A stretch of DNA of 43,750 nt from Rhodovarius lipocyclicus (GTDB lineage: Bacteria > Pseudomonadota > Alphaproteobacteria > Acetobacterales > Acetobacteraceae). Location of the stretch: positions 1-43,750 of the forward strand of contig NZ_JAAABL010000034.1 of assembly GCF_009900765.1 (NCBI RefSeq), in the 5' to 3' direction. The position numbers and the translations under genes are program-made. Under the pieces are notes generated by a model. It saw only the letters and a list, made by a program, of their open reading frames with translations. It did no database searches and had not been told where the DNA came from. Positions 1 through 43,750 of the stretch are shown one piece after another. The stretch's first letter is position 1; every line of letters begins with the position of its first letter.

Positions 1-143
1 TTGAGATGGTGATGCCTGGCGACAACGTTTCGATGGACGTGACGCTGATCGCGCCGATCGCGATGGATGAGGGCCTGCGCTTCGCGATCCGCGAAGGTGG
101 CCGCACCGTCGGCGCCGGCGTGGTGGCTTCCATCACGAAGTAA
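1..143 (+). CDS. tuf: Elongation factor Tu, C-terminal end (partial)
   Basis: The window opens inside this gene; 46 codons and the TAA stop at 141-143 are visible. The translated tail contains [16 protein letters not shown] and [18 protein letters not shown], the diagnostic domain III end of EF-Tu, the GTPase that brings aminoacyl-tRNA to the ribosome. It is followed by tRNA-Trp, secE and nusG, the usual order of one tuf copy in alphaproteobacteria. Only the last ~12% of the protein is present, so nothing can be said about the G domain. Identification is secure. Confidence 0.95.
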
Positions 144-151
144 CCCCCTTG

Positions 152-186
152 CAACCGGCGCCCCCGAGTTTAGGGTGCGCCGGTTG
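152..186 (+). terminator. Stem-loop between tuf and tRNA-Trp
   Basis: A perfect 10-bp stem (CAACCGGCGC at 152-161, GCGCCGGTTG at 177-186) encloses a 15-nt loop just after the tuf stop. There is no strong U-tract after it, so it may be a weak terminator, a 3' end stabiliser or an RNA-processing signal that separates tuf mRNA from tRNA-Trp. Confidence 0.5.
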
Positions 187-198
187 TCTGGGGTTTCT

Positions 199-275
199 AG
201 GGGCGTAGCTCAATTGGCTAGAGCGCCGGTCTCCAAAACCGGAGGTTGTGGGTTCGAGACCCTCCGCCCCTGCCA
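199..275 (+). tRNA. trnW: tRNA-Trp (anticodon CCA)
   Basis: A complete cloverleaf is visible. The acceptor stem is AGGGGCG (199-205) with CGCCCCT (265-271). The D-arm has GCTC/GAGC, the anticodon stem is CCGGT/ACCGG (226-230/238-242), and the loop CTCCAAA gives anticodon CCA at 233-235. The T-arm contains GGTTCGAGACC-type sequence, the discriminator is G272, and the CCA end (273-275) is encoded. Its place between tuf and secE is typical of the group. Confidence 0.97.
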
Positions 276-342
276 CTTTCCCGCTGGCGCCCGGCCCACA
301 AGGCCGCGGCGCCGCATTGCTTGAGAGCACGAGGTAACTGGT

Positions 343-534
343 TTGGCTAAGTTCGATCCAGCGCAGTTTGTCCGGGAGGTGCGCACCGAAACGGCGCGTG
401 TCACCTGGCCGTCGCGCAAGGAAACACTGGTGACGACCGGTATCGTGCTGGCGCTCTCCGCGCTGGCGGCCGTGTTCTTCCTGGTGGTGGACCAGCTGAT
501 CCAGCTGGCCATGTCCTACGTGTTCCGCATCTGA
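343..534 (+). CDS. secE: Preprotein translocase subunit SecE
   Basis: This 63-residue protein has the short single-membrane-segment form of SecE common outside enterobacteria. The amphipathic stretch with VTWPSRKET (about residues 19-28), the conserved SecE motif, is followed by one hydrophobic helix at about residues 30-55. SecE clamps the SecY channel in the SecYEG translocon of the inner membrane. The start is TTG at 343, preceded by a GAGGTA ribosome site at 331-336. It sits 14 bases before nusG and is surely co-transcribed with it. Confidence 0.95.
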
Positions 535-548
535 GGAGCGTCCAGACG

Positions 549-1088
549 GTGGCCGATAAGAAGTGGTATGTGGTGCACGTCTATTCGGGCTTCGAAAAGA
601 AGATCGCCGAACAGATCCAGCACCAGGCGAATCAGACGGGCCTCGCCGACAAGATCGAGGATATCCTGGTCCCCACGGAGCAGGTCACCGAGGTGCGCCG
701 CGGCCAGAAGACCGAGACGGAGCGCAAGTTCTTCCCCGGCTATGTGCTGGTGAAGATGGAAATGACCGACGACACCTGGCACCTGGTGCGTGACACGCCC
801 AAGGTCACCGGCTTTCTCGGCGCCAAGAACAAGCCGACGCCGATCACCGAGGCCGAGGCGATGCGCATCGTCAAGCAGCTGTCCGACGATGCTGAGAAGC
901 CGCGCCGCCCCGCGGTGGTGTTCGAGGTGGGCGAGCAGATCCGCGTCACCGACGGCCCCTTCACCAGCTTCAACGGCACGGTGGAGGAAGTGGACGAGGA
1001 GAAGGGCCGCCTGAAGGTTTCGGTCTCCATCTTCGGCCGCTCCACCCCGGTGGATCTGGAATACGGACAGGTCGAGAAGATCACCTGA
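549..1088 (+). CDS. nusG: Transcription termination/antitermination protein NusG
   Basis: The protein has 179 residues. The N-terminal NGN domain begins [14 protein letters not shown] and includes [12 protein letters not shown]; the C-terminal KOW domain contains the [19 protein letters not shown] and VSIFGR elements. NusG binds RNA polymerase and links it to Rho or to ribosomal protein S10. The start is GTG at 549, with GAGGAG at 533-538 overlapping the secE stop as ribosome site. It is followed at once by a strong terminator instead of rplK, so the usual nusG-rplKAJL run is interrupted here. Confidence 0.96.
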
Positions 1089-1096
1089 TCCAGCAA

Positions 1097-1119
1097 GGGG
1101 GCCGCGAGGCCCCCTTTTT
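1097..1119 (+). terminator. Intrinsic terminator after nusG
   Basis: A perfect 7-bp stem GGGGGCC / GGCCCCC (1097-1103, 1108-1114) with loop GCGA is followed by TTTTT. It lies eight bases after the nusG stop and ends the secE-nusG transcript. The convergent operon ends at 1132. Confidence 0.9.
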
Positions 1120-1131
1120 CGTAACGGCCGC

Positions 1132-1908
1132 CTACCGGTTCTTCCAGTCGGGCTTGCGCTTCTCCGCGAAGGCGCGCGGCCCTTCGATGTAGTCCTCGCT
1201 GTCGATATTGCGCTGCTGCGCCGGGTAGATGGTGCCGATCGCCTGCCGCAGCGTCGGCTGGTCCAGCCCCGCATAGACCGCCTGCTTGGAGGCGCGCACC
1301 GCCAGCGGCGAGCATTCCAGGATCTGCGCGGCCCAGCGCTTCGCCCCTTCCAGCGCCTGGCCTTCCGGCACTACCTCATTCACGAAGCCCAGGCTCAGCC
1401 CCTCCCGCGCGGGCACGCGGCGGCCGGTCAGGATCATGCCCAGCGCCTGCTTCTGCCCGATCATGCGCGGCAGGCGGTGCACGCCGCCGGCCCCCGCGAT
1501 CAGCCCCACCCGCGGTTCCGGCAGGGCGAACAGGGCGTTCTCGGCCGCGATGATCAGGTCGCTGGCCAGCGCGATCTCGAACCCGCCACCCATGGCGATG
1601 CCGTTCACCGCCGCGATCACCGGCTTGTCCAGGTCATAGCGCGCGGTCAGCCCCGCGAAGCCCGTGGGCGGGCCGGGGCGGCGCTTGCCGGCGGCCTGCA
1701 CCTTCAGGTCATTGCCGGCGCAGAAGGCGCGCTCGCCCGCGCCGGTCACGATCGCCACCCACAGATCGGGGCTGGCCGCGAATTCGTCCCACACGGCGCT
1801 GAGTTCCTCATGCGCGTCGGCATGCAGGGCGTTCATCACCTCCGGCCGGTTCAGGGTGATGATGCGCAGGCGGTCTTCATCCTGAACCTGGCAGTATTGA
1901 TGGGTCAT
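1132..1908 (-). CDS. Enoyl-CoA hydratase/isomerase (crotonase) family protein
   Basis: This is a 258-residue crotonase. It has the oxyanion-hole segments FCAGNDLK (62-69) and NGIAMGGG (102-109). The two catalytic glutamates of the rat mitochondrial hydratase (E144, E164) align with E111 in GGGFE and E131 in ALPEPRVG, spaced by 20 as expected. The C-terminus FAEKRKPDWK also matches hydratases. A true hydratase activity is therefore likely. It is the last gene of a five-gene operon; its ATG overlaps the stop of the DUF6285 gene. In an Lva-like route it would hydrate the 2-enoyl-CoA product to 3-hydroxyacyl-CoA. That role is inferred from context; the family assignment is firm. Confidence 0.92.
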   Translation of the reverse strand: MTHQYCQVQDEDRLRIITLNRPEVMNALHADAHEELSAVWDEFAASPDLWVAIVTGAGERAFCAGNDLKVQAAGKRRPGPPTGFAGLTARYDLDKPVIAAVNGIAMGGGFEIALASDLIIAAENALFALPEPRVGLIAGAGGVHRLPRMIGQKQALGMILTGRRVPAREGLSLGFVNEVVPEGQALEGAKRWAAQILECSPLAVRASKQAVYAGLDQPTLRQAIGTIYPAQQRNIDSEDYIEGPRAFAEKRKPDWKNR

Positions 1909-2213
1909 GGCGTGTCCTTCTTGATGGCGCGCGGGTCGCTGACGGCGCAGCGGGCGCGGAGTTCCTCGCGGATGGCGGCCAGCAGCGGCGCATGGGCCGG
2001 CTGGCCGGGGTCGGCATGGCCCGCGCGGATCATGGCTGTGGCACCCTCCAGCACGGTGGCGCTGGGCGGGCCCATGCGGGCCGCGATCTCCATCGCGCGG
2101 GCCACCATGCGGGCCTCGATCTGGCGCTCACGCGGCAGGGCGGGCAGCAGGCTCTCCAGCAGCAGGGCGCGGGCGGTGGCCAGCAGGTCGGCGGCGTCAG
2201 GGCGTTCCGGCAT
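1905..2213 (-). CDS. DUF6285 family protein (LvaB-like partner of the kinase)
   Basis: This 102-residue, mostly helical, Ala/Arg-rich protein has no membrane segment. The pattern LLATARALLLESLLPALP near the N-terminus followed by REIQ/ARM-type helices fits the small DUF6285 family, recalled as neighbours of APH-like kinases and acyl-CoA dehydrogenases. It overlaps the kinase gene by 17 bases upstream and the hydratase start by 4 bases downstream, so translation is coupled. In Pseudomonas putida the small LvaB works with kinase LvaA on 4-hydroxyacyl-CoA; the position here suggests the same role. Family membership is recognised from memory, not searched. Confidence 0.75.
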   Translation of the reverse strand: MPERPDAADLLATARALLLESLLPALPRERQIEARMVARAMEIAARMGPPSATVLEGATAMIRAGHADPGQPAHAPLLAAIREELRARCAVSDPRAIKKDTP

Positions 2214-3174
2214 CGGTCATCTCCAGCACTTCCCATTCCAGCGCGGGCACCATGTGGCCGGTCAGGGCCAGTTCCAGGCTGCGCTCCTGGCCCGAGATGT
2301 GGCGCAGCGCCTGGTCGGCCGCGATCACCGCCCAGCGGATGGTGGCGCCCAGCTGCCAGAAGCGCACGCGGGCGGGGTCGGGCGCCCAGCCGGCCTCGGC
2401 GGCGTAGCCCGCCAGGAAATCCGCCAGCGAGCCGATGCCCCCGGCCTCCAGCCCATCCTGGCCGAATCGCCAGCAGCGGGCGGTGAACCAGCCCAGATCC
2501 TCATACGGGTCGCCCCAGCCGGAGAATTCCCAGTCCAGCACGGCAGTGATGGTGTCGCCCTCGACCATCACATTGCCGCTGCGGAAATCCCGGTGCAGCA
2601 GCACCGGCGGCAGGGCAGGGGGGGCGTTCCGTTCCATGAAGCGCAGCCCCCATTCCAGCGCGGGGCGCGGGGTGCCGGCCGCGTCCAGCCGCGCGCGCAT
2701 CTCGGCGATGAAGTCGTTGCTGCCCAGGAAGGCCAGATCCTCACGCGGGGGGCGGATGCGGTGGATGCGCGCCAATTCCCGCCCATGCGCCGCCGCCAGC
2801 GCCGGGTTGCCGCCCCGCGCCGCCGCCGCCTTGGCCAGCGCGTGGCCGGAGGCCGTGCCCGGGACGCGCCGCATGACGAAGAAGGGCGCGCCCGCGACAT
2901 CCGCGTCGGCGCAACAGAACAGCGGCTCCGCCACCGTCACCCCGGCCGCATGGGCCGCGCGCAGCAGGGCGAATTCCTCGGCCCGGCCCCGGCTGACGGC
3001 GAGCGTCGCCGCATTGTCCGTGCGCAGCACCCAGCGTTGCGGGGCGCCGCCGAGCGTCGCCTCCACCCCCCAATTCTGCTGGATCGCGCCGCCCGAAAGC
3101 CGCGCCATGGACAGGATCTCGACCGGCGCGCCAGCCGCGCCGCTCAGCCAGCCTTCCAGCGCGGCCTTATGCAT
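2197..3174 (-). CDS. APH-like phosphotransferase (ACAD10/LvaA-type hydroxyacyl-CoA kinase)
   Basis: The chosen start gives 325 residues. The kinase fold is shown by VLLHRDFRSGNVMV (191-204), with catalytic D196 and metal-binding N201, and by VLDWEFSGWGDPYEDLGW (212-229), with D214 in the DFG position. The N-terminus SMARLSGGAIQQNW is typical of the phosphotransferase domain found fused to acyl-CoA dehydrogenase in human ACAD10/11. Those enzymes, and bacterial LvaA, phosphorylate the 4-hydroxyl of hydroxyacyl-CoAs. The ATG at 3172-3174 overlaps the end of the dehydrogenase gene by 8 bases. An upstream in-frame start at 3255 would add an Arg/Ala-rich stretch of no family likeness and is rejected. 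It is probably not an antibiotic-resistance enzyme. Confidence 0.88.
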   Translation of the reverse strand: MHKAALEGWLSGAAGAPVEILSMARLSGGAIQQNWGVEATLGGAPQRWVLRTDNAATLAVSRGRAEEFALLRAAHAAGVTVAEPLFCCADADVAGAPFFVMRRVPGTASGHALAKAAAARGGNPALAAAHGRELARIHRIRPPREDLAFLGSNDFIAEMRARLDAAGTPRPALEWGLRFMERNAPPALPPVLLHRDFRSGNVMVEGDTITAVLDWEFSGWGDPYEDLGWFTARCWRFGQDGLEAGGIGSLADFLAGYAAEAGWAPDPARVRFWQLGATIRWAVIAADQALRHISGQERSLELALTGHMVPALEWEVLEMTDAGTP

Positions 3175-4369
3175 CCGCGCCCCAGGTGAAGAAGTCGCGC
3201 CCGCGCGCGCGCAGTTCCTGGGCCAGGACCATGCGGTGCACCTCGCTCGCGCCATCCACCAGCCGGGCCTGGCGGGCGTAGCGGTACATCCACTCGATGG
3301 GCGTGTCCTTCGAGTATCCCTTGGCCCCCAGCAATTGCAGCGCGGTGTCGGCCGCCTTGTGCAGCGCGTCGGCGGCCACGATCTTGGCCATCGAGACCTC
3401 GCGCTTCGCGCGGCCGCCCTGGTCCAGCGTCCAGGCCGCGCGCATGGTCAGCAGGCGGGAGATGTCGAGCTGCAAGGCCGCCTCGCCCATCAGGGTCTGC
3501 ACGCTTTCGCGCGCGGCCAGGGTGATGCCGAAGCTTTTGCGCGTCTCGATATGCGCCTGCGCGATCTCCAGTGCGCGGCGGCCCATGCCGGTCCAGCGCA
3601 TGCAATGCGTCAGGCGGGCGGGGCCGAGGCGGATCTGCGCCATCTTCAGCCCGTCGCCGGGCTTCATCAGCACATTCTCGTCCGGGATCTCCAACCCGTC
3701 GAATTCCAGCTCGCAATGCCCGCCATGCTCCTCCGGGCCCATGATCGGGATGCGGCGGACGATGCGCCAGCCCGGCTGGTCCTTGTGGAACAGGAAGGCG
3801 CTGATGCCGCGCCGGTCGTCGTCGCTGGTGCGGGCCAGCAGGATGAAATGCGCGGCCTCTCCGGCGCCGGTGATGAACCATTTGCGGCCGGTGACGCGCC
3901 AGCGGTCGCCCACGCGCTCGGCCCGGGTATAGGTCAGGGTGGGGTCGCTGCCGGCGCCGCCGGGCTCGGTCATCGCGAAGCTGGATTGCACCGCGCCGTC
4001 GATCACGGGCTGCAGCCACCAGGCCTTCTGCGCATCGGTCGCCACGCGCTCCATCACCATCATGTTGCCGTCGTCCGGCGCCGCGCTATTGAAGGTGACG
4101 GGGCCGAAGATGGAGCGGTTCATCTCCTCATAGCAGGCGGCCATGCCGATGAAGGGCAGTTCCGCCCCGCCGCGATACTTCTTGGACTGCATCGCCCACA
4201 GCCCGGCCGACTTCACCTCCGCCCGCAGGGTCTTCAGCAGGGCGGGGCTGATATTCTCATGCTCGTCATAGCTGGCGCGCTCGGCTTCCAGCGGGATCAG
4301 CCGGTCCTGCACGAAATCCCGCACGCGGCGGCGGATGGCATCGAGCTCGGGCGGCAGGGCGAAATCCAT
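3167..4369 (-). CDS. Acyl-CoA dehydrogenase family protein (ACAD11/LvaC-like)
   Basis: The 400-residue protein contains FAMTEPGGAGSDPT and KWFITGAGEAAHFILLART, the FAD- and substrate-binding segments of the middle domain. The C-terminal element RYARQARLVDGASEVH carries the catalytic-base region in the form seen in ACAD10/11-type enzymes. In the Lva route the homologue LvaC acts on 4-phosphoacyl-CoA, eliminating phosphate to yield an enoyl-CoA. It lies between the SDR gene (11 bases upstream) and the kinase gene (overlapping), a two-gene version of the human fusion. The substrate is inferred from context only. Confidence 0.92.
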   Translation of the reverse strand: MDFALPPELDAIRRRVRDFVQDRLIPLEAERASYDEHENISPALLKTLRAEVKSAGLWAMQSKKYRGGAELPFIGMAACYEEMNRSIFGPVTFNSAAPDDGNMMVMERVATDAQKAWWLQPVIDGAVQSSFAMTEPGGAGSDPTLTYTRAERVGDRWRVTGRKWFITGAGEAAHFILLARTSDDDRRGISAFLFHKDQPGWRIVRRIPIMGPEEHGGHCELEFDGLEIPDENVLMKPGDGLKMAQIRLGPARLTHCMRWTGMGRRALEIAQAHIETRKSFGITLAARESVQTLMGEAALQLDISRLLTMRAAWTLDQGGRAKREVSMAKIVAADALHKAADTALQLLGAKGYSKDTPIEWMYRYARQARLVDGASEVHRMVLAQELRARGRDFFTWGADA

Positions 4370-4380
4370 GCGAGTGTCCT

Positions 4381-5121
4381 TCAGAGGCTGGAAACGGAGT
4401 GGCCGCCATCGACGGTGATGGTGCTGCCGGTCATGTGCACCCCGGCGTCGCTGGCCAGCAGCAGCAGCGGGCCGGTCAGATCCCCCGGCTGGCCCAGCCG
4501 GCGCTGCGGCACGCGGCGGATCATCGCCTGGCCGGGCTCGGAGGCGAAGAATTCCGCGTTGATGTCGGAGGCGATGTAGCCCGGCGCCAGGGCGTTCACC
4601 CGGATGGAATGCCGCGCCAGCTCCACCGCCATCTGCCGCGTCAGATGCAGCAGCCCGGCCTTGGCGGCGGTATAGCCGGCCACGCCGGGGATGATCCGTT
4701 CCCCCAGGATCGAGGCGATGTTGATGATGGAGCCGGGGCGCCGGTCGGCCACCATGCGCCGCGCTGCCTCCTGAGCCACCAGGAAGCAGCCGCGCAGATC
4801 CACGCCCAGCACCTGGTCGAAATCCTCGGGCGTCTGGGCCAGCACCGGCTTGGTTACCGCGATGCCGGCATTGTTCACCAGGATGTCGATGGGTCCCGCG
4901 GCATCGAAGGCGGCGGCGATGCTGGCCGGGCTGGTCACGTCCAGATGCACGGTGGTGGCGCCGAGCGCGGCCGCGGTGGCGGCCATCGCCTCCACCCGGC
5001 GGGCGGCCATCACAACCCGGGCGCCGGCACCAGCCAGCACCTGGGCGAAATGCGCCCCCAACAGGCCGGAAGCCCCCGTGACGAGCGCGGCACGCCCGGA
5101 CAGATCGAACAGATGAGACAT
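4381..5121 (-). CDS. Short-chain dehydrogenase/reductase (SDR) family oxidoreductase
   Basis: The protein has 246 residues from ATG at 5119-5121. The Rossmann motif TGASGLLG (15-22), NNAG (83-86) and the catalytic set S137, Y150, K154 (YTAAK) are all present. The C-terminus ITVDGGHSVSSL is the standard SDR end. It is the first gene of the operon, and a GAGGAAC ribosome site precedes the start. The longer in-frame start at 5316 would read through the intergenic repeat and is rejected. In an Lva-like pathway an SDR (LvaD) interconverts 4-oxoacyl-CoA and 4-hydroxyacyl-CoA; that role fits but is not proven. Confidence 0.9.
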   Translation of the reverse strand: MSHLFDLSGRAALVTGASGLLGAHFAQVLAGAGARVVMAARRVEAMAATAAALGATTVHLDVTSPASIAAAFDAAGPIDILVNNAGIAVTKPVLAQTPEDFDQVLGVDLRGCFLVAQEAARRMVADRRPGSIINIASILGERIIPGVAGYTAAKAGLLHLTRQMAVELARHSIRVNALAPGYIASDINAEFFASEPGQAMIRRVPQRRLGQPGDLTGPLLLLASDAGVHMTGSTITVDGGHSVSSL

Positions 5122-5219
5122 GGACGTTCCTCGTTGGGCGGAAGACTGCCCAAAGCGGAGCGCGGGTGCAACGCTTGCGCGGGAGGAGCTGGGGATGGCG
5201 CCAAAAGGGAAGGCAGGCT

Positions 5220-5441
5220 GGGGAAGGCTCTGCCTTCCCCAGACCCCATCCGCTGGGGAGATAAGATCTCCCCAGGCCCCTGCGAGGAGTTTGGGGACAG
5301 CGCCAATATTATCCAATTGATATTATTATATAAATTTACCGGAAAAACCTTCGCAGGCTCAGGCGCCGTCCCCAAACTGATAAAAAGTAGTGGGGGGTCA
5401 AACGCATCGCGTTTGACGAGGGGGAAAGTCATTTCCCCCTC
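5220..5441. repeat. Composite intergenic repeat, copy A
   Basis: This is essentially all of the 345-base gap between the SDR gene and the Bug gene. Outer hairpins have perfect stems: 5220-5228/5232-5240 (9 bp, loop TCT), 5253-5262/5266-5275 (10 bp), 5397-5405/5409-5417 (9 bp, loop ATC) and 5418-5427/5432-5441 (10 bp). The core 5288-5381 is bounded by GTTTGGGGACAGCGCC and GGCGCCGTCCCCAAAC, 15 of 16 inverted. Its centre (about 5305-5350) is extremely AT-rich. On the minus strand the centre aligns with copies B and D (GAAGGT-TTTCC then a T/A tract). This copy lies upstream of the SDR operon, unlike the others. Confidence 0.8.
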
Positions 5442-5466
5442 AACCTTAATCGCCAGCGCAGCCCCC

Positions 5467-6417
5467 TCACCCCGTCCCGATCCGCGCCGCGATCGGTGTC
5501 CAGCGTGCCACTTCTTCCGCCACATGCTGTCCTGCCGCTTCCGGCGACGGGTCGGGCCACAATTCCACGCTGGCCGTCAGCAGCCGTTGCCGCGTGGCAT
5601 CCTGTGCCAGGGCGGCCAGTGCCGCGTCGCGCATCTGCGTGTCCATACCGGGCGGTGCGCCGGGGCGGCTGAACAGCACCTGCCAGGCCGTCAGCGCGTA
5701 GCCGGGCACATGTGCCCCGATCGGCGCCAGCCCGGGCAGCAGGGCGGAGGGCGCGGGGCCGGAGCTGGCCAGCAGCCGCACCCGGCCATGGCGCGCCAGC
5801 GGCGCCAGCAGGGTGGGGCTGTCGATCGTGAAGTGCATCCGGCCCGCCACCAGGTCCTGCACGGCGTTCGCCGCGGTGCGATAGGGCACGACGGTGAAGC
5901 GGCCCTGCGTCAATTGCTTCAATAGTTCCCCGGCCAGGTGGTTGGTGGCGCCGGGGTTGGTGGCGCCGTAATTCGCGGCTTCGCCTTCGCGGTCCAGCCA
6001 GGCCAGCAGCTCCGGCACGTCCCGCGCGGGCACGGAGGGATGCACGGCCAGCGCGAAGGGCTGGCTGCCGACCAGCGCCAGCGGCGTGAAATCCCGCACC
6101 GGGTTCAGGGGGAAGTTCGGGTAGACCGCCTGCATCACCGGGTGGTTGTTGGTGGCGATGAAGAAGGTGGCGCCGTCATTCGGCGCGCGATGGAAGGCGG
6201 CCGCCCCCACCGTGCTGCCGGCGCCGGGGATGTTTTCCGGCACCACGGGGCGGCCGAGCTGGTTCTGCAGGGCCTCGGCCAGGATGCGCCCCACCACATC
6301 CGTCACCCCGGCCACCCCCACCGGGATGATCAGCCGCAGCGGCCGCCTCTCCTGCGCCAAGGCGGGGCTGATGGCGGGGGTGGCGAGGAAAGGCAGCACT
6401 CGGCGGGCGATGCGCAT
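5467..6417 (-). CDS. Bug/TTT-family extracytoplasmic substrate-binding protein (1)
   Basis: It has 316 residues from ATG at 6415-6417, with GGAGAG seven bases upstream. An Arg-rich signal peptide ends near PALAQE. The mature part begins RPLRLIIPVGVAG and has PGAGSTVGAAAFHRAPNDG, the PGAG-type ligand loop of Bug receptors, and VPYRTAANAVQDLVAGRMHF. These periplasmic proteins bind small carboxylates or amides for tripartite tricarboxylate transporters. No membrane partner (TctA/TctB) is present in the window, so it is an orphan receptor. It is divergent from the NMT1-like gene, 69 bases away. An upstream in-frame extension to 7302 is a shadow of that gene. Confidence 0.9.
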   Translation of the reverse strand: MRIARRVLPFLATPAISPALAQERRPLRLIIPVGVAGVTDVVGRILAEALQNQLGRPVVPENIPGAGSTVGAAAFHRAPNDGATFFIATNNHPVMQAVYPNFPLNPVRDFTPLALVGSQPFALAVHPSVPARDVPELLAWLDREGEAANYGATNPGATNHLAGELLKQLTQGRFTVVPYRTAANAVQDLVAGRMHFTIDSPTLLAPLARHGRVRLLASSGPAPSALLPGLAPIGAHVPGYALTAWQVLFSRPGAPPGMDTQMRDAALAALAQDATRQRLLTASVELWPDPSPEAAGQHVAEEVARWTPIAARIGTG

Positions 6418-6486
6418 GGGGCTCTCCGGCATTCCGTTGGGCGCCGACATGGTGCAGCCTGCGGGCTGGTCCAGAAAGGTGAAAAG

Positions 6487-7377
6487 ATGCGCCCGATCCG
6501 TCTGCAGGAAACCTTCCGCGCGGTGTTCTACGTGCCGTTCTATGCCGCGCTGGCACGCGGGGCCTATGCGGCGGAGGGGGTGGAGGTAACCCTGCTGGAT
6601 GGCGGCGAGCCCGCCCGCGCCAAGGATGCGGTGCTGGAAGGCCGCGCCGAGATCGCCTGGGGCGGGCCGATGCGCCTGATGCTGGCCCATGATGCCGACC
6701 CCGCCTGCCCCTTGCGCGATTTCGGCGCGGCGGTGCTGGGGGACCCGTTCTTCCTGGTGGGGCGGGAGGCGCGGCCCGATTTCCGCCTGCGTGACCTGGC
6801 CGGGCTGCGCTTCGCCACCGTGGCCGAGGTGCCGACCCCCTGGTGGGCCTTGCAGGAGGACATCCGCCAGGACGGGCTGGACCCCGACAGCCTGCCCCGC
6901 CACACCACCGGCAGCATGCAGCAGAACGCCGAGGCGCTGCTGAACGGCGACCTCGATGTGATCCAGGTGTTCGAGCCCTTCGTGACGCGGCTGGAGGATG
7001 CGGGCTGCCATGTCTGGCACGCGGCGGCCAGCCGCGGGCCCACCGGCTACACCACCTTCATGTCCACCGTGGCCAACATGCGCGAATACGCGCCGGAATT
7101 CCGCGCCATGCTGCGCGGCCTGGGCAAGACGCAGGACTGGCTGCACGCCACCCCGGATGCCGAGGTGGCGGCCGTGGTGAAGCCGCTGTTCCCGGAGCTG
7201 GATGCGGAGCTGATCCAGCGCTGCATCGCGCGCTACCGGCCGCTGGGGATCTGGAGCCGCACGCCGTACTTCCCGCCCGAGCCGTGGGAGAAGCTGGAGC
7301 ACGCGATGTTCACGGCGGGGGTCATCAAGCGGAAGCCGGGCTGGGCCGCCTGCGTGGACAATTCGCTGATGGAGTGA
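6487..7377 (+). CDS. NMT1/THI5-like substrate-binding protein without signal peptide
   Basis: The protein has 296 residues. It has the periplasmic-binding-like fold seen in SsuA/NMT1 proteins: FRAVFYVPFYAALARGAYAAEGVEV, then GRAEIAWGGPMRLML, then a GSMQQNAEALLNGDLDVIQVFEP segment. No signal peptide is seen at the ATG at 6487, and no upstream in-frame sequence supplies one. An AAGGTG ribosome site sits just before the start. The CCCFC motif of THI5 pyrimidine synthases is absent. It has no ABC permease or ATPase beside it. It could be a cytoplasmic ligand sensor, a THI5-fold enzyme, or a binding protein exported another way. Confidence 0.8.
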   Translation: MRPIRLQETFRAVFYVPFYAALARGAYAAEGVEVTLLDGGEPARAKDAVLEGRAEIAWGGPMRLMLAHDADPACPLRDFGAAVLGDPFFLVGREARPDFRLRDLAGLRFATVAEVPTPWWALQEDIRQDGLDPDSLPRHTTGSMQQNAEALLNGDLDVIQVFEPFVTRLEDAGCHVWHAAASRGPTGYTTFMSTVANMREYAPEFRAMLRGLGKTQDWLHATPDAEVAAVVKPLFPELDAELIQRCIARYRPLGIWSRTPYFPPEPWEKLEHAMFTAGVIKRKPGWAACVDNSLME

Positions 7378-7393
7378 ATCCGGGCTGATCGGC

Positions 7394-7426
7394 TATACTT
7401 CCCGCCAGGAATTTCGAATTTCTGGC
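7394..7426 (+). promoter_or_regulatory. Promoter -10 and palindromic operator of the GntR gene
   Basis: A TATACT hexamer (7394-7399) is followed by a 23-base odd palindrome (7404-7426) with arms GCCAG...CTGGC and AATT...AATT around C7415; nine of eleven pairs match. It also reads as a direct repeat of GAATTTC at 7409-7415 and 7416-7422. It covers the expected transcription start and ends ten bases before the TTG start. Autorepression by the GntR protein is the natural inference. No good -35 box is visible. Confidence 0.6.
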
Positions 7427-7435
7427 GAGGGCCCC

Positions 7436-8110
7436 TTGGCCGATCACGAACACGCCGCCTCCACCATCGGCTCCCAGGTCTATGCCCGCCTGCGGGAGGA
7501 TGTGATCTCCGGCGTTCTGGCGCCCGGGTCCCGGCTGCATCTGGACAGCCTGCGCCAGCGCTATGGCGTGGGCATGACCCCGCTGCGGGAGGCGCTGTAC
7601 CGCCTCTCGGCCACCCTGCTGATCGAGGCGCATGACCAGCGCGGCTTCCGCGTCGCCGAGCTCAGCCTGTCGCATTTCGAGCAGGTGATCAGCGCGCGCG
7701 AACGCCTGGAATGCCTGCTGCTGGAGGATGCGATCCGCGACGGCGACGCCGTGTGGATGGAACGCACCGCCAGCGCCCACCAGGCGCTGGAAGCCCTGCC
7801 CATGTATCTGGACCCGGAGGGGCGGGTGCTGAACCTGGACTGGCGGGCCGCGCATCTGCGCTTCCATTACGAGCTGGCCTCGGGCGGGAAGCATTTCATC
7901 CAGAACCTGTTCCACCAGATGCTGTGGGACCACGCGACCCGCTATCGCAACCTGGTCCGCCCGGACCCCTTGCCGGAGGATGTGCTGCGCGCCGATCACG
8001 CCCGGCTGATGGAGGCCGTGCTGGAACGCGATACCGAGATGGCCGTGCTGGTCATGCGCCGGCATGTCCGGCACGGCTCGGCCGCGATCCTGGCGGCGCT
8101 GCGGGGGTAG
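7436..8110 (+). CDS. GntR family transcriptional regulator (FCD/FadR subfamily)
   Basis: The protein has 224 residues. The N-terminal winged helix runs IGSQVYARLREDVISGVLAPGSRLHLDSL...YGVGMTPLREALYRL, with the recognition-helix TPLREAL pattern of GntR. The C-terminal ligand domain has ERLECLLLEDAI and FHYELASGGKH, the FCD type that often binds a carboxylate and a metal. The start is TTG at 7436 behind GCGAGG; the next in-frame ATG lies within the DNA-binding domain. It probably controls the surrounding uptake and oxidation genes. It converges with the monooxygenase gene, leaving only three bases between stops. Confidence 0.92.
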   Translation: MADHEHAASTIGSQVYARLREDVISGVLAPGSRLHLDSLRQRYGVGMTPLREALYRLSATLLIEAHDQRGFRVAELSLSHFEQVISARERLECLLLEDAIRDGDAVWMERTASAHQALEALPMYLDPEGRVLNLDWRAAHLRFHYELASGGKHFIQNLFHQMLWDHATRYRNLVRPDPLPEDVLRADHARLMEAVLERDTEMAVLVMRRHVRHGSAAILAALRG

Positions 8111-8113
8111 GCC

Positions 8114-9442
8114 CTAGAAAAAGGCGTTGCGCGGCCGCGCCAGCCCCAGATTCTCGCGCAGCGTCGTGCCCTCGTATTCCGTGCGGAACAGGCCGCGGCG
8201 CTGCAATTCCGGCACCACCAGCCTGATGAAGCGTTCGAGGCCCGTGGGCACCACCGGGGCCGCGATCATGAAGCCGTCGCAGGCCTTGGAGGTGTACCAT
8301 TCCTCCATGATATCAGCGACCTGCTTCGCATCGCCCTTGAACATGTTGCCGCCCATCTGCGGCAGGATGCGGCGATAGGTCTGGCGCACCGTCAGCCCTT
8401 CCTCATGGGCCATGCGCAGGATGGCCTTGCCGATGCCGGTATGGCCGATGTGCTCCTCGTCGAATGTCGGCATGGGCTCATCCAGGGCATAGCCCTGCAT
8501 CTTCCGGCCCAGCATCTTCGACAGGTAATCGACCCCCACGGCCGGGGAGACGAGGTCCTCCAGCTGCTGGAACAGCGCCTCGGCTTCCTCGGCGGTCTCG
8601 CCCACGAAGATGGTCACGCCCGAGAGGATGCGCATGTCATCCGCCGTGCGGCCGAATTTCGGCAGGCGGCCCTTGATGTCGGCATACAGGCGCTGGGCGG
8701 CGGGCATGCTGCCCTCGATCGCGAAGACGCAATCGGCATGGGCGGCCGAGAGATCCTTGCCCGTCTCCGACTGCCCGGCCGAGAAGATCACCGGATGCCC
8801 CTGCGGCGAGCGCGGCGCGTTCAGCGGCCCGCGCACCTGGAAATGCGGGCCCTGGTGGTTCAGTACATGCACCTTCTCCGGGATCAGGAACTGGCCGCTG
8901 GCCTTGTCCTGCGGGAAGGCGCCGTCATCCCAGCTGTCCCACAGCCCCTTCACCACGGTGGCGAATTCCGCCGCGCGGTCATAGCGGGTGCCGCGCTCCA
9001 CATGCTCGGTGTGGGAGAAGTTGAGCGCGTCCTCGGGGTTCGAAGTGGTGACGAGGTTCCACCCCGCCCGCCCGCCGCTGAGGTGATCGAGCGAGGCGAA
9101 GCGGCGCGCCACGTGGAAGGGCTCGTCATAGGTGGTGGTGGCGGTGGCGACGAGCCCGATGTGCCGCGTCACCATGGACAGGGCGGACAGCAGCGTGACG
9201 GGTTCGAACACGCCCGGCCGGTCAGATGGGCTGGTGGCCGCGAACAAGGCGGGCTTGTCCAGCTGCCGCACGCCATTGCCGTCGGCCAGGAAGATCAGGT
9301 CGAATTTCCCCGCCTCCGCGATCTGGGCCAGGCGGGCGGCGTTCTGGATATTGGCGGCGGGATTGTCCCAGGCATCGGGGTGCCGCCATTCGCCCACATG
9401 GCTGCCCGAGGCATTGGCATTGGCGGCAAGGACCATCGGCAT
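8114..9442 (-). CDS. LLM-class flavin-dependent monooxygenase (NtaA/SnaA/DszA family)
   Basis: This 442-residue protein begins MVLAANANASGSHVGEWRHP and contains FDLIFLADGNGV, RHIGLVATATTTYDEPFHVARRFASLDHLSGGRAGWNLVTT, and PVIFSAGQSETGKDLSA. All are hallmarks of the NtaA/SnaA/DszA group of FMNH2-dependent monooxygenases that oxidise nitrilotriacetate, organosulfur compounds or related substrates. Such enzymes need a separate NAD(P)H:flavin reductase; one is encoded at 12053-12532. The ATG overlaps nothing but lies four bases after the stop of the upstream binding-protein gene, so they form an operon. The substrate cannot be read from the sequence. Confidence 0.93.
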   Translation of the reverse strand: MPMVLAANANASGSHVGEWRHPDAWDNPAANIQNAARLAQIAEAGKFDLIFLADGNGVRQLDKPALFAATSPSDRPGVFEPVTLLSALSMVTRHIGLVATATTTYDEPFHVARRFASLDHLSGGRAGWNLVTTSNPEDALNFSHTEHVERGTRYDRAAEFATVVKGLWDSWDDGAFPQDKASGQFLIPEKVHVLNHQGPHFQVRGPLNAPRSPQGHPVIFSAGQSETGKDLSAAHADCVFAIEGSMPAAQRLYADIKGRLPKFGRTADDMRILSGVTIFVGETAEEAEALFQQLEDLVSPAVGVDYLSKMLGRKMQGYALDEPMPTFDEEHIGHTGIGKAILRMAHEEGLTVRQTYRRILPQMGGNMFKGDAKQVADIMEEWYTSKACDGFMIAAPVVPTGLERFIRLVVPELQRRGLFRTEYEGTTLRENLGLARPRNAFF

Positions 9443-9446
9443 CGGA

Positions 9447-11033
9447 TCAGCCTCGTTTCAGGTTCCAGAAGACAGGGAAGCCCGTGACCATGCCCTGCAG
9501 GTTGCGGCGATAGGCGACGGGGGCAAAGAACTGGCCGAGCGGCACATAGGGCACGTCCCGGTAGGCGCACTCCTGAATGGCTTGGGCGATGCGCCGCTGG
9601 GCCGCGAGGTCCGGCGCGTCGAGCCAGGATTGGCGCAGCGCCTCCAGCTCCGGCAAATTGGGCCAGCCGGTCCAGGCATCGGCGCCGGTGCCCTGCAGGG
9701 ATTGGTGCACGGCCGGGTTGATGACCGAAAGCCCCGACCAGATGCCGAAATAGACGCTCCAGCCGCCCTGTTCGACGGGTTCCTTCTTCACCGCCCGCGC
9801 GCTGACGGTGCCCCAATCGGCCAGCTGGTAGTCCACGTTGAAGCCGAGCCTGGTGAGCATGTCGGCCGCCACATCGCTCGCGGCCTTCACCGAGGCACGG
9901 TCGGCCGCCCCCAGCACCACCACGCGCTCGCCCTTGTAGCCGGCGTCGATGATCTGCTGCTTCAGCCGCGCGATGTCCGGCTGGTCCACCTGCGCTGAGG
10001 TGCCCACATCCGACGCATAGGGCGTGCCAGGCGGGAAGAAGCCCACCCCGGTGCGGAACAGCTGCGGGTCGGTGCCCGCCATGGCGTGCATGAATTCCAG
10101 CTGGCTGGTGCCGGCCAGCACGGCGCGGCGGATCGCGGGGTTGTCGAAGGGCGGGTGCAGGAAGTTGAACCGCATGATCGGCAACCCGCCGCTGGGGTCG
10201 TTGATCTCCACCTTCACCTCGCGCCGGCGGCGCAGCAGCGGCAGGTAGTCCGGGGTGGGGGTTTCCCACCAATCCACCTCGCCATTCTGCAAGGCGGCCG
10301 CGGCTGTGGCGGCGTCGGGGATGATCACCCACTCCACGCGCTCGAAATGCGCGAGTTTGGGGCCGGCGGTCCAGCCCAGCTCGCCGGTTTCGCGGGGGCG
10401 GTAGGCCTCGTTCTTGGCGAAGACGATGCGCGCGCCGGTCACGCTCTGCTCGCGCAGGAATTTGTAGGGGCCGCTGCCCACCACCTCCGTCACTTGCGTG
10501 TGTCCGGGGGTGTTCGACAGCCGCTCCGGCATCACCACCATGGCCTGGGCGGTGGATTTCGCCAGGCCAAAGGTCAGCAGCGGAAAGGGGCGCTTCATGC
10601 GGAAGACGATGGTGCGGTCGTCCGGCGCGGTCAGCGCGTCGGTGGCGGCCATCAGCAGCCGGCCGAAACTGTCCCGCCCGCCCCAGCGGCGGATGCTGGC
10701 CACGCAATCGCGCGCCAGCACCGGCGTGCCGTCATGGAACATCAGCCCCGGGCGCAGCCTGATGGTCCACAGCTTGTGGTCATCCTCGGCGGTGAAGCCC
10801 TCGGCCATCTGCGGTTGCGGCAGCAGGTCTTTGTCCAGGCCGAACAGCGTGTCGTAGACGAGATACGCGTAGTTGCGCGTGACCTGGGTGGAGCTGAAGA
10901 TCGGATCGTAGCTGGTGATATCCGTCTGCGGAATGAAGCGCACCACGCGCTCCGATTGCGCGGCCACCAGCGCGGGCGCGCCCATGCCCGCCGTGCCGGC
11001 TGTCAAAGCCAGCACCTGTCTGCGTCCTGTCAT
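9447..11033 (-). CDS. Peptide-type ABC transporter substrate-binding protein (SBP family 5)
   Basis: It has 528 residues with a twin-arginine-like start MTGRRQVLALTAGTAGMGAPALVAA as export signal. The mature protein has DITSYDPIF and LLPQPQMAEGFTAEDDHKLWTIRLRPGLMFHDGTPV, then GTGPYKFL-like VVGSGPYKFLREQ, the standard pattern of DppA/OppA/NikA-like proteins. It is co-transcribed with the FMN monooxygenase downstream. No dpp-type permease or ATPase genes are in the window, so its transporter is elsewhere or lost. It is likely to feed the substrate of the monooxygenase. Confidence 0.93.
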   Translation of the reverse strand: MTGRRQVLALTAGTAGMGAPALVAAQSERVVRFIPQTDITSYDPIFSSTQVTRNYAYLVYDTLFGLDKDLLPQPQMAEGFTAEDDHKLWTIRLRPGLMFHDGTPVLARDCVASIRRWGGRDSFGRLLMAATDALTAPDDRTIVFRMKRPFPLLTFGLAKSTAQAMVVMPERLSNTPGHTQVTEVVGSGPYKFLREQSVTGARIVFAKNEAYRPRETGELGWTAGPKLAHFERVEWVIIPDAATAAAALQNGEVDWWETPTPDYLPLLRRRREVKVEINDPSGGLPIMRFNFLHPPFDNPAIRRAVLAGTSQLEFMHAMAGTDPQLFRTGVGFFPPGTPYASDVGTSAQVDQPDIARLKQQIIDAGYKGERVVVLGAADRASVKAASDVAADMLTRLGFNVDYQLADWGTVSARAVKKEPVEQGGWSVYFGIWSGLSVINPAVHQSLQGTGADAWTGWPNLPELEALRQSWLDAPDLAAQRRIAQAIQECAYRDVPYVPLGQFFAPVAYRRNLQGMVTGFPVFWNLKRG

Positions 11034-11155
11034 CCCATGCCCCCGAAAGCCTGGATGTGATGCCGCGTTGTCTGCGTTTCCGGGGGCAGCCTAGGGGATC
11101 GGGGCAGGGGGTCAATGGATTTTCGAAATTTTCGGCCGGGCGGAAAAGACCGCCT

Positions 11156-11171
11156 CCGCCCGGCCGGGCGG
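11156..11171 (-). terminator. Palindrome/terminator after the dienelactone hydrolase gene
   Basis: A perfect 16-base palindrome CCGCCCGGCCGGGCGG abuts the hydrolase stop. On the minus strand it is followed by AGGCGGTCTTTT, so it is probably the transcript end of the hydrolase gene. Confidence 0.55.
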
Positions 11172-11879
11172 TCAGCCCAGGGTTTTCACCAGCAGCTCCG
11201 CCGAGCGGCCCGCCGCGATCGTGGCCGCCCGCGCGTCATAGCTGTGCGCGTTCAGCCGCGCGAAGGCATGGTCCACCCCCGGATAGACATAGGCCTTGGC
11301 CAGCCCGTGCCCTTCCAGCGCCGCCACGATCTTCGCCCGCGCCTCCGGGGGCACGAATTTGTCCTTCTCGGCGATGTGCAGGATGGTGGGCGCCGTGATT
11401 TTGGCCGCATCGCCCAGCAGCCCGTCCAGCCCCACGCCGTAATAGCTGATGTGGCACTGGGCATCGCTGTCCAGCGCCAGCATGACGGCCAGCCGCCCGC
11501 CCAGGCAGAAACCCATACTGCCGACCTTGCCATTGCAGCCGGGCAGGGCGCGGGCCGCGGCGATGGTGGCCTTCAGATCCTCCATCCCCTTCGCCTGGTC
11601 CATGCCGTTCATATAGGCGAAGGCCTTCTCCCATTCCGTCTGGCCCGCGTCGGGGTCCAGTTCCACGCCCGGCTGCTGGCGCCAGAACAGGTCGGGGGCG
11701 ATGGCGAAATAGCCCATGCTGGCCACCCAGTCCGACAGGGCGCGCATGGTGCGGTTCACGCCGAAGATTTCCTGGATCATCACCACCGCACCCTTCGGGG
11801 TGCTGGTGTCGGCGGGGGCGGCCAGATAGGCCTGGAAGCTGCCGCTGCCATCGGTGGCGGGGATCGTGATCTGGGTCAT
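11172..11879 (-). CDS. Dienelactone hydrolase family protein (carboxymethylenebutenolidase)
   Basis: The 235-residue alpha/beta hydrolase has the dienelactone hydrolase triad almost at the Pseudomonas positions: C125 in GSMGFCLGG, D173 in AEKDKF and H204 in PGVDHAF. E37 in IQEIFG corresponds to the conserved glutamate that activates the cysteine. The family opens lactones such as 4-carboxymethylenebut-2-en-4-olide in chlorocatechol breakdown, but many members have other esters as substrates. It has an AGGAGG ribosome site. It is divergent from the flavin reductase gene and downstream of no visible catechol genes, so the substrate is unknown. Confidence 0.93.
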   Translation of the reverse strand: MTQITIPATDGSGSFQAYLAAPADTSTPKGAVVMIQEIFGVNRTMRALSDWVASMGYFAIAPDLFWRQQPGVELDPDAGQTEWEKAFAYMNGMDQAKGMEDLKATIAAARALPGCNGKVGSMGFCLGGRLAVMLALDSDAQCHISYYGVGLDGLLGDAAKITAPTILHIAEKDKFVPPEARAKIVAALEGHGLAKAYVYPGVDHAFARLNAHSYDARAATIAAGRSAELLVKTLG

Positions 11880-12052
11880 GGGGCCCTCCTGTGGTCGAAT
11901 AGGGGGCTATCGTCGCGCGCCTGAAGCCGCCCGGCTATCCCTTTGGATGCGCGGCACGTCTGGACGGCGCGTCCCCTTCGCAGGATGCTGGCGCCCGATT
12001 GGGGCCCGGGACACGGGCCGGGGCGGCACCGGGCCGCCAGGAAGGGTTGAGA

Positions 12053-12532
12053 ATGGAAAAGCAGGATTTCCGCAACGGCATGTCCCGTCTGGCCGCCGCG
12101 GTGAACGTGATCACCACTGGTGGTCAGGCCGGCCGCGCGGGCTTCACCGCCAGCGCCGTCACCAGCGTGACCGACGAGCCGCCGACCCTGCTGGTCTGCA
12201 TGAACCGCAACTACAGCGCGGCCGACACCTTCGCCGCCAACGGCGTGCTGTGCGTGAACACGCTGGGCGCCGGGCAGGAGAATGTGTCCGACACCTTCGC
12301 CGGCCGCCACGGGCTGGAAGGCGCCGAGCGCTTCACCGTGGGCGAATGGGAAACGCTCGCCACCGGCGCCCCCGCCCTGCAGGAAGCCGCGGCCAGCTTC
12401 GACTGCGAGATCAGGGAAGTGGTCGAAAAAGGCAGCCACAAGGTGATCTTCGCCGAGGTGAAGGCCGTGCGGCTGGGCCAGGATGCCGGCGGGCTGGTCT
12501 ACTTCAACCGGGGCTATCACCTGGTGCGCTGA
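12053..12532 (+). CDS. Flavin reductase (HpaC/NtaB-type) family protein
   Basis: The protein has 159 residues from ATG at 12053, with AGGAAGGG just upstream. FRNGMSRLAAAVNVITT, GFTASAVTSVTDEPPTLLVCMN, and LCVNTLGAGQENVSDTFAG are the flavin-binding segments of the flavin reductase-like domain. The protein supplies reduced FMN or FAD to a partner monooxygenase. The LLM-class enzyme at 8114-9442 is the obvious partner inside the window, although the genes are 2.6 kb apart and on opposite strands. The longer frame from 11999 lacks family likeness. Confidence 0.9.
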   Translation: MEKQDFRNGMSRLAAAVNVITTGGQAGRAGFTASAVTSVTDEPPTLLVCMNRNYSAADTFAANGVLCVNTLGAGQENVSDTFAGRHGLEGAERFTVGEWETLATGAPALQEAAASFDCEIREVVEKGSHKVIFAEVKAVRLGQDAGGLVYFNRGYHLVR

Positions 12533-12549
12533 GGGGAGGGCGCCCGTCA

Positions 12550-12771
12550 GGGGCTCCGCCCCCGACACCCCCGCCAGGACCGTGCTCGGTCCTGGACCTA
12601 GATCAGTTTGGTGCTGACCTTGGGAAGGTGTTTCCTATTGATTTTTATAATGAAAATGGCGCTATGCCTGCCAAGGTAAGGCGCCAAACTGATGGGTTTC
12701 AAGGGCCTTTCGGCCTTTGGCGGGGAGCCGAGGGGCAGAGCCCCTCGGTGGGGGTTCGGGGGCAACGCCCC
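12550..12771. repeat. Composite intergenic repeat, copy B
   Basis: It fills the gap between the convergent flavin reductase and thiE genes. The modules in order are: GGGGC/GCCCC hairpin (12550-12562); a 9-bp stem CCAGGACCG/CGGTCCTGG (12574-12595); core 12602-12693 with arms ATCAGTTTGGTGC and GCGCCAAACTGAT; a GGGCCTTTCGGCC module; a 9-bp stem CCGAGGGGC/GCCCCTCGG with loop AGA (12728-12748); and a GGGGC/GCCCC hairpin (12759-12771). The core contains ATTGATTTTTATAATGAAAA, which recurs exactly in copy D on the opposite strand. Confidence 0.85.
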
Positions 12772-12780
12772 TGAGGCGCC

Positions 12781-13401
12781 TCAAGCCTCGGCGATAGCCT
12801 TGTTCATCGCCTGCACCCCGGCATCGGGGCCATCGGGGTGGTTCCACACCGCCCCCACCACCGCCAGGAAATCGGCGCCCGCGCGCACCAGCGGCGCGCA
12901 GTTTTCCGCGGTGATGCCGCCGATCGCCACGCAGGGGATTTCCATCATCTCCCGCCACCATTCCAGCAGTTCCACCGTGGCGACGTGTTCCGTCTCCTTG
13001 GTGGTGGTGGGGAAGAAGGCGCCGAAGGCCACGTAATCGGCCCCGATTTCGCCCGCCGTCATCGCCAGGTGGCGGGAGGCATGGCAGGTGATGCCCAGGA
13101 TATGGCTGTCCAGCGTGGCGCGGGCGGCGGCGTGGTCGCCGTCGGTCTGGCCCAGATGGGCGCCGTCGCAGCCCAGGCGCTTCGCGGTTTCCGCATCGTC
13201 GTTCAGCAGGAAGGCCACCCCGCGCGACTGGGTGATGGGCATCAGGCGTTCCACGGCGCGGGCCACCTCGTCGGCGGGCGCGTCCTTCAGGCGCAGCTGC
13301 ACGCAGGAGACATCGCCGGCATCGAGCGCGCGCGCCAGCAGCGTGTCGAAGCCATCGGTCAGGCGCGGGGGGGTGATCAGGTAGAGGCGGCAATCGGGCA
13401 T
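12781..13401 (-). CDS. thiE: Thiamine phosphate synthase family protein
   Basis: The chosen start gives 206 residues. This is a TIM barrel beginning [11 protein letters not shown], with [65 protein letters not shown] and [25 protein letters not shown]. These are the pyrophosphate- and thiazole-phosphate-binding loops of ThiE, which joins HMP-PP and thiazole phosphate. Another in-frame ATG at 13440 overlaps the cydB stop (ATGATTGA) and would add 13 residues; either is possible. It is the last gene after gbsR-cydA-cydB, an unusual place, with no TPP riboswitch seen. Confidence 0.88.
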
Positions 13402-13432
13402 GGGGGCTTCTGCCCCCATGCCGCGGGTGGCG

Positions 13433-14446
13433 TCAATCATAGTGCAGGTCGCGGCTCTTGCCGCCGAACACGGTCCAGGCGAGCACGGTATAGGCCGCGA
13501 TGACCGGCAGCACCGCCAGCGCGCCCGCCAGGATGATGCTGAGCGATTCCGGCGCGCTGGCCGCCTGCCACAGCGTCAATTGGTCCGGCACGACATAGGG
13601 GAAGAAGCTCCAGGCCAGCCCGATGAAGGACAGCACGAACAACCCCACCGCGGAGGCGAAGGGCAGCCCCGCCAGCGCGTCATTCGCATAGGGCATGTGG
13701 CGCAGGATGCTGCGCAGCAGCACCACGAGGCCGAGCGTGCACAGCGGCAGCGGCGCCAGCAGCACCAGGTTGGGCAGGCTGAACCAGCGCTCGAAGATGC
13801 GCGGGCTGGCATAGGGGGTGGCCAGGCTGACCAGCAGGATGCCGAGCGCCACCGCCGGCAGCGCGCGCCGGGCCCAGCCGATGGCGCGGCGCTGCAGGTC
13901 GCCCTCCATCCGCCAGACCAGCCAGGTGGAGGCGATGAAGGCATAGCAGATGGCCAGCCCCGCCGCGCACATGGCCGCGAACAGCAGCGCCACCGCCCCG
14001 CCGTCGAAGCCCAGGATATAGCGCCCGAGCATCCAGCCCTGGGACAGGGACGCGACCAGGGAGCCGCCGAAGAAGGCGCGGTCCCACATGCGCTTCTGGC
14101 GCGGGGTGGGGGCCTTCACGCGGAATTCGAAGGCCACGCCGCGCACCGACAGCGCCATCAGCATCAGCGCCACCGGCAGGTACAGCGCCGTCAGCACCAC
14201 GCCATGGGCAGCCGGGAAGGCCACCAGCAGCAGGCCGATGCCCAGCACCAGCCAGGTCTCGTTCGCATCCCAGAACGGACCGATGGAGGCCACCATGCGG
14301 TCGCGGTCCGCCTGCTCGGGGGCGGCGGGCAGCAGCAGCCCCACGCCCAGGTCGAAGCCGTCCAGCACCACATAGGCCAGCACGGAGATGGCCATCAGCG
14401 CGCCGAAGATCACCGGCAGGTATTCCGGAGGCAGGAAGGGGGTCAT
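13433..14446 (-). CDS. cydB: Cytochrome bd-type quinol oxidase subunit II
   Basis: This 337-residue membrane protein starts [36 protein letters not shown]; the last segment is the signature of Cyd[31 protein letters not shown] is the second conserved region. About eight or nine membrane helices follow. It forms the heterodimeric quinol oxidase with CydA, reducing oxygen to water without pumping protons. Its ATG overlaps the cydA stop as ATGA, so the two are translationally coupled. Much longer upstream frames are out-of-frame shadows of cydA. Confidence 0.95.
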
Positions 14447-15801
14447 GAGCGGGTCTCCGCGACGATGCCGCCCGGTTCCATGCCCGCGGGGGGCTCGGGC
14501 GGGTGGGTGTGGCCCGCCTTGGCGGCCAGATGCAGGATGGTGGTCACATAGGCCAGCAGCAGCACGACATAGAGCGCCAGATACAGCGCCAGGCTGCCGC
14601 CGATATGGGTGGCGGGCACGGGGCCCGCGGCGTCGGCGGTGCGCAGGATGCCGGTGACGAGCCAGGGCTGGCGGCCGATCTCGGTCACGTACCAGCCGGC
14701 GAGCGTGGCCACCCAGCCCGCGAAGGTCATGGGCACCAGCAGCCACATCAGGGGCACCGGCGGCATGCCGCGCCGCCACAGGAAGAAGGCGCCCGTCAGC
14801 CCCGCCGCGATCATCAGCACGCCGAGGCCCACCATGATGCGGAAGGCGAAGAAGACCGGGGCCACCGGCGGGTGCTCGCCCGCGAAGTCGTTCAGCCCCT
14901 GGATCACGCCATCCCATTCATGGCGCAGGATCAGGCTGGCGACGCCGGGCAGGGCGATTTCGGCATGGTTGTCCCGCGCGGCCTCGTCGGGCCAGGCGAA
15001 CAGCAGCAGCGGCACGCGCCCGCCGGTGTTCCAGTGGCCTTCCATCGCCGCGATCTTGGCGGGCTGGTGCTCCAGCGTGTTCAGCCCATGCGCGTCGCCC
15101 ACGAACAGCTGGGTGGGGGCGAGCACGGCCGCCATCACGATGCCGGTGCGCAGCGCCGCCTGCACCGCCGGCATCCGGCTGTGGCGCAGCCATTGCCAGG
15201 CGGAGACGCCGGCGATGAGGAAGGAGACCGTCAGCCCCGAGGCGATCAGCATATGCGCCAGGCGGTAGGGCATGGAGGGGTTGAACACGATCGCCCACCA
15301 ATCCACCGCATGGGCCACGCCGTCGCGGATCTCATAGCCCGCCGGGGTCTGCATCCAGGAATTCAGCGCGATGATCCAGAAGGCGCTGAGCGTGGTGCCG
15401 CCCGCCACCAGCAGGGTGGCGCCGGTGTGCAGCCAACCCGGCACGCGGCGATAGCCGAACAGCATGATCGACAGGAAGGAGGCCTCCAGGAAGAAGGCCG
15501 TCAGGATCTCATAGGCCAGCAGCGGGCCCGCGATATTGCCCACCCGTTCCATATAGCCCGGCCAGTTGGTGCCGAACTGGAAGCTCATGGTGATGCCGGA
15601 GACGACACCCATGGCGAAGGACAGGGCGAAGACCTTCACCCAGAAGAAATAGGCCTCGATCCATTTCTGGTCGCGGGTGGCGTTGAAGCGCAGCTTGAAG
15701 AACAGCAGCACCCAGCCCAGCGCGATGGTGATGGTGGGAAACAGGATGTGGAAGGAGATGTTGGCGGCGAATTGGATGCGCGCCAGGGTATGTGCGTCCA
15801 T
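14443..15801 (-). CDS. cydA: Cytochrome bd-type quinol oxidase subunit I (short Q-loop, CIO type)
   Basis: At 452 residues it is well short of E. coli CydA (522), so it has the short quinol loop of cyanide-insensitive oxidases (CioA). Visible features are RIQFAANISFHILFP with heme ligand H18, YEILTAFFLEASFLSIMLFG with the paired glutamates, GEHPPVAPVFFAFRIMVG, and TEIGRQPWLV near the C-terminal helices. It carries the hemes and the quinol site in the inner membrane. It follows the GbsR/MarR regulator by four bases and overlaps cydB. cydDC assembly genes and a cydX-like small gene are not seen here. Confidence 0.95.
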   Translation of the reverse strand: MDAHTLARIQFAANISFHILFPTITIALGWVLLFFKLRFNATRDQKWIEAYFFWVKVFALSFAMGVVSGITMSFQFGTNWPGYMERVGNIAGPLLAYEILTAFFLEASFLSIMLFGYRRVPGWLHTGATLLVAGGTTLSAFWIIALNSWMQTPAGYEIRDGVAHAVDWWAIVFNPSMPYRLAHMLIASGLTVSFLIAGVSAWQWLRHSRMPAVQAALRTGIVMAAVLAPTQLFVGDAHGLNTLEHQPAKIAAMEGHWNTGGRVPLLLFAWPDEAARDNHAEIALPGVASLILRHEWDGVIQGLNDFAGEHPPVAPVFFAFRIMVGLGVLMIAAGLTGAFFLWRRGMPPVPLMWLLVPMTFAGWVATLAGWYVTEIGRQPWLVTGILRTADAAGPVPATHIGGSLALYLALYVVLLLAYVTTILHLAAKAGHTHPPEPPAGMEPGGIVAETRS

Positions 15802-15805
15802 GATC

Positions 15806-16381
15806 TCAGCCCTCCCGGCTGGGGCGTTTGCCCTTGACGAATTTGACCACCTTTTCGGTGGTGTCGAGGAGTTTCGTGATCTTGCTGCCGAGCGCGAGGA
15901 GGGAGGCGAGACGTTCCGTCTCCAGCTTCTTCACATCCTCGTACCAGGTGGTCAGTTGTTCGATCAGCGCGTGCATTTCGCCCATGCGGGCCTGGGCGTG
16001 GCTGTCCTGCTCGCTGGCGGGCTTCTGCATCAGCAATTCGCGCAGCACGGTCAGCGTCGGGTCCACCTCCCGCTTCTTCCGCTCCTCCGCCAGCACGCGC
16101 AGGATCTGCCAGACATCGTCGGGGGTGGTGAAATGGTCCCGCCGGTCGCCGGGGATGTGGCGCAGCAGCACTAGGTTCCAGCCCTGAAGCTCCTTCAGGG
16201 ACATGGAGACATTGGAGCGGGAGACGCCCAGCGCCTCCACGATGTCATCGGCCGCGAGGGGGACGGGGGCCGAGAGGTAGAGCAGGGCATAGATCTGCCC
16301 CACCGTGCGGTTGATGCCCCAGCGCGACCCCATCTCTCCGAAATGGAGGACGAAGGCCTGGGTGAGGGGTGAGAGCTGCAT
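15806..16381 (-). CDS. GbsR/MarR family transcriptional regulator of the cyd operon
   Basis: The protein has 191 residues. The N-terminal winged helix includes GINRTVGQIYALLYLSAPVPLAADDIVEALGVSRSNVSMSLKELQGWNLV, the GbsR-like variant of MarR. The C-terminal half is helical and charged (LREL...ALIEQLTTWYEDVKKLETERLASLL) and probably dimerises. It heads the operon gbsR-cydA-cydB-thiE and is preceded by a perfect inverted repeat, so it likely represses its own operon in response to a redox or respiratory signal. The ligand is unknown. Regulators of this type next to cytochrome bd genes are familiar in Rhodospirillales. Confidence 0.9.
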   Translation of the reverse strand: MQLSPLTQAFVLHFGEMGSRWGINRTVGQIYALLYLSAPVPLAADDIVEALGVSRSNVSMSLKELQGWNLVLLRHIPGDRRDHFTTPDDVWQILRVLAEERKKREVDPTLTVLRELLMQKPASEQDSHAQARMGEMHALIEQLTTWYEDVKKLETERLASLLALGSKITKLLDTTEKVVKFVKGKRPSREG

Positions 16382-16392
16382 GGGTTTTCGTC

Positions 16393-16412
16393 ATTTCAGT
16401 CCTTACTGAAAT
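16393..16412 (-). promoter_or_regulatory. Operator palindrome upstream of gbsR-cydAB
   Basis: A perfect inverted repeat ATTTCAGT-N4-ACTGAAAT lies 11 bases before the regulator ATG. On the minus strand a CGTAAT -10-like box (16411-16416) and TTGCGG (16432-16437; spacing only 15) precede it, so the palindrome would cover the transcription start. It is the best candidate site for the adjacent GbsR/MarR protein. It overlaps the last base of the glycosyltransferase stop codon. Confidence 0.65.
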
Positions 16413-17524
16413 TACGATCGAGTTTGATCTGCCGCAAGTCCCTCGATGAAATTCCGGCAGGCCGCGAAGTGCGCCTCCCACCCCGGCGCCCGCCAACCCG
16501 CCAGCCGCGCCAGCTGCGCGGCCCGGCGCGGGTGCTGGGGGTCCGCGTAGTCCCGCACCGCGTCCAGCCAGCCCAGCCCGTCCAGCGGCTCCAGATATTC
16601 GGGCACGTCGCCGCCTACCTCCCGCAGCACCGCGAGGTCGGAGGCGATGACCGGCACGCCGGCGGCCAGCGCCTCGGCCACCGGCACGCCGAACCCCTCG
16701 GCGAAGCTGGGAAAGAGCAGGGCGCGCGCGCCGCCCAGCAGCCGGGCCAACTCGGCCTCCGGCACATGGCCGTGCCATTCGACATATTCGGGGTGGGCCG
16801 CGATGAAGCGCTCCACCGGCTCGTTCTCCCACCCCGGGCGGCCGACGAAGACCAGGCGCGGCGTGGCGCTGCCCATGCGGGCATGCAACTCGCGCCACAC
16901 CTCCAGCAGCAGCATGTGGTTCTTGCGTGGCTCCAGCGTGGACAGCGCCAGGAAATAGGGGGCGGTCCCCGGCGCCACGGCCGCGCTGGCCCGCAGGTCG
17001 ATGCCCATGGGCGCCACGGCGCTGGGTGGCAGGCGCGTGCCCTGCTCGGCCAGCCAGGCCTGGGCCTGGTGGCGCACCGTCTCGCTGATGAAGATCACGC
17101 CCTTGGCCAGCCGCGCCACGTTCAGCATGCGCCGCGCATGGCGCGGCCCCTGCGCCGCGCGGTGGAATTGCGGATGGGTCAGGGGGATGATGTCGATGAC
17201 CATGGGCACGAAGGCGGCGCCCTGGCGCATCAGCCGCTCGATCGCGCGCCCCCGTTCCAGCCCGTGATGGCTGACGATGCTGAACACCGCGCCGGGCTGG
17301 CGTGCCGCCCGGATGGCCCCGGCCCGGCCCAGCCCCCAGGCCAGCCGCAGCCACAGCCACAGCACCAGCCAGCGGGGGCGCGCCCGCCGGTCCTGCGCGG
17401 CCAGCACCGCCGCCACCGCCCCACGCGGCACGGCGCCATACCAACCCCACAGGCTGCGCGCGACCAGCACCGCGGCCGGATCGCCCAGCGCCTGGCGCGC
17501 ATGGGCGATCTCGATGCGGTCCAT
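16412..17524 (-). CDS. Glycosyltransferase family 4/1-like protein (GT-B fold)
   Basis: The protein has 370 residues. The C-terminal GT-B domain shows FLALSTLEPRKNH (191-203), LVFVGRPGW (224-232) and LFPSFAEGFGVPVAEALAAGVPVIAS (270-295), with the EX7E pair E276 and E284. Those residues bind the nucleotide sugar. The N-terminal half has SETVRHQAQ and MGIDLR linker elements. It is likely to be cytoplasmic and to act in surface polysaccharide synthesis. It follows the peroxiredoxin gene by 53 bases on the same strand; no other polysaccharide genes are near, so acceptor and sugar are unknown. Confidence 0.9.
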   Translation of the reverse strand: MDRIEIAHARQALGDPAAVLVARSLWGWYGAVPRGAVAAVLAAQDRRARPRWLVLWLWLRLAWGLGRAGAIRAARQPGAVFSIVSHHGLERGRAIERLMRQGAAFVPMVIDIIPLTHPQFHRAAQGPRHARRMLNVARLAKGVIFISETVRHQAQAWLAEQGTRLPPSAVAPMGIDLRASAAVAPGTAPYFLALSTLEPRKNHMLLLEVWRELHARMGSATPRLVFVGRPGWENEPVERFIAAHPEYVEWHGHVPEAELARLLGGARALLFPSFAEGFGVPVAEALAAGVPVIASDLAVLREVGGDVPEYLEPLDGLGWLDAVRDYADPQHPRRAAQLARLAGWRAPGWEAHFAACRNFIEGLAADQTRS

Positions 17525-17577
17525 GCCCGAAGGCCGCCCCCGGAAGGCGACGGCCAGCAGGCGTGAGACGTCGAGGA

Positions 17578-18060
17578 TCAGAGCGCGGCCAGGACGGATT
17601 CGGCCTTGCTCACCTCGAACTCGCCGGGCTTCTCGATGGCCAGGTGCGTCACCTTGCCGTCCTTGGCCACCAGCGCGAAACGCTGGCAGCGCAGGCCGAG
17701 GCCGCGCGCCGTCAGGTCGAATTCCAGCCCCGTGGCCTTGGTGAAGGCGGCGCCGCCATCGGCGATCATCGTCACCTTGTCGCCCACCGCCTGGTCCTTG
17801 CCCCAGGCGCCCATGACGAAGGCGTCGTTCACGGCGATGCAGGCGATGGTGTCCACGCCCTTGGCCTTCAGCGCCGCCTCGTTCTGCACGAAGCCAGGCA
17901 GGTGCTTGGCGGAGCAGGTGGGCGTGAAGGCGCCCGGCACGCCGAACAGCACGACGGTCTTGCCGGCGAAGAACGCGGCCGCGTCCACCTCCTTCGGGCC
18001 CTCGGCGGTGGCGAGCGTGACCTTCACGCTGGGAATGCTGTCACCCACTTGAATCGTCAT
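17578..18060 (-). CDS. Peroxiredoxin (Prx5/hybrid type)
   Basis: The protein has 160 residues. The peroxidatic cysteine is C49 in FGVPGAFTPTCS, the active-site pattern of Prx5-family proteins. Additional cysteines are C74 (IACIAVND) and C124 (GLRCQRFAL), either of which might resolve the sulfenic acid. SVNDAFVM-like IAVNDAFVMGAWGK is also typical of the Prx5 group. It reduces hydrogen peroxide and organic peroxides with thioredoxin, glutaredoxin or glutathione. No fused glutaredoxin domain is present. It is divergent from yqgE. Confidence 0.94.
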   Translation of the reverse strand: MTIQVGDSIPSVKVTLATAEGPKEVDAAAFFAGKTVVLFGVPGAFTPTCSAKHLPGFVQNEAALKAKGVDTIACIAVNDAFVMGAWGKDQAVGDKVTMIADGGAAFTKATGLEFDLTARGLGLRCQRFALVAKDGKVTHLAIEKPGEFEVSKAESVLAAL

Positions 18061-18197
18061 CTGTTCCCTCTCCTGGCTTGGGGAGGCGGAGGGTAGCGAA
18101 GCGGGCCCCCCCTGTCATCCGGGGCCACAAGACCCTTGTGGCGCGGCGCCCGGCGTTCCACATCTGCCGCATGGGAAGCAGACAGGCACCTCGGATC

Positions 18198-18827
18198 ATG
18201 GGCGCACCGATGCGCAAGACAGGCGGCGGGACGGGCACCGGCCCCAGCCACGGCTCCGGCGACTGGCTGACCGGCCAGCTGCTGATCGCCATGCCCTCCA
18301 TGCAGGACCCCCGCTTCGCGCAGGCGGTCATCTGCCTCTGCGCCCATTCCGCGGACGGCGCGATGGGGCTGGTGCTGAACCAGCCGCTGGACAGCTTCGG
18401 CTTCGATGACCTGCTGAAACAGCTGGACATCGCCCCCACACCCCCCGCCCGCGCCATCCGCATGGTCAATGGCGGGCCGGTGGAGGCCGGGCGCGGCTTC
18501 GTGCTGCACAGCCCGGAATGGAGCACCGACGGCACCCTGCCCGTACCCGGCGGGCCGGAACGAGAAGGTGCGGCCCTGACAGCCTCGGTCGAAGTGCTGA
18601 AAGCCATCGCCGAAGGCAACGGGCCCCGCCAATGCGTGCTCGCGCTGGGCTACGCCGGCTGGGGGCCGGGCCAACTCGAAAGCGAAATCGCGGCCAACGC
18701 CTGGCTGACCGCCCCGGCGGACCCGGACATCCTGTTCGCCAGCAAACCCCAGAACGCCTGGCGGCAGGCGCTGGCCAAACTCAAGGTGGACCCGCTGCTA
18801 TTGAGCGGCGCGGCGGGGCATGCCTGA
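18198..18827 (+). CDS. YqgE/AlgH family protein (DUF179)
   Basis: The chosen start gives 209 residues. The family core is clear: WLTGQLLIAMPSMQDPRFAQAVICLCAHSADGAMGLVLNQPL, then VNGGPVEAGRGFVLHS, and VLALGYAGWGPGQLESEIAANAWL. These match YqgE/AlgH, a conserved cytosolic protein of unsettled function; a general regulatory role has been proposed in Pseudomonas. Starts at 18171 or 18210 are also possible, since no ribosome site is decisive. Upstream frame to 18078 overlaps the peroxiredoxin promoter and lacks likeness. Confidence 0.9.
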   Translation: MGAPMRKTGGGTGTGPSHGSGDWLTGQLLIAMPSMQDPRFAQAVICLCAHSADGAMGLVLNQPLDSFGFDDLLKQLDIAPTPPARAIRMVNGGPVEAGRGFVLHSPEWSTDGTLPVPGGPEREGAALTASVEVLKAIAEGNGPRQCVLALGYAGWGPGQLESEIAANAWLTAPADPDILFASKPQNAWRQALAKLKVDPLLLSGAAGHA

Positions 18828-18843
18828 GCGGGGAAGGCGGCGT

Positions 18844-19060
18844 GCGAGAGGGGCTTTGCCCCCCTCGCGCTCCCCCCACCAAAGGCCGAAAGGCCCTTGG
18901 AACCCAATTATTTGGAAGTTCGGGGTGGGAGCACCGACAGGCAGCCTGGTCGGGAGCACGCTCCGTGCCCCCACCCCGAACTTCCAAACCTAACTGATGG
19001 GGTCCAGGGGCCTTTCGGCTCCTGGCGGGTGGGGTGCGGGGAGGGCAGAGCCCTTCCCGC
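18844..19060. repeat. Composite intergenic repeat, copy C
   Basis: It lies between the convergent yqgE and polyprenyl synthase genes. The outer hairpins are 18844-18854/18858-18868 (11 bp, one mismatch, loop TTT) and 19036-19046/19050-19060 (11 bp, loop AGA). The AAAGGCCGAAAGGCCCTTGG module (starting at 18881) is identical to copy D. The core differs: a 19-bp perfect inverted repeat, TTTGGAAGTTCGGGGTGGG at 18911-18929 and its complement at 18970-18988, extends to about 24 bp with one mismatch. CTAACTGATGGGG remains at the right arm. So flanks are shared and the centre has been exchanged. Confidence 0.8.
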
Positions 19061-19086
19061 ATGCGACTTCCTAGCCTGGTCGCGCC

Positions 19087-20109
19087 CTACCGGGCCCGTT
19101 CGATGCAGAAATCCACCAGCCCGAGCATGGCGAATTTTTCCGGGCTGTCGGCGAAGGGGCTGAGGGCTTCCCGGGCCTGGCGGCCGTAGTCGCGGGCGCG
19201 GGCGAAGGTTTCCGCCAGCGCGCCGTGCTTGGCGATCAGGCGTTGGGCTTCGGCCATGTCGGCGTCGGTCTGGTCGCGGTCTTCCAGGGTGCGGCGCCAG
19301 AAGGTCTTCTCGGCCTCGTCGCCGCGCTGGAAGGCGAGCAGCACCGGCAAGGTGATCTTGCCCTCGCGGAAATCGTCGCCGACGGTCTTGCCCAGCACGG
19401 CTTCGTCGGCCGCGTAGTCCAGCGCGTCGTCCACCAGCTGAAACGCGACCCCAAGGGTGCGGCCATAGGCGTCCAGCGCCTCTTCCTCGGCGGCGGGGCG
19501 GTCCTGCACCACGGCGCCGATGCGGGTGGCGGCGGCGAACAGGGCGGCGGTCTTGCCGTGGATGACTTCCAGGTACTGCGCCTCGGTGGTGGCGGTGTCG
19601 TTCTGGGTCATCAGCTGCAGCACCTCGCCCTCCGCGATGGTGGCGGAGGCGGCGGAGAGGATGCGCAGCACCTCCAGCGAGCCGTCCTGGACCATCAGCT
19701 CGAAGGCGCGGGCGAACAGGAAATCGCCGACGAGGACGGAGGGCTTGTTGCCGAACAGCGCGTTGGCGCTGGCGCGGCCGCGGCGCAGGGCGCTTTCGTC
19801 CACCACATCGTCATGCAGCAGGGTGGCGGTGTGGATGAATTCCACGCAGGTGGCCAGCGCGACATGGCGCGGGCCGCCGGCCGGATAGCCGCAGAGGCGG
19901 GCGGCGGCGAGCGTCAGCAGCGGGCGCAGGCGCTTGCCGCCGGCGGCCACGATATGGGCCGCCAGTTGCGGGATCAGCGCCACGGGGCTGTCCATGTGCC
20001 GGACGATGAGGCGGTTCACCGCCTCCATATCGTCGCGCACCAGGGCCAGTATGGCCGAGAGCGCGTCTTCCTTGCCGGCCACTTCCGCTTTCGTGGGGGC
20101 GCCGTCCAT
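19087..20109 (-). CDS. ispB: Polyprenyl diphosphate synthase (octaprenyl/decaprenyl type)
   Basis: The protein has 340 residues. The first aspartate-rich motif is DDVVD at 100-104 (LLHDDVVDES) and the second is DDALD at 227-231 (FQLVDDALDY). GGKRLRPLL (57-65) binds isopentenyl diphosphate. The enzyme makes the long side chain of ubiquinone; chain length cannot be set from sequence by eye. It starts two bases after the stop of the rhodanese gene, so the two are co-transcribed. The stop is close to composite repeat C. Confidence 0.94.
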   Translation of the reverse strand: MDGAPTKAEVAGKEDALSAILALVRDDMEAVNRLIVRHMDSPVALIPQLAAHIVAAGGKRLRPLLTLAAARLCGYPAGGPRHVALATCVEFIHTATLLHDDVVDESALRRGRASANALFGNKPSVLVGDFLFARAFELMVQDGSLEVLRILSAASATIAEGEVLQLMTQNDTATTEAQYLEVIHGKTAALFAAATRIGAVVQDRPAAEEEALDAYGRTLGVAFQLVDDALDYAADEAVLGKTVGDDFREGKITLPVLLAFQRGDEAEKTFWRRTLEDRDQTDADMAEAQRLIAKHGALAETFARARDYGRQAREALSPFADSPEKFAMLGLVDFCIERAR

Positions 20110-20111
20110 GC

Positions 20112-20528
20112 TCAGCGTTGCATCCAGGGCAGGCCCGAGGCCTTCCAGCCGCCCACGGTGCCGCGATGGCCCTCATGGTCCACCGGGCCCTCGAAGCCGT
20201 CGGTCACGTTGAACACGTGGGCGTAGCCGGCCTGGGCGCTGGCCTGGGCCGCCGCCAGGCTGCGCGCGCCGGAGCGGCAGAGGAAATACACCTTGTTGGT
20301 GGGCTCCACGCCGGCCTTGTGCAGCATCTCGGCGAACTGGGTGTTCACCGCCATGGAGGGATAGAGCTGCCAGGGGATCAGCGCCACGCGCTTGCCGGCG
20401 GGCGACAGGTCCGGCACGCCCACGAAGTTCCATTCGGCGTCGGTGCGCACGTCCACCAGCACGGCGTCCGGGTCGGACTGGATGGCCGCCCAGGCATCGG
20501 CGGGCGAGATTTCGGGCACGGGGGACAT
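20112..20528 (-). CDS. Rhodanese-like domain protein
   Basis: The protein has 138 residues from ATG at 20526-20528. The single rhodanese domain has VLVDVRTDAEWNFVG (23-37) and the active-site loop CRSGAR at 84-89 with catalytic C84 (YFLCRSGARS). The six-residue loop is the sulfur-transfer type, not the longer Cdc25-like one. It ends GWKASGLPW, a common end in this family. It is the first gene of a pair with the polyprenyl synthase. A longer frame from 20681 overlaps the start of the divergent EamA gene and is rejected. Confidence 0.92.
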   Translation of the reverse strand: MSPVPEISPADAWAAIQSDPDAVLVDVRTDAEWNFVGVPDLSPAGKRVALIPWQLYPSMAVNTQFAEMLHKAGVEPTNKVYFLCRSGARSLAAAQASAQAGYAHVFNVTDGFEGPVDHEGHRGTVGGWKASGLPWMQR

Positions 20529-20640
20529 GACCGGCGCTCCTGCATCGAGGGGTAGATTTGGGCCTAGGTATGGGCCGTGAGGGGCGTGGCCGCAACCGGG
20601 GGGCACGCTATGCTGATGAAAGATGGGGGGAGAACGGGGG

Positions 20641-21549
20641 ATGCCGGCATCAGCCGAGGTGGGCGGCCAGATGGGCAGCACGGGGCGCGGCCGTGGATTC
20701 GAGCTGGCCTTGCTGGGGCTGCTGGCGTTGCTGTGGGGGTCCTCCTACGCGCTCATCAAGGTGGCGACCACCGGCTTCGCGCCTATCACCATGGTGGGGC
20801 TGCGCTGTGTGCTGGCGTCGGCATTGCTGTACGGGCTGCTGCGCTGGCGCGGGCTGGAAGTGCCCAGGGACTGGGCAAGCTGGCGCGCCTTTATGCTGCA
20901 GGCCGCCCTGGCCACCGTCACGCCCTTCGTGCTGATCGCCTGGGGCGCGCAGCAGGTGCAGGCCTCGCTGGCCACCATCCTGTCCTGCACCTCGCCCATC
21001 TTCGCGTTTTTCTTCGGCCTCGCGCTGCAAAGGGGCAACCCGCCGGGCTGGCGCAAGGCCCTGGGCGTGGTGCTGGGGGTGCTGGGCGTGGGGTTGATCG
21101 TGGGCCAGCAGGGCATGATGGGCGGCTCGGTGCCGCATATGCTGGCGCTGGTGGTCTCGGGCGCGCTGTTCGCGCTGTCGGGCTACACCGGCCTCGGTTT
21201 CGCGGCGCGGGACCCGATGGTGCCGGCCTTCGGCGCGCAGTTCTGCGGCATGTTCGTGCTGCTGCCCCTGGGCCTGGCGCTGGAGGGGCCGCCCCATTGG
21301 CCGCCGCCCGCCGGGGCGCTGGTGGCGCTGGTGGTGTTCTCGGTGTTCTGCACCGCGCTGGCCTCCGTCATCTGGTTCCGGCTGATCCGCACGCTGGGCG
21401 TGGTCGCCACCACCTCCCAGGCCTATCTGCGGGTGCCGGTGGGCACGGCGATCGGTGTGGTGTTCCTGGGCGATTCGCTGCCGCCCTCCGCCCTGCTGGG
21501 CATGCTGGCGGTGATGGGCGGGGTGGCGTTGATGACATCGAAGGCATGA
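20641..21549 (+). CDS. EamA/DMT superfamily transporter
   Basis: The protein has 302 residues and about ten hydrophobic helices in two EamA repeats. The first repeat begins LALLGLLALLWGSSYALIKVAT and the second LALVVSGALFALSGYTG; the end LRVPVGTAIGVVFLGDSLPPSALLGMLAVMGGVALM is typical. Members export or import metabolites such as amino acids; the substrate is not readable. The ATG at 20641 has GGGGAG about eight bases upstream; ATG 20623 is an alternative. It is divergent from the rhodanese gene. Confidence 0.88.
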   Translation: MPASAEVGGQMGSTGRGRGFELALLGLLALLWGSSYALIKVATTGFAPITMVGLRCVLASALLYGLLRWRGLEVPRDWASWRAFMLQAALATVTPFVLIAWGAQQVQASLATILSCTSPIFAFFFGLALQRGNPPGWRKALGVVLGVLGVGLIVGQQGMMGGSVPHMLALVVSGALFALSGYTGLGFAARDPMVPAFGAQFCGMFVLLPLGLALEGPPHWPPPAGALVALVVFSVFCTALASVIWFRLIRTLGVVATTSQAYLRVPVGTAIGVVFLGDSLPPSALLGMLAVMGGVALMTSKA

Positions 21550-21557
21550 ACGGCCGG

Positions 21558-21628
21558 CCCTGAGCTGGCGTTGCCCTGAGCTGGCGTTGCCCTGAGCGGG
21601 CGCCTGCCCTGAGCGGGGCGTTGCCCTG
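21558..21628 (+). repeat. Short tandem repeat, 16-17 bp unit
   Basis: Units of CCCTGAGCTGGCGTTG occur at 21558-21573 and 21574-21589, identical, then 17-base variants at 21590-21606 and 21607-21623, and a partial CCCTG. It begins nine bases after the EamA stop and precedes the ABC importer operon. The rest of this gap (21629-21756) shows no clear gene. Confidence 0.85.
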
Positions 21629-21756
21629 CCGCGCGGCGCGCCCGATGCCCAATTCCCGAGCATCGCCAACCCTTTCTGTGCCTGGCCGCCGCAATCCTGT
21701 GTATGGCGGCCCCTGTTCGCTTGCTACTGCGGGGAGCATAGACACGGAGACAGCCG

Positions 21757-22791
21757 ATGCCCCCGATGCCGCTTTCCCGCCGCCTATTGTTCGCAGCCCC
21801 TTTGGCCGCCCCCTCCCTGGCATCCGCCCAGGCGCCCACCCGGGTGCGCTTCACCATGGATTGGGCCTTCCAGGCGCCGCAGAGCTTCGGCCTGGTGGCG
21901 CGGGAGAAAGGCTATTTCCGTGAGGCCGGGCTCGAGGTGCAGATCGACCGCGGCCAGGGCTCGGGCGGGGTGCCGGTGGCGCTCGGTGGCGGCTCGCACA
22001 ACATGGGCTATGCCGACATCGCCCCCACCCTACGCTTCCTGGCGGAGGACCCGAGCCGGGACGTGATCGCGGTGGCCATGCTGCATGACCGCAGCCCGCT
22101 GTGCATCATCGCCCGCGCCGATGGCCCGATCCAGACGCCGAAGGACATGGAGGGCAAGCGCCTCGCGGCCCCGGATTTCGATGCGGCGCGCCAGCTGTTC
22201 CCGGCCTTCGCGCGCGCGGCGGGCATCGACATGGCCAAGGTCAACTTCATCTCCGTCCAGCCGCCGCTGCGCGAACCCATGCTGGTGCGCGGCGATGTGG
22301 AGGCGCTGACGGGCAGCGTGCAGACCTCCTCCATCGCGCTCGTGGGCCTCGGCGTGCCGCAGGAGCGCCAGAAGCTGTTCATGTACAGCGACCATGGCCT
22401 CGACCTGTATGGCGGCGCCATCCTGACCACCCGCCGCTATCTGGAGCGCAACCCCGAAACCGTGCGCAAGATGGTCGCCGCCCTGATGCGCGGCTTCCGC
22501 GACCAGCTGGCCGACCCCGCCGGCGCGCTGGAGGCGCTGAAGCGCGCCGAGCCCCTGACTGACGTGGCGCTGGAGATGCAGCGCCACAACCTGATGGTGC
22601 AGCGGATGGTGCTGTCCGACCATGTGCGGCGGGCGGGCCTGTCCCAGGTCTCGGCCGAGCGCCTGCAGGGCAACCTCGACCTGGTGAAATCCCTGTTCAA
22701 CCTGCCGGGGCGTGTGATGGCGAACCAGGCCTACACCCCCGACTTCCTGCCCCCCGCGGACCAGCTCCGCCTGCCTGGAGGACTGGCATGA
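21757..22791 (+). CDS. NMT1/SsuA-type ABC transporter substrate-binding protein
   Basis: The protein has 344 residues. The N-terminus LSRRLLFAAPLAAPSLASAQ is a signal peptide with an SAQ-type cleavage site. The mature protein has RFTMDWAFQAPQSFGLVAREKGYFREAGLEVQI and a GSGGVPVALGGGSHNMGYADI ligand loop, the pattern of NMT1/nitrate-taurine binding proteins. GGAG lies seven bases before the ATG. Its stop overlaps the ATPase start (ATGA), and the permease follows, so this is a complete importer. Likely ligands are pyrimidine precursors, sulfonates or similar small molecules. Confidence 0.92.
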   Translation: MPPMPLSRRLLFAAPLAAPSLASAQAPTRVRFTMDWAFQAPQSFGLVAREKGYFREAGLEVQIDRGQGSGGVPVALGGGSHNMGYADIAPTLRFLAEDPSRDVIAVAMLHDRSPLCIIARADGPIQTPKDMEGKRLAAPDFDAARQLFPAFARAAGIDMAKVNFISVQPPLREPMLVRGDVEALTGSVQTSSIALVGLGVPQERQKLFMYSDHGLDLYGGAILTTRRYLERNPETVRKMVAALMRGFRDQLADPAGALEALKRAEPLTDVALEMQRHNLMVQRMVLSDHVRRAGLSQVSAERLQGNLDLVKSLFNLPGRVMANQAYTPDFLPPADQLRLPGGLA

Positions 22792-23591
22792 GCCGTCCCT
22801 TCGTCGAGATCGACAATGTCGCCATGCGCTATGGCGGGGTCAGCGGCACGCTGGCTTTGCAGAACTGCTCGCTGAATGTGGAGCAGGGGGAGTTCGTGGC
22901 GGTGGTCGGTCCTTCCGGCTGCGGCAAATCCACCCTGATGCGGCTGGTCAGCGGGCTGTGGCCCGCGACCGAGGGCAATGTGATCGTGGCGGGGCAGGAG
23001 GTGGATGGCCCGCTCTCCATGGTGGGCATGGCCTTCCAGAACCCCACCTTGCTGCCCTGGCGGCGCATCCTGTCCAACGTGATGCTGCCGCTGGAGGTGG
23101 TGCCCGAGCACCGCAAGCGCCTGCGCGCCGAACGCCCGATGTATGAGGCCCGGGCGCGCGAATTGCTGCGCCTGGTGGGGCTCGAGGGGTTCGACAGCAA
23201 ATTCCCCTACCAGCTTTCGGGCGGCATGCAGCAGCGCACCAGCATGTGCCGCGCCCTGGTGCACGAACCGGCCCTGCTGATGCTGGACGAACCCTTCAGC
23301 GCGCTGGACGTGTTCACGCGTGAGGATCTGTGGGGCGTGCTGCAGCAGGTGTGGATGACGCGCAAACCCACCGTCGTGCTGGTGACGCATGACCTGCGGG
23401 AGGCCGTGTACCTGGCCGACCGCGTGCTGGTGATGTCCGCCCGGCCGGGCCGCATCGTGGCGGAGCGCAAGGTGGACCTGCCGCGCCCCCGCACGCTGGA
23501 CAGCACCTACGCCCCGGAATTCCAGGCCCTGGTGCATGATCTGCGGCGCTATATCGCGATGGCCCGCAGCGGTGAGGAGGTGGTGGTCTGA
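22788..23591 (+). CDS. ABC transporter ATP-binding protein (nitrate/sulfonate/thiamine-precursor type)
   Basis: The 267-residue ATPase has all motifs: Walker A GPSGCGKST (41-49), Q-loop Q84 in AFQNPTLLPW, signature LSGGMQQR (143-150), Walker B LLMLDEP (163-169) and H201 in LVTHD. FSALD after Walker B is the D-loop. It powers the importer formed with the neighbours on both sides; the start overlaps the binding-protein stop and the end overlaps the permease start. The SsuB/TauB/ThiZ group fits best. Confidence 0.95.
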   Translation: MSRPFVEIDNVAMRYGGVSGTLALQNCSLNVEQGEFVAVVGPSGCGKSTLMRLVSGLWPATEGNVIVAGQEVDGPLSMVGMAFQNPTLLPWRRILSNVMLPLEVVPEHRKRLRAERPMYEARARELLRLVGLEGFDSKFPYQLSGGMQQRTSMCRALVHEPALLMLDEPFSALDVFTREDLWGVLQQVWMTRKPTVVLVTHDLREAVYLADRVLVMSARPGRIVAERKVDLPRPRTLDSTYAPEFQALVHDLRRYIAMARSGEEVVV

Positions 23592-24436
23592 TGAGCGGCA
23601 ATGGAATGTCCCCCCGCGCGCTCGCGCGCTATGAAGCCATGGCCGCCCAGGCCCGCCGCCAGCGCCGTTTGCAGACGGCGCTGCCCTGGATCGTCATCAT
23701 CGGCATGTTCGTGTTCTGGGAGATCGGCTGCCGCGCCTTCAACGTCAGCGAATTCATCCTGCCCGCGCCGTCGCGCGTGTTCGCCGCCGGCTACCGCTGG
23801 TGGACGCCGCTGATGTGGGACAGCCTGGATACGCTGAAGACCACTATGATGGGCTTCGCCTTCGCCATCGTGGCGGGCGTGCTGCTGGGGGTGGCGATCG
23901 GCTCCTCCACCATGGTCTATAAGGGCTTGTATCCGCTGCTGATCGCCTTCAACTCCATCCCCAAGGTGGCGGTGGTGCCGGTGCTGATCATCTGGTTCGG
24001 CATCGGCATGTGGCCGGCGGTGATCACGGCCTTCCTGATCAGCTTCTTCCCCATCGTGGTGAATGTGGCCACCGGCATCGCCACGGTGGAGCCCGAGCTG
24101 AAGGACGTGCTCCGTGCCCTGGGGGCCCGGCCCTGGGACATCATCCTGAAGGTCGGCCTGCCGCGCGCGATGCCCTATTTCTTCGCCTCTCTGAAGATCG
24201 CGGTCACGGTGGCCTTCGTGGGTGCGATCATCGCGGAAAGCGTGGCACCGAACGCGGGTATCGGGCGGCTGATGATGGTCGCCTCCTCCCGCTTCGACGT
24301 GCCGCTGGTCTTCGCGGGGCTGATCGTGACCGGGGCGATGGGCATCGTGCTGTACCTGATCGCGGAGTTCATCGAGCGCCGCACCACCGGCTGGGCCACG
24401 CGCGGGCAGGACCAGAACCTGGCGGTGGGGGGGTAG
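23591..24436 (+). CDS. ABC transporter permease (nitrate/sulfonate/thiamine-precursor type)
   Basis: The protein has 281 residues and about six membrane helices. The EAA loop that docks the ATPase is seen in [37 protein letters not shown], followed by [11 protein letters not shown]. The start ATG shares one base with the ATPase stop TGA. It converges on the Na/Pi cotransporter gene with 17 bases between. This closes the binding-protein, ATPase, permease set. Confidence 0.94.
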
Positions 24437-24453
24437 GGCTTACCCCTCTCTCG

Positions 24454-26109
24454 TTACCCTTCTCTGGGCCGCAGGCGGCTGGGCAGCAATTCGCCCCGCC
24501 GTTCCAGCAGCGGGTGCGCCACCCCCACCAGATGCGCGCCCACCCGCCGCAGATCCCGCACCGCATCCAGCAGGAAGCCGGGGGCCGCCCCGCCCTCGGC
24601 CGCCGCCACGCGCCGAGCGGCCTCGCGCTCCGGCTCCCGCAGGGCTTCCTTGGCGGTGACCAGCAGCCGGGCGGCGCTGGCGTCCTCGGTCATGAACACG
24701 GCCACCGCCAGGCGCAGCTGCTCGGCCAGGGTGGCGTGCATCTCGGCCAACTCCCCCTGTTCATGCGGGCCCAGCACCAGGCCGCGGCGCAGGCGCTTGG
24801 CGGCATGTTGGGCCAGGTCGCGCGCCAGCACGTCGGCGGCCTGTTCCAGCGCGATGGCGAAGGCCTGGATATCCTCCAGCCGGCGGGCCTCCTCGTCGGC
24901 CAGGGCCTCGGTGGGGATGGCGGCGAGGTAGGCATGGATGGCGTGGTGCAGGCGGTCCACCACATCGTCCATGCGGGCCAGGCTGCGGGTGGTGTCGCGC
25001 TCCTCGGCCGTGAAGGCGCGGGCGGAGGTGGCGAGCATCTCCTCCAGCGCGTCGGCCATGCGCAGCACCTCCCGCGTCGCATTGGCCAGCGCGACGGAGG
25101 GGGTGCCGAGCGCCGAGGCGTCCAGATAGCGGGGGGCGGCGGAGTCGGCCTCCGGCGGCGGTTCGGGCAGCAGCCGGGCCAGCAGGGCCGCCAACGGCCG
25201 CAGCAGCGGAAAGGCCAGCAGCGCGGTGGCCAGGTTGAACAGCAGATGCGCGTTGGCGACCAGCCGGGCAGGGGAGGGGTCGAAGGCCGTGAGCAGCCCC
25301 GTGGCCTGGGGCAGCGCCGCCAGCACCAGGGCGCAGCCCGCCAGCCGGTTCAGCAGGTTGCCCAGCGGCAGGCGCAGCCGGTCCCGCCCGCCCCCGCCGT
25401 TCCCCGGGCCGCCGCGCGCCTGCAGCAGCGGGTTCAGCGCGGTGCCCAGATTGGCGCCCAGCACCATGGCGATGGCGGCCTGCGGCCCGATCGCCCCGCC
25501 CCCGGCCAGGGAGGCGACGAACAGCACCCCCGCCACCGAGGAATGCGCGGCCCAGGCCACCACGGCCGCCAGCAGCAGGTTGGGCAGCGGGTCATGGGCC
25601 ACCAGCGCCAGCATGCCCGCCAGCACGGGCGAGGATTCGACCGGCCGCAGCGTGGCCGAGAGCTGGTGCAACGACAGCAGCATCAGCCCCAGCCCGATCG
25701 CCACCCGCCCCAGGTCCCGCCCGCGCGTGCGCGTGGCACCCCGGAAGGCCACCACCCCGCCCAGGATCAGCGGCGGATACAGCCAGCCCGCGTCGAAGGA
25801 CAGGAACTGCACGATCAGCGCCGTGCCGATATTGGCCCCCAGCATGGCCGCCAGCGCCGGCAGCAGCCCCACCGCCCCGGCCGCCGCGAAGGAAGAGACC
25901 ATGAGCGCGGTGGCGGTGCTGCTCTGCAACACGGCCGTGACGCCGAGCCCCGCCAGCACCGCGCGCCAGGGCCGGCCCAGCGCGCGGCCGAGCCCCGCCT
26001 GCAACCGCCCGCCGAAGGCGCGCTGCACCCCGCTCTGGACCATGTGCAGGCCCCAGAGCAGCAGGGCGGCCTCGCCGGCCAGTTCCAGCAGCAAGCGGGC
26101 TTCGTTCAT
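24454..26109 (-). CDS. Na/Pi cotransporter family protein with PhoU-like C-terminus
   Basis: The protein has 551 residues. The first Na/Pi repeat has [20 protein letters not shown] (QSST at 62-65) and [11 protein letters not shown]; the second has [21 protein letters not shown] and [12 protein letters not shown]. About eight membrane helices are followed by a charged helical C-terminal domain (about 330-551) with repeated MADALEEM and [11 protein letters not shown]-type helices like PhoU. Such proteins import phosphate with sodium or have a related role. It is divergent from pnp. Confidence 0.9.
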
Positions 26110-26490
26110 GTCGGGTTCTCATACATCCGGAGGACCGTAGGACTGCATGGCGAGGCATGCAATAAAACTGTCATAATGCCCCTCGCGCACGCGGCGCTGG
26201 TATTTCGCCGCCATCTCGTGCATAGGGGCCGCGCTGGCTGGCCTGTTACAGGGCTTGCCTTCAGCGGCGCGCCCTCAGCCGGCGCAGCTGCCCGTACCGG
26301 AGATGATCCGGCCCGGCATGGCATTTCCGGCCATGTGGGCGGCCTCAACCCTCTCGCCCCATTCCGGGACGACGGGCCCATCCGCACCGCATCGCCCGAA
26401 ATGCCGCATGCCAGACGGGTATCTGCGCAGTCTCGGCCGCCGTTTCGCAAACCCCGGGGGTGCCATGGGGCACCCCATGAAGGACGACGC
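26110..26490 (+). other. Long intergenic region and pnp leader
   Basis: These 381 bases separate divergent Na/Pi and pnp genes. No rpsO gene, the common neighbour of pnp, is present. A CATAAT box at 26172-26177 could be a -10. A perfect 8-bp stem GGGGTGCC/GGCACCCC (26457-26476, loop ATGG) ends 14 bases before the pnp ATG and might be an RNase III or autoregulation target as in E. coli, though it is much shorter. The frame of pnp stays open through the whole gap without family likeness. Confidence 0.5.
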
Positions 26491-28722
26491 ATGTTCGACA
26501 AGTATTTCCGCAAGGACATCGCCTGGGGCGGTCAGATCCTGTCGCTGGAGACAGGCAAGATCGCCCGCCAGGCCGATGGCGCGGTCATGGCCCGCCTGGG
26601 CGACACCATCGTGCTCTGCACCGTGGTCGGCGCCCGCGGCGTGAAGCCGGGTCAGGATTTCTTCCCCCTGACCGTGAACTACCAGGAAAAGGCCTTCGCG
26701 GCCGGCAAGATCCCCGGTGGCTTCTTCAAGCGTGAAGGCCGCCCGAGCGAGAACGAGACCCTCGTCTCCCGCCTCATCGACCGCCCCCTGCGCCCCCTCT
26801 TCCCCGAGGGCTTCCGCAACGAGGTGCAGGTCATCGCGACCGTGCTGTCGCATGACACGGAAAACAACCCGGATATCGTGGCGCTGGTCGGCTGCTCCGC
26901 CGCGCTGACGCTGTCGGGCATTCCCTTCTTCGGCCCGGTCGGCGCCGCCCGCGTGGGCTTCATCGACGGCCAGTACGTGCTGAACCCGACCGCGGCCCAG
27001 GTCGCGCAGTCCCGCCTGGACCTGGTGCTCGCCGGCACCGCCGAGGGCGTGCTGATGGTCGAGTCCGAGGCCGACGAGCTGCCGGAAGACGTGATGCTGG
27101 GCGCGCTGGAATTCGGCCACAAGGCCTTCCAGCCGGTCATCCAGGGCATCATCGAGCTCGCCGAGCACGCCGCCAAGGAGCCTTGGGACGTGGTGCTGGA
27201 GGACCCCGCGATCGAGGCCCTGAAGGCCCGCATCAAGGCACTCGGCACCGCCGGCATGACGGAGGCCTACAAGGTCACCGAGAAGCTCTCCCGCCAGAAG
27301 GCGGTGGGCGAGGCCAAGAAGGCCGTGGTCGCGGCGCTTGAGGCCGAGGGCGCCGATGTCGCCGCCGCCAAGGGCCTGCTGAAGGAGCTCGAGGCGGACG
27401 TGGTCCGCAACGCGATCCTGGACACGGGCATCCGCATCGACGGCCGCGACACCAAGACCGTGCGCCCGATCCTGGCCGAGGTGGGCGTTCTGCCCCGCGC
27501 CCATGGTTCGGCCCTGTTCACCCGTGGCGAGACCCAGGCCCTGTGCGTGGTCACGCTGGGCACCGGCCAGGACGAGCAGATCATCGACAGCCTCACGGGC
27601 GAATACCGTGAGAACTTCATGCTGCACTACAACTTCCCCCCGTACTCGGTGAACGAGACGGGCCGCATGGGCAGCCCCGGCCGCCGCGAGATCGGCCATG
27701 GCAAGCTGGCCTGGCGCGCCGTGCACCCCGTGCTGCCGGAGAAGGAGAAGTTCCCGTACACGATCCGCATCGTGTCCGAGATCACGGAGAGCAACGGCTC
27801 CTCCTCGATGGCGACGGTGTGCGGCGCGACCCTGTCCATGATGGACGCGGGCGTGCCCCTGCGCCGCCCCGTGGCCGGCATCGCCATGGGCCTGATCAAG
27901 GAAGACCGTGGCTACGCCGTCCTCTCCGACATCCTGGGCGACGAGGATCACCTCGGCGACATGGACTTCAAGGTGGCCGGCACCGATGCGGGCGTGACCA
28001 GCCTGCAGATGGACATCAAGATCACGTCCATCACGCTGGAAATCATGAAGGTCGCGCTGGCCCAGGCCAAGGATGGTCGCATCCATATCCTGGGTGAGAT
28101 GGCCAAGGGCATTTCCGGTGCCCGCAGCCAGGTGGCCGCCACCGCGCCGCGCATCACCGTGATCAACGTGCCGAAGGAGAAGATCCGCGACGTGATCGGC
28201 ACCGGCGGCAAGGTGATCCGCGAGATCGTCGAGCAGACCGGCTGCAAGATCGACATCGAGGATGACGGCACGATCAAGATCGCGTCCGCCAGCCAGGAGA
28301 ACACGGACGCGGCCATCGCCAAGATCCGCGGCATCACGGCCGAGGCCGAGATCGGCGCGATCTACACGGGCAAGGTCGTGAAGACCGCCGATTTCGGCGC
28401 CTTCGTGAACTTCCTCGGCGCCAAGGACGGCCTGGTCCACATCTCCGAGCTGGCCAATGAGCGCGTGAACAAGACCACCGATGTCGTCAAGGAAGGCGAT
28501 GCCGTGAAGGTCAAGGTCATCGGCTTCGACGACCGCGGCAAGGTGAAGCTGTCCATGCGCGTGGTCGACCAGGCCACGGGTGCGGACATCACCGAGCAGG
28601 TGGGCGAGCGCCGCCCGCGTGCCGAGGGCGAGGAAGGTGGCGAAGGCCGCGAGCGTGGTGGCGACCGTGACCGCGCCGACCGTGGCGACCGCCGCCCGCG
28701 CCGTCCGCGCCGCGACGACTGA
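26491..28722 (+). CDS. pnp: Polyribonucleotide nucleotidyltransferase (PNPase)
   Basis: The protein has 743 residues. There are two RNase PH domains; the second holds [17 protein letters not shown] and [22 protein letters not shown], the phosphate- and metal-binding core. The KH domain has [16 protein letters not shown] with the GXXG loop, and the S1 domain follows ([31 protein letters not shown]). The tail is a low-complexity Arg/Asp/Gly run. PNPase degrades RNA from the 3' end in the degradosome. The ATG at 26491 has AAGGA upstream and gives the standard N-terminus [10 protein letters not shown]; the frame is open much further upstream but without homology. Confidence 0.97.
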
Positions 28723-28745
28723 TCACGCTTCCCGCGTGGAACAAG

Positions 28746-28777
28746 GCGCCGCTCCCCACCGGGGGCGGCGCTTTTTT
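28746..28777 (+). terminator. Intrinsic terminator after pnp
   Basis: An 11-bp stem with one bulge, GCGCCGCTCCCC against GGGGGCGGCGC, loop ACC, is followed by TTTTTT (28772-28777). It lies 24 bases after the pnp stop and four bases before the end of the convergent Bug gene. Confidence 0.9.
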
Positions 28778-28781
28778 GTGG

Positions 28782-29747
28782 CTACTCCACGCGGATATTC
28801 GCCTGCCGGATCACATCGGCATAGGTCTGCGTGTAGCGCGTGATTTCCGTGCCGAAGCGCTCCGCGCCATGGGCCAGCACGGTATAGCCCACCGCCTCCA
28901 GCCGGGCTCGCACCTCGGGCTGGGTCAGCGCCTTCACCCAGGCGGCCTCCAGCCGGGCCCGCGCCGGGGAGGGCACATCGGCCCGCGCCAGCAAGCCGAA
29001 CCAACTGTCGGACAATACGAGCGGGTAGCCCAGCTCGGCCATGGTCGGGACATCGGGCAGTTCCGGCGCCCGCTCCGTGGCGGAGATGCCAAGCGCCCGC
29101 ATCTGCCCGCCCTGGATCATCTGCAGCACATCCGGCTTGGTGGCGAACATGAACTGGATGCGGTTGCCCATCAGGTCGTTATTCGCGGGCGCGTTGCCGT
29201 TATAGGGCACATGGATGGCATTCAACCCCGCCGCCGCCACGAATTGCTGGCCGCCCAGATGGTTCGATGTGCCGATGCCGTAGCTGCCGAAGGACAGCCC
29301 GTCGCCCGCGCGCTTGCCGGCCGCGACAAGCCCCGCGAAATCCCGCGCGACCGATGGGTGGACGACCAGCACATGCGCCGCCACCGTCGCCATGCAGATG
29401 GGCGCGAAATCGCGCAGCGAATTGTAGGGCATGGAAGGCCGCAACGTGATGTTGGCGGCGAAGCTGTTGGCCACCATTAGCAGCGTATGGCCATCGGCCG
29501 GGGCCCGGGCGGTTTCCTGGGTGCCGACGACGGTGGCCCCGCCGGGGCGGTAGTCCATGACCACCGCCTGGCCCAGATCGGCTTGCAGCGCGGCCTGGGC
29601 CAGGCGCACCACGGGGTCCATGGCGCCGCCGGCGGTGAAGGGGATGATGACGCGGATGGGCTGGCTGGGCGACCAGCCGCCTTGGGCACGGGCGGCACCG
29701 CCCAGGAAGGGCAGGGCAAGGGCAAGGCTGCGGCGGCTGAATCGCAT
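28782..29747 (-). CDS. Bug/TTT-family extracytoplasmic substrate-binding protein (2)
   Basis: The protein has 321 residues. The signal peptide MRFSRRSLALALPFLGGAARAQ precedes PIRVIIPFTAGGAMDPVVRLAQ and the ligand loop YRPGGATVVGTQETARAPADGHTLLM. SFGSYGIGTSNHLGG and PYNGNAPANNDLMGNRIQFMF are further Bug signatures. It is monocistronic and ends in the pnp terminator region. Its membrane partner is not in the window. About 290 bases upstream, up to 30038, hold no gene. Confidence 0.92.
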   Translation of the reverse strand: MRFSRRSLALALPFLGGAARAQGGWSPSQPIRVIIPFTAGGAMDPVVRLAQAALQADLGQAVVMDYRPGGATVVGTQETARAPADGHTLLMVANSFAANITLRPSMPYNSLRDFAPICMATVAAHVLVVHPSVARDFAGLVAAGKRAGDGLSFGSYGIGTSNHLGGQQFVAAAGLNAIHVPYNGNAPANNDLMGNRIQFMFATKPDVLQMIQGGQMRALGISATERAPELPDVPTMAELGYPLVLSDSWFGLLARADVPSPARARLEAAWVKALTQPEVRARLEAVGYTVLAHGAERFGTEITRYTQTYADVIRQANIRVE

Positions 29748-30037
29748 GGACGTCTCCGGAATGATGCCCCGATGCTCGGTGGACCGGCCCGCCGCCTCAA
29801 GCCGCCCGTGAGGTGGGAACGGCTTCGCCAGCCTGGCGGCTGAACGCGAAATGTGCAGTTCGTGCTATTTCCGAGGCTTTTAGTGGGATATTGGCCTCCG
29901 CGCGGAAGGTCTGGCGCGTCAACGGGCCCGGCCCGGCCCGGAAGCCGCATTGCAGGGCCTCCACACGCGTGATCGCCCCTTGGGTCCGGGCCGTTTTGCT
30001 ATTATGTGACCCCGATTATGTCTGAGGATGTCTTGCC

Positions 30038-31438
30038 GTGAAGGCCATCAACGCAATCCGCATGGGCGGCGCCGAGGTTCTGCCCCTGGTGGAGGGTGGC
30101 AAGGGTGTCGCCGTTTCCAATGGTGTGACCGCCGGTTCGTGGTCCGCCGCGGGCGGTGTGGGCACGCTGAGCGCCGTGAATGCCGACAGCTACGATGAGA
30201 ATGGCGAGGTGATCCGCCAGATCTATCATGGCCGCACCCGGCGCGAACGGCATGAGGAGCTGGTGGAATACGCCATCCGCGGCAGCATCGCCCAGGCGGA
30301 GCGCGCCCGTGACCTGGCCGGCCCCCGGGCCCGCATCCACGCCAATGTGCTGTGGGAGATGGGCGGGGCCGAGCGCGTGCTGCGCGGCATGCTGGAAGGC
30401 GCCAAGGGCCTGATCAACGGCATCACCTGCGGCGCTGGCATGCCCTACAAGCTGGCCGAGATCGCGCGCGAGTTCAGCGTGCACTATTACCCCATCGTCT
30501 CCTCCGGCCGTGCCTTCAGCGCGCTGTGGAAGCGCAGCTATTCCAAGGTGGGCGAATGGCTGGGCGGCGTGGTGTATGAGGACCCCTGGCTGGCCGGCGG
30601 CCACAACGGCCTGTCCAACAGCGAGGACCCCCGCAAGCCCGAACCCCCCTTCGGCCGCGTGCTGGCGCTGCGCCAGCAGATGCGCGCCTTCGGCCTGGGC
30701 GACACGCCCATCATCATGGCCGGCGGCGTGTGGTGGCTGGAGGAATGGGAGGACTGGATCGACAACCCCGAGCTCGGTCCCATCGCCTTCCAGTTCGGCA
30801 CCCGCCCGCTGCTGACCCAGGAAAGCCCGATCGGCGACGAGTGGAAGGCCCGGCTGATGCAGCTGGAGCCGGGCGACGTCTCGCTGCAGAACTTCTCGCC
30901 CACCGGCTTCTACAGCTCTGCCGTGCGCAATGATTTCCTGCGCCAGCTCGAAGGCCGCAGCGAGCGCCAGATCGCCTACTCGCCCGAGGCCGTGGGCGAC
31001 CACACCGCCGAATTCCTGGTGGGCCAGCGCCGCCGCCCCGTCTTCGTCACGCCGCATGACCGCGAGCGCGCCGAGACCTGGGAGGCCGCGGGCTTCACCG
31101 AGGCCCTGCGCACCCCCGACAGCACCCTGGTGTTCGAAACGCCGGAGGTCTCGCGTGAGGTGCTGAAGGACCAGGCCGATTGCATGGGCTGCCTCAGCCA
31201 GTGCCGCTTCTCCAACTGGTCGCAGCACTCGCCGGACCTGACCAACGGCAAGAAGGCCGATCCGCGCAGCTTCTGCATCCAGAAGAGCTTGCAGAACATC
31301 GCCCATGGCGGCTCCACCGAGCACAACCTGATGTTCGCGGGCCACAACGCCCCGCGCTTCAAGTCCGATCCCTTCTATTCCAACGGCTTCGTCCCCACGG
31401 TGAAGCAGCTGGTCGAGAGGATCATGACGGGCCGCTGA
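30038..31438 (+). CDS. Nitronate monooxygenase-like NAD(P)H-dependent flavin oxidoreductase
   Basis: The protein has 466 residues. The FMN-binding TIM barrel includes GKGVAVSNGVTAGSWSAAGGVGTLSAVN at the start, ANVLWEMGG, LINGITCGAGMP, PIVSSGRAFSALW, IIMAGGVWW and FQFGTRPLLTQESP. The first 340 residues fit the 2-nitropropane dioxygenase family. The C-terminal part is longer than in the classic enzyme and holds C382, C385, C389 and C413 (CMGCLSQC then SFC), a pattern that could bind an iron-sulfur cluster or zinc. The start is GTG with GAGGATG upstream; ATG does not occur in a better place. A TATTAT box at 30000-30005 may be the -10. The substrate is unknown. Confidence 0.85.
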   Translation: MKAINAIRMGGAEVLPLVEGGKGVAVSNGVTAGSWSAAGGVGTLSAVNADSYDENGEVIRQIYHGRTRRERHEELVEYAIRGSIAQAERARDLAGPRARIHANVLWEMGGAERVLRGMLEGAKGLINGITCGAGMPYKLAEIAREFSVHYYPIVSSGRAFSALWKRSYSKVGEWLGGVVYEDPWLAGGHNGLSNSEDPRKPEPPFGRVLALRQQMRAFGLGDTPIIMAGGVWWLEEWEDWIDNPELGPIAFQFGTRPLLTQESPIGDEWKARLMQLEPGDVSLQNFSPTGFYSSAVRNDFLRQLEGRSERQIAYSPEAVGDHTAEFLVGQRRRPVFVTPHDRERAETWEAAGFTEALRTPDSTLVFETPEVSREVLKDQADCMGCLSQCRFSNWSQHSPDLTNGKKADPRSFCIQKSLQNIAHGGSTEHNLMFAGHNAPRFKSDPFYSNGFVPTVKQLVERIMTGR

Positions 31439-31578
31439 TCCGCGGCCCGCTGCTTTCCTGATCTGGCGCAAGCCCGATGTGCCCCAAGCATGGCCATATG
31501 CCTGGGGGACATCGGTCTGTGCTTGACCGGATGCCGGTTCAGGACAAATTAACAAATGGAAACGCCCTGGAGGACGTC

Positions 31579-32559
31579 ATGCCTGAATTGACCCGCCGCG
31601 CCGCGCTGGCGATCCCTGCCCTCGGCCTTGCGGCCCCCGCCTTGGCCCAGCAGGGCTATCCCAGCCGGCCCATCACGATGATCGTCCCCTTCGCGGCCGG
31701 TGGCCCGACGGACACGGTGGCCCGTCTGCTGGCGACCGAGATGAGCAAGGACCTGGGCGGTTCCGTGGTGGTGGAGAATGTGGGCGGCGCCGGCGGCACG
31801 CTGGGCGCGCAGCGCACGGCCCAGGCCCGGCCGGATGGCTACAACATCCTGTGCCACCACATCGGCATGGCGACCATCCCGACCCTGTACCGCCGCCTGG
31901 CCTATGACCCGGTGAATGGCTTCGAGACGATCGGCATGATCACCGAAGTGCCGATGACCATCATCGCCCGTCGCAACATTCCCGCCAACAACCTGCAGGA
32001 GCTGGTGGCGCTGGTGCGGCGTGAGGGCATGGGCATCAACCTGGCCAATGCGGGCGTGGGGGCGGCCAGCCATCTGTGCGGCCTGCTGTTCCAGACCGCC
32101 ATCGGCACCCAGACCACCACCGTGCCCTATCGCGGCACGGGCCCGGCCATGAACGACCTGGTGGGCGGCACGGTGGACCTGATGTGCGACCAGACCACCA
32201 ACACCACCGAGCAGATCCGCGCCGGCACCGTGCGCGCCTTCGCGGTGACCACGCCGCAGCGCGTCGAGTCGCTGCCCAACATCCCCACCGCCGCCGAGGC
32301 CGGGCTGCCGAACATGGAAGTCAGCATCTGGCATGGGCTGTACGCGCCCAAGGGCACGCCGGCCGAGATCGTGAACCGCCTGTCGCAGAGCCTGCAAGTG
32401 GCGCTGCGCGTGCCCACGCTGGTGCAGCGCTTCAACGAGCTGGGCACCAGCCCGGTGCCGCAGGACCGCGCGACCCCCGCCTATCACCGCCAGTTCTGGC
32501 AGGCGGACATCGCCCGCTGGCGGCCGATCATCCAGGCGGCGGGCGCTTTCGCGGATTGA
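31579..32559 (+). CDS. Bug/TTT-family extracytoplasmic substrate-binding protein (3)
   Basis: The protein has 326 residues from ATG at 31579, preceded by TGGAGGACGTC. The signal peptide ends at PALAQQ. The mature part has RPITMIVPFAAGGPTDTVARLLA, ENVGGAGGTLGAQRTAQARPDGYNIL and VPYRGTGPAMNDLVGGTVDLMCDQ, a textbook Bug receptor. It lies 140 bases downstream of the flavin oxidoreductase. The gap has an imperfect stem-loop (about 31480-31510) and TTGACC at 31523-31528 followed by an AT-rich run that might be its own promoter. No TctAB partner is seen. Confidence 0.93.
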   Translation: MPELTRRAALAIPALGLAAPALAQQGYPSRPITMIVPFAAGGPTDTVARLLATEMSKDLGGSVVVENVGGAGGTLGAQRTAQARPDGYNILCHHIGMATIPTLYRRLAYDPVNGFETIGMITEVPMTIIARRNIPANNLQELVALVRREGMGINLANAGVGAASHLCGLLFQTAIGTQTTTVPYRGTGPAMNDLVGGTVDLMCDQTTNTTEQIRAGTVRAFAVTTPQRVESLPNIPTAAEAGLPNMEVSIWHGLYAPKGTPAEIVNRLSQSLQVALRVPTLVQRFNELGTSPVPQDRATPAYHRQFWQADIARWRPIIQAAGAFAD

Positions 32560-32574
32560 TGCCAGGGGGCTCCC

Positions 32575-32822
32575 GGGGGCTTCGCCCCCCGGCCCCCAGC
32601 AAGGGGCTCTGCCCCTTGCATCCCCGCCAAAGGCCGAAAGGCCCTTGGAACCCATGAGTTGGCGCCCTACCTTGGCAGGTGGGGCGCCATTTTCATTATA
32701 AAAATCAATGGTAAACACCTTCCCTGGATCAGCGCCAAACTGATCTAGGTCCAGGACCGAGCACGGTCCTGGCGGGGTCCAGGGGCGGAGCCCCTGGTGG
32801 GGGCCTCGGGGGGCGAAGCCCC
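32575..32822. repeat. Composite intergenic repeat, copy D
   Basis: It lies between the convergent Bug (3) and hyuB genes, inverted relative to copy B. Modules on the plus strand are: GGGGGC/GCCCCC (32575-32589), an 8-bp stem CAAGGGGC/GCCCCTTG with loop TCT (32600-32618), the AAAGGCCGAAAGGCCCTTGG module, core 32654-32744 (left arm degenerate ATGAGTTGGCGCC, right arm GCGCCAAACTGAT), the CCAGGACCG/CGGTCCTGG stem, CCAGGGGC/GCCCCTGG with loop GGA (32779-32797) and GGGGC/GCCCC (32810-32822). The complement of this copy matches copy B nearly base for base across the core. Confidence 0.85.
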
Positions 32823-32842
32823 TGAGTGCCGCGCCCCCTCCC

Positions 32843-34789
32843 TCACCCCTTCCCGAACCCTTTCTCCCGGCGGATCACCTCCGCCGCCGGGTCCGTGCTG
32901 GCGCGCACCTGGGCGAACAGGTGCCGCTTCAGCCGCCCACGCCAGGCGGTCGGCACTTCCGCCATCGCCTCGCCCAGTGCGGCATAGGCATCGGCGTTCC
33001 AGCGCGCCTCGTGCGCCGTGCGGTTGGGGCCGCCGTCGAAGCCCTCGCGCGGGGCCTGCTGGGCCCGCATCGCCTCGGTGGCCGGCAGGTCCAGCGCGCC
33101 GTTCCGGATCACCACGCCGTAATCCCGCGCGGCGGCGGCGGTGGAAACGCGCCCGGCCTGCCAGTCGCGCAGCACGGCCTCGGGCCTGCGGGTCATCGGG
33201 TCACCGCGCCCGCCGCCGCCTGGCGAGACGATGCGCACCACATCGCCCGGGGCGGGGTTCAGCAGGTCGGTGTTGCGCAGGTCATGCTCGTTGGGCGCGC
33301 CGGGGTTGAGGGTGAAGCTGCTGGCCGCCCCCGGCCGCCCGCCCAGGATGCCCCAGGGCTGGAAGATGGAGCGGTCGCGGTTGCGTGCCGTCACCGTCGC
33401 GTCCGGCGCGTCGGTGGTGAATTCCAGCACGGTGGCGAGCCCCCCGCGATGCGCGCCCGGGCCGCCCGTATCGGGCATCAGGCCGTAGCGCAGGATGCGG
33501 ATGGGCGCCTCGGATTCGGTGATCTCGATCGGGCTGTTCTTGAGGTAGGCCGCATCGGCGCCAGAACCGTCGGTGCCGTCCCGGTGCGGCATGCCGCCGC
33601 CCCCGCCCACGATGGGGGCGATGGCGGAAATCACCCGCCGGCCGGTGCGCCGGTTCTCGGCCGCCAGGTTGATGATGGAGGAAGAACCGGCGGGGGCCGC
33701 CGGCAGGCGCTCGGGGGCGGCTTGCGCGAAGGCGCCGAAGACCAGGCTGCGCAGCCGCGCGCAGGTTAGGCTGCGCATGCCGACGGCCGCGGGGTGGGCC
33801 GGGTTCACCACGCTGCCCTCGGGCAGGATGCAGGTGAAGGGCCGGGTGGTGCCGAAATTCAGCGTGATCTTGGGGCTCAGCGCTGACAGCACGTAATACA
33901 CCCCCACCAGGATCAGCGAGTGGCGCGGGTGCCCGCCCGTGGGCACGTTCATCGAGCACAGGGTCTGCGGATCGGTGCCGGTGAAGTCCAACTCCGCGCT
34001 GTCGCCCTGGATGCGCAGGGCGAGCTTCAGCCGCAGCGGGTCGCCGCCCACCCCATCCTCGTCGCAATAGTCGGCGAAGCGGTAGGTGCCGTCGGGCAGG
34101 CCGGCCAGCACGGCGCGGGCCTGGGCCTCGCCATAGTCCAGCAGGTCGGCCAGGCCGTCCTGCAACGTTTCCACCCCGAAGCGGCGGGCGAGTTCCAGGA
34201 TCCGCCGCTCGCCGGTGTTCACGGCGGCGACCAGCGCCTTCAGGTCGCCCCAGTTCTGTTCGGGCACGCGCACATTGGTGGTGATGGTGCGCAGCAGCGT
34301 CTCATCCAGCACGCCCTGGCGGTACAGCTTGCTGGGCGGGATGCGCAGGCCTTCCTGGTGCACCTCGGTCAGGGTGCGGGACAGGCTGGCGGGCACGGCG
34401 CCGCCCACATCCACATTGTGGATATGCCCGCCCGCGAAGGCGATGATCTCGCCCTCATGGAACACCGGCTTCCACATGTTGGTGTCGGGCGAATGGGTCG
34501 AGAGGTAGCCGGAATACGGGTCGCTCGTCATGGCGATGTCGCCCGGCTGGTAGCCGCCGGGGACGAGGCCGATCGCCGCCTCGTAATCCACGCCCGGGTA
34601 CCAGGTGGCGCCCAGGTCCAGCGGCACGGCGCAGGTCTTGCCGTGCTTGTCGAGCAGCTGGATCGTGAAGTCCTCGGTCTCCTTCACGAAGGTCGAATGC
34701 GCGGTGCGGTAGAGCGTGGTGGCCATGCTCTCGGCGGCGGCGCGGCAGTGGTTGCGCAGCACCTGCAGGGTGACGGGATCGGTGCGCAT
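32843..34789 (-). CDS. Hydantoinase B/oxoprolinase family protein (pair 1)
   Basis: The protein has 648 residues. It begins DPVTLQVLRNHCRAAAESMATTLYRTAHSTFVKETEDF, the standard HyuB start, and has GHIHNVDVGGAVPASLSRTL, the metal-site region, plus GMRSLTCARLRSLVFGAFAQAAPERLPAAPAGSSS and GGGGGMPHRDGTDGSGA. HyuB and HyuA together form ATP-dependent hydantoinases, 5-oxoprolinase-like or acetone/acetophenone carboxylase-like enzymes. The ATG overlaps the hyuA stop by one base (TGATG). It is the last gene of the hyu operon. Confidence 0.93.
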   Translation of the reverse strand: MRTDPVTLQVLRNHCRAAAESMATTLYRTAHSTFVKETEDFTIQLLDKHGKTCAVPLDLGATWYPGVDYEAAIGLVPGGYQPGDIAMTSDPYSGYLSTHSPDTNMWKPVFHEGEIIAFAGGHIHNVDVGGAVPASLSRTLTEVHQEGLRIPPSKLYRQGVLDETLLRTITTNVRVPEQNWGDLKALVAAVNTGERRILELARRFGVETLQDGLADLLDYGEAQARAVLAGLPDGTYRFADYCDEDGVGGDPLRLKLALRIQGDSAELDFTGTDPQTLCSMNVPTGGHPRHSLILVGVYYVLSALSPKITLNFGTTRPFTCILPEGSVVNPAHPAAVGMRSLTCARLRSLVFGAFAQAAPERLPAAPAGSSSIINLAAENRRTGRRVISAIAPIVGGGGGMPHRDGTDGSGADAAYLKNSPIEITESEAPIRILRYGLMPDTGGPGAHRGGLATVLEFTTDAPDATVTARNRDRSIFQPWGILGGRPGAASSFTLNPGAPNEHDLRNTDLLNPAPGDVVRIVSPGGGGRGDPMTRRPEAVLRDWQAGRVSTAAAARDYGVVIRNGALDLPATEAMRAQQAPREGFDGGPNRTAHEARWNADAYAALGEAMAEVPTAWRGRLKRHLFAQVRASTDPAAEVIRREKGFGKG

Positions 34790-36804
34790 CAGGCGTGCTC
34801 CATCACGAGGTTGCCAAGGGCGTCGGTTTCGGCGCTCCAGCCGGGGGGCACCAGCACGGTGCAGTCGGATTGGGTGACGATGGCCGGGCCCTGGAAGCGC
34901 CCGCCGGGGGGCAGCGCCGCGCGGCGGAACAGCCCGGCATCCCGCGTGGCGCCGCCGAGCGTCAGGGGCACCAGCTTTTCCGGGGCTTCCGCATGCGGCG
35001 TGACGGGCGAGACGGGGAAGGGCAGCGGCGGCGCCGCGCGGCGGGAGACGGCGCGCAGGCTGACCACCTCCACCGGCGCGTCCGGGTCGCTGTGGCCGAA
35101 GGCCTCGTCATGCGCCGCGTGGAAGGCGGTGGCGAGGGCCGCCAGGCTTTCGCCCACGGGCACAGTCAGCTCGAAGGATTGCCCGCGATAGCGCAGATCG
35201 GCGGCCAGGGTGGTGTCGGCCGTGCCCGCGCCGCCCATTTCGGCCAGCGCGCCTTCGGCCTCGGCGGCCAGTTCGGCCAGGCCGGCCGCGATGACGGGCC
35301 AGGCGGCGGGTTCCAGCGGCAGCAGCGCGGTGCGCATGGTGTCGCGGCGCAGATCGGCGGCCAGCGCCCCCAGCGCGCACAGCGTGCCCGGCACCGGCGG
35401 CACCAGCACGCGGCGGATGCCGGCGGTCTCGGCCAGCAGGGCGCCCAGCATGGGCCCGGCCCCGCCGAAGGGCATCAGCGTGAGCTCGCTGGCATGCATG
35501 CCAGCGCGGGCCAGCAGCTTGTCGATCTCCACCAGCATGCCGCTGATGGCCACTTGCAGCACGCCTTCGGCGGCATGGGCGGCATCGGTGTTCAGCGCGG
35601 CGGCGATGGGGGCGATGGCCTTTTCCGAGAGGGCCCGGTCCGGCGCGATGGCGCCGAAGCCCAGCTCACCCTGGCCCAGAATGCCGCAGAGCAACGCCGC
35701 GTCGGTCACGGTGCAGCGGGTGCCGCCCCGCCCGAAGCAGGCCGGGCCCGGGGTGGAGCCGGCACTTTCGGGGCCCACCTGCAACACGCCCTGCGCGTCG
35801 ATCCGCGCGATGGAACCCCCGCCCTGGCCGCTGGAGACCACCGCCACGGTGGGAATCGCCAGCGGGAAATCGCCGATCGCATGGCCAGTGCCGAAGGCCG
35901 GCTGCCCGTCGATCAGCAGCGCCACATCGGCGCTGGTGCCGCCCACATCCAGCGTCAGCACCGCGCCCAGGCCGGCGGCCTTGGCCACCACCCCGGCGCC
36001 GACGACGCCCGAGGCCGTGCCCGACAGCAGCATGCCCACGCAATCCCGCCGCCCGCGCCGCGCCGTCATGGTCCCGCCCGCCGAGGTGGTCAGCAGCAGC
36101 GGCGCCGCGATGGAGGCCGCGCGCAGCTGGCCCTCCACCCGTTCCAGATAGGCATCGATGCGCGGGTGGACATAGGCGTTCAGCACAGCGGTGGTGGTAC
36201 GCTCGTATTCGCGGATGGCGGGCCAGACCTCGGCGCCGTGGAAGACGAACAGGCCGGGCGCCATCTCCGCGATCATCGCGGCCACCGCGCGCTCATGCGC
36301 GTCGTTGCGCCAGGCATGCAGGAAGGAGACGACGATGCCCTGCGCCCCCGCCGCCCGGGCGGCGGCCAGGGCGGCCGCCACACTCTCGCGGCCCGGGGCC
36401 AGCAGGGTGTTGCCCTCGGCATCCATGCGCTCGGCGATGCCGAAGACATGCTCGCGCGGCACCAGCGGTTCCGGGCGCTCGCAGAACAGGCTGTAGGGAT
36501 CGGGCATGCGCAGGCGTGCCAGCTCCAGCATGTCCGTGAAGCCATCGGTGGTGAACAGGGCGAGCGGCGCGCCCCGGCGCTGGATGATGGTGTTCACCCC
36601 CACCGTGGTGCCGTGCACGAAACGCTCCACGGCCCTGGGTTCCAGCCCCTCGGCGGCCAGGCGCTTCAGGCCCTCGGCCACATCGTCGCCCGGGGCGTTG
36701 GGGGTGGTCAGGACCTTCAGCGTGCGCAGATCGCCCGTGTCGGTGTTGAGGGCCGTGAAATCCGCGAAGGTGCCGCCGATATCCACCCCGATACGCCATG
36801 CCAT
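34789..36804 (-). CDS. Hydantoinase/oxoprolinase subunit A family protein (pair 1)
   Basis: The protein has 671 residues from ATG at 36802-36804. The N-terminus RIGVDIGGTFADFTAL is the ATPase phosphate loop of the actin-like fold; VHGTTVGVNTIIQRRGA, YVHPRIDAYLERVE, TLDVGGTSADVALL, GQGGGSIARID and MPFGGAGPMLGALLA follow in the usual order. It hydrolyses ATP to activate a lactam or imide bond opened with HyuB. The upstream frame to 37461 is a shadow of the binding-protein gene. The GAGGTG ribosome site precedes the start. The substrate is inferred only as lactam, hydantoin or related. Confidence 0.93.
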   Translation of the reverse strand: MAWRIGVDIGGTFADFTALNTDTGDLRTLKVLTTPNAPGDDVAEGLKRLAAEGLEPRAVERFVHGTTVGVNTIIQRRGAPLALFTTDGFTDMLELARLRMPDPYSLFCERPEPLVPREHVFGIAERMDAEGNTLLAPGRESVAAALAAARAAGAQGIVVSFLHAWRNDAHERAVAAMIAEMAPGLFVFHGAEVWPAIREYERTTTAVLNAYVHPRIDAYLERVEGQLRAASIAAPLLLTTSAGGTMTARRGRRDCVGMLLSGTASGVVGAGVVAKAAGLGAVLTLDVGGTSADVALLIDGQPAFGTGHAIGDFPLAIPTVAVVSSGQGGGSIARIDAQGVLQVGPESAGSTPGPACFGRGGTRCTVTDAALLCGILGQGELGFGAIAPDRALSEKAIAPIAAALNTDAAHAAEGVLQVAISGMLVEIDKLLARAGMHASELTLMPFGGAGPMLGALLAETAGIRRVLVPPVPGTLCALGALAADLRRDTMRTALLPLEPAAWPVIAAGLAELAAEAEGALAEMGGAGTADTTLAADLRYRGQSFELTVPVGESLAALATAFHAAHDEAFGHSDPDAPVEVVSLRAVSRRAAPPLPFPVSPVTPHAEAPEKLVPLTLGGATRDAGLFRRAALPPGGRFQGPAIVTQSDCTVLVPPGWSAETDALGNLVMEHA

Positions 36805-36893
36805 GCCAGAATCACCTCGATGTCCGGGCGGCAGCATGGCGGCGGTGCCCCCCGGCGGCGAGTTCCTTTCCGCCGGGCGGCGATAGCCATTGG

Positions 36894-37034
36894 TTATCGC
36901 AGCGCGTAGGGGGCCAGATCGGCCGGCAGGCCCAGCGCCGCGCGGGCGACCAGCCGGGTCTCGGCGCCCAGCCCCGCGAGGTGGAAGGCCGCACTCGCCC
37001 CCAGCACGCCCCCGCCCACGACGATGACGCGCAT
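36894..37034 (-). pseudogene. Relic of an FAD-dependent oxidoreductase (DAO family), internally deleted
   Basis: A short frame of 46 codons with ATG at 37032-37034 and TAA at 36894-36896. It begins MRVIVVGGGVLGASAAFHL, the Rossmann GXGXXG N-terminus of D-amino-acid-oxidase/sarcosine-oxidase-like flavoproteins. It then passes directly to VARAALGLPADLAPYALR, which looks like the extreme C-terminus of the same family. The ~300-350 residues between are missing, and the frame is kept. It lies between the binding-protein gene (stop at 37038) and hyuA1, where a DAO-family gene is common in hyu operons. Best read as a recent deletion relic; a functional micro-protein is unlikely. Confidence 0.8.
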
Positions 37035-37037
37035 GGT

Positions 37038-38615
37038 TCAGCCCGCCGCCGGGCTCACGCCCATGGCCAGGGTATATTCGTCCATGCGGGGCCTGTGGGC
37101 CAGGCCGCGCCGCAGCGCCCATTGGTTCACCAGCTGGAACATGGGCAGGAAGGCCACATCCTCCATCGCCATGCGGGTGGCCTGGCGCAGCAGATCCTCC
37201 CGCGCGGCATCGTCGATGGTGGCCGTCGCGCGGTCCGTCAGCGCGTCCAGCGCGGGGTTGGAGTAGCGGACGACATTGTTGGCGCCCGTGCCGCGCTCCC
37301 GGCTGTAGGTCATCAGCAGGTTGATCAGCAGATAGCTGGCCTCGCCCGAGGGGCTGCCCCAGCCGACCAGCCGGGCGCCGAATTCCTGCCGGGCGGAGCG
37401 GCTGGCGAAGGCGGACCAGGGCAGGGCTTGCACCTCCGTCCGCACGCCCACGCGCGTCCACATCTGCGCCACCGCCTGGGCGGTGCGGGCATCGTTCGGG
37501 TAGCGGTCGGTGGGGCTGGACAGCACCATGCGGAAGCCGCGCGGGAAGCCGGCCTCGGCCAGCAGGCGACGCGCTGCGTCCAGATCCTGCGCGGGGGGCG
37601 CGATGGAAGGGTCATGGCCGAAGGCGCCGGGCGGCAGCCACTGGCCGGTCGGCCGCGCGGCACCATCCATTACCTGGCGCACCAGCCCCTCCCGGTTCAG
37701 GGCGAGGCTGAGGGCGCGGCGCACCCGCGCATTGTTCAGCGGGTTGGCCGCCAGCGCGCCGCCATCGGCATCGGCGAAGCCCGGCGGCGCCTCGGCGCGG
37801 GAACGGTCGAAGTTCAGGTACATCACCCGCAGGCTCTCGATCTCCGACACGGTCAGGCGCGGATTGGCCGCCAGCCGCGCGGCATCGGAGGAAGGCACCT
37901 GGTCGATCATGTCCACATCGCCCGCCAGCAGGGCGGCGACGCGGGCGGCATCCTGTGTGATGAAGCGGTAGTCCACGCGCTCCCACACCGGGCGGGTCCA
38001 ATGCGCGGCGTGGCGGCGCAGCTCCACCCGCTCACCGGGGCGATAGGCCGCGATGGCGTAGGGGCCGGTGCCGATGGCGGCGCGGGTGCTGTTGAAATCC
38101 TCGGTGCCCAGCCCCTCGGCCGCGTGGCGGGCGATGATGAAGACCATCGCCAGCTCATTCGGCAGCACCGGGTTGGGGGTGCGGGTGGTGATGCGCAGCA
38201 GCAGGGGCTCCGGGGCCTCGATGCGCGCGATGCTGCGCAGGAAGCCGCCGAAACCGCCCGGGGAATTGGGCACGGCCGGCGCGCGCTGGAAGGAGAAGAC
38301 GACGTCATCCGCCGTGAAGGGCTTGCCGTCATGCCAGGTGACGCCGGGGCGCAGGCGGAATTCCCAGCTCGTCTCGTCCAGCGCGCGCCAGCTTTCGGCC
38401 AGGCCCGGTTGCAGGCGGGCGCGCTCGTCGCGGTCCACCAGCCGGTCGAACACATGCAGCGCCACCGCGTTGTTGGGCGCCGAATTGTGGAAATGCGGGT
38501 CCAGCGAGGTGACGGCCCCGCCGGTGGCGATGCGCAGCAAGGGCGCTGTCTGCGCGGTGGCCAAGGTGGGCAGCAGCGGGGCCGCGAACAGGGCGCGGCG
38601 GGGCAGGCGGGTCAT
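37038..38615 (-). CDS. Peptide-type ABC transporter substrate-binding protein (SBP family 5), hyu operon
   Basis: The protein has 525 residues from ATG at 38613-38615 with AAGGAGA upstream. The signal peptide MTRLPRRALFAAPLLPTLATAQ precedes TGGAVTSLDPHFHNSAPNN, LQPGLAESWRALDETSWEFRLRPGVTWHDGKPFTADDVVFSFQR and IGTGPYAIAAYRPGERVELRRH, typical of DppA-like proteins. It lies in the middle of the hyu operon, 11 bases after hyuB2. No permease or ATPase is nearby, so it probably shares another transporter. It likely recognises the hydantoin- or peptide-like substrate of the neighbouring enzymes. Confidence 0.93.
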   Translation of the reverse strand: MTRLPRRALFAAPLLPTLATAQTAPLLRIATGGAVTSLDPHFHNSAPNNAVALHVFDRLVDRDERARLQPGLAESWRALDETSWEFRLRPGVTWHDGKPFTADDVVFSFQRAPAVPNSPGGFGGFLRSIARIEAPEPLLLRITTRTPNPVLPNELAMVFIIARHAAEGLGTEDFNSTRAAIGTGPYAIAAYRPGERVELRRHAAHWTRPVWERVDYRFITQDAARVAALLAGDVDMIDQVPSSDAARLAANPRLTVSEIESLRVMYLNFDRSRAEAPPGFADADGGALAANPLNNARVRRALSLALNREGLVRQVMDGAARPTGQWLPPGAFGHDPSIAPPAQDLDAARRLLAEAGFPRGFRMVLSSPTDRYPNDARTAQAVAQMWTRVGVRTEVQALPWSAFASRSARQEFGARLVGWGSPSGEASYLLINLLMTYSRERGTGANNVVRYSNPALDALTDRATATIDDAAREDLLRQATRMAMEDVAFLPMFQLVNQWALRRGLAHRPRMDEYTLAMGVSPAAG

Positions 38616-38626
38616 CGGTGTCTCCT

Positions 38627-40615
38627 TCACTCGGCGGCGGATGCGAGGGGCATGTCGAGCCCGTGTTTCTTCAGCATGTCCTCTGCCAGGCGGCGCATCT
38701 GCGCGCGCTCGCCCAGTGCCGCATGGGTGCCGGCGGCGACGGCCTTGAAGAATTCGCCCTTCAGGTAGTGGCGCCACTGCACCGGCACGCGGGCCAGCAC
38801 GGTGGTCAGTTCGTCGTAGCGCGCGCGGGACCAGACGGCCTCGAAGGCATCGCGCCGGGCGCCGTAGTCGAAGCCCTGGCGCGCGGTGTGCCCGGCGCGC
38901 AGGGCCGCGGTGGCGGGGCCTTCCACCGCGCCGTCCACGATCGCCACGCCATAGTCGCGCGCCGCGGCCTCCACCGAGACGAAGCCGCGCTTCACATCGG
39001 TCAGCACCGCGCCGGGTGCGCGGGTGAAGGGGTCGCCATAGCCGCCGGCACCCGGGCCGATCACGCGCACCACATCGCCCGGGTCGCATTTCACGATGTC
39101 GGTGTTGCCCAGGCTGAGGACGCCGGGCGTGCCCGGGTTCTTCTCGAAGCGGGAGGTATGGCCCGCCCGCCCGCCGCAGGCCCCCCAGGAGGAAAACACC
39201 GAGCGGTTGCGGTTGCGCGCCGTCACCACCGTGCCGGGGGCGAAGACCTGGAATTCCATCACCGCCGCCAGCCCGCCGCGATACTGGCCGGGGCCCGCGC
39301 TGTCGCGCTCCAGCCCATAGCGCAGGATGCGGATGGGCACCTCGGCCTCGTTGATCTCGACCGGGGTGTTCTTCAGGAAGGCCTGGGCACCGCCCGCGCC
39401 GTTCGGCCCGTCATGCCGGGGCGTGCCGCCGCCGCCGCCGCCCACGGGCCCCAGCGAGGCCATGACGGTGCGCCCGTCGCGGCCGGAGGTGCGGACATTG
39501 AGGATGGCGTTGCCGCCCGGGGAGGTGGTGGCGAGCTTGTCGGGCACCGCCTGCAGGAAGGCGCCGAAGGTGACGATCTGCGTCATCATGCAGGTCAGGC
39601 TGCGCATGCCGACGGCGGCCCCCGGTTCGGCATTCACGATGGTGCCGCGCGGCAGCACCGCGCGCGCCGGGCGCAGCGTGCCGGCATTCAGCAGCAGCAG
39701 CGGGTTCAGCGTGTAGAGAACATAGGTGAGGCCCACCAGCACGATGGGGTGCCGCGCCTCGCCGCCCGTGGGCATGTTCAGCGAGGAAGCGAGCTGCGGA
39801 TCGCTGCCGGTATAGTCCAGCTCCACCTCGTCGCCGCGCACCCGCACCGTCAGCGCCATGCGGCAGGGGTTGCCGCCCTCGCTGTCCTCATCGGCGTAGT
39901 CGGCGAAGAAGTATTCGCCATCGGGGATGTCGCGGATGATGCGGCGGGCCTGTTCCTCGGCATAGTCCAGGATCTGCTCGATGCCGGAGGCGAAGGCGGG
40001 GTAGCCGAAGCGGGCGATGATCTCGTGCACCCGCCGCTCACCGATGTTCACCGAGGCGATCTGCGCCATCAGGTCGCCGTGGTTCTGGTCGGGCATGCGC
40101 ACGTTGATGCGCAGGATGTCCATCACCTCGCGGTTCGGCACGCCGCGGCGCACCAGCTTCAGCGGCGGGATGCGGATGCCTTCCTGCTCGATCTCGGTCA
40201 GGGTCCGGGACAGGCTGGCGGGCACGGCGCCGCCCACATCGGTGTTGTGGATGTGGCCCACCACGAAGCAGGCGATGCGCCCCTCATGGAACACCGGCTT
40301 CCAGATGTGGATGTCGGGCGAATGGGTGCAGACATAGCCGCTATACGGGTCGTTGGTCGCGCAGATGTCGCCTTCCTCATAGTCGTCGATCATCCGCAGC
40401 ACGGGGCCGTAGTCGATGCCGCTGTACCAGGGCGCGCCGAAATGGCGCGGCGAGGCGAAGGCCTTACCCTCCGGCGTCACCAGCGTGCAGGAGAAATCCT
40501 CGGTTTCCTTCACGAAGGTGGAGTGCGCGGTGCGCATCAGGGTGAAGGCCATGGCGTCGGCGGCGGCCGCGCAATGGTTGGCCAGGATCTGCAAATTGCG
40601 GCGGTCGAGGGACAT
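38627..40615 (-). CDS. Hydantoinase B/oxoprolinase family protein (pair 2)
   Basis: The protein has 662 residues from ATG at 40613-40615. NLQILANHCAAAADAMAFTLMRTAHSTFVKETEDFSCTLV opens the protein; VGHIHNTDVGGAVPASLSRTL and GPVGGGGGGTPRHDGPNG correspond to the same segments in pair 1. It aligns along its length with 32843-34789, so the two are paralogues. The ATG shares one base with the hyuA2 stop (TGATG), exactly as in pair 1. A start 28 codons upstream lies within hyuA2 and has no likeness. Confidence 0.93.
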   Translation of the reverse strand: MSLDRRNLQILANHCAAAADAMAFTLMRTAHSTFVKETEDFSCTLVTPEGKAFASPRHFGAPWYSGIDYGPVLRMIDDYEEGDICATNDPYSGYVCTHSPDIHIWKPVFHEGRIACFVVGHIHNTDVGGAVPASLSRTLTEIEQEGIRIPPLKLVRRGVPNREVMDILRINVRMPDQNHGDLMAQIASVNIGERRVHEIIARFGYPAFASGIEQILDYAEEQARRIIRDIPDGEYFFADYADEDSEGGNPCRMALTVRVRGDEVELDYTGSDPQLASSLNMPTGGEARHPIVLVGLTYVLYTLNPLLLLNAGTLRPARAVLPRGTIVNAEPGAAVGMRSLTCMMTQIVTFGAFLQAVPDKLATTSPGGNAILNVRTSGRDGRTVMASLGPVGGGGGGTPRHDGPNGAGGAQAFLKNTPVEINEAEVPIRILRYGLERDSAGPGQYRGGLAAVMEFQVFAPGTVVTARNRNRSVFSSWGACGGRAGHTSRFEKNPGTPGVLSLGNTDIVKCDPGDVVRVIGPGAGGYGDPFTRAPGAVLTDVKRGFVSVEAAARDYGVAIVDGAVEGPATAALRAGHTARQGFDYGARRDAFEAVWSRARYDELTTVLARVPVQWRHYLKGEFFKAVAAGTHAALGERAQMRRLAEDMLKKHGLDMPLASAAE

Positions 40616-42657
40616 CAGTGCTTCTCCGGCACGGAGATGATGAGGTTGCCGAAATGGTCCACCCGGACAGTGAAACCTGCCGGCACGCAGGTGGTGCAAT
40701 CGGGCTGGGCGATGATGGCGGGGCCGAGGAAGCCGTGGCCCGCCCGCAGCGCCTCCCGCCGGTACAGCGCGGCCTCGGTGTGCGCGCCGTCGAGGTAGAC
40801 GGGCACCATGCGGTCCGGTTCGGCCGGGCCCTCGGCGGGCGGGCAGGGGCGCAGTTGCGGCTTGGGCGTGGCGCCGGAGACGACCAGGCGCAGCGTGATC
40901 AGCTGCACCGGCGCCTTTTCGTCCGCATGGCCGAACATGGCGCGGTGGCGGTCGTGGAAGGCCCGGATGATGGCCGGGATGTCGGCGATGGCGGCCAGTT
41001 CCAGCGGCACCGGGATCTCATGCGACTGGCCGCGATAGCGCATCTCGGCCGCCAGGCTCAGCACAGCCTCGCCGGCAAAGCCCTGTTCCTCATGCAGCCA
41101 GCGCAAGGCCTGGGCGCGCATGCCCTCCAGCGCCTCGGCGAGGCGCGGGGCGACGGAGGGGGCCAGGGTGGCATAGACGATGCGGATGAAATCATTGCGC
41201 AGATCGGCGATCAGCCCGCCCATGGCGCTCAGCACGCCCGGCGCCGGGGGCACGACGACGGAGGCCATGTTCAGCTCCCGCGCCAGGAAGCAGGCCAGCA
41301 TGGGCCCCGCGCCGCCGAAGGCCAGCAGCGAGAAATCCCGCACATCGATGCCGAAGCGGGACACCAGGGCGGAGGTGTCCGTGTACATGCCCGAGACCGC
41401 GAGTTCGATGATCTCCCCCGCCGCCTGTTCCACGGGAATGCTGAGCTGGCTGGCGATGCCGCCCACCGCCGCCCGCGCCCGCGCCAGGTCCAGCGTGACC
41501 GCGCCATAGCCCAGCCCCGCATGGCCGATCAGGCCCGAGACGGCCACGGCATCGGTGATGGTCGGCCGCTCACCCCCGCGCCCGTAGCAGGCGGGGCCGG
41601 GCAGGGAGCCCGCACTCTCGGGCCCCACCTTCAGCACGCCGAATTCATCCACGGAGGCAATCGACCCGCCCCCCTGGCCGATCGAGGTGACGGAGACGGA
41701 GGGGATATGGATCTGGAAATCGCCGATCACCTCGCCCGAGCCGTATTCCGGCTGGCCATCGACGATGACCGCCACATCGGCGCTGGTGCCGCCGATATCC
41801 AGGCTCATGATGCGGGGCAAGCCCGCGGCCTCGGCCACGAAGGCCGCGCCGATGACGCCGGAGGCGGTGCCCGACAGCAGCATCTGCACGCATTCGGCCC
41901 GCGCCTGGGCAGCCCCCATCACCCCGCCGTTGGATTTGGTGATGCGCAGGCCGCAGCCGACGCCCAATTCGCGCAGCCGGTCCTCGAAGGCATCCAGGTA
42001 GAGCGCCACGCGCGGCTGCACATGGCCGCTGATGGCGGCCGTCATCGTGCGCTCGTATTCGCGGATGATCGGCCAGATGGCGCCGGAGCGGAACACCGGC
42101 AGCCCGGGGGCCAGGCGGCGGATGAGGGCCTCGGCCGCTTCCTCATGCGCGGGGTTGCGCCAGGCGTGCAGGAAGGCGACCAGGACCCCTTCCGCGCCGG
42201 AAGCGATCGCGCCGCGCACCGCCTCGGCCACGCTGGCTTCGTCCAGCGGGGTCAGCACCGCGCCCTCGGCGTCCACGCGCTCCTCGATGCCGAACACGCG
42301 TTCGCGCGGGATCAGCGGGTCCGGCCGGCGGGAAAACAGGTTGTGGTAGGCCGCCATCTTCAGGCGCGCGAGTTCCAGCACATCCTCGAAATGGCGGGTG
42401 GTGAACAGCGCCAGCTTCAGCCCATTGCGCTGGATGACGGTGTTGATGCCCACCGTGGTGCCATGGGTGAAATAGCCCACATCGGCGGCCTGGATGCCGT
42501 GGCGGCTGGCCAGCTGGCGCATGCCCTCCACGATCTCCTGCCCTGGCGCGTCGGGCCGGGAGAACACCTTCAGGGTCGTCAGGCTGCCATCCGCATCGTC
42601 CAGCACCGCGAAATCGGTGAAGGAACCGCCCACATCCACGCCCACCCGCAACGCCAT
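40615..42657 (-). CDS. Hydantoinase/oxoprolinase subunit A family protein (pair 2)
   Basis: The protein has 680 residues from ATG at 42655-42657. It begins MALRVGVDVGGSFTDFAVL, then FTHGTTVGINTVIQRNG, HVQPRVALYLDAFE, SLDIGGTSADVAVI, GQGGGSIASVDEFG, and LAFGGAGPMLACFLA. Each segment has its counterpart in pair 1, so the proteins are paralogous and have diverged well. It is the first gene of the operon and is divergent from the TPR gene; the 205 bases upstream hold its promoter but no clear boxes. Confidence 0.93.
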   Translation of the reverse strand: MALRVGVDVGGSFTDFAVLDDADGSLTTLKVFSRPDAPGQEIVEGMRQLASRHGIQAADVGYFTHGTTVGINTVIQRNGLKLALFTTRHFEDVLELARLKMAAYHNLFSRRPDPLIPRERVFGIEERVDAEGAVLTPLDEASVAEAVRGAIASGAEGVLVAFLHAWRNPAHEEAAEALIRRLAPGLPVFRSGAIWPIIREYERTMTAAISGHVQPRVALYLDAFEDRLRELGVGCGLRITKSNGGVMGAAQARAECVQMLLSGTASGVIGAAFVAEAAGLPRIMSLDIGGTSADVAVIVDGQPEYGSGEVIGDFQIHIPSVSVTSIGQGGGSIASVDEFGVLKVGPESAGSLPGPACYGRGGERPTITDAVAVSGLIGHAGLGYGAVTLDLARARAAVGGIASQLSIPVEQAAGEIIELAVSGMYTDTSALVSRFGIDVRDFSLLAFGGAGPMLACFLARELNMASVVVPPAPGVLSAMGGLIADLRNDFIRIVYATLAPSVAPRLAEALEGMRAQALRWLHEEQGFAGEAVLSLAAEMRYRGQSHEIPVPLELAAIADIPAIIRAFHDRHRAMFGHADEKAPVQLITLRLVVSGATPKPQLRPCPPAEGPAEPDRMVPVYLDGAHTEAALYRREALRAGHGFLGPAIIAQPDCTTCVPAGFTVRVDHFGNLIISVPEKH

Positions 42658-42862
42658 GTCCGTCTCATTCCCGCAGTGCTGCCCCTGGCTTGCCACGCGG
42701 CGCGCGGGGGCGGCCAATGCCTTTTTCGCGGCGGAACCAAACCTGGGGTTATGTTCTGGCTTTCGCCGGATGCTTGCCTTCGCATCCGATAGGGTTGCGC
42801 TAGACTGCCGGGCGAACCGCCCGAAGGACCGCGCCCTGCCACCCGACCCATCCCCCGCCACC

Positions 42863-43750
42863 GTGCCGGCCGAGGCCGTGGCGCGCGCCCTGTATGAGGC
42901 GCTGCTGCTGCGCGGCCCGGATGCCGAGGGGCTGGCCTTTCACGCCGCGCGGTTGGCGGCGGGCTATCCGGTCACCACCGCGATGCAGGAATTCGTGGGC
43001 AGCGGCGAATTCTCGGCCCGCTTCGCCGAGATCGCCCGCGCCTACAACCTGCCCGTGGAAGGCCCCCGCCCGCCGGTGGCGCTGGAGGCCCTGTACGGCA
43101 TCGCTGAGCAGGCCTGGCACGCGGACGACACCCCCACCGCCGGCACGCTGTGCGAGGCGGTCCTGGCGCTCGATCCCCATCACCGCCCCGCCCGTCTGCT
43201 GCTGGCCGAGGTGCGGCAGGCGCAATGGCGCCCCGACCTGGCGCTGGAATGCTACGCCGCCCTTCTGGCCGAGGCGCCGGAGGACACGGACGCGCTGTTC
43301 CGCGCCGCCATGCTGCTGGGCCGCCAGGGCTGCCATGCCGCGCGGATCGGCCATCTGCGGCAACTGGTGCGGCTGCACCCGAAGCAGCCGCAGAACTGGT
43401 TCGAGCTGGGCCATGCCCATCTGCTGTTGGGGCATCTCGACCTCGCTCTCGCCTGTTTCCGGCGGCTGGGGGCGGTGAGCGACCCGTATTGGCTCGCCAT
43501 CCGCGGCCAGGCGCAGCGTCAGCGCGCCGAGACCCGGCGGGAGGCGCTGGCCCTGCTGCGCGGCCGTGCATCCCAGGATGGCCCCCGGCTGGCGCTGGCC
43601 CTGGTGCGGCTGGGGCGGCTGCGCGCCGCGCGGGCGCTGCTGGCCCATCTGCGCCCCGTGTCCGGGCCGCTGCTGGCGGAGGCCGACCACGCCCTGCTCC
43701 GCCGCCAGGGGCGGGGCGACGCGGCCCTGGCCGCCCTGCGGAACGCGCTG
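42863..43750 (+). CDS. DUF4214/TPR-like protein, 5' part (runs off the window)
   Basis: The frame is open to the end of the window. The first ~60 residues (ALYEALLLRGPDAEGLAFHAARLAAGYPV, QEFVGSGEFSARF) resemble the DUF4214 repeat found in surface and polysaccharide-linked proteins. It is followed by helical repeats of TPR type: ALCEAVL-like LCEAVLALDPHHRPARLLLAEV, YAALLAEAPEDTDALFRAAMLLGRQG and NWFELGHAHLLLGHLDLALACF. GTG at 42863 is taken as start. A CTG at 42836 in the same frame has AAGGA seven bases before it and could be the true start. Function is unknown; a role in glycosylation or surface assembly is only suggested by the domain type. Confidence 0.75.
   Translation, partial: MPAEAVARALYEALLLRGPDAEGLAFHAARLAAGYPVTTAMQEFVGSGEFSARFAEIARAYNLPVEGPRPPVALEALYGIAEQAWHADDTPTAGTLCEAVLALDPHHRPARLLLAEVRQAQWRPDLALECYAALLAEAPEDTDALFRAAMLLGRQGCHAARIGHLRQLVRLHPKQPQNWFELGHAHLLLGHLDLALACFRRLGAVSDPYWLAIRGQAQRQRAETRREALALLRGRASQDGPRLALALVRLGRLRAARALLAHLRPVSGPLLAEADHALLRRQGRGDAALAALRNAL

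What the first reader, a model, noticed from the sequence alone, without database searches (positions are those of the whole stretch)
5220..32822. Family of composite intergenic repeats with hairpin flanks and an exchangeable core
Four gaps (5220-5441, 12550-12771, 18844-19060, 32575-32822) hold the same architecture: outer G-rich hairpins with 3-nt loops, inner hairpin modules (AAAGGCCGAAAGGCCCTTGG; CCAGGACCG/CGGTCCTGG), and a core of about 90 bases bounded by inverted ATCAGTTTGG-type arms. Copies B and the complement of D match nearly base for base, including ATTGATTTTTATAATGAAAA, a striking AT-rich stretch in a ~70% GC genome. Copy A is a diverged relative. In copy C the core is replaced by another palindrome while flanks are kept. 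Three copies sit between convergent genes. It could be a non-autonomous mobile element (MITE or REP-like), a bidirectional terminator, or a nucleoid/structural element. I know no named family that fits.
Basis: seen in the sequence. Interest (0 to 1): 0.78.

Follow-up and report, generated by a model that had tools for sequence, protein, structure and literature searches.

The report
Modular palindromic repeats at gene ends
The four gaps hold members of a large family of nested-hairpin DNA repeats that sit just after genes, mostly between genes pointing at each other, and swap their parts from copy to copy; they work like known REP/BIME repeats of other bacteria but could not be filed under them.

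Summary
Copies A-D are real, and the genome carries many relatives: the right inner hairpin alone occurs 53 times exactly, 91 times with up to 3 mismatches, reversed control 0. Each copy nests GC-rich hairpins with covarying stems around one of several cores: AT-rich 58, A-type 21, C-type 15, GAAAA..TTTTC palindrome 11, other 17, of 122. One hairpin shell carries three core classes, and the AT core sits in six shells.
Of 163 places, 80 are convergent, 43 tandem, 6 divergent (copy A, one of these, is really tandem), 33 at contig edges, 1 inside a gene. Elements start about 20 nt after stop codons. In a related species 5 of 8 collinear sites lack the element; of the 3 kept, one is largely exchanged and two have diverged cores.
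Best reading: a mosaic, non-autonomous palindromic repeat family of Acetobacteraceae that works like BIME/REP and is retained at gene 3' ends, where it probably forms double-sided RNA 3'-end structures. No RAYT, no tag enrichment, no fixed termini. Only 44 of 122 have a hairpin plus T-tract, so termination is not shown in general. New variant of a known kind.

The parts
5215..5445 (+). Copy A, whole element (A subfamily), tandem gap downstream of a TctC gene (minus strand)
5218..5242 (.). A outer hairpin CTGGGGAAGG..CCTTCCCCAG
5253..5275 (.). A inner hairpin CTGGGGAGATAAGATCTCCCCAG
5287..5381 (+). A core, AT-rich, right arm CCAAACTGAT 5372-5381
5397..5441 (.). A right hairpins GTCAAACGC..GCGTTTGAC and GAGGGGGAAA..TTTCCCCCTC
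12540..12780 (+). Copy B, whole element, between convergent flavin-reductase-like and thiamine-phosphate-synthase-like genes
12546..12566 (.). B hairpin GTCAGGGGC-TCC-GCCCCCGAC
12574..12595 (.). B inner left hairpin CCAGGACCGTGCTCGGTCCTGG
12602..12693 (+). B core with arms ATCAGTTTGG / CCAAACTGAT and AT-rich stretch 12637-12656
12700..12719 (.). B inner right hairpin CAAGGGCC-TTTC-GGCCTTTG
12727..12748 (.). B hairpin CCGAGGGGC-AGA-GCCCCTCGG
12756..12774 (.). B outermost right hairpin GGGGGC-AAC-GCCCC; the same place is where IS-like ends join in other copies
18840..19064 (+). Copy C, related hairpin shell with a different core, between convergent AlgH-like and polyprenyl-synthase-like genes
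18911..18988 (+). C core: palindrome with 27-nt arms GGAAGTT..AACTTCC around 24 nt
32575..32822 (-). Copy D, B-type in opposite orientation, between convergent TctC and hydantoinase-B-like genes

Best explanation
A multi-copy, mosaic family of non-autonomous palindromic repeats. Each copy nests pairs of GC-rich hairpins, one on each side in inverted orientation, around an exchangeable core, so that the ~220 bp can fold as a branched tree or as one long hairpin, on either strand (sequence, covariation and predicted folds). Copies sit right after stop codons, mostly between convergent genes (shown with my own gene calls). Transcribed from either side, a copy most likely acts as a double-sided RNA 3'-end structure that stalls or terminates polymerase, or caps the mRNA against 3' exonucleases (inferred). 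It is probably retained because such gaps tolerate it rather than because every gene pair needs it: most convergent pairs do without. Copies are present at some orthologous sites and absent at others between species, and at shared sites hairpins and cores can be exchanged (shown at two sites, with partial changes at three). The likely route is recombination or template switching between dispersed hairpin copies, perhaps seeded by small hairpins already at gene ends (inferred; no transposase identified).
For: Copy number and controls. Position: 80 convergent, 43 tandem, 6 divergent, 33 contig-edge, 1 inside a gene, of 163; stop codon to element median 19.5 nt (53 convergent) and 22 nt (22 tandem). 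Fold energy: 116 of 118 below all 20 of their shuffles, median z -7.8. Covariation on all 209 distinct hairpins, five outer pairs not fixed by the selection: 83.8% of cells paired, shuffles 55.7% (largest 59.1 of 500); 354 double changes, shuffles 145 (largest 172); slid registers 24-56%. The structure tool on a hand-picked 65 of these gives 92.6% against 73.8% over nine pairs, four of them fixed by the selection. 85 different H5 hairpins among 141 sides. Recognised inner hairpins face each other in 80 of 81 elements; shell AAAGGCCGAAA/AGGAGCCGAAA carries C 12, AT 9, core-3 1, other 1. Related species: 5 of 8 collinear sites empty in G001; exchange at C4:7311 and C4:53351, partial change at C4:141056, C54:14156 and C59:11771. 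800 kb of G001: 12 of 12 convergent gaps of 200-400 bp have four or more hairpins, tandem 8 of 35, divergent 1 of 17.
Against: Hairpin plus T-tract on at least one strand in only 44 of 122 copies (52 of 244 strands, shuffles 11-24); 0 of 15 C-type, 1 of 21 A-type. In G001, 85 of 111 convergent gaps are under 120 bp, 70 under 60 bp, and 1 of the 85 has three or more hairpins, so it is no general terminator. At C21:31032 own and G001 both keep a textbook T-tract terminator and own has the element in addition. Covariation among paralogues can also come from recombination or from a need for palindromy in DNA. No expression data. The route of spread is unproven, and gain cannot be told from loss at most sites.
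Confidence: 0.55

Rival explanations
1. Bidirectional transcription terminators proper: functional 3'-end signals under selection, alike only because the same compact hairpins are reused.
For: 3'-end position; core-3 class has hairpin plus T-tract in 10 of 11, AT class in 29 of 58; T-tract hits about threefold over shuffles; long convergent gaps in G001 all hold hairpin nests.
Against: Many copies are 80-96% identical over ~220 bp including the core, more than reuse of hairpins needs; no T-tract in 78 of 122; most convergent pairs lack it; a site with its own terminator has the element as well.
Confidence: 0.25
2. Non-autonomous transposon (MITE or REP type) moved in trans by a transposase.
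For: Sites without the element in relatives: 5 of 8 collinear in G001; copy A absent beside the TctC gene in the 3 relatives that have that gene, G001, G007, G008; high identity of dispersed copies.
Against: Termini are variable hairpins, not one inverted repeat; no clear target duplication in five empty sites; no Y1 transposase in 9 of 9 genus genomes; GTAG and CGTC not enriched. Other transposase families were not searched for.
Confidence: 0.15
3. DNA-level structural element (cruciform, nucleoid or topology site between convergent genes).
For: Near-palindromes on both strands; TATAAT in the AT cores (80 sites in all elements, shuffles 0-7) and a few IHF-like sites (5, shuffles 0-1); convergent bias fits supercoil-rich sites.
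Against: IHF-like sites in 5 of 122 only; tandem copies are common; no binding data; in one orthologous pair the core diverges faster than the shell.
Confidence: 0.05

Closest known systems
REP / BIME (bacterial interspersed mosaic elements)
   Same: Short palindromic units, often in opposite orientation, between convergent or unidirectional genes, downstream of coding regions (passages of PMC3733652 and PMC1525189 read); targets of insertion sequences (passages of PMC1525189 read)
   Different: No GTAG/CGTC enrichment, no RAYT found in the genus, nesting around a larger exchangeable core, different sequences
Bidirectional intrinsic terminators
   Same: GC-rich inverted repeats at 3' ends of convergent genes; core-3 copies have an A-tract and a T-tract
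   Different: Most copies lack the T-tract and are long, repeated, alignable sequences
MITEs (names such as RUP, Correia, ERIC recalled; passages of the review PMC2229807 read)
   Same: ~100-230 bp, intergenic, dispersed, present or absent between species
   Different: No constant terminal repeats, no target duplication seen, no partner transposase found
RIME of rhizobia (recalled) and long intergenic repeats with methylation sites of Caulobacter (recalled; part of the title seen in a reference of PMC2229807)
   Same: Alphaproteobacterial intergenic repeats
   Different: No sequence compared with either; GANTC is depleted here

Membership tests
REP/BIME | Short palindromic units, dispersed, arranged in inverted pairs | tested here: met
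   (80 of 81 facing pairs; the units are nearly self-complementary, so a few bases set the orientation)
REP/BIME | GTAG or CGTC tag at the foot of the palindrome | tested here: not met
   Counted anywhere in the elements, not at the foot only: GTAG 56, shuffles 65-81; CGTC 85, shuffles 85-114
REP/BIME | RAYT (Y1 transposase) in the genome | tested here: not met
   0 of 9 genus genomes, control rings in 5 of 14; draft genomes, 69-99% complete
REP/BIME | Location 3' of genes, convergent or unidirectional | tested here: met
MITE | Constant terminal inverted repeats | tested here: not met
   outer hairpins differ from copy to copy
MITE | Target-site duplication | tested here: inconclusive
   5 empty sites aligned, none shows one, but intergenic flanks are diverged
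MITE | Full-length element with a transposase and the same ends | tested here: inconclusive
   Only Y1_Tnp was searched by family; the 44 exact arms fall at element places or single unassigned places, not examined one by one for transposase genes
Intrinsic terminator | GC-rich hairpin followed by a T-tract | tested here: not met
   44 of 122 copies have it on at least one strand, 78 do not
Intrinsic terminator | RNA 3' ends form there | not testable with these tools
   no transcript data
GANTC-linked alpha-proteobacterial repeats | GANTC methylation sites | tested here: not met
   26 both-strand matches in 13 of 122 elements, shuffles 140-190; the window as a whole is depleted too, 17 against 126-139
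Any Rfam family | Covariance-model match at gathering score | tested here: not met
   only a tRNA in the window

The most novel reading that the evidence does not exclude
Acetobacteraceae carry a system of palindrome modules without a dedicated transposase: hairpins and cores are gained, swapped and nested in place at gene 3' ends by hairpin-templated recombination, so that palindromic structure rather than sequence is what is inherited at these gaps.
Probability: 0.25. Interest if true: 0.7.

Novelty: new variant of a known kind. Interest (0 to 1): 0.5.

Why it matters
It gives more than a hundred natural places in one genome, plus relatives at orthologous sites, in which palindromic structure is kept while sequence modules turn over, with no transposase found so far. 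That makes the old question of how REP-like repeats spread, and whether they serve their host, testable outside the RAYT-linked families. The elements also look like landing sites for insertion sequences and cause assembly breaks.

Tried and rejected
RAYT partner: none in the own genome or in 9 genus genomes. Rfam: no match beyond a tRNA. REP tags: not enriched. GANTC link: rejected. Plasmid carriage: no match of copy B, nor of one IS-like end, in the plasmid collection. Synteny breaks at the elements: gaps B and C lie at breaks against G001, but three further breaks in the same 15.9 kb do not, so I make no claim. A first gene-calling script took antisense ORFs in this GC-rich DNA and was replaced (then 28). 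A first core classifier over-called the C core; core counts are and shell-by-core counts. The 65 hairpins given to the pair counter were picked by hand from a random 110 of 209 and leave out many poorly paired ones, so that result is inflated; the count on all 209 replaces it and gives the same conclusion. A tabulation of outer-module pairs left 41 of 122 untyped and is not used. C32:25625 against L189 shares only one flanking gene, so I dropped it as a case of exchange. Literature: the listings showed no title or abstract describing this family; passages of PMC3733652, PMC1525189 and PMC2229807 were read, no whole paper. No claim is made beyond those searches.
Full report
WHAT IS THERE. Searching the own assembly (4.59 Mb, 111 contigs, window = contig C34) with B, A and C gives three groups: B-type 40 places at 80-100% identity, A-type 37 places at E 7e-12 or better, many partial, C-type 13 long matches plus many flank-only ones. 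Each search scored only 40 first-look candidates (of 236, 62 and 189), so these are lower bounds. The inner hairpin AAGGGCCTTTCGGCCTTTGGCGGG occurs 53 times exactly and 91 times with up to 3 mismatches, reversed control 0; the arm CCAAACTGAT 44 times, control 0. Merging the places of these five searches gives 163, not all of them complete copies; 122 lie in called convergent or tandem gaps under 420 bp and are the set used below unless stated.

ARCHITECTURE. Reading inward from either end: an outermost hairpin, a GC-rich hairpin with a three-base loop, a linker such as ACCCCCGCC paired with GGCGGGG on the other side, an inner hairpin, a linker ACCCC/GGGTT, and the core. Cores: AT-rich 58, A-type 21, C-type 15, core-3 palindrome (GAAAA..GGGGACATCGTCCCC..TTTTC) 11, other 17. 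Two inner hairpins from a list of nine were recognised in 81 of 122 elements (one in 35, none in 6); 80 of the 81 pairs face each other, though the units are nearly self-complementary. The shell AAAGGCCGAAA/AGGAGCCGAAA carries C 12, AT 9, core-3 1, other 1; the AT core sits in six shells. So the exchangeable core is real, and the hairpins are exchangeable too.

STRUCTURE. 116 of 118 gaps fold more stably than all 20 of their shuffles, median z -7.8; some fold as one continuous hairpin over nearly their whole length, others as a tree. Among 141 sides the second right hairpin has 85 different sequences and the inner one 22. On all 209 distinct GGGC-NNN-GCCC hairpins of the 122 elements, the five outer pairs not fixed by the selection are paired in 83.8% of cells against 55.7% in shuffles (largest of 500: 59.1), with 354 double changes against 145 (largest 172); slid registers reach at most 56%. 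The structure tool on a hand-picked 65 of them gave 92.6% against 73.8%; that subset left out many poor pairers and is not relied on. Relatedness of the copies is only partly controlled.

POSITION. With a codon-model gene caller of my own, 80 of 163 places are convergent, 43 tandem, 6 divergent, 33 at contig edges and 1 inside a gene. Copy A is one of the six divergent calls, but Pfam shows a TctC gene on the minus strand that my caller missed, so it is tandem. Elements start about 20 nt after stop codons; in tandem gaps they lie nearer the upstream stop (median 22) than the downstream start (49), n = 22. In the fetched own regions 80 of 81 convergent gaps of 120 bp or more hold an element, but these regions were chosen around elements. 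The less biased view is 800 kb of G001: 12 of 12 convergent gaps of 200-400 bp have four or more hairpins, tandem 8 of 35, divergent 1 of 17; yet 85 of 111 convergent gaps are below 120 bp, and 1 of those 85 has three or more hairpins. So the element explains why some convergent gaps are long; it is not a requirement of convergent genes.

HISTORY. In G001 (same genus, flanking genes about 80-94% identical), 16 of 122 own elements had both flanks inside the 800 kb fetched; 8 were adjacent there with a gap under 300 bp and 8 were not; 20 more had one flank only. Of the 8, three hold an element (C4:53351, C4:141056, C59:11771) and five do not (gaps 69, 101, -8, 49 and 60 bp against 329, 237, 283, 263 and 310). 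At C21:31032 both species keep a textbook terminator and own has the element after it. Where both have one, hairpins and core may be exchanged (C4:7311 with L196, C4:53351 with L213) or the shell is largely kept while core or single hairpins change (C4:141056 with L194, C54:14156 with L212, C59:11771). C4:7311 and C54:14156 came from G001 loci chosen for holding elements. Copy A is absent in G007 and G008, where the same two genes are neighbours, and beside the TctC gene of G001, where another gene lies between; G002 and G005 lack the matching TctC stretch and cannot be compared. Flanks of B and C are not adjacent in G001; the relatives' flanks looked at show no full element, only none, a single hairpin, a small nest or a decayed half. 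D was not tested. Small nests and single hairpins at such places suggest a graded series up to the full element.

DISTRIBUTION. In the genus, 8 of 9 genomes (own included) match at E 1e-5 or better; one locus each from six of the seven genomes other than own and G001 shows a similar tree with other modules; the seventh had no match. In 150 family genomes 7 (own included) match at 1e-12, with only 5 candidates scored each. An exact 32-mer scan of named genomes gives 10 stretches, among them Rhodovarius crocodyli, Paracraurococcus ruber and Acetobacteraceae MAGs. The Rhodovarius stretch is a full element; the two Paracraurococcus ones show right-hand hairpins only.

FUNCTION. Hairpin plus T-tract: 52 of 244 strands against 11-24 in shuffles; 44 of 122 copies have it on at least one strand, 8 on both; core-3 10 of 11, AT 29 of 58, C-type 0 of 15, A-type 1 of 21. 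Position and double-sided palindromes favour an RNA 3'-end role; turnover and the many convergent pairs without one favour a tolerated repeat. I therefore commit to a BIME-like mosaic repeat with a likely 3'-end effect, at 0.55.

KNOWN KINDS. REP/BIME is the nearest (passages of PMC3733652 and PMC1525189 read): palindromic units, often in opposite orientation, downstream of genes, convergent or unidirectional, hit by insertion sequences. Two features tested were not met: the tags and the RAYT. So it works like a BIME and is not filed as one.

Noticed in passing
contig ends C4, C6, C10, C15, C16, C18, C20, C24, C28, C29, C35, C37, C39, C41, C43, C44, C45, C47, C48, C52, C61, C66, C70, C72, C76, C86 of G000 (loci L003-L186): 30 of 32 elements printed at contig edges run into one of five recurrent IS-like ends: two kinds inside AT-rich cores (8 GGGCTTGTTGAGATT, 6 GGGTCTC), three in or next to an outer hairpin loop (11 TGTTCAGAC, 3 GTACAAACCGG, 2 TCTACAACCGTG). 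One GGGCTTG end encodes a DDE-transposase-like fragment (below the Pfam cut-off; two other fragments gave nothing). The elements look like IS landing sites.
   Followed up: partly
window whole; elements: GANTC is strongly depleted in the window (17 against 126-139 in shuffles) and in the elements, but not in 105 element-free gaps (30 against 26-38).
   Followed up: partly
AT-type and A-type cores, e.g. window 12637-12656: TATAAT occurs 80 times in 53 of 122 elements against 0-7 in shuffles; it could be a promoter-like or easily melted site in a 70% GC genome.
   Followed up: no
G000 C21:31032 (locus L051): A textbook T-tract terminator stands before a complete composite element; G001 has the terminator only.
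   Followed up: yes
window 33711-42472: Two gene blocks about 5.8 kb apart repeat each other at 70-75% (repeats D1, D2, D4, D6, D7, D9), as in a tandem duplication.
   Followed up: no
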